From Hexactinellida sp. DTS-2022 (lineage: Eukaryota > Porifera > Hexactinellida): DNA of 64,000 nt. The stretch lies in assembly GCA_028753945.1 (NCBI GenBank), contig JAPNXP010000017.1, positions 1,240,001-1,304,000 of the forward strand, in the 5' to 3' direction. Both the position numbers and the translations under genes were made by a program. The notes below the pieces were generated by a model, which saw nothing but the letters and a program-made list of their open reading frames with translations, was not told the DNA's origin and made no database searches. The first letter of the stretch is position 1. The number at the start of each line of letters is the position of its first letter. Below are positions 1-64,000 of the stretch, in pieces.

Positions 1-393
1 ACTGTATATTCATTTGGTTGATCAATGACTAATCGTGCCTCCACCAGAATATGCTTTATGCTACGCTGTTATTTTGATTTTCCCCCTCTGGGGGAATAAA
101 TATAATATTACTCTCAATACTCTGTTATACTCTCCATACCGGGCCAAAATCAATGAAAATAATCTAACTCTAGCAAAAAAGGCTACAGCATTCGCGGTAC
201 AATGATGCATCAAATCATTTTCCTGTATTTATACGCCCGCGGAATATACCTACTCTAATATGATATCTTTTACACATGATTCCAACCTGGGGTCCACAAG
301 ATCTCAAAATTTCTATTATGGTCAATGGTAGGCTGTCCATGGTTGAAAAAGGTTAGAATTGTTGTTACTCCATGCCATTAGTTGCGGGTAGGA

Positions 394-1101
394 ATGCAGA
401 GCGCGCTGGAAGACGATCTCTCTCGGCAGGAGAGCGCAGCTGAGCGGGAGCACGCGGCCTACGTGCGTCGCACCGAGTCCGAGCACGAGCGGCGGATAGA
501 GGCGCTGAGGGAAAGAGAGAACGAGGTGCAGGAGTAGAAGCGGCGACTCGGGCTGCAGCTGACACAGAGCGGGGAGAAGCTGGCGCTGCAGACGAGGCAG
601 ATAGAGGAGCTGCGACAGGAGAACCGCGAGCTTAGGCGGAGCTACAGGTCCCTGGAGGCCCTCTACAATAACAGCCAGGTTATCGGCAGGAGACACAAGT
701 CGGAGCACACGCTCCTTCTCTGCCAGGGGAACCGCCTCAAAGCGGCCGGAGCTTATATAACGCGGCTCAAGCAGGACTTAGACAGGACTGGCAACGAGCT
801 GTCTCTCTCCCGGATAACCTGCTCGAACCTAGAGCGACAGCTGATCTACATTGAGAAGCTGGAGTTTGAGCAGTTCCAGCAGGCGAACTGCGGGAATAAC
901 CAGTACAGAGAGATGGCTCGGTACTTCAACAGACAGATCAAATACTGGGAATCATACTGCGAAGACTTGCTAGCCCAACTGGAGGAGGACCGCAAGGTTT
1001 TCTGCGCCCTGCGACAGGATAACGCGGATCAGAGGACCAGCGTTCAGCGAGCTGAGAAGAGGGCAGAGCTATCTGAGAGGGAGTGCACTCTCCTTAATTA
1101 A
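394..1101 (+). pseudogene. coiled-coil protein reading frame with one in-frame TAG
   Basis: From the ATG at 394 one frame stays open to the TAA at 1099-1101 except for a single TAG at 535-537 (codon 48). Both sides of the stop encode the same kind of protein: highly charged, rich in Glu, Arg, Gln and Leu, with heptad-like spacing typical of a long coiled coil. A TAG at 379-381 closes the frame upstream, and an AG at 390-391 could be a splice acceptor, so an upstream exon is possible. The stretch is clearly more GC-rich than its surroundings, as expected for coding DNA. No enzyme motif or named family is recognised. It is either a recently inactivated gene or retrocopy, or a real gene with a base error at 535. 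The minus-strand open frames here are shadows of this GC-rich stretch. Confidence 0.55.
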
Positions 1102-1642
1102 ACTCAAACTAGAAGAGTGTTCGAGCGAGTCTAAGCACCACAAACCTAACAAGGGAGACTCTAACAGGAGAATATCAAACTCACAGAGACACAGACACCA
1201 TCTAATAAAACAATCCCTGTACACCTCCCAAAAATATTTCTCCCTCGCTGCGCTCGCTTGTCCAGGGAATTACAATACACTTATATATATAAAAATTATC
1301 ACTTTGGAAAGGGGAAAGCATTGAATTATATACTGTACAGGGAATCCTTGTACGGTTGGCAGGTATGCTGAAAGGTTCCAAAATTATCCATATGCAGATA
1401 TCAGATATACTTCAATCATACCTCGTCAAAATGCGTTTGAACCGGGGCCCCCGAAACCTTAGCTACGCCACTGAGTGTCACCAGCCACTTGATATTCAAT
1501 TTTGTATTATTTGTTGATGTTGTTTTCTCAATACTTCATTTATTTGGAAAATGACTTGAAAATTGAGTCAAATTATTTTATGTTTTTTTTAGAATTTATT
1601 TGACGATTTGTTATTTATTTGAATGATCAGAGAAATTAATTG
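1102..1642. other. non-coding, AT-rich; hAT-like MITE end near 1455-1475
   Basis: No convincing gene. The stretch GGGGCCCCCG followed by AGCTACGCCACTG near 1446-1476 looks like the end of a hAT-type MITE (compare the complete element at 25202-25345), but no matching other end was found. Confidence 0.3.
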
Positions 1643-1752
1643 AATACAGTCGAAATCGGGTTTTTTTGCCCCCCAAATGCACGACAAAAGGAGGCAAAAA
1701 AACCCAATAAGCAAAAAAACCCGTGGCAAAAAAACCCGATTTCGACTGTATT
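1643..1752. mobile_element. 110 bp MITE with perfect 28 bp inverted ends, TA target
   Basis: Bases 1643-1670 and 1725-1752 are perfect reverse complements, starting AATACAGTCGAAATCG. The unit reads TA-CAGTCGAAA...TTTCGACTG-TA, which fits a Tc1/mariner- or Tigger-type non-autonomous element with TA duplication. It has no coding capacity. Confidence 0.75.
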
Positions 1753-2071
1753 GAAATTTTTTGATATCACTTCATTCACCATGAAATTATAATATGACAA
1801 ACAAATGTCAGTCCTCGCTATGATCTTGGAATATTTATTATTTAAACAATGGTAAATACATTGATATACTTAATGTAGCAAATACATATTTCGAATACTA
1901 ATTGTTATTTTGTGGCCAATCGTAAGATTTACAAAACTCATAGAGTCATAGTTATAGAGTATATATGTCGCCCAAATATTTCGTTCTCCTATTTGAGGTG
2001 GACATAGTTACACAGGTTAGCCCCCCTAGTTTTTAATAGCTTCCGCCGACACTGCGTTATTAAGCTCCCAA

Positions 2072-2258
2072 GCAGGCTTTCATCCAGACATAATTTCCCG
2101 CGCGCCTAGATTTAGTTTGAGCTCGCTCACACTCGCCTAAATTACTCATTTTGTATTACGTCTATGGAAGCATCTATCGATTTTCGCGCGCCTAGAAATG
2201 TTTCCTTCCAAATTCACGCGCCTCCAGGCGCGCTGCATACGCCTGGATGAAACCCTGC
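2072..2258. mobile_element. MITE with GCAGG..TTTCATCCAG ends and GGCGCGC-rich body
   Basis: The 16 bp ends (2072-2087 and 2243-2258) are inverted with one mismatch. The interior carries several GGCGCGC/GCGCGCC motifs. A clear relative lies at 57636-57801 and a more diverged one at about 42066-42196, so this is a dispersed family. Confidence 0.7.
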
Positions 2259-2820
2259 TCCCAAGGATATGCAAAGGTCAAATGTAAGATATCTCGACTA
2301 TTTTTACCTATATATGTACGATATTTGGGGTGCGGAGTATAGTTTTTCAGTGGTTCAACACTTTCAGATGGATTGTTTGCTGTAAATCCTGTAATGACAT
2401 GATTTTTGGTGATTTTCCTTGAATATCCCTGGCGGTCCTGGGCCATTTGATAGTCTGGGGTAAAAACACCAAAATTGATCAAAAAATCATATAGAAAGAG
2501 AAAATTCGCAAAGTTAGGGCACTTAATCTATCCTTGGGTACTATTTCTAACATATCCCCCTCTGAATACAATTCTCAGACTCCCGTGCACCTAGAATTAA
2601 AACTTACTAGAGAAAAAGCCTCGCAATACACGACTTCCTATGCGTCCCTAATACATTTTCGACCCTCTGACGCCCCATTTTGAAAATGACCATATATGGG
2701 CATGGATATGTGCCACATTCTGATGATGCAGCAATTTTGTATCTCATAAACTAGAGAAAGCAGAGCTTAGCTCTGTTGTATGGCAGTTTTACTACCATGA
2801 CAGACTGGGGTTTCCCCAGA

Positions 2821-2926
2821 TGAGCGAACTCATTTGAGCGAAACCGTATTGAGTGAAACTGTAATGAGCGAAACTGTAATGAGCGAAACCCTATTGAGCG
2901 AAACTGTAATGAGTGAAAACTTATTA
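2821..2926. repeat. 15 bp minisatellite, about six units
   Basis: The unit TGAGCGAAACTGTAA repeats head to tail with single-base variants (TGAGTGAAAC, TGAGCGAAACC). It lies just upstream of the Helitron-like element. Confidence 0.75.
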
Positions 2927-2964
2927 AGGAGAATAGAATAATTTAATAACGATAATGAACTATA

Positions 2965-3865
2965 TCTGTATATTAAAAGCGGAATTGTTGTGTGTGTGTG
3001 TGTTTGTCCAGAATTAATAGGAAAGACTACGAGTCCTAGAAAGCTGAAAATTGGCATGCAGGGGTAACTTTGTACTGCGACAACGATCTATTGGTTTTCT
3101 AAGCGAAATAACGGGACTATGACGTCATAAACGCACATATTTGGTAATAACTCTTTCAGTTTTTATCCGATTCGGCCACAATTTTAAATGATAACACAAC
3201 ATACAATGGGACACACGTGTTCCGATTTATGGGAATGTGACGTCACGTGGGAACTAATTTGGATTCAGCTCTTACACTTTTGGTTCAATCGACAAATAAT
3301 TTTGTCACATTATAAAACAGAATGTATTTCATGTCTCTAGAAATTTTTATAATTTTCGCATTTTATCTGAGCCAGGCCATAACAAAAATGTAACTTCCAA
3401 TTGCTGCATCATTGCATATATTGAGGTTTATGATTTAATCTTCACCTACAATATTTCCGAAATTGCATACTTGATTAATCCAGTTTGGCTTCCATCAGTT
3501 ATTTCTATTCGTGATGTATTTAGCTTACGTCAATCACATAAGCATGCATAATATTACTATCAAAGTAATTCAACTATTTACAAACGATTTACTATGCAGT
3601 AAATCCTGGGTTAGTAAATAACATGAATTAATTAATTAATTAGTTGACATACTTGGGTCCCAAATAGCAACTGAACTGAATAAGTACGTGTAATTTACAA
3701 GTCACAGGTTTTAACTTATTTATTATGAGTGATTTTATAAGGAGAGTAAGGCCGCGAAGCGACGTTAATTGTTTTGCGTAGTGTCTAATACGAACGAACA
3801 AAGGTCGCAAAGCGACCTTTGTGAGAGAGTGATCCGTCGCGAAGCGACCGAGACCGAAGGGCTCG
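2965..3865 (+). mobile_element. Helitron-like non-autonomous element, CTCG-end family
   Basis: It starts with TC after A (TCTGTATATTAAAAG), has a GT-rich leader (GTTTGTCCAGAATTAATAGG), and ends in short hairpins (GTCGC-GAA-GCGAC) followed by GAAGGGCTCG and T. A close relative lies at 50205-51120. The A|T target is supported by a filled/empty pair for the same family (44044-45326 against 25365/25366). No Rep/helicase is encoded. Confidence 0.65.
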
Positions 3866-3987
3866 TTATATTAATAATCGAACTCAAAATATATAGAATT
3901 AGATAAATTAAAAATATATTAGTAGAGGATTCACATTAATTATTTAAATTAGTATTTTAAGGAAATTATCAAGAGGAATATGTGCTT

Positions 3988-4745
3988 TTATAGGGATATA
4001 CTGGTAGGTTGTGATATGTTGTGAGCTATTCCGGTCATATATTCGTCTACATTCTTTTGCCCTAAGTTGAAATCTAGTGTTAGGTTTTTGATCTTCTCAT
4101 TAATTTGTTTATACTTTACATTGTTACTATGAGTCCTTACATTTCCTGCTGCAATTAGAGCTAATAGAGTTTCTGTACTTCCTTGCTCTGTGATCAACTT
4201 TGATACGAATTCATAAATATTCGCATGTGCCTTCCCAATCGCCCGATTTAACCGTAGATGCCACTCTTCTAAATTATTATTGGTTCTCCTCTGTACACCA
4301 TACATATTCCAGAGTTTATGGTCCACGACTTCCATCCAATAATTTTCAAAATAATTTAGAAGAGCATGCAACTCGACAGGACAGTCATATTTTAGCCCTT
4401 GGAATGTTTGAGGGATAAGTTCGATGGGGACGAAGGCCAGGGCAAGAAGCTTTCGTATATAGATTCGATCACTTTCTTGATTTATATAAAATTGAGACAA
4501 ACCTAAAACTTGTACTTTTCGATAAACTGCTTGGCAAAAATGGAAGTAGCAGCCACGGATACACGCAGTAGGAAATTCTAGTCTAATACTGGCTATCAGA
4601 CCACTTTCAAAATCACAAGTGACTAACTCTGGTGATAAAACTACATTTAAATCACTTGCTTTGTCTTTGAGAGATCGAAATAACTCAGAATATATGACTC
4701 GTGTTTTAGCAGAGAGTAGACAGTATATGAGTGGAATTAGTTTGT
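3988..4745 (-). pseudogene. Mutator-like (MULE) transposase fragment
   Basis: A minus-strand frame open from 4791 to 3988 encodes a MULE-type transposase segment. Around the second half of the catalytic core it reads VTCDFESGL (acidic catalytic residue), then [11 protein letters not shown], which contains the C-x2-H signature of MULE transposases, and further on NNNLEEWHLRLN, the usual MULE N-x-x-E-x-W-H region. Only about 250 residues are present; full-length proteins are roughly twice this or more, so the N-terminus is missing. Family resemblance begins near 4745, where a hAT remnant on the other strand also begins. MULE transposases cut and paste DNA in the nucleus. Confidence 0.75.
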
Positions 4746-5647
4746 CTCTTTCAAAAGAATCTTGTTTCGAATTTCTAGATATTGAATACAAAGAATTATT
4801 ACGCCATGTTCCAACAAGATGGCTAAGCCTTCTACCTGCTTTAGATCGCTTATTATTGTCATGGCCAGCTGTAAAGGTGTACTTTTACAACTTGGTGAGG
4901 AAGAATGTCCAAAATTTATTTGGGACTTTATTAAAGATCAAGAACATGAATTAAATGCAGAGGATGAACTATCCTTGAATGAATGTTTTCTATATTTCAT
5001 ACATAGTTTTATGAATATTTTCCAAGAATCTATTAAGAAACTTGAAGATAACACAACTCAATCACCTGAGGTATACAACATAATGTTTAATTTGAAATCA
5101 AAGATGATTGATAGACTCACTGATGGCTTTTACGGCTTCAGAGTTAATCAGTATACCTAAACTTCAAAAAAGAGAGCAAGTACAGTTTAAAGATGAAGCT
5201 AATCGTGTTTTCCAAAGGATAATTTCATACCTTGAAAAGTGGTTTGATTACGAAGGGAGCGTTTATAAACACATTCAGATCTTTAATTTACACAGAATAG
5301 AATTGAGCTTTGATGAATTTACGAAAACTGCTTCTCTGTTTCAAATCAAAATCAATGGTGATGAGATGTATGATGAATTTTGCTTGTTAAGAGAATGGCT
5401 AGTTAATCAACGAGACAATCTCTTACCCATCGATGAACAGTGGGTAGCATTTTTTACATATGCAAATTGTCCCAATTTGCTAAGTTTGGTGGAATTCGCT
5501 CTAGCGTTGCCTGTTAGCAATGCGTATGTAGAAAGAATTTTTAGCCTAATGAAAAATCTCTGGACTGATGAAAGAAATCGACTAAGTACGGAAATGGTAA
5601 AAGCGGAACTTTGTGTCAAGTTGAATTATTCTTTATCCTGCAAATAA
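4746..5647 (+). pseudogene. broken hAT transposase C-terminal half
   Basis: Three overlapping plus frames join into one hAT-type protein only if two frameshifts are assumed: frame 2 to about 4890, frame 1 to about 5130, then frame 2 to the stop at 5647. Segments such as [14 protein letters not shown] and [16 protein letters not shown] resemble the hAT proteins related to GTF2I-repeat/ZNF862-like host genes. The end holds the hAT dimerisation region, SNAYVERIFSLMKNLW followed by RNRLSTEMVKAEL. The N-terminal zinc finger and first catalytic region are absent: the homology stops where the opposite-strand MULE fragment starts. It is a dead, truncated copy. Confidence 0.8.
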
Positions 5648-5887
5648 TTCTACAATTTCATTAAACAAGAGAAAAGATTATTAAAAATTGCCAAATTAAG
5701 TGATAAGTACAAGCAATTTCATAAATAACACAATGTATAGTAGTTAGCATTTTGATACATTGTTATTTGTTAACAATATGCCTTAGATGTACGGTAGATA
5801 TGTTAGTAACAACAAATATGGTTTATAGAGTAGATAAAAAATTTTGTCCGGGTCTGGCCTTATGAAAATCTGGCAACCCTAAGCAGG

Positions 5888-5987
5888 AAATTAAGGTCAT
5901 GGAAATTAACGCTCCATGAAATTAACGCGATTTGGAGAAATTCGCGTTAATTTCATGGCACGTTAATTTCCTATAATAAGGTAATAA
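5888..5987. mobile_element. palindromic MITE, GGAAATTAACGCG family (partial)
   Basis: Nested inverted copies of AAATTAACGCG and CATGAAATTAACGCG end in TTTCCTATAATAAGGTA. The complete family member is at 43687-43812; here the left end has degenerated. Confidence 0.65.
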
Positions 5988-6452
5988 AGAATTTAGTCTT
6001 AAGTAACATCAAAGGTAATATAAGTAATATACGGTATAGTCAAAGTATTAGTACAATAAAATCTAATCTCGCATATACAATCGCTAAATTCATATAAACA
6101 CGATGAGAAAAGTGAAAAATTATAGAAGTGGGCTTGTAGAGAACTAGAGTATTAGAAAGTGGACTATTAGATACAACTAAATGTAATGCAGTTGATTCAT
6201 CTAAAAGTATTAAATGGGAAATGCATCTATAATTTTTTATGTACAATTGTAGCTTACTTAACGCTTCCAGGGGGTTGAGCACAATATGACATCGCATACC
6301 AATATATGGAATTGGTATATTTTATCCATATGTACGATAGTACGCCCATTTGCAGCTCCAACACATACCTCCCAAGTTTGAGATGGTCCAATGCGGGTCA
6401 CCCCCTCACTACATAGATTCGAAGGGGTGTGGACTCGTTATAGAAATTAGTT
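5988..6452. other. non-coding AT-rich stretch
   Basis: No gene seen. A short motif (AATGCGGGTCAC near 6391) recurs near 8937 just outside the other end of the fold-back element, suggesting that both lie in one older repeat. Confidence 0.35.
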
Positions 6453-8682
6453 AGGACTGTTGAATGAGATTCTTACTACCATGAAATTCCTACTACTTTG
6501 TATACAAGGACCATGGATGTTATATTGCTATGAGATTCTTACTACCATGAGATTTCTACTACCACTGTTATTCTTTCTCACCTGTTTTCTCAATATCTAT
6601 TCTCAATATAATTACGTATTAACCACATGAATAACCAATTTAGAAAGGAATAACAAGAGTTTGATTGTGATATTGTAATGGAATAAATTTAATTTCAACA
6701 TCTCAATTTGCTAATATACGTATAATTATTACTACAATATTTGTTCTTATTGTACAGTATCAATTTATATCTTAAATATGTGCATTTTGTATCTGTTTGT
6801 TTATTTTCAACTATGTACATAGATCGGCTAAGAAATGAGAACACTTTAAAAATTTAATAGAATAATATTTTATATCCAAAAACCAAAATATTTTTAGGTA
6901 ATTTTTTCCCAAAAATTTTAAAATGTGAATATATTATCAAAATGTTTAAAATGTTCGTATAAAGTTGTTTTCAATAGCTATACATGAATTTACCAATAAT
7001 ACATGGCCTAGGACACAATACTTTGACATTATGCAATAATATATATAAGCATAGCCTACTATAGAGTAGGCTATGATATAAGTATACTCACTTTATCGGA
7101 ATTAAAAGATTATCATAAGATCTTCAAGTTGACACAACAAAATTATTAATTAATTGAGAATTGATTATTGTCCAATTTCTTCGAGAATTAGAAATTTAGA
7201 CAATTAATATCGCTATCTATCTACGTACTTGGAAAAAAGATTCTAGCGGAGGCTGTTATAGAGTTACATAAAATGTTACAACCTCCAGTATTATCAGTAG
7301 CAGCAAATAAAAACGTGGCACTGGTTATAGTTCGTTCTACCTGATATTTTATATTGGAAGTGAATTCTATTTTCTCTTTGCCCCTTCGATATTTATATTC
7401 GAAATATTAATAAAACACTGTGCAAAATTGCAAAATTGCAAATGAAGAAAATACTTGCTGTCTAGTACTTTCTCTAACTTCCATTCCAACTTTCCAGTAA
7501 CTATAGTGAGTCATTAGTGACAAATATCAAAATGCAACCTACTTGATTATTAAATCCAGCAATAATTGGCAATGTTTATTCCACTCGCCCTGAGTCTATT
7601 GAACCACATGGAAACTGGGTTCGTTTTTCTAGCAATATCTGCTATATTCGGAAAAAATACACAACAGTAGATGCCGGTTATAAGAACATCGTCGGGAACT
7701 GCATATCAAGGCTGGATTCGGTTAGCGGTTACAGATCTCATTATCCAGTTTTCTGGTCTGTTGAAAATCAGCAGTATTAGTTGGAAATTATTGAATAAAT
7801 AATTGAAATTATCTGAATTGTGTTAGAAAATGATATCATAAATCCATTTCCCATCACGGCATCACCAAATAAAATATTTTATTTTATTTATTTAAATGTA
7901 TCAATTAATGTAGTATTTTGGGTATACTTTTTAATGCTGAGTCTTATTCAGTGGTATAATCTGGATTTATAATCATATAACCATGTCGATATATCGAATC
8001 GCAACCGGAGCCGCAGAACGGTTAATGTTCTTATAACAGGCGTTCTTATATCCAGCATCTACTATATATAAAGAAATACAGATCATTGGAATACATGGAG
8101 CTGGATTTATTTGCCTTACTTGGAAGTCAAGTTAGTGGACACTCACCATTCACCAACAGAATATCTTCAGATTTCTCAAATGAATTCGGGTCAGATTTTG
8201 GCAACCGATGTACAATTAGTGAATGATTCGTGCTAATTATAATTTAAATATAATGAACACGTGGAGAAAACACCAGCCAAGCAATATAGTTAGCAAATTT
8301 TGATCACCATTTTCAACCTGTTGCTGAACTCATAAATGGTCCTTCTTAGCCTTGATATTGTACGAATTACAGTTTTAGCAATGTATGTATTTGCAATTTA
8401 GAATTTAGTTAGTAACTAAATAATACTAATTCTATTAGCAAATGGAATTTATTCCATTACAATATCACAATCAAACTCTTGTTATTCCTTTCTAAATTGG
8501 TTATTCATGTGCTTAACACGTAATTATATTGAGAATAGATATTGAGAAAACAGGTGAGAAAGAATAACAGTGGTAGTAGAAATCTCATGGTAGTAAGAAT
8601 CTCATAGCAATATAACATCCATGGTCCTTGTATACAAAGTAGTAGGAATTTCATGGTAGTAAGAATCTCATACAACAGGACT
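6453..8682. mobile_element. 2.2 kb fold-back element with ~235 bp inverted ends, no transposase
   Basis: About 6453-6690 and 8450-8682 are near-perfect reverse complements. Each arm contains two copies of ATGAGATTCTTACTACCATG-like sequence, then TTGTATACAAGGACCATGG and a long AT-rich portion. The 1.75 kb between them has no credible open frame but carries a nested inverted-repeat element (7666-8063). This is a non-autonomous DNA transposon or fold-back element of unknown superfamily. Confidence 0.75.
7666..8063. mobile_element. 400 bp MITE nested in the fold-back element
   Basis: Ends AGTAGATGCCGGTTATAAGAAC (7666-7687) and its near-perfect reverse complement (8042-8063) frame a non-coding body. 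Extra ATGTTCTTATAAC motifs lie just inside the ends. Confidence 0.6.
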
Positions 8683-9111
8683 CTTATATATACTGAAAAT
8701 TAGATTGGTAAAGCCATTTTGACATATTTATGTTAGTTTCTATAGGAAAAAGACAAGTTTTACTATCTATATTTACTGAATAAGAGTAAGTAAAATGAAC
8801 AAAAAGGGAACTATTTAGGTGTTTTAAGCGTGCTTAGTCTTAATACTGATCTGATTTTAGAGAATTGGCTCCAGAAAATTATTTTTCCAATGCGGGTATT
8901 TCGAGGACCTTCGCGGGTCAACGGGTTTCGATGCTCAAATGCGGGTCACTTGGGAGCTATGTAGTCGGCACAGTAAAATTATAAGAGATGAAAATTAGCA
9001 AAATGTATAAGAGACAAGGTTCTAAACTTACCGTTGAGTAGATATGGAATTTACTCATAATGGGGTAGTATCAATAACATTAACATACCATACTATCATG
9101 ATTTCGTATTT
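8683..9111. other. non-coding stretch downstream of the bHLH gene
   Basis: No gene seen on either strand. It is AT-rich with a short CGGGTCA-rich patch at 8895-8950. Confidence 0.3.
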
Positions 9112-9492
9112 TTATTTGCTTAAATCTTTTTTAGAGGCTAGTTTAGTTTGCATTACACTAATTACAGCTGTCGCTTGCTCAATAGTCTCTATTTTTGTCT
9201 GTGGACGTTGATGCGTATGGGAGCAGCAAACATCCCCCAAATCTTGTAAAGCCCAATTGATTTCGCGCAACCTTTTACGTTCTCTCTCGCTATTTCGTTT
9301 TCTCTGCTCCTTCCTCTTCTGACTCCCGGAGCCCCTCTGAGGGTCGGCGGGTTCCGAATAGAGGTCAGGGAATTCTCTGGAGAGACAGTCGAATTGAGGC
9401 TGCGCGGTCTGGGTCTGGGTCTGTTGGGGGGAAACGATAGAATGTGTAGACTCTTGAGTAGCAGTTGTCTGAGACGGATAAACTATGTCATC
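9112..9492 (-). CDS. E-protein/Daughterless-like bHLH exon
   Basis: On the minus strand one frame is open from 9492 to the TAA at 9112-9114 (about 126 codons). After a Gln/Thr-rich stretch (PQQTQTQTAQPQ) it encodes a complete bHLH: basic region KRNSERERKRLREIN, helix 1 ALQDLGDV, a loop with RPQTK, and helix 2 IETIEQATAVISVMQTKL (domain about 9142-9318). The N-x-E-R-x-R core, the IN at the helix 1 start and above all the PQTK loop are diagnostic of class I bHLH factors (E12/TCF4/Daughterless), which dimerise with tissue-specific bHLH partners and bind E-boxes in the nucleus. The protein ends about a dozen residues after helix 2. Seen directly: the motifs. Inferred: the class I assignment and that this is the last exon. 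The join to the upstream coding part needs a frame change near 9490, either an unrecognised splice or a lesion. Confidence 0.75.
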   Translation of the reverse strand, partial: DDIVYPSQTTATQESTHSIVSPQQTQTQTAQPQFDCLSREFPDLYSEPADPQRGSGSQKRKEQRKRNSERERKRLREINWALQDLGDVCCSHTHQRPQTKIETIEQATAVISVMQTKLASKKDLSK

Positions 9493-10417
9493 TTAGATAG
9501 TCGCTGCTTGTTTCTTGAATGGACACTTCTCTTTGCGATGGAATCTGTGTGAAGGAGCAGCATTCCCTGCTGTCTACATAGGTATTCTCAAAACCACAGG
9601 TCACACAGAATGGGGGATAAGGGGCAGAGTGTAGTGAGTGGGACAGATTGTTAGGAGGGGCGGTCATGATGTAAGTATTTTCGTTGAAGTAGGCACAAGT
9701 AAGAGGCTGGAATTGAGGGTACTACTAGTAAATTGATCAGATTTTGACGACCTGGTAGAGTATAAAAGATCGTGGCCATTTATTGGCTTTGAAACTGGTC
9801 GAGATAAACTCTTCCTAAACTCTTCCTACAGGGGAGTAAGGGCATTCACCAGACTCGAAAGGGGTTTGTGAGCAACTAGCTGAGTAGGCGGCAGTGTTAC
9901 CCCCACACGTGCAAGTGTGAGGGCACACGTCATGCGCACTATGGGTGCCCTCATAGCCCGGGTAGATATAGCGTATCTGTTCCAGGGAAGAACGGTTTAT
10001 ATACTCCGGCTGATGCTCGACACAACACGACCCATATACAGGATTCTGATGGACAGGTGAGCATAAACTAGGTACTCTCATTCGTGTAGAGGAATATGGA
10101 GTCGCAGACTGTTCATCGCAAGGACCAGTGTCCAATATAGAGTGAGTGTAGGTGTTGATTTGAGGAAGTGGCTTAGTAGGAGGCTAGTAGGGCTTAGTAG
10201 GAGGGTTTGGTGCACGAGAGACCGGAGGCGAATCAGGACTGAGAGTCAATATTTCTTCATCTCGTGGGTGAACTGGAGGGGAATCGATAATCTTCCTAAA
10301 CATCTGGTCACAGATGGTGTCGTCACTGAATAAATATTGGTTTAAATCTACTACATTTGATTCTTCCAAATTATGCACAGAAACAGGTTGTAAATCTTGA
10401 GATTTAGACTTCTTCAT
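9488..10417 (-). pseudogene. upstream coding part of the E-protein-like bHLH gene, with in-frame stop
   Basis: A frame shared by three blocks runs toward the bHLH exon. Block 1, 10417-9830, starts with ATG directly after a good acceptor (TTTTACTCATCAG) and is rich in Pro, Ser, Cys and Tyr. It is broken by one TAG at 10184-10186, inside a short duplicated Pro-Pro-Thr-Lys-Pro stretch. A possible intron (GTAGGA donor at 9829, TAG acceptor at 9722, about 108 bp and a multiple of three) leads to block 2, 9721-9488, which ends in TGA at 9488-9490. The bHLH exon then continues in another frame. Low-complexity regions before the bHLH fit the activation regions of E proteins, although no AD1 motif was recognised. 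Either the gene is newly dead or splicing differs from this reading. Confidence 0.5.
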
Positions 10418-10728
10418 CTGATGAGTAAAATAAGACAATTAATGAATCAAATAATTATATAATCATTTGTATTAATAGGAACGCGCTCAAAAGTAATTCA
10501 AATCTCTTTTGAATAGCAATCAAATACTATGCACCAAAATGGAACTTTTAAATGGTGAAACGATGTCAAATTTCAGTTATTGAAAGGTTAATAAAAGACA
10601 TGCCATTGATTCACATTATCGTTGAGAAGACAACAATGGATTTATTATAGTGGTAGGAATATAACTCCAATAGATTATATTAGCAAATTATTTGTATGCT
10701 ACAAGCTAACCAAAAAATAGCAACCATA

Positions 10729-10845
10729 ATGGACACACCAGCAGACACCCTCGAGGAACAACTTTCTGTTAGTAAACAAAAACTTGAATCTCTCAAGCGT
10801 GAGAATGAAGAATTGCTTACTAAACGCCATATGTTAGAAGATAAA
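10729..10845 (+). CDS. putative first coding exon, short coiled coil, ending at a GTATGT donor
   Basis: ATG at 10729 opens 39 codons forming a perfect-looking coiled coil (LEEQLSVSKQKLESLKRENE, then a second Leu/Glu/Lys block). The frame is followed by GTATGT at 10846-10851, a good 5' splice site. A Ty3/gypsy LTR starts at 10849, so the donor overlaps the retrotransposon boundary; the next exon, if any, would lie beyond the element. The gene is not recognised. It faces away from the bHLH gene. Alternatively this is a solitary open frame. Confidence 0.35.
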
Positions 10846-10848
10846 GTA

Positions 10849-11000
10849 TGTAATGAAATTGGATTGATCTTCATCTGAAGAATATTATAGGCCTGAGATT
10901 CAACTAGTATTAAAATTAATAAGTGAGATTTCAATAGGTTAGATCTTTTAGTATTGATGTATTATATTTTATGAGACTAGTCATAATAAGAATCATTATA
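10849..11000 (+). repeat. 5' LTR of the Ty3/gypsy element
   Basis: Starts TGTAATG and ends CATTATA, imperfect inverted termini. It matches 15751-15899 almost base for base; the 5' copy has three extra bases in an A/T run near 10910. Confidence 0.85.
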
Positions 11001-11001
11001 T

Positions 11002-11012
11002 TGGTAGCAGAG
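11002..11012 (+). other. primer-binding site, initiator tRNA-Met type
   Basis: TGGTAGCAGAG one base after the 5' LTR is complementary to the 3' end of animal initiator tRNA-Met (ending CUCUGCUACCA), the usual primer of many Ty3/gypsy elements. Confidence 0.75.
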
Positions 11013-11025
11013 AGTGCGCGCTCAA

Positions 11026-11970
11026 ATGGCAAGTAATTTAGTTCAATTGGAAAAGTTTGAAAGCGGAGACTTCGAAGAGTTTGTTGATAATTTTGAAATC
11101 TGCTCTTTAGCAAACGAATGGAATGTGGAAAAAAAGGTTCTTATGATCGCAACCTGTTTGAGGGGTGAAGCACTCCAAGTTTATAAAACATTGACTACTG
11201 ACGATAGAAAGGATTACGATGCGGTAAAAGGGAAATTACTAAGCGCTTTTAAATCAGAAGACATACAATTTACGTCATTGAGTGATTTTCATGCGCGGAC
11301 GATGTTTCCAGGCGAAAGACCTCAGAAATTTCTTTTCGAATTGAAGAGGTTATTAAACAAGGCGTTTCCACAGATGGCGGAGGAGGCAAAAGAGCAACTA
11401 TTGTTCGAACAGTACATTCGAGGTCTTCCTAAGAGTATCTACGAGAATAGTCGAACTTGTCCGGATATTAAAACATCAGAAGCTGCGATGAAGAGAGCAC
11501 AGATCTTAATTCGTTTGAAGAGTGACTCTACTGAAAGCCATCGCGACAATGTTGCAGTCGTAAAGCAAAAACATGAGTCGATGGAAGTAGATTGTAATAC
11601 AAGTAACTCACTTGAAAGTGCACCAATTACTAAGTCAGCGCTGGACGAGGCAGTAAAGTTGCTCCAAGAACAGTTGTTTCTACAGGATCTTGCAAAGGAG
11701 AAGTCTGTTTGTGCGGTACGGGGTGACAACCGAGGTCGGCGTCCTTATTGAGTCGAGAGGAGAAGAACATTGATTTGTTTTGAATGTGGGGTTGAAGGTC
11801 ATGGGATAAACGAATGTCCAAATAAACGTCAAGGAAAAAGGCAGATTCGATGCTACAATTGTAGAAAAATTGGACATATTGCAAGAAATTGTTTTGAACC
11901 TCCTATTGGGAGAAATTTAAACTACAGGGGACCTATCGGGAGAGCCGAGATGGAGTCCCAGAAGTTCTAA
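11026..11970 (+). pseudogene. gag of the Ty3/gypsy element, one in-frame TGA
   Basis: ATG at 11026 is preferred over the upstream alternative start because it follows the primer site and opens a typical gag start. The first ~240 codons give an alpha-helical retrotransposon gag. A TGA near 11749 interrupts the frame; the same frame then encodes two CCHC zinc knuckles, CFECGVEGHGINEC and CYNCRKIGHIARNC, at about 11773-11880, which bind the element RNA. The frame ends at 11970. Two knuckles downstream of a gag of this size are common in several Ty3/gypsy clades. Confidence 0.85.
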
Positions 11971-11972
11971 AT

Positions 11973-14900
11973 ATGGCTCGATCAACAATTCCATTTAATT
12001 CCGGGAATGTCGCTCTATGCAGGCATATGGATTCTTTTTATGTCCCGATTGTAGTCAGGAACAAGTGCTGCAATGCAATGCTCGATAGTGGATCTACAGT
12101 TAGCTTAATCGATCAGTGTTTGTTAGAGGGTAGGTCGGGAGTAATACTTAATTCGGTGAAGCAATGCTTAGTAACGGCTTCAGGAAATCGAATGGACTCT
12201 ATGGGTGAGGTGGAGCTCGAGGTTAAGATTGGAAAACTCTGTTGCTCTCAAAAATTTGTTGTGGTATCCTCTTTAGTTGAAAGTTGTATACTGGGAGTTG
12301 ATTTTTTGGTTCAACATCGCGTAACTTTGGATTTTAGCACTAACAGCGTGACGGGTCCAGAGCTAGGAGTAGTGAAAGCCAACAAGAAATTGCAATTACC
12401 TTCTACTAGATTATGTCACAGTCATATAAATTTGGAGCAATATCCTGATATGTATGCAGTTATTAACGGAGTGGAAGAGATTCAAGATCAACAAGAGGAA
12501 TTCGAATGTTGTGGTGCTGTTCCTGATTAAGTCCGCTCTCCGAGTATGGATATTCCTGAATGTGGTACAGAATTCTCTGATATAGTAGAGATGTATAAGG
12601 ATCTTTTTAGCTCAATACCAGGAGTTGTCAAGGTGGAAGAGTTTAGGATACGGACAGATAATTCAACTCCAGTCAAGATACCTCCAAGACTAATACCTCA
12701 AGCATACTATCAAGAAGTTCATGCACAAATCAAAGAAATGTGCGAAAGAAATATTATCAGAATTTCAAATAGCCCATGGCTTGCGCCTCCGGTAATAGTT
12801 GGAAAGAAGGATGGGACAATTCGTTTTTGTATAGAAAATAGGAGCAAACAAGGTCACACACAAAGATGCATACCCTCTTCCACTACCTGATCAGGTGCAG
12901 GATAAATTGAGTGATATGGAATACTTTTCCAAGCTTGACTTGAATTCTGGATATTGGCAGATTCCAGTTGCTGAATGTGACCGTGAGAAAACAGCTTTCT
13001 CCCCTGGACCTGGGCTTGGGTTGTATGAATTTAACGTTCTACCGTTCGGGTTGACAGGTGGACCTAGTGCATTTCAGCGGACTATGGATCAAATTCTAAG
13101 GGAGCTGGAATATTGCACGGATAATTTCATCGACGATATTTTGATATTCTCAAAAGACATATGTTCTCACCGAGCTGCTTTGCATGAAGTATTTGCAAGA
13201 CTTCGTTCGGCAAACTTAACCTTACGCGGAAAGAAATGTAAAATCGGAAAGAAGTCTGTTGACTATCTGGGCCATAGGTTTTCAGGAAAAGGAATGTCGC
13301 CTGACCCTTCTAAGATTGAAAGTGTGGTAAATTGGCCTCAACCGACATGCCAAAAGGAAGTAAAACAGTTTTTAGGATTGGCTAGTTACTACAGGAGGTA
13401 TGTTCAAGACTTTGCAGCTATTGCTAATCCCTTAAACCGTTTATTAAGGAACGATAACATTTTTACTTGGGGAAATAAGGAGGAGACAGCATTTTTAAGG
13501 TTGAAAGAACTATTGGCATCATACCCAGTTTTGATATGCCCAGACTTCAAAGCAAAATTTACTCTATGTACAGATGCAAGCGGTATAGGATTGGGGGCCG
13601 TGTTAGAACAAAAGGGTCGTGTTGTAGCATATTTTAGTAGAGCCTTAAGAGATGTCGAAGCTCGGTATAGTACAATAGAACTGGAGTGTTTAGCAATAAT
13701 TGAGTCCTTAAAGCGTTTTAGACATTATCTTATAGGGCGGCATTTCGAGATCCTAACAGATCACAAACCATTAGAATGGTTATCTAGTCAGAAAAGCGTT
13801 GGAAAACTGTGGCGATGGGCACTTATTATTCAAGAGTTTGATTTTGAGATAAATTATCGGCCAGGCAATAAGAATCATAATGCAGACGCCTTATCGAGAT
13901 TGGTAAATCATGGTTCTAATTATGGATGTTCTGTTGCCAGTTCGACAACACATAATTCAGAAGATATAGTGGCCCTTACAGAGATTAGTAATGTACCAAA
14001 CCTTGAGGACATAAGATTTTATCAACTAAACGATCATAACATTAGCAAGGTAATACATGAACTCGAAGCTGTCCCTACTCGTCTACAATTTTGTGGATCA
14101 AGATGGAAAACTGATCTATTCAGAACTTACAAGCAGATTAGTTCTCAGATACGGTTGAAAGATGGTGTGTTGGTTCGAAATTATAAGACAGACGCGTTTT
14201 CCGATCAAAATGAGGTGATAGTGGTACCCGAAAGTATGAAGAAAGACATGTTGATTCAGGCGCATGAAAAGGAGGTCATCAAGGTGTTGATAGGACTTTG
14301 AATATTATCAAATTGCGTGGTTACTGGGTTGGAATGAATCGGGATGTAGAATTGCATGTGTCATATTGCGAAGTTTGTCAGAAAGCAAAACTTCCACTTC
14401 CAACTAAAGCTCCTTTGGTAAACACGCCAGTAGGAAGAACTATGCAGTTACTTCAAGTAGATGTGTTAGAAGTCCTGATGAGTATTAAAAGAAATCGATA
14501 CTTGCTAGTAGTAGAGGATGCATTTTCAAAGTGGATTGAATGTTGCCCCATGAGAGACCAGAGAGCCGAAACGATCTCAGAAATTCTGGTTGAAATATTC
14601 GCTAGACTGGGAATTCCGGAATACCTCCACTCAGATCAAGGTAGAAACTTCGAGTCTACGTTACTCAAGGATACATGTAAGTCGCTAGGAATTGTTAAGA
14701 CCCATACAACCGCGTATCACCCTCAAGGGAATGCACTGGTCGAACGCAGCAACAGGACTATCTTACAAATGCTAAGGTGTTATACTGAGAAAAGTTATGA
14801 TTGGGAAGAGAATTTACATTTAGTCTTATTCGCATACAGAACAACGAAACATTCAACTACTGAGATATCCCCATTCCAGTAGATGTATGGACGCGATCCT

Positions 14901-15706
14901 CCTGGTAAGATACACCTAGCTCCGTTATAAAGGTATGAACCATCGGCGTACGAACGTTATTTGCGGGAAAAGTTAGCGGCGATAAGAGAGTTTGTTGAGG
15001 GACACATAGTAAAATCGCAACAGCGCCAAAAGGAACATTATGATAAAGGCTCTAAAGTTTTTGAGCCTTCAAAGTTTTCAGTTGGGACCAAAGTGTTACT
15101 TTCGATTCCACGAATGGGTGTGTAAAATCTAAATTGGACGATAGATGGGAAGACGGGTGGAAAGTGATCGTAGTTTTGGGTCCTGTAAATGTCAAAATTC
15201 AACATTTCGATGGAAGGATTCGGGTTGTACACATTAACAGGTTGCAACTACATACGAGGCGACCATCAGAGGCTACTTTTTCACATACAACGAATGATCC
15301 AAGGAACGATATAATTAGGCATCAATTTCGGAACACGTCAGACCTTAGGCAGACACGAAACGAAATACCTGAAATACCTAGGAGTTTTGTAGAAAATGAA
15401 AGCTCGAGAACAGAGTATCAAGATGAAGAGAGTTTAGGTCTGTTAACTAATCAATCGGAACAGTCATTGGAAGAGTCGCTATTGGCTACTCCACGGGGTA
15501 TTGTCGAGGATAATACTAATAGATTAAATGAAACTACTGTTGAGCAGCATCGTAAGACAGACAAAATGCTGATATCAAGTCCAATAAATCCAGACAATAT
15601 TCCTGAAGTTGGAACTGCGCGAGATAGAGTTATGACTGAAAGCCCGATTCAACGTCCTCAACGCAACAGACGTTTACCCAGATATCTTCAAGATTATTAC
15701 GTATAG
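11973..15706 (+). pseudogene. pol of the Ty3/gypsy element: PR-RT-RNaseH-IN, multiply broken
   Basis: Protease: AMLDSGSTVSLID (DSG active site) near 12078. TAA at 12528-12530 stops this frame. RT begins near 12740 (SPWLAPPVIVGKKDGT), shifts frame near 12840, and continues with KLDLNSGYWQIPV and the catalytic FIDDILIFS near 13130. RNase H shows FTLCTDASG, TIELECLA, TDHKPLEW and NADALSR. Another frameshift near 14285 removes part of the integrase HHCC finger; CEVCQ remains. The integrase core has D (QVDVLE), D (HSDQGRNF) and E (NALVERSN). TAG at 14881 and a frameshift near 15125 precede the C-terminal integrase domain, ending at 15706. The order and motifs are unambiguous for Ty3/gypsy; the clade was not resolved. 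Confidence 0.9.
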
Positions 15707-15750
15707 CTCGGGGACGAGCTATTAGAGGAATGGAGATATATAATAAAGTA

Positions 15751-15899
15751 TGTAATGAAATTGGATTGATCTTCATCTGAAGAATATTATAGGCCTGAGA
15801 TTCAACTAGTATTATTAATAAGTGAGATTTCAATAGGTTAGATCTTTTAGTATTGATGTATTATATTTTATGAGACTAGTCATAATAAGAATCATTATA
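15751..15899 (+). repeat. 3' LTR of the Ty3/gypsy element
   Basis: Direct repeat of 10849-11000. A purine-rich stretch (GAGGAATGGAGATA, 15725-15738) upstream may be the polypurine tract. Confidence 0.85.
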
Positions 15900-16017
15900 C
15901 TAGCATCGGTATATCGCCAAAGGAATGCGTTGGAATATTGTCAGGAGGTGAATTGTGATATACAATGTATTTGACACACTTTTAGAGAATATAATTACAA
16001 TTTCATAATCCAGAGCA

Positions 16018-16277
16018 CTAAATGCACTCCAGCATGGTCTGAGAGGAACTGCAGGTAGCTTTCCCTGGATATGGCTCGACGTTGAGGCTGGTGATTCGCC
16101 ATCTTCTACCATCATTGAATAGCGCTTGGAGCGGGTGCCTCCTAGTATTCCAGTTGAATCAAAATCCATGCCTAAAGCCTTTGTAAAGAGCGCGTCAGTA
16201 TCTGAGAGCATGCGCACCCTACCACCAACCCGATGCTCCTGTCCCCATGCTGACAATACAAACACATCATTAATTAA
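16018..16277 (-). pseudogene. PRDX5: peroxiredoxin-5 C-terminal exon, frameshifted tail
   Basis: Minus strand. After an acceptor CAG (16278-16280) the frame encodes NDVFVLSAWGQEH, RVRMLSDTDALFTKALGMD, ILGGTRSKRYSMMVEDG, the characteristic middle and late part of Prx5-type peroxiredoxins (atypical 2-Cys thiol peroxidases that reduce peroxides using thioredoxin). After VEDG the expected tail (SLNVEP followed by a Cys-containing stretch like the resolving-Cys region) appears in a different frame, to a TAG at 16018-16020; one base seems missing near 16095. The exon carrying the peroxidatic TPxC site is not seen upstream, where a Helitron, a hAT element and a Tigger element now lie (16285-24032). 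So this is an orphan exon of a dead or heavily invaded gene. The frameshift could also be a sequence error. Confidence 0.8.
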
Positions 16278-16336
16278 CTGATTCCTAGGTCGCTTCGCGG
16301 CAGAACACAACCACACACCAACCGCTTCGCGGTTGG

Positions 16337-19300
16337 CAGGCCCGGATTTACCATACGGCAGATGCGGCATATGCCGGGGGCCCCGCGCTTTAGCCTTTTT
16401 GGGGCCCCGCGCGGTGGGTAGTTTTCATTTTTGAAAAATGTTCGACTACGATGGACTAACTTTATGTGTCACAGTTTGAGTATTACTATGTTGTCTCTTT
16501 GTCCCGCGACATGAAGAAACTTGAGCATTGTAGGAAAATTCCTGTATTACGAAAATTCCTTCTATGATCCGGAACATATAGACTAAAATACTTATTTGCT
16601 GATTTTCTTTTTAAATAGAGTAGACCAATGAAATCTAAATGTAGCGGCGGCCGCGAACGAGATAGAGGTCGTCAATATCAGTCTGGCGCGGCAAAACGCA
16701 AGTCAAAAGAGCAATTAGTCCTTAGGCAAACTAAAGTTTTGAGGAAAATGCCAAATATTTCTAAACTCTTGATTGTCAAGACCAGCGCTGGTAGTGATAC
16801 CGGTGTGACTGAGGTAGAGGCGACCGAGATGTCGCTCCAAAGTCAAAGTGTAGATGACTTTGAGGAAGTGCCACCTGTGCAAGATAGCGAAGTTTCCTCT
16901 GAGTCTGATGAGTCGAGCACGAGTATGGCGAGAGGGGCAGAAGAGCATCATTATGTATCTGAACTAACTGACACACCTGCCACTTCTGACGATCTTTCCA
17001 ATTCTTTTTCTTTCGATTTAGGTTTGTGGCCTGCTCGTGTTTCTTCTAGTATGAGGGTTTACTGGGCAGCGGAGGGGAGTGGCCAGTGCCAAAATCTGGA
17101 TGGAGATTTCAGCGAATCTTCTACTAGATTTGAGGGAGAGAAATACTATCGACAGTGCCAAAAAAGCCTGTTCACATACACGCACCAGCTAACAAAACAG
17201 AAACATCCTCGTACTTGGCTCTGCTACTCGCCATCAGAGCGCGCAGTCTACTGTTTTGCCTGTAAACTCATGACAGATGTCTCATTGTTTGGTTTGCACG
17301 GATATAAGGACTGGAAACGCGGCTCTCAATCAATCCCACGCCACGAGAGAAATTCAGTACACCAGGAGGCTATGGTTCAACTACTAGAGTGGAGACATGT
17401 AGATTGTCATATTGATGCAGAACTCGTTAGGCAGGCTAATGCAAAACGCGATTATTGGCACGCTGTGCTAGAGCGAGTGGCAGAAACAACCCGTTTCCTT
17501 TGTGAGCGCGGCTTAGCATTTCGCGGTTCAGATGAGGTTATTGGTTCAGCCAGGAACGGCAACTACTTAGGTATATTGGAGCTGTTGGCTAAATTTGATC
17601 CATTTCTAGCTCAGCACATCAATCAGAACGCAAACAAAGGACAAGGACACACTTCCTATCTGTCTAAGACTGTATGCGAAGAGTTCATCCACTTAATGGG
17701 AAAACAAGTGCTGGATCAAATTTTTACTGAAGTGAAGTCAGCTAAGTATTTCTCAGTTTCTGTTGACTCAACTCCCGATGTTTCTCATACTGATCAGCTC
17801 ACCTGTATTATTCGTTACGTTCTGCCATCGGGTCCTGTAGAAAGATTTGTTACCTTCCTCGAGATGCAGGGACACAGTGGACATGAACTGGCCGAATCAT
17901 TGCTCACTTTCTTGGCAATTAATGACATTGATGTTGCTGACTGCCGCGGGCAGTCATATGACAACGCGAGCAACATGAGCGGTAAATATAATGGCATGCA
18001 GGCCATCATTCGACAACAAAGTAAGTTGGCTGATTATGTGCCCTGCGCTGCACATTCCCTAAACCTTGTCGGCCAGTATGCAGCTAGCTGTTGCCAGCTT
18101 GCCGTTGGATTCTTTGATTTTCTACAACGATTATACTCATTTTTCGTTGCTTCAACGTATCGTTGGAAACTTTTAAATGATCAACTTAGGACCAAAGGCC
18201 TGCCAACAGTCAAACGCTTGTCTGATACTCGCTGGTCGGCACGAGCAGATGCAACCAAGGCGTTAGTAAAGGGTTCTGATGAAATAAACTATGCATTGGA
18301 GGAAATCGCTGCTGACGTCGAGCAGAAAGCAAACACTCGACAAGAAGCCCGTGGTCTCGCAACCTATATGAATCACCTCGAGACCGGCATACTTGCTGCT
18401 GTATGGTACCACATCCTGCTTCGTATTAACGTAAACAATAAGCTGCTGCAATCAGCCAACCAGGATCTCAACAGCGCTTTTGCAATTTACGAGTCTCTAA
18501 TCGAATTCATCCGTAATCTTCGGACAAGATTTGAAGAGTTTGAGGCTGAAGGGAAGAAACTAAGTGAATGCGACCACTACGTTCAAGAGAATAGACGCAT
18601 GCGCCAGCGTAATCGCCGTTACGATGATCCAGGATCTGCTCTTGAATTGCCACAGACTCCGGCCGACAAGTTTCGTACAGGCACGTTCCTGGTGATAATA
18701 GATAGTGTTGATGCTGAATTATTGAAGCGACTTGGTGCATATACAGGTATTGTTGCAAGGTTTGGTTTTTTACGAAATATCAAGAATCTGCCAGTTGATC
18801 AAATAGTCTCCAACGCGGAGCAGCTTCGTGATGCATACCCTGCAGATCTTGAAGACAGTCTGTCCGATGAACTCTTGCAGTTTTCCTCTTTTCTGAAGAC
18901 GCAGTTTGTAGAGAAATCGTTAGAATCGAGTACCACTACCTCTTCGACTGATCCTACAGTTTTTCCATTCCCATCCTTGGCGGAGACAAGCCTGGATGAC
19001 GCTGATGTAATTACCAATGATGACGAGAACTTGATTTCGAATGTAGAGTCGATGGAATTGCGGTTGTTTAAGCTTATCGTAGGTAATAATATGGAAACTG
19101 TATTTCCAAACGTTGTAATCACTTTGCGCATTTACCTATGCCTCATGATTTCTAATTGTACTGGTGAGCGTTCGTTCTCTAAACTTCGTGTCATAAAGAA
19201 CCAGTTTCGATCGTGTATGACACAGACACGTTTGAACAACCTAACTCTACTCAGCATAGAACACAGAATTCTTCGTGACATAGATTTGTCAACGCTCATT

Positions 19301-19757
19301 GATAATTTTGCTCTTGTCAAATCCCGTAAACATAACTTTTAGAATACCTACAGTGAGATTTATTATTCTTTTCATAATCAGCCAGATTTTAGCTAATTTG
19401 TGACTATGTAGTTTAACTGAAATACAGTAAAAATTTGATTCTATATTCGATATTATTTGGTATGTGTCATGAACTAGACGTATAGACAAGTGTAATGAAT
19501 TTCAGACTAAACTCTGATGCATATTTGCTTATAAGTAAAGATACAAGGAATGTTAATGGGTAGGGGACAAAAGGAACAGGGTTTAATCCTAAATATTTTC
19601 GGAGTAGGAAAATTTGACCTTGCACTCCATGATCCATCCCACCAAAACTCAGCATTCCGTGAGCCAAAAATCGGCAATTTTAATCGTTTGCTATATGAGC
19701 AAGGGGCCCCGCGCGGAAAATATGCCGCGGGCCCCGCACAACCCAAATCCGGCCCTG
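16337..19757 (+). mobile_element. complete hAT transposon with 8 bp target duplication
   Basis: The element begins CAGGCCCGGATTT and ends AAATCCGGCCCTG, imperfect inverted ends with GC-rich GGGGCCCCGCGC subterminal motifs on both sides. GCGGTTGG lies at 16329-16336 and again at 19758-19765: a perfect 8 bp duplication, diagnostic of hAT. Removing the element and one duplication restores the palindrome of the host Helitron. It carries one full-length transposase. Confidence 0.93.
16628..19342 (+). CDS. hAT transposase, full length (TTF zinc finger, DUF4371, hAT dimerisation)
   Basis: A single uninterrupted frame of 904 codons. Order: acidic Ser/Glu-rich N-terminus (residues 1-140); a TTF-type zinc finger (about 145-250) with the Cys cluster YCFACKLM and later His residues; DUF4371/ribonuclease-H-like core with FSVSVDSTPDVSHTDQL (first catalytic Asp, about 375) and QSYDNASNMSG (second Asp, about 440); a large helical insertion; and the C-terminal dimerisation region with CTGERSFSKLR (catalytic Glu, about 845). 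This is the ZMYM1-like subgroup of hAT proteins. It excises and inserts the element in the nucleus. No stop or frameshift is seen, so this copy may be active or only recently arrived. ATG at 16628 is the first in frame, about 290 bp inside the left end. It lies alone in the element. Confidence 0.93.
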   Translation: MKSKCSGGRERDRGRQYQSGAAKRKSKEQLVLRQTKVLRKMPNISKLLIVKTSAGSDTGVTEVEATEMSLQSQSVDDFEEVPPVQDSEVSSESDESSTSMARGAEEHHYVSELTDTPATSDDLSNSFSFDLGLWPARVSSSMRVYWAAEGSGQCQNLDGDFSESSTRFEGEKYYRQCQKSLFTYTHQLTKQKHPRTWLCYSPSERAVYCFACKLMTDVSLFGLHGYKDWKRGSQSIPRHERNSVHQEAMVQLLEWRHVDCHIDAELVRQANAKRDYWHAVLERVAETTRFLCERGLAFRGSDEVIGSARNGNYLGILELLAKFDPFLAQHINQNANKGQGHTSYLSKTVCEEFIHLMGKQVLDQIFTEVKSAKYFSVSVDSTPDVSHTDQLTCIIRYVLPSGPVERFVTFLEMQGHSGHELAESLLTFLAINDIDVADCRGQSYDNASNMSGKYNGMQAIIRQQSKLADYVPCAAHSLNLVGQYAASCCQLAVGFFDFLQRLYSFFVASTYRWKLLNDQLRTKGLPTVKRLSDTRWSARADATKALVKGSDEINYALEEIAADVEQKANTRQEARGLATYMNHLETGILAAVWYHILLRINVNNKLLQSANQDLNSAFAIYESLIEFIRNLRTRFEEFEAEGKKLSECDHYVQENRRMRQRNRRYDDPGSALELPQTPADKFRTGTFLVIIDSVDAELLKRLGAYTGIVARFGFLRNIKNLPVDQIVSNAEQLRDAYPADLEDSLSDELLQFSSFLKTQFVEKSLESSTTTSSTDPTVFPFPSLAETSLDDADVITNDDENLISNVESMELRLFKLIVGNNMETVFPNVVITLRIYLCLMISNCTGERSFSKLRVIKNQFRSCMTQTRLNNLTLLSIEHRILRDIDLSTLIDNFALVKSRKHNF

Positions 19758-20400
19758 GCGGTTGGTGTGTGGTTTATATACTCCTAATATTGATTATAAA
19801 GCGTAAATAAGCCTAAATAGTCAAATTTAACAATGTGAAATTTTAATGATTACGTCATCATGCGATGAGTTAGCATAGTGGCGATCTGGTGTGACCAACG
19901 TGTCCGCATCATTAATTCTATTAAATTTTAGATTTTTTACTCTTAGAGGGCGCGAATTATGTGCGATTAAGTGAATTTTCAGGGTTCTCGAAATGTGACG
20001 TCATAACTTGTCGAGGTGTGAGAAATTTTGAGTGGAAACCTCAACTTGTTGGCGGGTGCCAAAAGTTACCCCTATATGCCAAAAATCACATTTGGAAACC
20101 GTCCACTTTCTTCAATCAACTCGTAACATACAAACAAATATATATGTTGCAGTCAGAAGCCGTTTACAGTCGAAACGCGTTTCAACTGCTTTTCTAGTCG
20201 AAACGCGTTTCGACTAGTCCAAATGCGTTTTCAATCTTATTTATTTATCATGGGTATTTATTAAGTCAACTGTAAATAAATTAAATATCCAATTAGCTTA
20301 ATTTAATGAGCAGAAATATATCTTGTAATATTTAATCTAATTCTAATAAATCACTCCATACCTCTGTATAATTTGGGAATTGAGATATTTTAATATAAAG

Positions 20401-21490
20401 CCCACCATACACGATGCAACAAATTTGCATGCAACTTTGTTGCATCGTGTATGTTAAATTTTCCATGCAACAAAGTTGCACCGTGTATGTTTATTGTTGC
20501 ACGCAATATTGTTACATGCAACATGTTGCATGGAAATTGGACATGTTCAATTTACTTACAACATTGTTGCACGAAAATATGGAAATTCAGTATATATTTT
20601 TCAGATTATTTTCGTTTGCATTTGTTCACATACTCAAAACAATTGAAAATTCACATGTTCATGAGTCATAACTTTCTAGTGTACTTATTTAATTACTACT
20701 TACTTTCTCAATACCCTTAATCAAGCTACCTATGATGCGAGCACAAATGTATATATTATAATTTTGAGCACCGTTTTCAAAATACTGATCGTATTGCTGT
20801 ATATTCTTTTCCTAAAAGTACTACACATCTTAATTTATCCACGACCTGTTAACGACACTTTTTGTTTTTTGAATGAATCTAGAAAATATGGATTAGACAC
20901 TTTGGGATTGCACATGTACTAACCATTGTAACTCTAAGGTTCGGGTAAATTCTAGTTATGGGCAGCTTCCGGATGACAGTGCCCGAATAAGGGAGGTTTG
21001 GATGTAGATATAAATATCCAGTTCTAACTAAGAATACCAAAATGGCTATAGCTTATTACTGGACAGACGATCCATCCTTACAAAGTTTATATAACTGGAT
21101 GTGTTAACCAAAAAAAATTTCATCAATAGATGAAATGCACTTTGCGTTTCTCAATTTAGATCCAATCCTTAACCCATGAGATCTCAATTTGCGTTGACGG
21201 GTCAAATACAATTTCCTCCGCGAAGTATAATAATTTGGAATGCGGAAACGACAACGTTTGTTTATCCACAATAATGAATTGGAAAATAACAAATCCATTG
21301 GGATTACACGTATAGTACTGATTTAAAATAATATTTTTACAATGTGTAACAAAGTAATTTCCATGCAACAATGTTGCACGAAAATTGTGTTGCATGCAAC
21401 ATATTGCTTACAACATTGTTGCACCGTGTATGTTACCTTGTTGCGTGCAACAGTTGCATGCAACATTGTTGCATCGTGTATGGTGGGCTT
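20401..21490. mobile_element. 1.1 kb element with CCCACCATACACGATGCAAC ends
   Basis: GCCCACCATACACGATGCAA at 20401 is mirrored by TTGCATCGTGTATGGTGGGC ending near 21489. Many further copies of ATGCAACATTGTTGCA and ACACGATGCAAC lie inside both ends as subterminal repeats. The central 700 bp is non-coding. It is non-autonomous, superfamily uncertain, nested within the Tigger-like element. Confidence 0.7.
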
Positions 21491-21784
21491 AAATATAATG
21501 TAACTTGACTCTGAATCCAAACGTAACTGAATACAAATCTAAGAGCAGTATACTACAAAGCAGAAAGGTTGACTTGTGAAAGACTGATATGATTGGACAC
21601 AGTTGCTATTATTCATCTTATGATTGGAGTTAATGAAGCATAAATCGGTTCTGAAATAAACAACACAGCCCGCCTATATAACAATACAGTATCGGTCTTT
21701 CATAATAAAACCCATTGCTTTGTTCAAGAAGAAGATTCGCTTGTTGGCATGTCACGCCGTGAAAGGTTCAATGTTCAATTCTAT

Positions 21785-23653
21785 CTAAACGAAATGAACT
21801 CAATCTTCAGAAGAAAATTGAACTAATTAAGAACTATCAGCGTCAATTGGCAGAAAAATATAAAATTGGTAAAACCCAGGTAGCATCTATACTAAAGCGC
21901 GAAGCTAAATACTTGGCTGCTTTTGAGGAAAATAGGCAAGAGAACAGAAAGAGGCATTGCTATTCAAACGAATGTAATATTATAGACACTGCTATGTGGG
22001 ATTGGTTTCAATGCGCTCGTTCAATGAATATACCGATCTCTGGACCAATGATTCAAGAAAAAGCATTATAATTTGCAACATCTCTAGGTATAAATTAATT
22101 TAAGGCATCTAATGGATGGCTTTGTCGGTTTAATCAGCGTCATAACTTGGCGTGTGGGAAAATGAGTGGAGAACGAGGATCAGTTGATGAGAACACTGTA
22201 ATTAATGGGAAATAAAAATTACCTTCTACTCGAGCAAATGACCGTACTGGTGGGAAACGCTCAAAAGATCGATTAACTTGTTTGCTATGTGTAAATGCAT
22301 TAGGAGAATTTGAGCGACCATTTATTATTGGCCACTCTTTAAATCCAAGATGCTTCAAGAATATTCCAACATACCATTTACCTGTGACCTATCGTGCTAA
22401 CAAGAAAGCTTGGATGACTAGTCAGTTATATCACGAGTGGCTAAACGTATTTGACACAAGAATGCGTACACAGGATCGGCATATCTTATTATTCTTGGAC
22501 AATGCTCCCTGCCATCCTCCAGTTGATTTCCTAAACAACAATAAATTGGTATTTTAGCCGCAAATACTACGTCCGTTCTACAGACTACAGCCACTTGATC
22601 AGGGTATTATCTAGAACCTGAAGCTACACTATAGGAAACTGCTTCTCCGGCGTGTGCTTAGTCACATTAACGACAACAATTCCGCAGAAACAATTGCTCG
22701 AAGCAATAACATCCTGGATGCTTGTCGATCAGTGGCGGCGCGAGGGGGGGGGCGCGGGGGGGGGGGGCGCGGGGGGGGGGGCGCGGGGGGGGGGGGCGCG
22801 GGGGGGGGGGGCGCGGGGGGGCGGCCGCCCCCCCTGGCTTTTTATCCGCCCCCCCCTGTGGGGGGGCGGGAACTCGCTTGTCTGTTATAGGAGTACTTAA
22901 TGTTAATGCGGAAATGCTAAATGCCCTGGACAGAGAGTTCATAATTTTCCGTTTTGCACCACCGTACACTATTATAGGACAGATTATTTAACCAAGTTTG
23001 TCATTAAAAATATCGATTTTGGTTTGAATGTGAATTTTGGAATGTTTACAACTATTGGGTTTGCCCCTCCAGTGCATTGGTCCGCCCCCCTTTCGCCCCC
23101 CCACTGGGGCTGTGCTGGCGCCGCCCCTGTTGTCGATGGATAACAACTGCTCTCAAAGAAGTACGTCTCATTACTGTGCAAAAGTGTTTTTCAAGATGTG
23201 GGCTAAGATTCGACCAGAATAACGCAGTACATAATGATGACGAAGATAAAGACATTGAAACAGTTGGTGAATTGCTCAAAATAGCCACGTACCGAATATC
23301 TGCGATAATATTTTTATAGATCCCCAGGTATATGCTTGAATTGATGAAGAAATTCCAATTACGGATAATTTAGAAGGAGATTGGGAATCACGCATTCTGG
23401 AGAATTTGACACGAAAGAAAAATGATGAGAATTTTAGCTCTGATGAAGAAGAAACAATCCAACCGCCAGAAATTGAGAAAGCTTCATTGGGATGCTTTGT
23501 ATTGAGTCCAAAATATCCAATATTTCTTAAAAGAGCAATCTATGACAGAGGAATATAATGTAATCGCTTATCTTGTAGACAAGATAAATCAAAAGGGTAT
23601 TCAAGTATTCACAGAAAATTGTAAACAATCTAAGTTGGATTCCTTTATGAAAT
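21785..23653 (+). pseudogene. Tigger/pogo-type transposase, broken and interrupted
   Basis: The N-terminal psq/CENP-B-like helix-turn-helix begins near 21785 in one frame and includes LAEKYKIGKTQVASILKRE. A CENP-B-type second DNA-binding region follows (MWDWFQCARS) to a stop at 22071. The DDE_1 domain resumes at 22282 with GEFERPFIIGHSLNPRCFKN, AWMTSQLYHEWL and LLFLDNAPCHP (second catalytic Asp). A stop near 22555 and further lesions follow, then a hAT MITE (22730-23129) splits it. The helical C-terminal part and acidic tail run to about 23653. Related host proteins include CENP-B, JRK and TIGD. It cannot encode a working protein. Confidence 0.85.
22730..23129. mobile_element. hAT MITE with poly-G core, 8 bp target duplication TTGTCGAT
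   Basis: Starts CAGTGGCGGCGCGAGG and ends CTGGCGCCGCCCCTG. TTGTCGAT is at 22722-22729 and again at 23130-23137. The left part is a tandem array of about ten-G runs separated by CGC (22747-22830), then GGGGGGCGG/CCGCCCCCCC. Removing the element rejoins the Tigger reading frame exactly. Confidence 0.9.
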
Positions 23654-24369
23654 AATTAAATTAATAATATTAAATATTTCATAATTAATAGGCTAGAAAT
23701 TTTAATAAGTTTCACAAATACGAGCACCCCGAAATCACGGCCATATTTTTTGGTCCCATGGGTGGTCGTAATTCTGAGGTTCCACTGTAATTGTCAATAA
23801 ATAAATGACATTTCTCAATTAGATTAAATATTACAAGATATATTTCTGCTCATTAAGCTAATTAGATATTTAATTTATTTACAGTTGACTTAATAAATAC
23901 CCATGATAAATAAATAAGATTGGAAACTCATTTGGACTAGTCGAAACGCGTTTGGACTAGAAAAGCAGTTGAAACGCGTTTCAACTAGTCGAAACGCGTT
24001 TCGACTGGAAACGCGTTTGGACTGCAACATATACATGTTGCAGTCAAAGTGCGTTTTCAGTCAAAAGGCGAACTGACTAGTCAAAACGCGTTTGGACTGA
24101 AAAGTCAGTCAAAACGCGTTTTAACTGAAATTTTCAGTCAAAGTGCGTTTACTTATGAATAATTTATATTCTTATTTTGCTTTAATTAAAGCATGTTTAG
24201 ATAGTTATGTAACATTATTTTAATAGCTTCAGTAGTTATAAGAATATAAGAGCCTCTAAGAACAATTGAGTTTTAATAATAATCTACAGATTAACGTTTA
24301 TCCATTTTCCCACCATTTTTAATTAAAATAAATTAATAATTATAATTATATAAGTTATAACCCCTCCAA

Positions 24370-25045
24370 ATTCTATAGTATAGAGGCCCAGTAATGAAAT
24401 GACTGCCTTGGTATATTATTATTACTGTGCCGACTATACTACTATCGTAAAGTGGCCCAGTTCTAATCTTATTGCATTGGTTACCGATTATTATTAAATA
24501 ATACTGTGCCGACTATACTATCGTTTAGTGGCCCAGTTCTAATCTTACTGGTTTGGTTACCGATTATTAATATTATTAGTCCGTATCCTCTACAGAACAG
24601 AGTTTTATTAACCAGGAGCTCAAATTTTGAGGGCAGGTGTCTCATGGGCTACAGATGTGCACCTGGGGTCAATATTATCTCTTAGTTGCCAATTGAAAGT
24701 GAAAGTGAATGTAAAATTTAATTTAATTTCAAAATGAAAGTGAAAGTGGGGTTTTTCTATTTATACCTTGGACCCCAGGGCATCCATGTCATATGATATG
24801 GTATGATATTATTATGTATGATATATATGATATATATGATATTATATAAGTTATATAAGTTATGATAAATTATTAATTAATTAATAGGAAGCCAGTATAA
24901 ATGTAATAAAAATCCAAAATTGCAGCTGTGCCGACGCATTTCCCTTTGGTGGCACTAGCTTTTGGTGGCTACTGGTTGGGTAATTGATAGTGCCTCTAAA
25001 TGGAAATGCGTCGGCACAGGCTGCAATTTGGGATTTTATTATATT
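24370..25045. repeat. copy A remnant of the intron-1 repeat (homologous to 34.03-34.4 kb)
   Basis: Contains two or more units of the GTGCCGACTATACTA...TAGTGGCCCAGTTCTAATCTTA minisatellite (24425-24550), the block GAACAGAGTTTTATTAACCA...GTGCACCTGGGGT and a small MITE (24898-25040), in the same order as in copy B. Confidence 0.65.
24898..25040. mobile_element. ~130 bp palindromic MITE (AATCCAAAATTGCAG family)
   Basis: Inverted ends AATCCAAAATTGCAGC and GCTGCAATTTTGGATT enclose GTGCCGACGCAT and GGCACTA motifs. At least seven clear relatives lie at 35165-35292, 36026-36158, 37726-37845, 38562-38690, 39805-39930, 40665-40790 and 48268-48400, plus diverged ones at 27360-27450 and 47790-47912. Confidence 0.75.
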
Positions 25046-25201
25046 GATTTGTATCCTCTCCAACAAATTTCTGCTCTCTAGGTAGTATGGTCATTTTAAT
25101 CAATTACGGACAAACATACAAACAAATAACAATTGTGTTTTTAATATGTAGATATTTATAGTTTATTGGTAGTATGAAGGGTGGTTACTGGTTAGTAGCA
25201 T

Positions 25202-25345
25202 CAGGGGCGTAGCTAGGGGGGGGGGGCGGGGGGGGGGCGGACCGCCCCGGGCGGCATAAATTAAGGGGCGGCAATATTAAGGGGCGGCATAAAGCGGCAT
25301 TAAATGTATCCGCCCCGGGAGGCATAGGTGCAAGCTACGCCTCTG
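25202..25345. mobile_element. 144 bp hAT MITE, target duplication AGTAGCAT
   Basis: CAGGGGCGTAGCT ... AGCTACGCCTCTG ends; AGTAGCAT at 25194-25201 and 25346-25353. The empty site is present in duplicate copy B at 44021-44035 (GTTAGTAGCATAATTATT). The body is G-rich with repeated GGGGCGGCA. Confidence 0.92.
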
Positions 25346-26235
25346 AGTAGCATAATTATTTAATATTAAAGAAAAATTATATGAATTATGAGAAGTGTTA
25401 AATTTATTATTAGGTGTAGAAACCAAGTGTAATTTTTGTACTTATTTACAAGTATATAAATATACTAGTATACGATTAAAATATAAGCAACAATATAATT
25501 TTTGAACAATGGATATGAGTTGATCAATTGTGTACCTAAAGTGAGAAGCAATCAATACTATGATGGAAATTCTAGTATATTAGATGTTTGGCAATTGATT
25601 AACAATATAGTTTCCAATGTTGAGATTCAATTGCAAACTATGCACAGTACAGTAGTTGATCAATTGTAAACGTTGATTGATTAAAAGTAGTTGATCAACA
25701 ACAAATCCTAGAAATTTGATCAATCACAATCACTAGACTCAGTATTTGATCAATTTCAACTCCTTGATTCAGCATTATGTATCATGACAGAGTTCATAAA
25801 TATTAATCTATTAAATTTAAGTAGTAGGGAACCCACAACCACAATACCTCACAATTTTTATTTCAGTCAATGGGAAGCAGTGCAGTGCACAGAATGTTTG
25901 CTATTTACTATAGAGCATATAGAGGTACACAGTTTACAAAACGGATTGTGGTTTTACCAACTTCAGAATGTGTCCCGACTCCCGACAAATTGGATTTTAG
26001 ATTTTCAAAAATTACAGAATTTTAAATGATGACCAATATTTAAAAATGTGAAAATTCAAAATTCTATACAAAACAAATAATACATGAATAATATTGCATG
26101 CAAGGATGAATATCATGTGGCCCTCGACAGTTGAATGATCTATTACGAAAGTAAGGAAAAATAATGACTCGTATGATACATAGGAGACATAATAATACAA
26201 TATACTGTCAATTAAATTGGATCTACTGTTTGTAG

Positions 26236-26616
26236 CTCCCTCAAGCGGTTGCGATGCAATTACAGATAAAGGGAGATGTTACAACTATTTCACTAGTTCT
26301 GCTATTGACTGGCATGATGCTAGAGAAATGTGTCTAGCGTGGGGAGGAGACCTAGCTACTGTGACATCTCTCGAAGAGAATACAATGATGTTCAACAGCA
26401 AACCAGGAGTCTCTAATTGTTGGATAGGACTCAATGACATAGATGTAGAGAATACTTTTGTTTGGGCAGATGGTAGCGAAAACACATATAGAAACTGGGA
26501 TTCTAATGAACCTAATAATCAAAATGGTGAAGATTGTGCAGTGATAAGGTCATATCAAAAGTGGAATGATAGAGTTTGTGAACATACACTGGGTTGCTAT
26601 TTCTGTAGCACAACAG
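26236..26616 (+). CDS. receptor copy A, exon: C-type lectin domain
   Basis: Exon between an acceptor (TGTTTGTAG) and a donor (G|GTCAGT), phase 1 at both sides. It encodes a complete C-type lectin domain of about 127 residues: CYNYFTSSAIDWHDAREMC, WGGDLATVTSLEEN, SNCWIGLNDI, and the Ca2+/sugar site EPN (SNEPNNQNGEDC) with WND (KWNDRVC). EPN is the mannose-type motif in vertebrate lectins, so mannose/GlcNAc-type sugar binding is inferred. The domain would be extracellular, N-terminal to two Ig-like domains and FN3. Copy B (46170-46556) is nearly identical. No signal-peptide exon for copy A was found; the Tigger element lies where it would be expected. The domain assignment is firm, gene function inferred. 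Confidence 0.88.
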
Positions 26617-27034
26617 GTCAGTCAGCCCTTCGAATAATAAATATATACATAGATATATTGTATGTATTAAGATTACTGGAAAATGTATTTAGGAGCAAAT
26701 ATATACTCTCCATTAATATAGGAGCACAAAAATAGTTTACCAGCTTCGAACTAGTAAATAGAAAATTATTGTGCATTTGTTTGTAATCAATATTTAAACA
26801 TTTGGTATAAAAACATTTGATACTCATGATGATAAGCTTCAAAATCAAATATAAAGCAATACTATTTTCTAAGGTGATATAAGTGATGTGATGCTGAGGT
26901 GATGCCTATTGCTAAGGTATAAATAACAGTATATTTATTATCCTGAAAACTCCATGAGTTTAACTAAATTATTACAATTTAATTAAATAAAAAGAGTTTA
27001 GAGAATAAGAGTATTTGAGCTTATTTATTGTTAG

Positions 27035-27337
27035 TGAGTCCATTCGGAGAACAGATCAGTCCAGACACATACATGCCATTAAAAGACAACACATTTCTGT
27101 TCAGAAACACTACTCTTTACTGTATAACAGAAACTAAAATCACACCACAAGTAACATGGAGCTTTACATATTTTAATGGACTCAGTACTAATCTCTCTGC
27201 TACAACTAATGCAACAACAGGAGTCAGCACTCTCTATGCAACTAATGACAAGACAGGATACTACAGCTGTGTAGTTAGTCAGTGAGGAGGAGGGGAAACT
27301 AGAACATATACTACTGTGATGCTGGATTTCATTATAG
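27035..27337 (+). pseudogene. receptor copy A, exon: first Ig-like domain, with in-frame TGA
   Basis: Acceptor TTATTGTTAG and donor G|GTATTT, phase 1-1, joining the lectin exon in frame. It encodes an Ig-like fold: TTLYCITE (first Cys), VTWSF (core Trp), and NDKTGYYSCVV (D-x-G-x-Y-x-C with second Cys). At 27283-27285 copy A has TGA where copy B has AGA, followed by one extra GGA codon, so translation would stop just after the Ig domain. The product would be a secreted lectin-Ig fragment without membrane anchor unless the codon is polymorphic. Otherwise nearly identical to 47465-47764. Confidence 0.85.
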
Positions 27338-27557
27338 GTATTTGCAGTTTATGGTTATAAAAATCTAAAATACAACTGTCTCGAGAGCATTTTCTTTGGT
27401 GATAGTAAATTTGGGGAAGTGTGATCGTGCCTCCAAAGGAAAATGCTGTATAAAAAACTAACCAATTTCAAACTGGGCCACTATACCACTAAAGTATAGT
27501 CGGTACAAATATTTTTTAAATATTACACTAGATTGTAAATCAACTATTGTTTATTAG

Positions 27558-27833
27558 GTACACCAGTCTTAACATTGGATTATGGTTGTGGCAATACATT
27601 CTCTCTCCTCCCTCCTGCTGTCAACAAAGCTGATATTCCTGCACTGACACAGAATGTGCTGCTGAGTGTTAATCTAGTTGGAAGATGGCAGACACCAGAT
27701 GGTAGTTATGTCAACAGTGATTCCATCACAATCCGAACAATCTATGTGTCTAATGCTGGACTGTACAAGTTCTATGTCACTAACTGGGATGGAGTCTGGA
27801 CACTGGCTATTCAGATAGACATATCACCTGTTG
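27558..27833 (+). CDS. receptor copy A, exon: second Ig-like domain
   Basis: Acceptor TTTATTAG, donor G|GTAAGT, phase 1-1. It encodes about 92 residues beginning GTPVLTLDYGCGNTFSLLPP, with GRWQTPDG and SNAGLYKFYVTN, the beta-sandwich pattern of an Ig-like domain in which the second core Cys is replaced by Phe. Copy B has the same exon at 52871-53146. The preceding intron is only about 220 bp here but 5.1 kb in copy B. Confidence 0.8.
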
Positions 27834-27913
27834 GTAAGTTTGCTATCGCATCATTAACTCAGTATTTTGCCATATTGGTCATACTCAACATCAATATTTA
27901 CTTCTTTTTATAG

Positions 27914-28611
27914 AAACTTACTCACAGACAACCATGTTTCTGACTACAGAAACCACAAGCCAAACTTCAATGCTAGTTAACTGGAGTCTGTCAGAAATGA
28001 ACCAATACAATTCAGAAGGGACATTTTCCGTATATTTTGAGTTTGGAAATTTTGAAATTTTTGCTGGTACAACAAAAAATTTCTCACTTGAGATAACAGG
28101 ATTAGTCCCAAACGTTAACTACACTGTGCGAGTCGAGCTCCAATATCCTTATTCTGCGTATGTCATTTCCGCCACTACTCACCATCTTCTAGCTCTGAGT
28201 GGAGACACCAACACAGGCACCTCTACCAATCCAGTTACTACAACTGATTTTCTTACAAACACTGAACAGAGTATATCCTATACAATGTACACAATCATAG
28301 CTGTGCTTGTCATATTCGTAGCTGTGCTTGTCACTAGCCTCATACTCGTTCTACTAATATGTGTCTTCTTTGTGTGTGCTATGAAGAAAAGTAGTAGGAG
28401 CAAAGTGAACGTGAACTCGCGTAATAATCAAATGCAATTGCCCCAGATACACGGTAATGAGATATACCAGCAAATTGATACCACCCATCCCATGGCACAT
28501 GAGAATAAGTCGTTTTTGTACTCAGAGAGTGTAAGCGTTTCTGAGGAAAAAGAAATAAAATTGGATCTGAAAGTACCTGTCTCTGATAACTGCTATGGTA
28601 ATATTAATTAG
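27914..28611 (+). CDS. receptor copy A, last exon: FN3, transmembrane helix, Tyr-containing tail
   Basis: Acceptor TTTTTATAG; terminates with TAG at 28609-28611. It encodes an FN3 domain (SMLVNWSLSE..., GLVPNVNYTVRVEL), a Thr/Ser-rich stalk, one membrane helix of about 30 hydrophobic residues (starting YTIIAVLVIFVAVLV), a basic stop-transfer (MKKSSRSK) and a cytoplasmic tail of about 75 residues with EIYQQI, FLYSES and NCYGNI. YQQI and YGNI are YxxI motifs, and YGN is a potential Grb2-type SH2 site, so tyrosine-based signalling is plausible but unproven. The frame is intact here, unlike copy B. Confidence 0.87.
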
Positions 28612-29239
28612 AATAAGTGTGTTTCTAAGTGTCTCTTCTAAAAACTCTGATTAGATTCATTTTGTGTTCCCTATTATATCGGCTAATACTATACATGATA
28701 TAATTGGTGTAAAAGTTTGTATTAATTAGATTTGTAGATTGTGTGAGATTTGTATATTAAACTTTGTATAATCTGCTACTTTTAATACAGACAGTCTACT
28801 TCCGTTATTTGTACTACAGGGCTTCTTGGCTGAGTATTAACCAAAGATGAAGCATTTTAAAATTTACCTGTCATGGAAGTGAAACCTGCAGACAATACCT
28901 GGGGTATTGAATGGGAACTTCCTAGAGAATCGAGAACAAGCGACCAACGGAACAAAAGTACATGGATTGCTGTAAACCGTTCCTCTACAACTGAAAGTTT
29001 GAAACATAAATAAGTTGCTCTCCGTTTGAAATATATTACGTTCAACATGTAATTAGTACAAATTAATAGTAAAACCCCCTCACAGGTGGGATGGGACTCA
29101 TGGGAGTGTGCTTCTTCTGGTGCACAGGAAGCACCCAACGTTTGATTAATGTTAAATAATCATAGCAGGAATTTAGTTCCATATTCAAATTTTTTACTGT
29201 AACTTGGAAAGTATATGAGCTAGAGAGTAAACTCTTATC
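28612..29239. other. 3' flank of receptor copy A
   Basis: Non-coding, nearly identical to 53900-54540 apart from small indels. It probably includes the 3' untranslated region; no further exon was recognised. Confidence 0.5.
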
Positions 29240-30010
29240 TTGGTAAAAAGATAGTTACCAAGATAAGAGAGGAGGCGGTAGAAGTTACGTCAAGACAGTC
29301 GAGCGAGGCGCACTGGAAGACGAGAAGCCTGCATCTATCTCAGTTAAGATTCAAGTACGGGAAACGCCGCCCTTGTTAGATACAAGGGCCAAGGTCAATG
29401 TGGTTGACAAGCAAACATTGAACGAGCTAGGGCTCAGTCGGTACGTCAAACCCGAGACCAGCCATGTTTATGGAGTTTGCGGAACACCAGTCGCAGTGGT
29501 GGAGCATCGAAATCCACATTGAAGTAAATGATACTGTAACTCAGTGGACTCACGTGACGTGTTGGATGGGAATTTACAGACATTGTTACTAGGGCGACAG
29601 TTCCTCAGACATTTCGGACGAGTAATATTTGATTGGGAGGACGGAACCATAAAGCTAGGCAAGGCGAGAACGGAAATATAAGATACAGCAGTAGGTGGGA
29701 ACCCAATTTCAAGGGCACAGTCAGTGAAGGTAGTTTCTTCCGGTGAAAAGCCCCACAACAAAGAATGCAAGCTTGACTACAATTAAATAGTCCGAGTTGT
29801 CTGAGTTGTTAGAGGAGTTAGGAGCGCTGTTTAGTGACAAGCCAGGTAGAGCTCCAGGGTGCGAACATGCAATAAACAAGGGGAGTACAGTCCCCGCCAG
29901 GTCCAGGCCTAACCGCATACCTCCGAAATGGGAAGACGAAATAAACACACAAATAGACGAAATGCTCGGAAAAAGTTGTGTAGGCCGTCCATCACTCACT
30001 GTGGGCTAGT
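29240..30010 (+). pseudogene. decayed Ty3/gypsy pol fragment, copy A
   Basis: Broken frames encode a retroelement protease region near 29377 (with DTR instead of DTG/DSG at the active site) and the start of reverse transcriptase near 29797-29975 (LFSDKPGRAPGCEH, RPNRIPPKWEDEINTQ). It stops there. The same RT segment and flanks occur in copy B (54540-55010), so this remnant predates the segmental duplication. It is unrelated in sequence to the element at 10849-15899. Confidence 0.75.
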
Positions 30011-30946
30011 ATTGATATATATTAGGCATTTCTAGCGATGGATGATGTATTTTGGTAAAGAAAACTGTAATTAAATATTGCTAGAAATCTTCTGAATAAA
30101 GATAGAATAATCTTTGAAAATACATAGTTCACAGAAATTATAGGAATTACTCAATAAGAAAAAGAAAAAAATTACCCTATATTATCAGACAATATTATCC
30201 GAATTACATTGTAATCTGAGAATAGAATAATTTAGAACTACCTAGAATCAATATTTGCATAGTGATAAATCCAAAGGATTATATTAGAACTCAGAAATGC
30301 AATTCAACTCAGAATTCAAAAAAGTTTACTAGAAGATCTTGCCGATAGTAGATAGTTATCTCTAAGAAAATGAAATAAATTCAAAATCTTTAAATTTAAA
30401 CATCCAATAGATAATTCAAACTCTTATATTACTCTGCAAATCAATTAAGTATTGTATAATGACCGGCAATTTGCAACCAATATTTTCTTGAGTTTTTCTC
30501 ACTTATGTTTACCATTTGTGTTTTAGTTTTTGTTGATACTAGTTCAAGACGAACACTACCAGTGACTACCTAGTACTTTGGAATTATAAAATTGTTAAAT
30601 TTGTAAAAAATATTTTTGATGATGCCATCATCACCTCAAGGTGTTAACTCGGTGTTAGAAAGGTGTTATAGGTAATAGGTCTTAAGGAACATAGTATGAA
30701 TGGTATGGTTTCCTTTAACTTGTCTCGAAAAGGAGATATACCAGCATATTGTTATGATAAGCTAGCACATTTTGATAAATCACCCCAAGGAATTAGATTT
30801 TCGTATTCGGCCAAAATCAGTTTTTGAAATTTTTGCTAACGCCATCAACCTAGTTAGTACACCATAATGGATAATGGAGTTGATACTAAACATCTGTTCC
30901 GTTGGAAAAAAATTAATCTCTGAGGTAGTATATAACAATTATCCGG
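30011..30946. other. AT-rich stretch without recognised gene
   Basis: No open frame with coding character and no clear repeat structure seen. It separates receptor copy A from a set of Helitron-like elements. Confidence 0.4.
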
Positions 30947-31216
30947 CAGGGGCGGCATACCCGGTACGGCTGGTGCAGTGAGCGCCGTACCACTTTTCTG
31001 GATGATCAGCTTTGCTGTAGCACCTCTATTTGTACTAAATAAACAATTAATTGATAATTTAATGAATTTATGGTTTAATAATTGCTGAATCACATTCAAA
31101 TACCTGGTGCAGCGTCTCCGGAACACATACGAATAACTGGTGCGGCGTCGCCGGACCACATTGAAATACTGTAAAATTATCTGCCGTACCACTTTTTTGA
31201 AAGGACGTGCCGCCCC
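30947..31216. mobile_element. MITE with CAGGGGCGGCA ends (GTACGGCTGGTGC family)
   Basis: Ends CAGGGGCGGCA and GTGCCGCCCC; internal repeats GGTGCGGCG and CCGTACCACTTTT. A shorter relative is at about 41005-41200. The ends resemble hAT MITEs, but no 8 bp duplication was found. Confidence 0.6.
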
Positions 31217-31227
31217 GAATTTATGTA

Positions 31228-31945
31228 TCTATTTATTAAAAGTACAATAATTGTCTGTTTGTTTGTGTATTTGTGTGTTTGTCCAGAATTAATAGGAAAT
31301 ACCAAGTGCTCTAGAGATCTGAAAATTTGCATGCAGCAGGGATAATTTATACGCTGACAACGATATATTGGTTTTCAAAACGAAATAACGGGATTATGAC
31401 GTCATAAAAGCACATAGGTATTTGAATAGCTCTCAGTTTTTATCCGATTCACCATACTGTCATATGGCAAACAACACGAAATGAGACACATAGACCGATT
31501 TATCAGATTATGATGTCACGTAGGAAGTTACTAGGAACTAATTTGGAATCAGCTCTTACAATTTTTATTCAGGTGTTACAAATTTTGTCACATTATTAAA
31601 CATAAGTACTGCATGTTTCTGCAAAGAAACACCAGGCATTAACAGAAATGTAACTTCCTATTGCTTTTTCATTGCACATATTGAAGTTTGGTGATTTCAT
31701 CTCAATCTACATTAATTTCGAAATTGCATACTTTGATTAATCCAGTTTAGTTGTGAGTAATTCCTAAATGTACAATTTATGACGTCATAATCCCGTTATT
31801 TGGTTTAGAAAACCAATAGATCATCGTCAGTGTGTAAAATACACTTGCATGCAAATTTTCAGATCTCTAAAGCATATGGTATTTCCTATTAATTCTGGAC
31901 AAACACACACATACACAAACAGACAACAATTGTGCTTTTAATATA
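31228..31945. mobile_element. two Helitron-like 5' halves in inverted orientation
   Basis: A plus-strand 5' end (TC at 31228, TATTTATTAAAAGTACAATAATTG, GTTTGTCCAGAATTAATAGG) runs into a minus-strand 5' half ending AACAATTGTGCTTTTAATAT at 31944. No 3' hairpin lies between them. It resembles a rearranged or fold-back derivative of the CTCG family. Confidence 0.55.
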
Positions 31946-32554
31946 CGATCCCTTCGGTCTCGGCTGCTTTGCGACGGTTCGGAGCTTCACGCATCAATTA
32001 ACGACCGCTGCGCGGCCTTACTACGCCTTGAAACAAATCATTCATAACTATACATTTCTGTGGTGTATTAAATATATTCCTCATAAAGTTCCCCTAATAA
32101 GAATGCTATACAATGTAATTTGTTTGGGAAATTCAAATCCTCCTCAATAAATTTCAGTTGCACGATAAGGATAGCTCGAATCTAAATAATACTAAAATAA
32201 AAACATGCAATAGAATAGACAAATGATTGATTGGTTAGATGAATTTATTTTCACTCAATCAGATTGCAGCCTCAGAAAATCTTTCCATATGCACAATTTA
32301 TTTATACTAAATTAGTAGTTGAATAAGTTAGCTAATCCATACTAACAAACCCTCGAAATTAATTGGCTAACATATTTTGTCACTTTTAAATGTGAATATT
32401 TCTCTTCAAAAACCAATAGATCGTTGTCGCAGTACAAAATTATCCTTGTATGCAAATTTTCAGCTTTCTAGGACTCGTAGTCTTTCCAAATAATTCGGGA
32501 CAAACAAACCCACAAACAAACACACAGACAACAATTGCGCTTTCAATATATAGA
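31946..32554 (-). mobile_element. Helitron-like element, CTCG-end family
   Basis: In reverse orientation: 3' end CGATCCCTTCGGTCTCGG with hairpin-forming GCGACG at 31946, body with CCGCTGCGCGGCCTTA, and 5' end GCGCTTTCAATATATAGA at 32554. About 609 bp, no coding capacity. Confidence 0.6.
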
Positions 32555-33756
32555 TACCGGTAGAAATATTGGAAATCTTGGAATGTTTAAAATTCATTAG
32601 AAAGCGAAGCGAAGGTTTGGTATGGTTCGTAAATATCTAAAATAACTGTTAATTAATTAATCGAGACCGCGTAACAGTTGAGTGATCTGTCTCGAAGCGA
32701 CCGAGGCCGAAGGGTTCGTTCTATTGAAACTAATTTATTGTCGTATGTGTAGAGATTCACGATAATAATTAATGTGATGTTTTATTCCTAGTTACGTAAT
32801 AGCGTCTTGATTTGTATTATCAAAATGGATTCTCTTTTAGTCATATAATTCGAAAATGCGGTCGACTCCCCTTAATAGAGTCACCTTGGGACCAGGTTGC
32901 TTTGACCCGATTAAGCAGAGAAATCTATTAAGCGAAAATATTTTAAGCCAAAATGTAATTCCGTCCTATAAATCCTTTTAAATTTTGACCCGATTAAGAA
33001 AATAGTGTATTCAAATTTATAGAGTGCGTAATTTATCTGAAAATGCACAATAGCTATACAATAGCTAGTACATGTCCAAATTCAAAGTGTATAATCCATA
33101 TTTTCTAGATTCTTTCAAAAATCAAAAAACTGATGTTTTAACGGGTTGTGGATAATTTATGAGATGTACTTGCTATATAATATTGTCATTTAACTCCATC
33201 ATTAGTTAAATGAGTACACATTTAGCTTGGCTCTAGACAAATAATGATGTCGAATAACGGAGGTTTGAGTGTATAACCTTTGAAAGCTAACCTCTATCTC
33301 TAGGTTCATTTTGAATTTTCATTAATTTGTGTATTACCTATTTTGTTAACAACAACACTGTCAACAGTAAATATTCATATTATAAATTTGTAAATTCACA
33401 ATTCGTGTTCAGTATACTTCTTTACCTATAGTGCCCGTTGGAAGTTAATCTCTATTTTGAATTTACACAAATTTATTTACGTTTTGTAAACAACAAAAAT
33501 AGATATTAATATAATAATTTATATATGCGAAATTCGTGTTTAACATACTGTTTACTTACTGTAAGAGTTGTAAGTTAGTCTTTATTTCTAATCTAAACGC
33601 GTTTCTATTGAATCAAGTTACGATAGATATGCCATGGTACGGATCAGTTTGATGCGGATCAAGTTACCATGAAACAGTCTAATAATTTGTTAGTTATATA
33701 AGTGCATATTATACTTTGTAACTAATTATATAATACTTGTTTTACTATTCACCAAT
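32555..33756. other. upstream flank of receptor copy B; Helitron debris
   Basis: Bases ~32600-32722 are a worn 3' fragment of the CTCG family (CGAAGCGACCGAGGCCGAAGGG). At 33270-33600 lie two diverged units of the ~140 bp monomer amplified at 44180-45060 (TTGAAAGCTAACCTC, AACAACAAC, ATTCATATTATAAATTT). The promoter of the receptor gene could lie in the last few hundred bases, but no motif was recognised. Confidence 0.4.
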
Positions 33757-33829
33757 ATGAAACATATATTCAATTTCAACGTGTTGATCCCGATATTTCT
33801 TCAGTTGCGTTCACTAGTCTACTGTCAAG
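33757..33829 (+). CDS. signal-peptide exon, probable exon 1 of receptor copy B
   Basis: ATG at 33757 opens 24 codons: MKHIFNFNVLIPIFLQLRSL, then VYCQ, and a phase-1 donor G|GTAAGT at 33830. A Lys/His start, hydrophobic core of about 12 residues and small/polar end form a typical secretory signal peptide. The phase (1) is exactly that needed to join the lectin exon at 46170, giving a split Ala codon. In between lies only mobile DNA. The Tigger-ended element 33837-40874 begins seven bases into the intron, so the donor core GTAAG remains. Assignment to the receptor is inferred from phase, order and the lack of any other candidate. Confidence 0.65.
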
Positions 33830-34034
33830 GTAAGTACAGTACACCCTCGCTAATCCGAACAGAGGTGTTCCGATTCAAAAATATTCTGTTCCGATTAGTG
33901 AATTCGTTAGGATTAGTGAAGTAATGCATTTTCTAAGGGCATCTATAAATGAGAATCTCGATAATCAGAAAAAAACTTGTACAAACCTTGTTAATCCGCA
34001 CTAAACATCTAGTGTACTCCTTAAAATACTTGCC

Positions 34035-34275
34035 GGAGACTTATTACTGTGCCGACTATACTAGTATAGTATAGTGGCCCAGTATTGTATCACTGCCTTT
34101 ATTACAGTGCCGACTATACTAGTATAGTGGCCCAGTTCTAATCTTACTGCCTTGGTTATTACTGTGCCGACTATACTATAGTATAGTGGCCCAATTCTAA
34201 TCTCAGTGCTTATGTTACTGTGCCGACTATAGCATAGTATAGTGGCCCAGTTCTAATCTTACTGCCTTGGTTAGT
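34035..34275. repeat. minisatellite GTGCCGACTATACTA / TAGTGGCCCAGTTCTAATC
   Basis: Four to five units of 45-75 bp, each with an imperfect palindrome (CTATACTA-TAGTATAG). Related units are at 24425-24550, and single reversed copies at 27470-27510 and 52790-52820. Confidence 0.7.
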
Positions 34276-36507
34276 ATTAGTCCGTAGATCGTCTACAGAA
34301 CAGAGTTTTATTAACTAAGAACTGAAATTTTCAGGACAGGTGTCTCATGGGTCACAGATGTGCACCTGGGGTAACGATTTTTGATTACATTTTTTTTGAC
34401 ACATGTTAGAAAAGGAACAATAAATGGTGCCCGAATATTTAATTTATTTGCATTCGATAGAGAATTAAATTCTACACCTTTGGGCTTCGTTTGTGACAAA
34501 ATTGAGTTGCATATTTCCTTTGTTTACTAACACTTCAGTTCAATTGAAAGTGTTATATCTAATTATATTGTTTCGACTAGTGATTATTAGATCGAGTAGG
34601 CTTCTATTTTCTAATTGACAATTAAGATTTTACATTCCATAAGAACGACAGATTATGTGAGTATATTTCCTTCTGCAAGAATACTCTTGCACTGTTAATA
34701 TACTGACGTAATTATTAAATAATCACATAAACTGTCGTTGTTATGAAATGTAAATCTTAGTTTTCAATTGGAAATAGAAGCCTAACAGATCTCACAAGTG
34801 GAATCAATATAATAATCACAAGTTGAAACAATAGAACGAGATTTAACACTTTCAATTAAACTGAAGTGTTAGTAAACAAAGGAAATTTGCACAACTCTAT
34901 TGTGGCACAAACGAAACACAATTTAAAAGTTCGTGTACTGTGAAAAGGTGTAGAATTTAATTCTCTATCGAATGCATATAAATTTAAATTACGGGCACCA
35001 TTTATTTTTCCTTTCCAAACATTAAACAGGTGTAAAAATGTGTCCAAACAAATGTAATAAAAAATCGTGACCCCAGGTGCACATCTGTAACCCATGAGAC
35101 ACATATCCTGAAAATTTGGGCTATTAATTAATAAAACTCTGTTATATGGAGTGGCTATGGAAGAATAATAAAAAATCCAAAATTGCAGCTGTGCCGACAC
35201 ATGCTCCTTTGGTGGCACTATATTTTGGTGGTGGTTTATTGATAGTGCCTCCAAAGGAACATGCTGTCACCACAGGCTGCAATTTTGGATTTTTTTTCGC
35301 CAAGTCATCAACGCCTCAAGGCGTCAAGAACCATTTGTTAATTGGGTAGAGTCACAAGGAACGGTAGATAAATTTGAAGTTTGTTTCTATCATAAACCAT
35401 CTTGAGTTTAATGCCATTCATTCATTATGTATTGATAATAAATTATATTATTAGTTATTTATTTTAGCAATGTTATCCACGGTGAGTGAGTTAAGTCAAC
35501 AAATTCCTTATATTATATATTATTTTATTTAATCCATTGTATAGTAGTATACTACAATTAAATAGAATCCAGCTGGAATTTATAAGTTAAATCAATATAA
35601 TTATCGCGAGTTGAATCAATAGAGTAAAATTTAACAAGTTAAATCAATAGAATTATTACAAGTTGAAACAATAGAATTAGATTTAACACTTTTACTGAAA
35701 CTGAAGTGTGAGTAAATAAAGAAATTTCAACCTTCATTTATGGCAGAAATTTAACCCATTATTAAAAATTTTCTTCTCCCAACAGACGCAGAATTTTATC
35801 GTGAATCCATTGGTGAAATAAAAATTGGGGTTTAGTAAAACATTTTTTGAGTTATGGACCAGACAAAATTTTGAAAGGTGTTAAAATGTGTCCAAAACGT
35901 GTAATTAAAAATCGTAACCCAAGGTGAAAATTAGACAGTCACTTCGCACCTACATGCCAGGTTGCAGTCCATCAACTATAAAGCTCTGACCAGGGCACCT
36001 GCTACGGAGAAAACAAAAATATTAATAATAAAATCCAAAATTGCAGCCTGTGCCGACGCATGTTCCTTTGGTGGCACTATATTTTGTTGGTGGTTTATTG
36101 ATAGTGCCTCCAAAGGAACATGCTGTCGGCACAGCTGCAATTTTGGATTTTTTATTATTCTTCCGTAGCCACTCCATATAACAGAGTTTTATTAATTAAG
36201 AGCCCAAATTTTCAGGATATGTGTCTCATGGGTTACAGATGTGCACCTGGGATCACGATTTTTTATTACATTTGTTTGACACATTTTTACACCTGTTTAA
36301 TGTTGGAAAAAGAACAATAAATGGTGTCCGAATATTCAATTTATATGCATTCGATGGATAATTTAATTCTACACCTTGTCACAGTGCACGAATTTTCAAA
36401 TTGGGTTTCGTTTGTGCCACAATTGAGTTGCAAATTCCCTTTGTTTACTAACACTTCAGTTCAATTAAAAGTGTTAAATCTAATTCTATTGTTTCAACTT
36501 GTGATTA

Positions 36508-37023
36508 TCTATACTATTAAAACACAAGCCTGGGTGGGTGGGTGTATATGTGTATATATTTGTTTGTATGTTCCGAGTTGATTGAAGAAAGTGGACGGTT
36601 TCCAAATGTGATTTTTGGCATATAGGGGTAACTTTTGGCACCCGCCAACAAGTTGAGGTTTCCACTCAAAATTTCTCACACCTCGACAAGTTATGACGTC
36701 ATTGTCACATTTCGAGAACCCTAAAAAGTAACTTAATTGCACATAATTCGCGCCCTTTAATTAAGAGAGAAAAATCTGAAAACTAAATAGAACATGTACA
36801 ATAATGATGCGAACACGTTGGTCACATCAGATTGCCAATATGCTAACTCATTATCGCATGATGAAGTAATCACTAAAATTTCACATTGTTAAATTCTACT
36901 ATTTTAGGCCTATTTATGCTTTATAATCATTATTAGGAGTATATAAACCACACACCAACCGCGAAGCGGTTGGTGTGTGGTTGTGTTCTGCCGCGAAGCG
37001 ACCTAGCAAGCGAAGCGCGCTAG
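36508..37023 (+). mobile_element. complete non-autonomous Helitron, CTAG-end family
   Basis: Starts TCTATACTATTAAAAC after A and ends with hairpin GCGAAGCGCG then CTAG before T, the textbook Helitron termini. The empty site is in the sister tandem unit (GTGATTA|TTATATTG at 39034/39035). The body contains the palindrome CCACACACCAACCGCGAAGCG. 516 bp, no coding capacity. Confidence 0.92.
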
Positions 37024-40000
37024 TTATATTGATTCAACTTGTGAGATCGAGTAGGCTTCTATATTCTATTTGAAAACTAATATTTTACATTCCATAACAA
37101 CGACAGATTATTTGATTATATTTATTTCTGCTGGATATTCTTGCACAATGGATACACTGACATAATTAATTCGCTCTGTGTTTAACTTATAGAGACGGTT
37201 CCGATTAGATTATTGGGGTTATCGAGTGCGCTGAATTCAAATATGATAGTGTAATTCAATTTAGATTAATGATTATTGCAAATAATTGAACTTAATTTAT
37301 TTTACTGTACATAATATTGGTGTTAAATTATCAATGAATTAATTAAATATTTATACTAATTAGCTAAAGTTCATTAATCTCAGAAATGATATCAGATAGA
37401 AACGAACTTTCAATTGCTCCTTATGCCACATAATACCTCTACAAATGGGTCCTGACACCTTGAGGTGATGATGACATCGTTAAAAAAATGTGTTTTTACA
37501 ATTTTGTGAATTATATAATTCGAATGGGTTGGTTGGTGTTGGGTGATCAGCTAACACGCACATAAAAAATGCTGAGTCATCAACTATTATATTCAACTGA
37601 AACTTGAACATCTCTAAAATGAAGTGAGCTAAATGGAAGCTTCCACCACTCTAAGGGTCGATGCCTTCTGAAACACCTTTCTGAAATAATTTAACACCTT
37701 CCTGGTGATGATGACATGGCAAAAAAAATCCAAAATTGCAGCTGTGCCCACAGCATGTTCCTTTTGGAGGCACTATCAATAAACCACCATCAAAATATGC
37801 CACCAAAGGAACATGCGTCGGCACAGCTGCAATTTTGGATTTTTATTATTTCTCCATAGACGGTGCCCTGGCCAGAGCTTGATAGTTGATGGGCTTAAAC
37901 TTTGCATGTAGGTGCGATGGGACCGTCTAATTTGCACCTGGGGTTACGATTTCTGATTAACAAATTTTGGACACATTTTTAACACCTTTCTAAGTTTTTC
38001 TCGTCCATAACTCAAAAAATGTTATACTAAACCCCCAATTTTTTTGGATTCACCATAAAATTTTGCGTCAATTGCGAGAGGACAAATTTTTAAAAAGGGT
38101 TTAATTCATGCCATAAATGGGGGTTTAAATTTCTTTGTTTACTCACACTTCATTTTCAGTAAAACTGTTCAATCTAATTCTATTTTTTCAACTTGTAATA
38201 AATTTATTGATTTAACTTGTTAAATCTTTCACTATTGTTTCAACTTGCGATAAATATATTGATTAAACTTATAAATTCCAGCTGGCTTCTATTTAATTGT
38301 AGTATACTACTATACAATGGATTACTAAAATAATATAATATAAGGAATTTGTTGACTTAACTCACTCACCGTGGATAACATTGCTAAAATAAATAACTAA
38401 TAATATAATATATTACCAATACAGAATGAATGAATGGCATTAAACTCAAGATGGTTTATGATAGAAACAAACTTCAAATTTATCTGCTGTTCCTTGTGAC
38501 TCGGACCAATTAACAAATGGTTCTTGTCACTTTGAGGCGTTGATAACTTGGCGAAAAAAGAATCCAAAGTTGCAGCCTGTGCCGACAGCATGTTCCTTTG
38601 GAGGCACTATCAATAAACCACCACCAAAATATAGTGCCACCAAAGGAACATGCGTCGGTACAGGCTGCAATTTTGGATTTTTTATTAGTCCGTATCGTCT
38701 ACACAGAACAGAGCATAATTAACTAAGAACTGAAATTTCCAGGACAGGTGTCTCATGGGATACAGATGTGCACCTGGGATCACGATTTTTGATCACATTT
38801 TTTTGGACACATTTTTACACCTGTTTAATGTTAGAAAAGGAACAATAAATAGTGCGCGACTTTTCAATTTATATGCATTCGATAGATAATTTAATTATAC
38901 ACCTTGTCACAGTGCACGACTTTCAAATTCCGCTTCATTTGTGCCACAATTGAGTTGCAAATTTCCATTGTTTACTAACACTTCAGTTCAATTGAAAGTG
39001 TTAAATCTAATTCTATTGTTTCAACTTGTGATTATTATATTGATTAAATTTGTTAAATCTTACACTATTGTTTCAACTTGTGATAATTATATTGATTCCA
39101 CTTGTGAAATCGAATAGGCTTCTATTTTCTAATTGAAAACTAAGATTTTACATTCCATAACAACAACAGATTATGTGATTATATTTACTTCTGCTAGAAT
39201 ATTCTTGCACAATGGATACACTGACATATTTAATTATATTTAATTCGATCTGTGTTTAACTTATAGAAACGGTTCCAATTAGATTATTGGGGTTATCGAG
39301 TGCGCTGAATTCAAATTTTAATGAAATTCAATTTAAATTAATAATTATTACAAATAATTGAATTGAATTTATTTTGTTGTCATAATAATGGTGTTAAATT
39401 ATGAATACGTTAATTTAATATTTATACTAATTAACTAAATTTCATTAATCTCAGAAATTATTGCAAATAGAAACAAAATTTCAATAGATCAATTGGTCTT
39501 TATGCCACATACCACCTTTACAAGTGGGTCTTGACACCTTGAGGTGATGATGACATCGTCAAAAAAATGTGTATTTACAATTTTGTGAATCATATAATTC
39601 GCATGGGTTGGTTGGAGTTGGGTGATCACCCAACACGCACCTAAAAAATGCTGACTCAGCACATATTATATTCTACTGAAACTTGAATATCTCTCAAATG
39701 AAGTGAGCTAAATGGAAACTTCCACCACTCTAAGGGTCGTAGCCTTCTGAAACACCTTTCTGAAATAATTTAACACCTTTATAGTGATGATGACTTGGCG
39801 AAAATAAAATCCAAAATTGCAGCCTGTGCAGACAGGATGTTCCATTGGAGGCACTATCAATAAACCACCAACAAAATATAGTGCCACCAAAGGAACATGC
39901 GTCGGCACAGGCTGCAATTTTGGATTTTATTATTAATATTTTTGTTTTCTCCGTAGCAGGTGCCCTGGTCAGAGCTTTATAGTTGATGGACTGCAACCTG

Positions 40001-41004
40001 GCATGTAGGTGCGAAGTGACTGTCTAATTTTCACCTTGGGTTACGATTTTTAATTACACGTTTTGGACACATTTTAACACCTTTCAAAATTTGTCTGGTC
40101 CATAACTCAAAAAATGTTTTACTAAACCCCCAATTTTTATTTCACCAATGGATTCACGATAAAATTCTGCGTCTGTTGGGAGAAGAAAATTTTTAATAAT
40201 GGGTTAAATTTCTGCCATAAATGAAGGTTGAAATTTCTTTATTTACTCACACTTCAGTTTCAGTAAAAGTGTTAAATCTAATTCTATTGTTTCAACTTGT
40301 AATAATTCTATTGATTTAACTTGTTAAATTTTACTCTATTGATTCAACTCGCGATAATTATATTGATTTAACTTATAAATTCCAGCTGGATTCTATTTAA
40401 TTGTAGTATACTACTATACAATGGATTAAATAAAATAATATATAATATAAGGAATTTGTTGACTTAACTCACTCACCGTGGATAACATTGCTAAAATAAA
40501 TAACTAATAATATAATTTATTATCAATACATAATGAATGAATGGCATTAAACTCAAGATGGTTTATGATAGAAACAAACTTCAAATTTATCTACCGTTCC
40601 TTGTGACTCTACCCAATTAACAAATGGTTCTTGACGCCTTGAGGCGTTGATGACTTGGCGAAAAAAAATCCAAAATTGCAGCCTGTGGTGACAGCATGTT
40701 CCTTTGGAGGCACTATCAATAAACCACCACCAAAATATAGTGCCACCAAAGGAGCATGTGTCGGCACAGCTGCAATTTTGGATTTTTATACTTCCATTCA
40801 AATTTACGATTTTTTCACACATTTATTAGAAGAATATTTTGGTTTCTCCTGTTCGGATTAGCGAGGGTGTCCTGTATTGTAATCATGCTTCGCGATTATC
40901 ACACAAAACCAAAGTACCTTAACTGATACATATTTTATTTAAATGATACCAATGTTGGGATCAAAATTTACTATGTGGTGTTGGGAAAAGGATTCAGGAG
41001 AGGG

Positions 41005-41200
41005 CAGGGGCGGCATATCTGGTACGGCTGGTGCGGCGAGCGCCGTACCACTTTTCAGGATGGCCAGCTTTGCTGTACCACCTCTATTTATTCGAAATTA
41101 CACAATTCATTGATAATATAATTATTTAATGATCGCCGGACCACATTCAAATACAGTAAAATTCCCGCTGTACTACTTTTCGAAAGGACGTATCGCGACC
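41005..41200. mobile_element. shorter relative of the 30947-31216 MITE
   Basis: CAGGGGCGGCATATC, GTACGGCTGGTGCGG, GCCGTACCACTTTTC and GAAAGGACGTAT occur in the same order as in the longer copy, with an internal deletion. Confidence 0.6.
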
Positions 41201-41371
41201 TGAGAGGGTGTTGCAATTGAGCAACTACTACCCTTTGTAATTCATAAATTTGACAAGGTTTGCATTTGATCAACTAAGTTTTGCAAATGATTAACTACCT
41301 TGCAATTGAAAAACAAAATATATATTTTTAGTGTACAAAATCGGTATTTTATCAATTTAATTTATCAAATA

Positions 41372-41553
41372 CGAGCCCTTCTGTCTCGGTTTCTTCGCGA
41401 CGTGTCATTCTCTCGCGACCTTTTTTAGTTCGTGTTAGACACTATGAACACGAATACAATTAACTGCCGCTTCGCGGCCTTATCACTCAAAAATCATTGA
41501 TAACAAATAAATTAAACCTGTGACTTACAAATTACATGTACTTAATTCAGTTC
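41372..41553 (-). mobile_element. 3' fragment of a CTCG-family Helitron-like element
   Basis: Starts CGAGCCCTTCTGTCTCGG and continues with GCGACC and CGCTTCGCGGCCTTA; matches the reverse complement of the 3.7 kb copy. The 5' part is missing. Confidence 0.6.
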
Positions 41554-42065
41554 AGTATGTAGCCAGGGTATATCAACCCCCACTTTTTCATTCGGTGAAC
41601 CCACGCTACCTAATTTTAACGAAGTATTTAAAAATAACATTTTGTCGGAAATTCAAATTTTTCAATTTTAGAGAGTGTAATTGTTAATTTCACCGAAATT
41701 ATCACAGTATACTTATACTTGAGTCCTATAGACACATTCCAAGAGATTTGCACATATAATTAGGGAACCTATAACCTGAGACTTTTCAGGTGTCTCTGAG
41801 TCGAAACCGATGTTATAATCTGTTCCCCCATTTTAAAAATAGGAATACACCACTGGTTAAAACTAATTTAGATTATAAGTGTGAGGAGCCAAAAATGAAC
41901 AAACTATATACGTACATAAATACTAATAACGTACATAAATCAAGAGAAGTGTAGTAAACTAACAATGCAGCATCACTAAGTGGATTAAGCAGTTCTGCAT
42001 TTTCTCAACCAAAAAGATCAGATCACACATATAGTATTAAAAATAACAGGACACATCTTAACCAA
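41554..42065. other. AT-rich stretch in intron 1 of receptor copy B
   Basis: No gene or clear repeat recognised. Confidence 0.3.
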
Positions 42066-42196
42066 GGTTTTATCCAGGAGCGCGCCATACGCCTAGAGGA
42101 GTATAAATTGGGATATGTTTGCGTTTAGGAGCGCGAAAACTGCCGAAAGTTCCCATAGAGTAATACAATACTGACCTTTTAGGCGTACAAAATTCA

Positions 42197-43485
42197 GGGG
42201 CTGACTGAATAGTGGAATCTAGTGGAATCTAGTGGAATCCAGTGGAATCCAGTGGAATCTAGTGGAACCTAGTGGAATCTAGTGGAATCCAGTGGAACCT
42301 AGTGGAATCCAGTGGAATCTAGGGTGACTGAATGGTGGAATCTAGTGGAATCCAGTGGAATCTAGTGGAATCTAGTGGAATTACTAAATTTTAGTGGAAT
42401 TGACTGAACGGTGGAATCGAGTGGATTTTCTAAAAACCGACTGAACAGTGGAATCGAGTGGAATCTTTGACTGAATAGTGGAATCGAGTGGAATCGAGTG
42501 GAATTTGACTGAATAGTGGAATCGAGTGGAATTTGACTGAATAGTGGAATCGAGTGGAATTTGATTAAATTGTTAAACACCACGTATATGCTATAAGCTA
42601 CATGTCCATCATATTACGTTAATATTCGCCCATGTAAAATTGTTTGCAACAATTAAACTAGTGTTGTGCATGAAGTGACACAATGTGATACTATATTATT
42701 ATTCTGACTAATCACCTCTATTGAACTGCCCAATGAATACCAACTGGATTTGCTAAGGAATTGTTGATAAATAATGTTTATAGGATGTGTCTAAATAACA
42801 TGGTAACAAAGTCTAACAAATAAATACTATTGAGTTACTGTTAGGCTTTGTTACCATGTTATTTAGACACATCTTATAAACATTATTTATCAACAATTCC
42901 TTAGCAACTCCAGTTGGTATTCATTGGGCAGTTCAATAGAGATGATTAGTAAGAATACTAATATAGTACATATTGTGCCACTTTTTGCACAACACTAGTT
43001 TAATCGTTGCAAACAATTTTACATGGGCGAAAATTAACGTAATATGATCACACGTAGCTTATAACATATATCTAGTGTTTAACAATTTAATCAAATTCCA
43101 CTCGATTCCACTCGATTCCACTCGATTCCACTATTCAGTCAAATTCCACTCGATTCCACTATTCAGTCAAATTCCACTCGATTCCACTATTCAGTCAAAT
43201 TCCCTTCGATTCCTATTCAGTCAAAGATTCCACTCGATTCCACTGTTCAGTCGGTTTTTAGAAAATCCACTCGATTCCACCGTTCAGTCAATTCCACTAA
43301 AATTTAGTAATTCCACTAGATTCCACTAGATTCCACTGGATTCCACTAGATTCCACCATTCAGTCACCCTAGATTCCACTAGATTCCACTAGATTCCACT
43401 AGGTTCCACTAGATTCCACTAGATTCCACTGGATTCCACTAGATTCCACTGGATTCCACTAGATTCCACTATTCAGTCAGCCCCC
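42197..43485. mobile_element. 1.29 kb giant palindrome built of AGTGGAATCT decamers, 8 bp target duplication
   Basis: The arms (~620 bp each) are nearly perfect reverse complements meeting at about 42835. The outer 380 bp of each arm is a tandem array of the decamer AGTGGAATCT/AGTGGAATCC, broken by TGACTGAATAGTGGAATCG units. The inner ~250 bp is unique sequence. The ends are GGGGCTGACTGAATAG and its complement. AAAATTCA is at 42189-42196 and again at 43486-43493. It is inserted into a diverged member of the GGCGCGC MITE family (42066-42196). Open frames rich in Ser-Thr-Arg-Phe-His are artefacts of the repeat. Confidence 0.85.
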
Positions 43486-43686
43486 AAAATTCATACTCTA
43501 GTGACCTTAGGACAGTTAGGAGTGTTCAATTCTACTCCTGTATAATCCCCTGATTTTAACTAATAACTTTAAAAAATATGTGTTGACTACGTTATTTCTT
43601 CAAAGGTCCTCCATTATGAGTTATATATTTTTATATAAAATTATACTAATCGAGTCAAATTTGGAAAAGTTATTAAGGAAAAAGGT

Positions 43687-43812
43687 TACCTTATTATAGG
43701 AAATTAACGCGCCATAAAATTAACGCGACGGAAATTAAAGCTCCATGAAATTAACGCGAATTGGAGCAATTCGCGTTAATTTCATGGCGCGTTTATTTCC
43801 TATAATAAGGTA
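43687..43812. mobile_element. palindromic MITE, TACCTTATTATAGGAAATTAACGCG family
   Basis: ACCTTATTATAGGAAAT and ATTTCCTATAATAAGGT ends; inside, ATTCGCGTTAATTTCATGG pairs with CCATGAAATTAACGCGAAT. The partial copy is at 5888-5987. Confidence 0.8.
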
Positions 43813-44043
43813 CCTTGTGATGTCATGCTAACAATATTTCGCTTAGAAACCAATAGACCCTATCGGCTATCGCTATGACAAACTACACCTATCCACCAAA
43901 TTTCTGCTCTCTAGGTAGTATGGTCATTTAATCAATTACGGACAAACAAACAAACAAACAAATAACAATTGTGTTTTTAATAAATTGATAACTATAGTTT
44001 ATTGGTTAGTATGATGGGTAGTTAGTAGCATAATTATTAAATA

Positions 44044-45326
44044 CGAGCCCTTCGGTCTCGGTCGCTTTGCGACAGATCGTTTCTATGCACCTCATGTTAA
44101 CGGCCGCTACGCGGCCTTACTCCTCACAAACAAATGATTACATAGTTCGTAAATATTTGTCATAGTTATATACTTATAATACCCGTTGAAAGCTAACTTC
44201 TAGGTTGATTTTGAATTTCAATAATTCGTTTACCTATTTTGTGTCAACAACAACAACAAATATTCATATTATAAATTTATAAATGCGAAATTCGAAATCA
44301 GCATACTTGTTTACCTATATACCCGTTGAAAGCTAACTTCTAGGTTGATTTTGAATTTTCATTACATGTAATTTGTTTACCTATTTTGTGTAAACAACAA
44401 CAACAACAAATATTCATATTATAAATTTATAAATGCGAAATTCGAAATCAGCATACTTGCTTACCTATAATACCCGTTGAAAGCTAACTTCTAGGTTGAT
44501 TTTGAATTTCATTAATTCGTTTACCTATTTTGTGTAAACAACAACAACAAATATTCATATTATAAATTTATAAATGCGAAATTCGAAATCAGCATACTTG
44601 TTTACCTATATACCCGTTGAAAGCTAACTTCTAGGTTGATTTTGAATTTTCATTACATGTAATTTGTTTACCTATTTTGTGTAAACAACAACAACAAATA
44701 TTCATATTATAAATTTATAAATGCGAAATTCGAAATCAGCATACTTGCTTACCTATAATACCCGTTGAAAGCTAACTTCTAGGTTGATTTTGAATTTCAT
44801 TAATTTGTTTACCTATTTTGTGTAAACAACAACAACAAATATTCATATTATATATTTATAAATGCGAAATTCGAAATCAGCATACTTGTTTACCTAAAAT
44901 ACCCGTTGAAATCTAACTTCTAGGTTGATTTTGAATTTCATTAATTTGTTTACCTATTTTGTGTCAACAACAACAACAAAAATTCATATTATAAATTTTT
45001 AAACGCGAAATTCGTGTTCGGCATACTTGTTTACCTATTATAACATTTGAAAGTTAGTTTATATCCCATATTAATTGCGGTTTCTATTCCCCCATCACTT
45101 TAATATAATCCAGACAAACACACACACACACACAAACACACACACACGCAGGTAAATGTCCTCATATCCGGTTTTTGTCCTCATATCCAAATTTTTGTCC
45201 TCATATCCAAGTTTTTGTCCTCACATCTATAGATACGAGGACAAGTTTTTGCGATATGAGGACATCCTCCTGCACACACACAAACACACAAACACACAAA
45301 CAACAATCGAGATTTAATAATATAGA
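44044..45326 (-). mobile_element. complete Helitron-like element (CTCG end) carrying a satellite array
   Basis: Reverse orientation: 3' end CGAGCCCTTCGGTCTCGG at 44044, 5' end TCTATATTATTAAATCTCG reading down from 45326. Duplicate copy A has the empty site: AATTATTTAATA|TTAAAG at 25365/25366, corresponding to A|T insertion. Internal satellite 44180-45060, CA repeats 45113-45143 and a short TTTTTGTCCTCATATCCAA repeat near 45160-45260. Confidence 0.9.
44180..45060. repeat. ~140 bp satellite, six units plus a worn one, inside a Helitron
   Basis: Each unit holds ACCCGTTGAAAGCTAACTTC, TTTGTTTACCTATTTTGTG, a variable (CAA)n tract, ATTCATATTATAAATTTAT and GCGAAATTCGAAATCAGCA. Units start near 44182, 44320, 44466, 44608, 44760 and 44901. 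Longer (with ACATGTAATTTG) and shorter units alternate, so the higher-order unit may be a dimer. Single units occur at 33270, 49090 and 63900. Confidence 0.85.
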
Positions 45327-46169
45327 TTATAGAAAATATATATGAATTATGAGAAGTGGTAAATTTATTATTAGGTGTAGATACCAAGTGTAATTTTTAA
45401 ACTTTTTTTTAATTTACAAGTATAAATATACTTACGATTAAAATACAGTATAAGCAACAAATATAATTTTTTGAACAATGGATATATGAGTTGATCAATT
45501 GTGAACCTAAATGAGAAGCAATCAATATTATAATGGAAATTCGAGTATATTAGAGGTTGGCAATTGATTAACAATAATTTCCATCGTTGATCAATTGCAA
45601 ACTATGCACAGTAGTTGATCAATTGTAAACGTTGATTGAATAAAAGTAGTTGATCAACAGCAAATCCTCGAAATTTGACCAATCACTAGACTCAGTTTTT
45701 ATCACAATTTCAACTCCTCGATTCAGCATTATGCATCCTGACAGAGTTCATAAATTTTAATCTACTAAATTTAAGTAGTAGGGGACCCATAAGAACTCAC
45801 AATTTTAATAGTCAATGGGAAGGAGTGCACATAATGTTTGTTATTTGCTATAGAGGTACACAGTTTAAAAGACGGATTGTGGTTTTACAAACTTCAGAAT
45901 GTGTCCCGAGTCCCGACGACAAATTGAATTTAGATTTTAGATTTCCAAAATACAGAATTTTAAATGATGATCAATATTTTAAAATGTGAAATTCTATATA
46001 AAACAAATAATGCAGGAATAATATTGCATGCATGCATGCATGGATTAATATCAATTGGCCGCTCGGTAGTTGAATGATCAATTACGAAACTAAGGAAAAA
46101 TAATGACTCGTATGATACATAAGAGACATAATAATATACTGTCAATTAAATTGGATCTACTGTTTGTAG

Positions 46170-46556
46170 CTCCTTCTAGCGGTTGCGATGCAATTTCAGA
46201 TAAAGGGAGATGTTACAACTATTTCACTAGCTCTGCTATTGACTGGCATGATGCTAGAGAAATGTGTCTAGCGTGGGGAGGAGACCTAGCTACTGTGACA
46301 TCTCTCGAAGAGAATACAGTGATGTTCAACAGCAAACCAGGAGTCTCTAATTGTTGGATAGGACTCATTAACATACATGCAGTAGAGAATACTTTTGTCT
46401 GGGCAGATGGTAGCGAAAACACATATAGAAACTGGGATCTTAATGAACCTAATAATAATGGAGAAAAAGAAGATTGTGGAATGATATGGTCAAACCAAAA
46501 GTGGAATGATAGACATTGTGAAGCTACACTAGGTTGCTATTTCTGTAGCACAACAG
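46170..46556 (+). CDS. receptor copy B, exon: C-type lectin domain
   Basis: Acceptor TGTTTGTAG, donor G|GTCAGT, phase 1-1. The lectin domain is nearly the same as in copy A, with all four core cysteines, EPN (LNEPNNNGEKEDC) and WND (KWNDRHC) preserved. Differences concentrate around the sugar site: a two-residue length change before the conserved Cys and replacements such as INIHAVENTF for NDIDVENTF and GMIWSNQKW for AVIRSYQKW. Such changes next to EPN/WND could alter ligand choice. The frame is intact and joins the signal exon (33757) and Ig exon (47465) in phase. Confidence 0.88.
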
Positions 46557-46827
46557 GTCAGTCAACCCTTCGAATAAAAAATATATAACATAGATATATT
46601 GTATGTACTAAGATTACTGGAATATATATTAGGAGAAAATAAATACTCTCCATTATAGGAGCACAAAAACAGTTCACCAGCTTCGAACTAGTAAATAGAA
46701 AATTATTGTTCATTTGTTTGTAATCAATATTTAAACATTTTGGTATAAAAAACATATGCTAACCATGATGATATTTAAAGCTTCAAAATCAAATATAAAG
46801 CAATACTATTTGCTAAGGTGATATAAG

Positions 46828-47127
46828 CAGGGTTGCCGTGGGTATGGGAATTGCCATGGGGATCCCCATACCCATGGGAATGGGAATGGGAATCAGATTT
46901 TCCCCTGTGGGGATCCCCATGGGATATTCGCATATGGTTTCATTAGGTCATCCTTAATTAATATAAGCTTTACTATTGATACGAATCTGCTGTAATTAAA
47001 TACGTTTTTATGTATATATTATACTCCCCAATGGATTCCTATGAGGATTTCCATGGGGATTCCCACAGGATTCATATGGGAATGGGATGGGAATGGGAAC
47101 GGAAATTCCATTCCCACGGCAACCGTG
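46828..47127. mobile_element. 300 bp hAT MITE, target duplication GATATAAG
   Basis: Ends CAGGGTTGCCGTGGG and CCCACGGCAACCGTG, with many GGGAATGGGAAT / CCCCATGGGGAT motifs within. GATATAAG is at 46820-46827 and 47128-47135. Copy A has the empty site (GGTGATATAAGTG near 26873). A partial relative is at 48412-48515. Confidence 0.93.
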
Positions 47128-47266
47128 GATATAAGATGAAGTGATGCTAAGGTGATGCCTATTTGCTAATGTCTAAATAACAGTATATTTATTATCCTGA
47201 AACTCCAGGAGTTTAATAAAATCATTACAATTTAATTAAATAAAAAGGATTTAGAGAATAAGAATA

Positions 47267-47441
47267 CAGTAGAACCTCGTTAGTGCGAACACGGTTAATA
47301 CGAATCCCCAGATAAAACGAACAAACAGTTCCACAAATCAAGTCCCTATAATGACTATTCATACTCAGATTAATACGAACTCCGGATAAAGAGAACATAT
47401 TTTTACTTACCGTTGGCGTTCGTATTAACGAGGTTCTACTG
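47267..47441. mobile_element. Tigger-type MITE, TA target, in copy B only
   Basis: CAGTAGAACCTCGTTAGTGC ... AACGAGGTTCTACTG flanked by TA on both sides (47265-47266 and 47442-47443). The empty site in copy A is AAGAGTATTTGAGC near 27008. The left half of a relative may lie at 47990-48062. Confidence 0.92.
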
Positions 47442-47464
47442 TATTTGAGCTTATTTATTGTTAG

Positions 47465-47764
47465 TTAGCCCATTCGGAGAACAGATCAGTCCAGACACAT
47501 ACATGCCATTAAAAGACAACACATTTCTGTACAGAAACACTACTCTTTACTGTATAACAGAGACTAAAAACACACCACAAGTAATATGGAGTTTTACAGA
47601 TTTTAATGGAGTCAGTACTAATCTCTCTGCTACAACTAATGCAACAACAGGAGTCAGCACTCTCTATGCAACTAATGACAAGACAGGATACTACAGCTGT
47701 GTAGTCAGTCAGAGAGGAGGGGAAACTAGAATATATACTATTGTGATGCTGGATTTCATTATAG
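47465..47764 (+). CDS. receptor copy B, exon: first Ig-like domain (intact)
   Basis: Acceptor TTATTGTTAG, donor G|GTATCT, phase 1-1. The frame is open throughout: TTLYCITE, VIWSF and NDKTGYYSCVV mark the Ig fold, followed by QRGGETRIYTIVML, the G-strand. At the codon that is TGA in copy A this copy has AGA (Arg). The insertion of the Tigger MITE 23 bp upstream of the exon leaves the acceptor untouched. Confidence 0.87.
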
Positions 47765-48948
47765 GTATCTGCAGTTTATGGTATATAAAAATCTAAAATA
47801 CAACTGTCCCGAGAGCATTTTCTTTGGTGACACTATATTTTGGGGAAGCGTGATAGTACCTTCAAATGAAAATGCTGTTTTTCAGCACAGATATAATTTT
47901 AGATTCTGTTATCCCTTGAGCGAAATGTAATTCAACCTACAATATATTGTTTTGTATGTAGTTGATTGCAAATTTGCAATTGATGTCGTTAAAATGAACT
48001 CCAGATAATACGAGCAAATTCCGATGATCCCCTGGTGTTCATATTAACGAGAGTCTTCTGTATAGAGTATTTGATAGAGCTATGCTCATTCACGATCATG
48101 CATATACTGAAGAGTGAAGACTTTGTCAACTCGAAATTGATTAATAATATATAATACAGATGTTTTAGCGAACATATCTAAATGCGTAGCGGCTAAGTGA
48201 TCCATCGCGAAGCTGACGAGAACAAAGGAGCTGTTGCATTTATATTATTTCCATCCTATTGGAGAAAAAAATTATAATTACAGCTCTGCAGACAGCATAT
48301 TCTGGTGGAGGCAATATTAGTCATTAAACCACCAAATATAGTGCCTCCAAATAATATGCAGTTGGCACAGCTGTACTTTTAGATTTTTTAATTATAATTA
48401 GAAGTCTAGTCCTCTGGAAAATCTGCATCTGGTATCCCCATGGGGATCCATCTGGGGATCTATATGCGAATCCCCACAAGGGAAAATCTGATTCCCATAC
48501 CCACGGCAACCCTGTATCTGTAACCCATGAGTCACTATCCTGAAATTTGACAACTTGATTAATCTTCACCTGAATTAATTCCACATACTTTGATTAATCC
48601 AGTCTGGCTTCCATCAGTTTACTCTATTCGTGATGTATCATTAACTTAACATTTTAAATATGTATAATACGAATGTAATAGTTTGCGTCTAGTTTTTTCA
48701 TCTCACGATAACCGAACTAAAATATTATCAGAGGGGGCCAATAGCGTAGCCAATGGGGGAGCAGGGAGCGCCATCGCTTCCCCTGACAGTGTTGTTTCCA
48801 GGGAATGAAATGTTCACGAACGAACTTATTGAACTTTAACTGAACAAACAGAACGTAAGACTATTTAAGGGACGAGCTGAACGAACGACGATCGACCTGT
48901 CTCCCCTTGAACGTGTACGGAACGAACGGAACGAATTTAATAATGATA

Positions 48949-49384
48949 TCTATATTATTAAATCTCGATTGTTGTTTGTGTGTGTTTGTGTGTTTGTGTG
49001 GTGTTTGTCCGGATTGTATTAAAGTGATGGGGGATAGAAACTGCATGTATATATGAGATATGAGATATAAACTAACTTTCAAATGTTATAATTGGTAAAC
49101 AAATGTTATAAGGGGTAAACAAGTATGCTGATTTCGAATTTCGCATTTACAAATTTATAATATGAATATTTGTTGTTGTTGTTGACACAAATAAGTAAAC
49201 AAATTAATGAAAATTCAATATCAATCCAGAAGTTAGCTTTTAACGGGTATTATAAGTATACAACTATGACAAATATTACTAACAAGTAATCAATTGTTTA
49301 GTGAGGAGTAAGGCCGCGTAGCGGCCGTTAACTTGAGATGCGTAGCACCGATCTGTCGCAAAGCGACCGAGACCGAAGGGCTCG
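48949..49384 (+). mobile_element. short Helitron-like element, CTCG-end family
   Basis: TCTATATTATTAAATCTCG start after A, one satellite unit in reverse (about 49090-49250), then GCGGCCGTTAACTTGAGATG, hairpin GTCGCAAAGCGAC and GAAGGGCTCG before T. It is the single-monomer relative of 44044-45326. Confidence 0.8.
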
Positions 49385-50204
49385 TTATAAATATTGAAGC
49401 ATAAAATATGAATCACTTAAAAGTGCGAATTCCGGACATTCCTCGTGTCATGTCTGTTTGTCGTACTTGTCAACGACCAGCGAACTCAACGAACGAACGC
49501 TGGTGGAGTTGAACGTGATCGATTTTACATTTTAGACTCTTATTTTGTCCATATACTACTAAATGTCTGCACAATGACCCTTTAGCAAGCTTTGCTCCCC
49601 TTAAAATCCTGGCTCCCCCACTAGAGGGGGCCCGCACCCAAAATTATGACCCGGGGCCCGCTCGCGCTCTCGACTGCCCTGCCCATCAGAACGATTTTAG
49701 TACTGTGCATCTTATAGTATAAAATTATAATATGACCCTACTATAACGTATTTTTACTAGAAGAAGCACACTAAAAATCGGAACAAAGGTTGGAGTGATA
49801 GGACACATGCATTCTATGTAGTATCCCAAAAGGTCAGGAATTCGGAAAAGGTTCAAAAAAAGGAATTTCCTTTATAATAACTAGCTAAATAAATATCAAA
49901 CAATTGTTCGTAGTGAACCAATTTGGTCTAAATGTTTTAGAATCCGAAAGTTACAGAGGGCTACGTGAGGGAATACTTTGTGAAAATAAATATTTTGTGT
50001 AAAAAATCAGGGCTAAAATGAATATACCGAATATTCGTTGAAATGATTGAACGAATATTCGTTTGGACGAATATCAGATTGAAACGGATATTCGTTGACT
50101 ACTTTTGGGCAACAACATGACTTTTGTTTAGCTTGGAGAGATCGTAAATATAAATTCCTACTTAAACTAGCTGAATAATACACTTGCAACTATCTATCTA
50201 TCTA

Positions 50205-51120
50205 TCTGTATATTAAAAGAGGAATTGTTGTGTGTTTGTTTGTGTGTGTGTTTGTCCAGAATTAATAGGAAAGACTACGAGTCCTAGAAAGCTTAAAATT
50301 GGCATACATGGGTTATTTTTACTGCGACAACGATCTATTGGTTTTCTAAGCGAAATAACGGGATTATGACGTCATAAAGGCACATATTTGGGAATAACTC
50401 TTTCAGTTTTTATTCGATTCGCCCACAATTTTAGATGATAACACAACATACAATGAGACACACGTATACCGATTTATGGGAGTGTGACGTCACGTAGGAA
50501 CTAATTTGGATTCAGCTCTTACACTTTTGGTTCAATCGACAAATAATTTTGTCACATTATAAAACAGAATGTATTGCATGTCTCTAGAATTTTTTATAAT
50601 TTTCGCATTTAATCTGAGCCAGGCTATAACAAAAATGTAACCTCCAGTTGCTGCGTCATTGCGCATATTGAGGTTTGACGATTTAATCTTCACCTACATT
50701 ATTTCCGAAATTGCATACTTGATTAATCCAGTTTGGCTTCCATCAGTTTATTTCTATTCGTGATGTATTTAGCCTACGTCAATCACAAGCATACATAATA
50801 TTACTATCAAAGTAATTCAACTATTTACAAACAATTTTCCTATGTAAATCCTGGGTTAGTAAATAACATGAATTAATTAATTAATTCATTCATTAGTTGA
50901 CATACTTGGGTCCCAAATAGCAGCATAGAGTACGTGTAATTTACAAGTCACAGGTTTAACCTATTTAATATGAGTGATAATTGAGGAGTGTAAGGCCGCA
51001 AATCGGCCGTTAATTAATTGTGTTGCGGTGTACACGTGTGTAACACGAATGAACAAAAGTCGCGAAGCGACTTTTGTGAGAGAGTGATCCGTCGCGAAAC
51101 GACCGAGACCGAAGGGCTCG
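50205..51120 (+). mobile_element. Helitron-like element, CTCG-end family, first of a tandem pair
   Basis: Starts TCTGTATATTAAAAGAGG after A and closely matches 2965-3865 along its whole length; ends GTCGCGAAACGACC then GAAGGGCTCG. Confidence 0.75.
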
Positions 51121-52390
51121 TATATTAAAAGAGGAATTGTTGTATGTGTGTTTGTGTTTGTTTGGATGTTTGTCCGTAATTAATTGGAAAGACTACGAGT
51201 CCCAAAAAGCTGAAAATTTGCATACAGGGGTAATTTTGTACTGCGACAACGATCTATTGGTTTTTGAAACAAAATAACGGGATTATTACGTCACAGTTGC
51301 GAAAAACAGATATTTTGTACTAGCTTCCCAATTTTGCTCCGATCTGTAGAAAATTCAAATCATTAGACGTACACTAAATTTCTACACCTGATAGCAGTTC
51401 ACGAATTCCCATTTTACTTCTGACTGTGACACAGTTAATTAATTAGTCCCTGCACTAATCAACCATAAATAGTGTATCGTACCAACACAGGTATAGCAAA
51501 GTGCAAAATCGATTTTCGATTGTGTTCTATTGCAAACAATTCAAGTAAGAGTGATTAACGAAAGTTATTAGTTCAATGTAGCATATTATTCTTAGCACTA
51601 TGTGGGTGATCTGATTTGTTTGGTTAGCAAGAATGCACTCGACTACTTAACTTCTCTGATGCATTGTTTATTTATTACACCTATATTGGCTTCCTATTAA
51701 TAAGACAATTAATGGGATTACGTAATTTCTAACCTATACTGAAATTACTGAAATTAATTAAGTTAAGTAGTTGATTCATCAAGGATTTAGGATCTGTCTA
51801 ATTATGAGATTGATATGTTTATTATTACTATCAATTAAATCAACTATTTTACAACTCTGGATTTAACCTCTGCATAATAATGGTTTAATGGTGAGAATAA
51901 GACCGCGAAGCGGTCTTATTCTCATCTTTAAACCATTATTATGCAGAGATTACTTTGCAATACAATATACTGAAATAAATAATTGGGTATAATTTATCAG
52001 ACACGGGTTTCAATTTATTTGAGCTAACAAGCTAACCTTTTAATGGAGCTGAAATGTGCTACCTTAATTAAGAATTATTGAGCCAATATCATATAATATT
52101 AATAACTAATAAGTAATGAGAATAACATACATAACACATCATTTCCCAAACAGATTACATTAACGAATCACAACCCAGAATGAATTTAAGCGCGCGTTAA
52201 GTAGTGTGTGAAATTTACTAGCCACAGGTTAACTTATTTATTATTAATATTACTGTCTTTTAGAGGAGGGAAAGGCCGCGAAGCGGCCGTTAATTGCATT
52301 GCGTAGTGCCTAACACGAACGAACAAAGGTCGCGAAGCGACCTTTGTGAGAGAGTGATCCGTCGCGAAGCGACCGAGACCGAAGGGCTCG
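51121..52390 (+). mobile_element. second Helitron-like element, joined head-to-tail to the first
   Basis: It begins TATATTAAAAGAGGAATTG directly after the CTCG of the preceding unit and ends in the same hairpins and GAAGGGCTCG at 52390. The middle differs from the first unit and includes a perfect hairpin GAGAATAAGACCGC-GAA-GCGGTCTTATTCTC at about 51893-51925. Confidence 0.7.
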
Positions 52391-52629
52391 TATTATTAAA
52401 CCATTGTGACAATAACAATAACCTATTTCTCCAATTTATTTTGTATCTTGAATTGTATTAAAGAAGTGATATATTCAAAGATGGAACTTAAGTACTTAAT
52501 TAATTTCCATGGAAACTGCTACCATATTTTAGGAGTCCACTTTCTTTTGGGACATCAATTTGGGGTAATATCTAACAGATAGAGTTGATTTGTCATTGTT
52601 TCAATGAATATATGTGCCCAGGGCTGGTT

Positions 52630-52706
52630 ATAGTCAGTTTTATTGTTTGCATAGTGTCTAACACGAACAAACAAATGTTGCGAAGCAACCCATACCGAAG
52701 GGCTCG
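52630..52706 (+). mobile_element. 3' end fragment of a CTCG-family element
   Basis: CATAGTGTCTAACACGAACA, GTTGCGAAGCAAC and GAAGGGCTCG in the family order; the 5' part is missing. Confidence 0.6.
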
Positions 52707-52870
52707 TTATAATAATAATTATCCAAGGCAGAGATTTAAGAACGGCCTGATACATAGTAGTCGGAACAGCATAAAAACTAACCAATTTCAATCTGGACCA
52801 CTATACTAAAGTATAGACGGCACAAAAAAAAATATCTATTAGGTACACCAGTCTTAACATTGTCTATTAG

Positions 52871-53146
52871 GTACACCAGTCATAACATTGAATTATGGAT
52901 GTGGCAATACATTCTCTCTCCTCCCTCCTGCTGTCAACAAAGCTGATATTCCTGCACTGACACATAATGTGCTGCTGAGAGTTAATCTAGTTGGAAGATG
53001 GCAGACACCAGATGGCAGTTATGTCAACAGTGATTCCATCACAATCCGAACAATCTATGTGTCTAATGCTGGACTGTACAAGTTCTATGTCACTAACTGG
53101 GATGGAGTCTGGACACTGGCTATTCAGATAGACATATCAACTGTTG
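52871..53146 (+). CDS. receptor copy B, exon: second Ig-like domain
   Basis: Starts after the second of two duplicated TCTATTAG acceptors; donor G|GTAAGT; phase 1-1. About 92 residues: NYGCGNTFSLLPP, VNLVGRWQTPDG, SNAGLYKFYVTN. Differs from copy A at only a few positions (for example TPVITLNYGC for TPVLTLDYGC, and Thr for Pro in the last codons). The frame is intact. Confidence 0.8.
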
Positions 53147-53228
53147 GTAAGTTTGCTTTCGCATCATTAACTCTCAGTATTTTGCCATATTGGTCATACT
53201 CAACATCAATATTTACTTCTTTTTATAG

Positions 53229-53719
53229 AAACTTACTCACAGACAACCATGTTTCTGACTACAGAAACCACAAGCCAAACTTCAATGCTAGTTAACTGGA
53301 GTCTGTCAGAAATGAACCAATACAATTCAGAAGGGACATTTTCCGTATATTTTGAGTTTGGAAATTTTGAAATTTTTGCTGGTACAACAAAAAATTTCTC
53401 ACTTGAGATAACAGGATTAGTCCCAAACGTTAACTACACTGTGCGAGTCGAGCTCCAATATCCTTATTCTGCGTATGTCATTTCCGCCACTACTCACCAT
53501 CTTCTAGCTCTGAGTGGAGACACCAACACAGGCACCTCTACCAATCCAGTTACTACAACTGATTTTCTTACAAACACTGAACAGAGTATATCCTATACAA
53601 TGTACACAATCATAGCTGTGCTTGTCATATTCGTAGCTGTGCTTGTCACTAGCCTCATACTCGTTCTACTAATATGTGTCTTCTTTGTGTGTGCTATGAA
53701 GAAAAGTAAACTCGCGTGA
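53229..53719 (+). pseudogene. receptor copy B, last exon: FN3 and membrane helix, tail lost by 20 bp deletion
   Basis: Identical or nearly so to copy A through the FN3 domain, stalk and membrane helix. After KKS, 20 bp present in copy A (encoding Ser-Arg-Ser-Lys and following residues) are missing, so the frame changes and stops at TGA 53717-53719. The protein would end KKSKLA, with no Tyr-containing tail. The former tail is still readable out of frame to about 53905 and has one further change near 53846. The product would be a membrane-anchored, signalling-dead or decoy form if expressed. Confidence 0.87.
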
Positions 53720-54539
53720 TATTCAAATGCAATTGCCCCAGATACACGGTAATGAGATATACCAGCAAATTGATACCACCCATCCCATGGCACATGAGAA
53801 TAAGTCGTTTTTGTACTCAGAGAGTGTAAGCGTTTCTGAGGAAAAATAAAATAAATTGGATCTGAAAGTTCCAGTCTCTGATAACTGCTATGGCAACATT
53901 AATTAGAATAAGTGTGTTTCTAAGTGTCTCTTCTAAAAACTCTGATTAGATTCATTTTGTGTTCCCTATTATATCGGCTAATACTATACTATAGTATACA
54001 TGATATAATTGGTGTAAAAGTTTGTATTAATTAGATTTGTAGATTGTGTGAGATTTGTATATTAAACTTTGTATAATCTGCTACTTTTAATACAGACAGT
54101 CTACTTCCGTTATTTGTACTACAGGGCTTCTTGGATGAGCATTAACCAAAGATGAGCATTTTAAAATTTACCTGTCATGGAAGTGAAACCTGCAGACAAT
54201 ACCTGGGGTATTGAATGGGAACTTCCTAGAGAATCGAGAACAAGCGACCAACGGAACAAAAGTACATGGATTGCTGTAAACCGTTCCTCTACAACTGAAA
54301 GTTTGAAACAGAAATAAGTTGCTCTCCATTTGAAATAAATACGTTCAACATGTAATTAGTACAAATTAATAGTAAACTCCTCACATTTGGGATGGGAGTG
54401 TGCTTTTTCTGGTGCACAGGCCGCACCCAATGTTTGATTAATGTTAAATAATCATAGCAGGAATTTAGTTGCATATTCAAATTTTTGACTGTAACTTGGA
54501 ATGATATGAGCTAGAGAGTAAACTCTTATCTTGGTAAAA
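53720..54539. other. former tail and 3' flank of receptor copy B
   Basis: Matches 28430-29240 of copy A. It has a small extra stretch (ACTATAGTATACATGAT) near 53985. No separate gene seen. Confidence 0.6.
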
Positions 54540-56575
54540 GATAGTTACCAAGATAAGAGAGAAGCGGTAGAGGTTACCTCGAGACAGTCGAGCGAGGCGC
54601 ACTGGAAGATGAGAAGCCTGAATATTTGATTGGGAGGACGAAACCATAAAGCTAGGCAAGGCGAGAACGGAAATACAAGATACAGCAGTAGGTGGGAACC
54701 CAATTTCAAGGGCACAGTCAGTGAAGGTAGTTTCTTCCGGTGAAAAGCCCCACAACAAAGAATGCAAGCTTGACTACAATTAAATAGTCCGAGTTGTTTG
54801 AGTTGTTAGAGGAGTTAGGAGCGCTGTTTAGTGACAAGCCAGGTAGAGCTCCAGGGTGCGAACATGCAATAAACAAGGGGAGTACAGTCCCCGCCAGGTC
54901 CAGGCCTACCCGCATACCTCAGAAATGGGAAGATGAAATAAACACTCAACTCGACGAAGTGCTCGGACAAATCTCTCACCGTGGGCTAGTAACGTGTCCT
55001 GGTGACTAAGAGAGACGGTCGCCAACGCAATAGTATAACCAAAAAGGACGCATATGGAAATTTGGAATCCCCCAGGTGCAAACTATGCTGGATAACTACA
55101 TGGCTACCAGTATTTCACAGTGATTGACATCAAAGCCGCGTTCTGGTGTGTGCCAGTCACGGTGGAAGATGTGGATAAAGCAGCATTCAACACACCCAGG
55201 GGGTTGTTTGAAATGACTGTCATGCCTTTCGGCCGAATGTCTACATTTCGGTCCGAAATGTCCACCCAGGTAAAACATTTTTCCGATTTTTCGGACAAAA
55301 ACGGACACTCCCAAGTTCTTAGAAAAAGCTATTTTTGGTTGGGTATGGCACAAGATGCACGCATATTTTGCCAGAATTGCCTAGTATGCCAACATGCCAA
55401 TTTCTCAACCAAGGGAAGGTTCCCTTGCAATAATTCAAGTTGGGCCCTGTGATTTAGTGGCGATGGACATCGCCACGCTACCTTGGTCAGACGACAAGTT
55501 CCGGTACTTTATGTGCATTGTCGACGCCTTCACGCGATACATAGAGCTAATCCCACCGAAGGACCAGTCTTCCGCCTCAATAGTGAGAGAGTTTCAACGC
55601 GGATGGATTATCCGGGAGCATGGTGTACCCAAAGGTCATTTAACGGATCAAGCCCACAATGTCGACGGGACAGCGATCAGAGCTTTATGTGAGGAGTTAG
55701 GGATCGAGAAGCGTCACTCATCTCCCTACCATCCCCAAGGGGAATGGCCTGGTAGAAAGAGCCATCGGACAAGCAAAACAAGTAGTCAGGTGTTTAACCA
55801 TCGAACGCAGCCTACGAAAAGTATCTTGGCCAGAGGTCTTAATACCAGTGGTTGCATTCTATTTTAATAACGCGGTAAACTCTTATACCTCAGCTGCTGA
55901 TGTTTGGTAGGCAACCCGTATCCCCTATAGACGCGGTTATGACGAAACTCAATGGAACAAGACAGCGAATTACCCCGAACACATGATAAGAGCGGAGAAG
56001 GTCTCGGCGGAGCTGAAAGCCTTAGCTGGAGAGAACGACCGCATCGCCAAGCAAGTGAGAATCAGGTATCACAACACAGGAACTGTGGCTCCACAGTTCA
56101 AAAAGGGAGACTTAGTGCTAGAGAAGAATGAGACGATGAAGGATTCGCTGGATCGAAAATTTAACGGCCCTTATAAGGTGATTGACGGTAGGGACACTGG
56201 CGTAAAGATCCAAAAAGGTAGAAAACGCAAGTGGATACACGCAAGCCCCTGCAAACGGTTCCCGGAAAGTAGCACCATTGACACTTCCGAATAGAAGCCA
56301 GACCTGCCAGCAACGGATAAGCCTCGCCAGTGGGAGAGCTGGTAGTTGTTCCAGTCACGACATAACCCAGGAAGAAGAGCGAAGCTAACGTGGTGCTCGA
56401 AGAGTTGGAGGAAGGGTCAAGCCCGCCAAGGAACCAAAGCACAAAAGACCCAGTAGAAGGAGAAGACCTGATTAGAAGATATCCCCTACGCATGCGTAAG
56501 CAGAAAGATTATCAGGACTACATAAGTACAGGGATTATTTTATGCTACGATGATCGGAGAAATGTGAAGTTATAA
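54540..56575 (+). pseudogene. decayed Ty3/gypsy pol with internal deletion, copy B
   Basis: The RT start (54794-54975: LFSDKPGRAPGCEH, PQKWEDEINTQL) is shared with copy A. Then come an RT palm fragment (55120-55240), an abrupt join to the integrase zinc finger (FCQNCLVCQ near 55380), a frameshift, the integrase core (55440-55790; AMDIATLPW, HLTDQAHNVDG, YHPQGEW, with the catalytic Glu region damaged) and the integrase C-terminal domain (55983-56294; FKKGDLVLEKN, FNGPYKVID). RNase H and the RT active site are deleted. It is inactive, and longer than the copy A remnant. Confidence 0.8.
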
Positions 56576-57337
56576 ATGATTTTGTGTAGTAATAAATTGC
56601 AAAATGTGAAGTATAAAAAATGTGTTCATATAGTAAATCTCAAATCTGACACAACTTTAGATACTATCATTTCAGATAGGATCATTAAGAAATCATTTTA
56701 GATTCCTCAAGTATGTAGCTAAACATGTTGCTATTTTATACAATAATTATTACATCATTAATGCGATCCCTACAAAGTTAGATAAAAGACCTGGGTAGTA
56801 AAAGGAAGAATTGGCGGACGTGATCGCTCGGTGACGTAATACACTCGTACATTTTCGGAGATGTGAAGTTATAAAAAAATCCTTAGTACATACTCTGACG
56901 ATGGGTACTAGTCCCATACATTTTAGTACTACATAGTTCCCACATATTTCAGAATAACATATAGGCTTAGATCCGTAGTTAGGAATAGCCTAACTTATTT
57001 GTATTTCTTTCGACTTATAGTAGCTTCATTATACTCTACTTGTTGTTGTTACAGTATGATAAATATTTAATCACATTAGTGATCACTGGAGTGTAATTCC
57101 ATTGATTTGGCAACTTCGGTTGTAATCTGTCGATGAGAACCATTAGAACGGACCTAAATATTATTTTCTGAATTTTTCAATAAAGTTTCAGCATAGATAT
57201 GGTCCACAAACCGGAGCTTATTCGAAGCAATACGGTAACCAGTATAGAGTTTGCATTAGTTACCTATATCTAGCATTAAGTCCCTGTCTCAAGACTCTCA
57301 ACCTATTCACTTCCAGACATAATACAAATATAACATA
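56576..57337. other. intergenic AT-rich stretch
   Basis: No gene or clear repeat recognised on either strand. Confidence 0.35.
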
Positions 57338-57493
57338 CAGTAGTTTTCGCCTAATAGCAATTGCTCTATTAGCAAGTTATTCTTTGTCCCTAGCGAGCAT
57401 TTAATGTCAATTTTGTTCCTCTAATAGTATTTTGCCTATTAGCAAGCAAAATTTCGTGCTAAATGTGGCTTGTATCAGGCGAACAGTGCACTG
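57338..57493. mobile_element. Tigger-like MITE, TA target
   Basis: CAGTAGTTTTCGCCTAATAG ... GGCGAACAGTGCACTG with TA at 57336-57337 and 57494-57495. Inside are repeated TATTAGCAAG motifs. The ends are imperfect. Confidence 0.6.
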
Positions 57494-57635
57494 TACGACT
57501 GAATGTACTCAAGCGATTCGTAGTGGGTGACTAGCCAATAGCCATACAATATTATACAGATATAATAATGTCAACATGTTTCGCTCCTCGTATTTATTTA
57601 AATACAAACTTTGAAGGCACACAACTCATACAAAA

Positions 57636-57801
57636 GCAGGGTTTCATCTAAGCGGGTAATTCTGGGAGTAAAATTTTTTAGGCGCGCGAAAATCGAGAGA
57701 TGCTCCCATAACGTAAAACAAATTGAGTATTTTAGGCGCGTGTGAGCGATCTCAACCTTAATCTAGGCGCGCAAAAAAAATTGCCTGGATGAAAAGCCAG
57801 C
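57636..57801. mobile_element. MITE of the GCAGGGTTTCATC / GGCGCGC family
   Basis: Ends GCAGGGTTTCATC and GATGAAAAGCCAGC with AGGCGCGCGAAAATCGA and TAGGCGCGC inside; related to 2072-2258 and 42066-42196. Confidence 0.65.
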
Positions 57802-58727
57802 ATAAGTAACTAGATCAGAGATACACATAGGTTGTTGCAGACCTGTGTGTCAGCCGTTCTAACTCAGCAGAAGTCATAAGGGGCTGCTCATCATATCAAA
57901 TCCAAACTGAGTCTCATAAGAGACTGCAGGAAAGGATTACACCTTACTGATGCTAATTGGTTGGATGAAATAAAAGTTTAAAAAGTTGATACAATATGAA
58001 ATTCTATGGGTTAGTATTAATTGTAGCTATCTTGCTGATCGAAAGGGGTTCAGTAATCAGATAGTGTGTTGAAGAATAAACTTGGTACATATTATGAGAT
58101 GTCGAATACTGGAAATGGCAGACTGGCAGTATATTCATTTGCATATTCCCCACAACCATTAACCCACAACGCACTTGATATTGTATGAAATGCAATATTA
58201 ATAGTCTATTGATATTCTTCACCATTGAGCAACCACCATAATGAGTAATTAAATACACAGAATAGAATAATTTCACCAAGTAGCACTATGTATTAATAAT
58301 TTAATACTATGCTATTTGTGACTGCGCATAAAGCAGTGTTTGCAAGTCCGTTTCCAGCGAAGCTCATTTCGAACAATAACCAGGCTTTATCGTATGATCT
58401 TATTACGTATAGATTTCAATCGATTGCTACCCAAATTCAGCTATTCAGATTTAATTCTTCTCTTCTATTCTTGCTACAAGTATTATTTGAATTAATATAA
58501 GCTTCGTTATAATTGAATTATTGACACCATTTGATTACTTGATTGCTGACGTTGGCTGAATCCACTTGAGAAATTATAACAATTCACTATTGAATTTATT
58601 ATATACTGCAATTATTATAAACGTATATAACCAGTAATGCCATAAAAGTTCTCATATCAAGTTGCATAATAGGATTGTAGAGATATAAGCTGGAATAATC
58701 TGATAGTTATGATCAATATTTACCAAT
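57802..58727. other. upstream region of the ZYG11/ZER1-like gene
   Basis: Non-coding, AT-rich. The short open frames on either strand have no coding character. It probably holds the promoter and 5' untranslated region, but no motif was identified. Confidence 0.4.
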
Positions 58728-61100
58728 ATGAACTGGTTGGTTGTAGAAGACACTGAAAACAATTATTCAATTCGTCCTCAATACCTCCTATCTCTCTCTG
58801 ACAGTTGTATTCTGTCACTTGTCAGCTCGCTTAAATGTTGCTATGGTAAAACTACACACTGTTCAATTGAGTCGTTGAACAGTGTATTGAGTCAAGTTGT
58901 ACATTATTTCAAATCAAGCCTGTTGGTCTCACATTCGAATCAACCAGTTATTCCATACTGGATATCCGATAAGCTCTTGAGTCACATCCAAAGGGACATA
59001 AATTTCCCAGTTGAGTTTATCAATCAACTTTTCACCAACACATTCTGCTCCATAACAGAGTTCACATCACAACACGATCAAACATATCTTAGGAAAACAC
59101 TCCCACACATGTGCACTTTCTCACTTACAATTTTAAACCTGTCTAACTCCCTCGTTACCGACTCCCTCCTCCGGTCCATTGCAACTTCTAGAGCGGCGGT
59201 TAGTCTGAGAGTTTTGAAACTCAAATCTTGTTCTAATTTCAAACATACCTCCTCTGTGGAGTTCTTTCCTAATCTCACCCATCTAGACATAAGCGAGAAC
59301 ACTCTAGAATTCGAGGACTTGCTACCTCTCGGAGTGCTGTCTCTCTTAGTAAAACAGTTCCCGGGCCTGTTGTCTCTTGATCTCCATCTTACCAATTTCC
59401 CGGACCTATTTTCTCAAAACATTGACCCCACAAAGCTGGAAGAATACCGCAATTGTTTTTTAACAGATTTAACTCCCACTCCATCCCTACAGGAGCTTTA
59501 TCTCTACACACACATTCAGCAAGCGCCCCTTAACCCCACCCATCTGAGGCTCTTCTACCTAGCGCTCTCCGGTTTCACAGCTCTCACTCACCTCGACCTA
59601 TCCGCTTGGCCTGGTTTGGAAAAGTTATCTAATTCTGATCTGGATGGGATTAGCGATGGTTTGTTGTTTCTTGGTCTTTACCAAACGCCTCTCACGGTAT
59701 GGAAATGCGAGACGAATTTACGCTGTAAAGAGATAAGTGGGTTCGCTAACGGAGAGCAGATTATTTCCGCAATGCAGCGTTATTCTGACGTCACGGATTA
59801 CATGGATGATCTTTATTTCTCCCTGTTTAATTCTTTTTTGAACAAGCATATAACTCTGACCTCTGAGAGTGTAGTCGAAATGGCTCATCTGGTGTTGAAC
59901 TCATTGGATAAGTACTTTCTTAAGCACTCAAATAGTCGTTATTTCTCCCCTGAGTTCAAGGATGATGTACCCTCTCTCCTGAAATGGACTGCGTGCCTCT
60001 ACTTACTCATAGTCGAGTTGAAACACAACCTAACGCCAGATGTAACCACACACGGGATGAATACTTGTAGTGTATTTTTCTACCATATCAACGTTGCTGA
60101 ATTCGAAGATCACACTAACTTTACTCTTCTTACCACTAACGTATGTCTTATTTATAACTTGTTGGTGCATGAAGGAGTTCCGCAAAACAAAAACGAACTA
60201 ATGGACTACACGCTCTGTAAATTTCTATTTGCAGTCATCAACATTTCATGCGAGAACCCTTCTCTGGTTTCAATTCAACCACTCTTGGGTCTAGTGCTGG
60301 GGATCCTGTATCGCTTATTATTCCGCAAAGAACCAGCACAGAAAGGTGTGATAGGAACTAAGTTGGGTGGAGTTAGCTCGCTCATGAGATTCATCGCGAT
60401 GAAGCTGGACGAGAAGAAATCGGACACGCACATTAGACACGCTAGCGGGGCTCTGATGAACCTAACGTACCTCTCTCTGCCTAACTGCATGGAGCTGAGT
60501 CAGAAGCTACACAGCGACCTACTGGTCCGACTTATAGAGGAGTACTCAGAGGATAGCAAGCGAGATATCGTGGGTCTTATTATGGCGTCAGTGGAGAATA
60601 TCGCAGAGTTCTGTCTGCAAGACGAGAGGGCTAGCGTCTCATACCAGCTCCTGTCCCCAGTGCTAGCTGTGCTCGCCAGTCCGAAGCGGTATAACCAGGA
60701 CGCACTGGCCTGCGCGATAGCCGTGTCTGCTTACTACGCGGTAGGGGCCGAGAGGTGGCACTGGGAGGAGAGCGGCGAAGAGGCGCTCAGGCTAGCGGAG
60801 AAAGCTATCGGACAGATCGACTATAAAGCCCCCCGCTCTCAGAGCCTGGACACGCTCAAGTTTCTTGTGGAATGTCTTCACGCGAGAGACACGAGAGTCC
60901 AACTCTGTGCATTGTGGTTGTTGTGCAACTTGGTGTACAAACAGCCCGACATCTATGTGAAGATGCTAGATGAGGAATCATTGCAGACTATTCGCTCAAT
61001 TATTTCTGACTGCTCCACAGATTCTCAGCATTATCTGCTTGGGAATGAAATAATTCAGCTTTATGACATCACTAAGAAGTGTGCCGAGTATAAATATTAA
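58728..61100 (+). CDS. ZYG11/ZER1-family CUL2 ubiquitin-ligase substrate receptor
   Basis: One intact 790-codon frame with no intron, from ATG 58728 to TAA 61098-61100. Residues 1-130 form a helical N-terminus. Residues about 130-330 are leucine-rich repeats (LTILNLSNSLVTD, LRVLKLKSC, LTHLDISENTLEFEDLLPL, LLSLDLH, LTHLDLSAWPGL). Residues about 390-790 are armadillo-like helical repeats, with HASGALMNLTYLS, ACAIAVSAYYAVGAERWHWE and TRVQLCALWLLCNLV. LRR followed by ARM in a protein of about 750-800 residues is the layout of ZYG11B/ZYG11A/ZER1, which in the CRL2 complex recognise N-terminal glycine degrons. Which paralogue it is cannot be decided by eye. The codon content is GC-richer than the flanks and there are no lesions: this is a conserved housekeeping-type gene. 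AATAAA at 61256-61261 could end the transcript. Confidence 0.82.
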   Translation: MNWLVVEDTENNYSIRPQYLLSLSDSCILSLVSSLKCCYGKTTHCSIESLNSVLSQVVHYFKSSLLVSHSNQPVIPYWISDKLLSHIQRDINFPVEFINQLFTNTFCSITEFTSQHDQTYLRKTLPHMCTFSLTILNLSNSLVTDSLLRSIATSRAAVSLRVLKLKSCSNFKHTSSVEFFPNLTHLDISENTLEFEDLLPLGVLSLLVKQFPGLLSLDLHLTNFPDLFSQNIDPTKLEEYRNCFLTDLTPTPSLQELYLYTHIQQAPLNPTHLRLFYLALSGFTALTHLDLSAWPGLEKLSNSDLDGISDGLLFLGLYQTPLTVWKCETNLRCKEISGFANGEQIISAMQRYSDVTDYMDDLYFSLFNSFLNKHITLTSESVVEMAHLVLNSLDKYFLKHSNSRYFSPEFKDDVPSLLKWTACLYLLIVELKHNLTPDVTTHGMNTCSVFFYHINVAEFEDHTNFTLLTTNVCLIYNLLVHEGVPQNKNELMDYTLCKFLFAVINISCENPSLVSIQPLLGLVLGILYRLLFRKEPAQKGVIGTKLGGVSSLMRFIAMKLDEKKSDTHIRHASGALMNLTYLSLPNCMELSQKLHSDLLVRLIEEYSEDSKRDIVGLIMASVENIAEFCLQDERASVSYQLLSPVLAVLASPKRYNQDALACAIAVSAYYAVGAERWHWEESGEEALRLAEKAIGQIDYKAPRSQSLDTLKFLVECLHARDTRVQLCALWLLCNLVYKQPDIYVKMLDEESLQTIRSIISDCSTDSQHYLLGNEIIQLYDITKKCAEYKY

Positions 61101-61255
61101 CCATTTCTGTTTATATACGTATTTATTTATAATGCATTTAATAGGGAATTTGTAGCCATTAAATACAGGAAAATCCACAAAAAAGGGTTTTAAATGTACA
61201 TTTTATTTTATATTTTAGTGTATGTGTTGTGAACATTGTTAATATTAAATTTATA

Positions 61256-61261
61256 AATAAA
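61256..61261 (+). terminator. AATAAA polyadenylation signal candidate
   Basis: AATAAA 156 bp after the stop codon of the ZYG11/ZER1-like gene, in an AT-rich 3' region. Position is plausible; there is no direct evidence of use. Confidence 0.45.
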
Positions 61262-61467
61262 TAAGTTTCATTCTTTATTCAATCGACTCCCTCGATAAAG
61301 AGGTTCGAACTGTGTATTGATTTAGCGCCAAATTATATGCTTGGCGATAGAGTTTGATAGACTAGTTTTTATGCAATTTTTATTATGTAAATTATTTTTA
61401 ACCTTGCTACATAATATTACAAATTCACACTACAAAATTAGTATTCTACATACGTAGTTGGTTTATT

Positions 61468-62564
61468 TCACATTACGGATAAGAGGGTCAAAGAGGGGAT
61501 TGCGATAGTGAGTTCTGTAACCAGTCTTCCCTTGCACAATCTCCATAGAATAATACACATTGTTAACAAGCCGTATCCGATAAATGGGAGGAGAATAAAA
61601 GCTATTCCGATAATGACCAATGTAATATGAGTGCAATATAGTATTATGAAAATATACCACAGATCGATAAAGACTTGTAGAAGGGTGAGTTATGATTTTC
61701 CCGCAATACTATAACAGATGTAAGTAGTATGTTGTCCAAATATTGGGATGCTAATATGAATATACTTCCTATTATAATAAGTCGGAAAATTCTGGTGAAG
61801 TTTCGCTTCATTCTAACCTGTCTTAGCAAGGCTGTGTTATGGCATACTTTTAAATCCACAATTAACCAGTTGATTACCATGATGAGCTTCCTGTATTGCT
61901 GGATGGCAATCAGGAGTGATGCTGTTATAATGAATGTATCGCACCACGCAGTAATTAAATTAGTGTAACAAAATAATCTTGTTATCTGTATGACGATCTC
62001 AGAGAAGAGGAACACGCTAATCAAATGGGGTATTTTGTCCGATTTTATCCAACTCTTCCGTGCATATCTCGATGCTAAGTACATGCACAAACTAGCGGTT
62101 AGAATGAAAGTCATCACTAGGCTAATGTTCCCCAAGTACGGTCCTGTTTGTCCAAGGAACAGTTCAAAACTTCGTATTCGACTATTATTTGTTTGAAATT
62201 TAATATGAATAACATAGTATAAATACTCCATAGATAGATTCTTATTACTTAAGCTTTGAAAATGGTTTTTGTAACTTGGAAGATATGATAAGAAAGTTGC
62301 CATGAACCCCGTCCATTCCACTAAGTTCATAAAGAAGAGGAATACATTCTTAAGGAAATCAGTTTTAGAATTGTAAGCCTGTATTTGTTGTTGGAGATCA
62401 CATTCTCCTTCCTGTAGACACCGCGGTGCATGTCTGTATATCTTCCATTTGCGCCGAATAGCATCTAACAGGTAGACAGACCAGAAGCAAGACACGATAG
62501 TTGTTAAAACTATTCCAATAAAGCTTATAAGGGTAAAGATGCTATATAGCCAAAATAATTGCAT
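61468..62564 (-). pseudogene. seven-membrane-segment protein, frameshifted before the last segment
   Basis: The minus-strand frame from ATG 62564 to 61644 (306 codons) encodes six hydrophobic segments: residues about 1-30, 70-95, 145-170, 180-200, 210-235 and 265-290, separated by basic loops (LDAIRRKWKIYRHAPRC; YARKSWIKSDK; VRMKRNFTRIFR). It ends soon after segment 6. A different frame, open across 61690-61468, then supplies a seventh segment (IILYCTHITLVIIGIAFILL) followed by a Gly-Tyr-Gly and a basic tail, ending at TGA 61468-61470. A one-base shift near 61680 would unite them into about 365 residues. The topology suggests a GPCR-like receptor, but no DRY or NPxxY motif is visible, so the family is unrecognised. 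The shift may be a real lesion, a tiny intron or a sequence error. Confidence 0.55.
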
Positions 62565-63173
62565 TGTAATTTTTAATATTTGGAAAGTACATTCTCTTAT
62601 ATACGTCTTAGCAATTAGGTATGTTTGAATAATTATTATACATTGGATAACTTCTGGGATTCCTCAATCAAATTGTATTACTAAATTATATTTTCTGTAG
62701 TTAATGTGTCTGTAAATTCTGTTTACTCTCTTTAAATGTACCTTAGATGACTTGTAATTTATGCTACAACATAGCATATCACTGAACTTCTTACAGTTAA
62801 TGAATTAAAATATACAACTAAAATTATATCCTAGTTATTTGTTGTTGTTGTTGTTTAGTAATAAATAAGTATCCATAAAGTGCTCATATCAAAGAGACAG
62901 TTCCGTAGTGGTTGATTTCCCTTGGCGAAGCAAACAAGTTAATACACAGATTATTGTTAAAAATACGATATTTGACATCATATAATTATAGTCTGTTCCA
63001 TGGCTTATTTTGATCTCGGATATGGAAAATTTCTGTCACACTTGTCACGGTAACAATCAGTCTTTCTGTGAGGAATTGAATATGTTTAATCGTTCCTTTG
63101 GTTTCGGTAGCTTAGCTACTCAACAATACGAGTGATCTGGCTTTATTCATGAAATCTCTGCCGTATCTTAGAT
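62565..63173. other. intergenic, AT-rich
   Basis: No coding frame recognised. Short (GTT)n tract near 62838-62858. Confidence 0.35.
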
Positions 63174-63527
63174 CAGGGTTCCTCAAACTTTCATTTATAT
63201 AAGGCCACATAATCTTTTTAAAAATTTCCTCAGGCAGTCAGGCCGTAAACAATATCGAGAAATTTTTCGTAATTTATAACAAAACTATTATGTTGTTGTA
63301 ATACTAGAACTATACTAATTTCTAAGCAAAAAGTGCATAATGGACTAGTCAAAACTGTTTACTAGTACATTAATCAGTGTGTATAAGTGTACAGGCCAGA
63401 TGAAAATTATTAAATTATAAATATCTCTCAGGCCACACATAATATAAATTTATATTGGGCTATCAGGCCATACATAAGGTTGTTTCAGGCCGCATGCGGC
63501 CTGAAAAACCTAGTTTGAGGAACCCTG
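63174..63527. mobile_element. hAT (Charlie-like) MITE, target duplication TCTTAGAT
   Basis: Ends CAGGGTTCCTCAAACTTTC and AGTTTGAGGAACCCTG; TCTTAGAT at 63166-63173 and 63528-63535. Inside are several GGCCACA/CAGGCC motifs and the palindrome CAGGCCGCATGCGGCCTG. The ends resemble Charlie-type hAT elements known from vertebrates and other animals. Confidence 0.93.
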
Positions 63528-63733
63528 TCTTAGATTGTAGTCGACTATACTAAACAATAACTAATTTACTATTTGGAAAGTTTGGAATATAGATTTCGCA
63601 ATATACTTGTTTACGTATTATACCAGTGAGAATCTAGTTTCCAGGTTAAATTATATTGATAATATAAATAACTATTGAAAGGTTAGCCAAATAGGATTTC
63701 ATGAGTTCCAACTGGACCGGTCTTAATTAAATA

Positions 63734-64000
63734 CGAGCCCTTCGGTCTCGGTCGCTTTGCGACGGATCGGTGCTACGCACCTCAAGTTAACTGCCGGTGT
63801 ACGGCCTTAATCTTCACCTTTCCTGGCATAAAATGGTGGAAAGGGACGTTACATACATCCCTTAATAAGATTTCCATAGTTTAACTTGTTTTTCAAATTC
63901 TAAATGTATAAATGCGAAATTCGTGTTCAGCATCTATAATACCCGTTGAAAGCTAACTTCTAGGTTGATTTGGAATTTCATCAATTTGTTTACCTATTTT
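63734..64000 (-). mobile_element. CTCG-family Helitron-like element, runs off the window
   Basis: 3' end CGAGCCCTTCGGTCTCGG at 63734 after A, hairpin GTCGCTTTGCGAC, then GCTACGCACCTCAAGTTAAC and the start of a satellite unit (ACCCGTTGAAAGCTAACTTC) at 63940. The 5' end lies beyond the window. Confidence 0.75.

Follow-up and report, generated by a model that had tools for sequence, protein, structure and literature searches.

Two damaged copies of a lectin-Ig-FN3 receptor gene as probable products of birth-and-death decay in a multigene family

The window analyzed here, a stretch of 64,000 nucleotides, carries two copies of a receptor-type gene, copy A at 26236-28611 and copy B at 33757-53719, as an earlier sequence-only reading had proposed. 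The copies lie 20 kb apart on one contig, with 4.6% divergence across 3994 aligned columns. All introns in the models of both copies have AG/GT borders and are in phase 1. The features of the locus are compiled in Table 1.

Table 1. Positions of the gene copies, their exons and related features in the window.
Feature	Positions	Strand	Remark
Copy A block homologous to copy B	25365-29974	+	self-BLAST of the window, with gaps
Copy A C-type lectin (CTLD) exon, EPN...WND	26236-26616	+	Lectin_C match over cut-off
Copy A first Ig exon (Ig1), TGA inside	27035-27337	+	
Copy A second Ig-like exon (Ig2), open	27558-27833	+	without Pfam support
A/B tract without substitution, FN3-helix, 557 aligned columns	27846-28422	+	longest run in 10000 shuffles 277
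Copy A last exon, open: FN3-like domain, membrane helix and tail (EIYQQI)	27914-28611	+	
Copy B signal-peptide exon	33757-33829	+	12.3 kb upstream of copy B lectin exon
Copy B block homologous to copy A	45326-54971	+	self-BLAST of the window, with gaps
Copy B C-type lectin exon, EPN...WND; GLND motif lost, one residue gained there	46170-46556	+	
Copy B first Ig exon, open	47465-47764	+	
28-bp tandem duplication repeating the copy B Ig2 splice acceptor	52835-52890	+	acceptor sequence at 52835 and 52863
Copy B second Ig-like exon, open	52871-53146	+	
Copy B last exon: FN3-like domain and membrane helix, ends KKSKLA-stop	53229-53719	+	

The lectin exon of copy A is open with a complete EPN/WND site, and its first Ig exon is interrupted by an in-frame TGA at 27283-27285, the stop described previously. 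The claimed membrane helix and tyrosine-containing tail were also recovered in its open last exon; of the two tyrosine motifs in this tail, NEIYQQI and FLYSES, we take neither to fit the ITIM or ITAM consensus. In a local tblastn search of the window with three signal peptides, the copy B exon was the sole match under E 1; a search of the genome, made with a single signal peptide, matched only the copy B signal exon on this contig. Since the one-peptide search recovered signal exons for only 10 of the 22 lectin heads of the family described below, its negative result for copy A is weaker than it looks, a point to be set against decay. The signal peptide of the proposed domain set thus holds for copy B, while for copy A these searches found no signal exon. 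Homology between the copies begins inside intron 1, at 25365 on the copy A side, and copy A probably derives from a block that would have started there. Copy A is best read as a pseudogene, with a stop in Ig1 and no signal exon detected, and the soluble lectin-Ig fragment formerly predicted from it found no support in the same, incomplete, search of window and contig.

The frame of copy B is open from the signal exon through to the stop, with AG/GT borders, an observation that speaks against decay. Between 53708 and 53709, copy B lacks 20 bp corresponding to 28394-28413 of copy A, so that the frame shifts to KKSKLA-stop and the tail is gone, in agreement with the deletion reported before. Because five other aligned family tails keep most of this stretch, the tail loss is the derived state in copy B; the former tail frame carries further changes, including a stop. 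Both Ig exons are open, as had been claimed, but the Ig2 acceptor is repeated by the tandem duplication, and the upstream acceptor, if used, would shift the frame. Of the 22 lectin domains in the family, all but that of copy B have the GL[N/H]D motif. As read from the sequence, the helix IIAVLVIFVAVLVTSLILVLLICVFFVC contains no charged residue. Extra Ig exons in the 5-kb intron of copy B were considered and discarded, the second Ig1-like exon of the four-Ig members not being found in the window. The idea of a tail-less membrane form holds insofar as signal, ectodomain and helix are kept and the tail is lost, but it left out the damage to the acceptor and the lectin motif; the best reading of copy B is a decaying gene, or at best a tail-less receptor.

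Both copies score over the Pfam Lectin_C cut-off of 22.6 (62.4 bits for copy B) and contain EPN and WND, which confirms their assignment as C-type lectins. Of the two Ig-like domains proposed, Ig1 is backed by profiles: Pfam ig and Ig_3 match all seven Ig1-type exons that were selected for comparison (best E 8.6e-8), the core Cys, Trp and Tyr-x-Cys residues are invariant, and the best PDB profile match is JAM-A (E 4.5e-5), although the window copy stays below the Pfam cut-offs (22.9 vs 30 for ig; 20.9 vs 21.8 for Ig_3). Ig2, by contrast, has no Pfam match in any of the six members given; its PDB profile matches are weak (best NKG2-D, E 0.11; NCAM Ig, 0.3), and AlphaFold renders the A and B versions as mostly beta with a mean pLDDT of 51. 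The fn3 profile matches four of five members given (best E 3.1e-5), and the window copy reaches 22.0 bits, below the gathering score of 25. A helix in both copies and the YxxI tail of copy A bear out a receptor-type gene. YxxPhi is present in 13 of 15 long family tails, and intact members probably act via the tail tyrosine, through endocytosis or SH2 docking.

A genome-wide search for paralogues with the same exon phases, as had been suggested, revealed a receptor family of 22 lectin heads and one orphan 3' end on C1, C2, C5, C9, C10 and C13 of the 112-Mb genome. At least 93 family exon matches were counted, a lower bound with 85 of 204 candidates scored, and nearly all exons have their borders at the expected phase-1 places. 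Members differ in having two or four Ig exons and in the presence or absence of FN3, and the A and B locus is outlying relative to the family. In six heads the signal exon and all other exons are open; the genome therefore does not lack intact paralogues, whose absence was one part of the case outlined earlier for plain dead duplicates. Other members are broken: the head at 12.593 Mb has a stop and frame changes, that at 12.638 Mb a stop in Ig2. The C5 member at 4.274 Mb has a shortened tail, and the C1 head at 12.683 Mb has lost the frame in the helix and has its Ig2 acceptor displaced by 9 nt. Three members that have a signal exon and ectodomain exons (copy B and the latter two) therefore lack a normal tail, and tail loss could be a theme rather than decay. 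Conversion between Ig2 and Ig2' within one gene gave a divided picture, the same-gene pair being closest in three of seven genes and not in the other four.

The sugar site divides the 22 heads into nine of EPN type (one EPT) and 13 of QPD type (one QLD), with WND in all and EDC in 21; the A and B heads are of the EPN, or mannose, type. Masking the motif codons lowered the support for the split from 100/99 to 77/99; 80% of 200 bootstrap trees retained it, and A and B were no longer resolved as early branches. The division is consistent with one switch. In intact members the calcium site of the lectin head is the probable place of glycan binding. An association between head type and tail motif (YxxI/L vs YxxM) was dropped after a Fisher test on 12 hand-paired genes that keep both the tail and its tyrosine (P 0.55).

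The substitution-free FN3-helix tract is the product of recent gene conversion between A and B. It lies in the stalk, outside the lectin exon, where the copies differ by 7.1%; a sister grouping of their lectin exons is neither demonstrated nor rejected (p-AU 0.37). The tract runs past the 20-bp gap of copy B, which could suggest a deletion younger than the conversion, but only 9 identical columns lie beyond the gap, and the deletion may have preceded or followed the conversion. On the branch of copy B the N:S count is 18:5, with omega about 1.0, the neutral ratio, while copy A has 15:9, below neutral (omega 0.47, P 0.06). The copy A value speaks against decay, being unexpected in a gene that died long ago, although some of this branch may be older than the loss of the gene.

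We consider it probable that the locus reflects birth-and-death decay in a multigene receptor family, with copy A a pseudogene and copy B at best a tail-less receptor. Both would belong to a type I receptor family (signal, C-type lectin, Ig, Ig-like, FN3, helix and a short tail with YxxPhi) in which genes may be duplicated, converted and lost. Copy A would have acquired its stop in Ig1; copy B would have kept signal, ectodomain and helix while its tail was lost, its acceptor duplicated and a conserved lectin motif changed; and FN3-helix would have been exchanged recently by conversion. We infer lack of expression. The damage to other members and the neutral ratio of copy B fit the suggestion that the family is decaying, and the complementarity of the two lesions is most simply a coincidence.

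That copy B instead works as a receptor without a tail, serving as a decoy or as a partner with shared ligands and dampening tailed members by glycan competition, seems to us unlikely. The open frame with signal and helix would suit such a role, as would the missing tails on C5 and C1, and according to the accessible text of PMC5701461 gene conversion preserves the likeness of paired receptors in other systems; here, however, it was FN3-helix that was homogenized while the lectin exon diverged, the copy B branch has an omega of about 1, and GL[N/H]D is lost. The short-tailed partner in paired receptors has a charged helix residue for its adaptor, and copy B has none. Joint diversification of the repertoire, with A as a soluble lectin-Ig fragment and B as a membrane decoy, is very improbable. 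The open lectin exon of copy A, its complete sugar site and its N:S below neutral could be cited for it, but the incomplete search yielded no copy A signal exon upstream in the window or elsewhere on the contig, and a stop codon with further exons downstream, two in copy A, normally exposes the RNA to nonsense-mediated decay. Nor is diversification by secreted or decoy variants, as put forward in the sequence-only reading, borne out by the neutral N:S of copy B and a conversion tract in the stalk. There is very little likelihood that the lesions are absent from the animal and stem from assembly error or unresolved haplotypes: the copy A stop adjoins a GGA-rich stretch, yet the divergence and spacing of the copies on one contig, and the further changes in the former tail frame of copy B, argue otherwise. 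It is a doubtful, wider proposal that the lectin-receptor repertoire arose by a single EPN-to-QPD change followed by amplification of a QPD cluster, with a diversifying sugar loop, stalk parts homogenized by conversion, and tail-less or soluble competitors of tailed receptors arising repeatedly; A would then be the pseudogene that serves as donor and B the receptor without a tail.

Copies A and B are themselves minor and look like ordinary gene decay, but they illustrate the decay and recombination of such families, and the family behind them is of greater interest. If the family reading is true, the glycan receptors of an early animal lineage could be counted as a set in which the head varies, the stalk is more uniform and the predicted sugar preference switched once, from EPN to QPD. 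It would then be testable whether the ligands of the heads are symbionts, pathogens or self, and whether the uniformity of the stalk is maintained by conversion. A sponge is indicated by at least 153 SRCR and at least 16 homeodomain places, the latter a lower bound because the count misses split exons; silicatein was not found among the matches examined, where two loci read out of 23 matches are ordinary Cys cathepsins.

The family heads resemble the mannose-receptor group (LY75/DEC-205, MRC2, MRC1) and MBP/DC-SIGN in lectin fold by sequence (phmmer vs LY75, E 1.2e-40 for several domains together and 38 bits for the best one alone), and share EPN or QPD with WND with calcium-dependent sugar binders. 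Whereas the mannose-receptor group has repeated lectin domains with a ricin-like and an FN2 domain, the family here has a single lectin head on Ig/Ig-like/FN3 modules. A description of the CTLD-Ig-Ig-FN3 order was not found in the open-access titles and abstracts examined or in passages of PMC8242945, PMC6208332, PMC11797021, PMC12723187 and PMC7308585. The sponge Halichondria panicea, with 157 CTLD genes in its transcriptome, likewise combines a large lectin-domain repertoire with an SRCR expansion, and the accessible part of that report gives neither this domain order nor the exon phases or the EPN/QPD history (PMC8242945); sponge repertoires vary, Amphimedon having 2 CTLD genes in the available text of PMC7308585. 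Siglec-11/Siglec-16 and other paired receptors are, in the accessible text of PMC5701461, also glycan-type receptors in two similar copies with differing tails, and gene conversion there involves a non-functional copy. In Siglec-11/16, however, conversion affects the lectin exon (PMC5701461, accessible text), whereas in A and B stalk and helix were converted and the ligand-binding exon diverges rather than being kept alike. The uncharged helix of the short-tailed copy B is a further difference from paired receptors, and their opposed signaling is not seen for A and B.

Exon models for copies A and B, the two damaged receptor genes of the window, were built on splicing at phase-1 AG/GT borders; the window corresponds to C9:1240001-1304000 in an assembly of 112.4 Mb and 18 contigs. 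Copy B encodes, in order, a signal peptide, a C-type lectin domain (profile search, Lectin_C 62.4 bits against a cut-off of 22.6), an Ig exon (Ig1), a second Ig-like exon (Ig2), an FN3-like domain and a membrane helix, after which its frame ends at KKSKLA-stop. The lesions described in the sequence-only reading, a stop in Ig1 of copy A and a 20-bp deletion removing the tail of copy B, were borne out: the tail of A is complete, but a TGA is present at 27283. Copy B is further damaged by a 28-bp tandem duplication (52835-52890) that repeats the Ig2 acceptor, and it is the only one among 22 lectin domains to lack GL[N/H]D, while EPN, EDC and WND are retained. In an alignment with a rat mannose-binding protein domain, the lost motif coincides with an acidic ligand of the auxiliary calcium. 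The first intron of B spans 12.3 kb and contains a nest of inverted and direct repeats (34787-40797) that are up to 99% alike.

Coordinates of copies A and B, other features of the window and an orphan 3' end on C13
Feature	Location	Strand	Remarks
Copy A exons	window 26236-26616, 27035-27337, 27558-27833, 27914-28611		phase-1 AG/GT splicing
Copy B exons	window 33757-33829, 46170-46556, 47465-47764, 52871-53146, 53229-53719		phase-1 AG/GT splicing
Basic helix-loop-helix exon	window 9112-9492	(-)	HLH E 2.6e-9
LTR-type retroelement	window 10841-15899		160-bp ends 98% alike; reverse transcriptase/RNase H frames
hAT-type transposase, long open frame	window 16619-19342		DUF4371 and hAT dimerisation domain
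ZYG11/ZER1-type leucine-rich repeat gene, 795-codon open frame	window 58713-61100		ZER1-like domain E 1e-14
Orphan FN3-helix-tail (L031)	C13:429828-430460		open; starts beside TTG repeat

Changes in the lectin, Ig1 and Ig2 exons since the split of A and B were polarised by the state found in most other members, leaving out one ambiguous change and ignoring the frame-shifted tail columns. Copy A has 15 nonsynonymous (including its stop) and 9 synonymous changes, copy B 18 and 5. Given a neutral nonsynonymous share of 0.78, B shows the neutral ratio (omega about 1.0), whereas A falls short of it (0.47, P 0.06); neither ratio shows that a copy is maintained.

The genome-wide search for paralogues called for by the sequence-only reading, performed with the B protein, returned at least 93 exon matches (85 of 204 candidates scored). 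Resolved by exon, they include 22 lectin heads (the lectin exons of single members, named by Mb position, on contig C1 unless stated): 17 on C1, one each on C2, C5 and C10, plus A and B. The C1 heads include a pair at 12.42-12.43 Mb and a group of ten at 12.56-12.69 Mb. The search admitted phase-1 borders only, and nearly all family exons have them where expected; the exceptions are a displaced Ig2 acceptor in 12.683 Mb and broken exons in 12.593 Mb. Members have two or four Ig exons, the extra Ig1 type of the latter (Ig1') being ~50% identical to Ig1 and matched at 77-100% in seven places. FN3 is present or absent (FN3-less 3' ends at 10.22, 12.642 and 12.655 Mb), and tails are long, shortened or lost. 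A signal exon with open lectin, Ig, FN3, helix and tail was found for six heads (9.62, 12.566, 12.576, 12.604, 12.672 and 16.026 Mb; the extra Ig1 type of 12.576 and 12.604 Mb is known from a search match only), and the heads at 12.593, 12.638 and 12.683 Mb are broken. Among 20 family 3' ends, 15 carry the long family tail, with YxxPhi kept in 13; of the remaining five, B, C5 and 12.680 Mb have a shortened or lost tail, the frame of 12.595 Mb is broken, and C10 ends in an unrelated tail. For the heads at 11.954 Mb and on C2, the matches scored included no 3' end. The tail of the C13 orphan is 81% identical to that of A, closest to A after B, and no further family exon was found within 1.5 kb on either side.

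Two tandem, very similar lectin-Ig1-Ig2 cassettes occupy C1:12422525-12428058 (L001, L003, L035), with a single Ig1'-Ig2'-FN3-helix end downstream (~12.411-12.413 Mb); since the borders seen are phase 1, they could represent alternative heads or one long protein. The four-Ig members at C1:12574467-12583700 and C1:12600523-12613900 have nearly the same lectin exons, and their tree distance of ~0.03 points to a recent duplication. Equal-scoring signal exons lie 6 kb apart in opposite orientation at C1:16027783-16027848 (-) and 16033873-16033938 (+), and a lectin head is known for one only.

The heads comprise nine of EPN type (one EPT) and 13 of QPD type (among them one QLD, carried by the pseudogene at 12.593 Mb), divided by a single branch of the lectin-exon tree (support 100/99). 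Masking the motif codons weakened the split without abolishing it (77/99; 80% of 200 bootstrap trees), and A and B could no longer be resolved as early branches. An EPN motif in the divergent C10 head suggests that EPN may be the older state of the sugar site, although the branch of this head is very long. Following PMC5379193, EPN is read as mannose-type and QPD as galactose-type; that paper also shows that variants of the motif can mislead. Pooled pairwise dN/dS over 21 heads (C10 left out), descriptive since pairs are not independent, was 0.73 for the lectin exon, 0.53 for Ig1, 0.47 for Ig2, 0.45 for FN3, 1.25 for the short stalk before the helix, 0.65 for the helix and 0.76 for the tail. 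In 20-codon windows of the lectin exon it was 0.29-0.79 as far as column 90; the windows beyond gave 1.03 (sugar loop), 0.91, 0.60 and 1.12, while dN climbed from 0.09-0.21 to 0.25-0.37.

The genome holds at least 110 C-type lectin domains, at least 153 SRCR domains and at least 16 homeodomain places, numbers that suggest a sponge; large repertoires are possible in sponges, with 157 CTLD genes given for the Halichondria panicea transcriptome in PMC8242945. The family falls into an established class, that of multigene families of transmembrane C-type lectin receptors, and no description of the lectin-Ig-Ig-FN3-helix order as a family was found in the text of the open-access papers searched. Other C-type lectin clusters lie at C15:0.94-1.0 Mb, C2:5.98-6.01 Mb, C3:0.57-0.59 Mb and C10:1.725-1.738 Mb, and distant Ig1-like exons (31-41%) accompany those on C10, C15 and C3; together they perhaps form a wider lectin-Ig superfamily.

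Homology between A and B begins at 25365, within intron 1, and substitutions decrease from 8.6% in the aligned part of this intron to 7.1% in the lectin exon, 5.8% in intron 2 and 4.3% in Ig1. Intron 3 differs by 8.9% in its 5' part and aligns poorly in its 3' part (24%), followed by Ig2 (2.5%), intron 4 (1/80), FN3-helix (0/480), the tail (9/198) and successive downstream parts (4/417, 6.9%, 3.1%). The longest substitution-free run covers 557 aligned columns (A 27846-28422). When the differences were shuffled 10000 times under the assumption of an even rate, no run exceeded 277 columns. The observed run extends past the 20-bp gap of B by 9 columns only. The simplest account is that A and B exchanged stalk sequence through gene conversion. 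The tail is more divergent than its surroundings (9/198 versus 4/897, P 6e-5), which fits a tract ending there, a patchy tract or constraint lost after the deletion. Within four-Ig members, Ig2 and Ig2' of the same gene are 90-98% alike over codons 15-92 and 51-60% over codons 1-15, and this sharp border suggests conversion of their 3' part as well, but the same-gene pair is closest in 3 of 7 genes only.

The pair itself is most simply explained by birth-and-death evolution, in which an outlying EPN locus would have given rise to a copy devoid of the first exon, the two copies would have swapped stalk sequence by conversion, and both would have acquired lesions, complementary, most simply, by chance. 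The earlier proposal that A yields a soluble lectin is unlikely, no signal exon having been found for this copy. With three signal peptides as queries, the window and the retrieved loci gave only the exon of B below E 1 on C9, the contig of the window. A genome-wide search with one of these peptides gave 12 places, of which that on C9 was again B's and none belonged to A; it recovered the signal exon of 10 out of 22 heads, so that its negative for A is no proof. A tail-less B may possibly be a working competitor, as the normal tail is lost in two more members with signal and ectodomain exons (C5 4.274 Mb and 12.683 Mb), but its helix has no charged residue for an adaptor. The conversion pattern also argues against a competitor, being the reverse of that in Siglec-11/16: there, according to PMC5701461, conversion covers the ligand-binding exon, whereas in A and B it would have covered the stalk.
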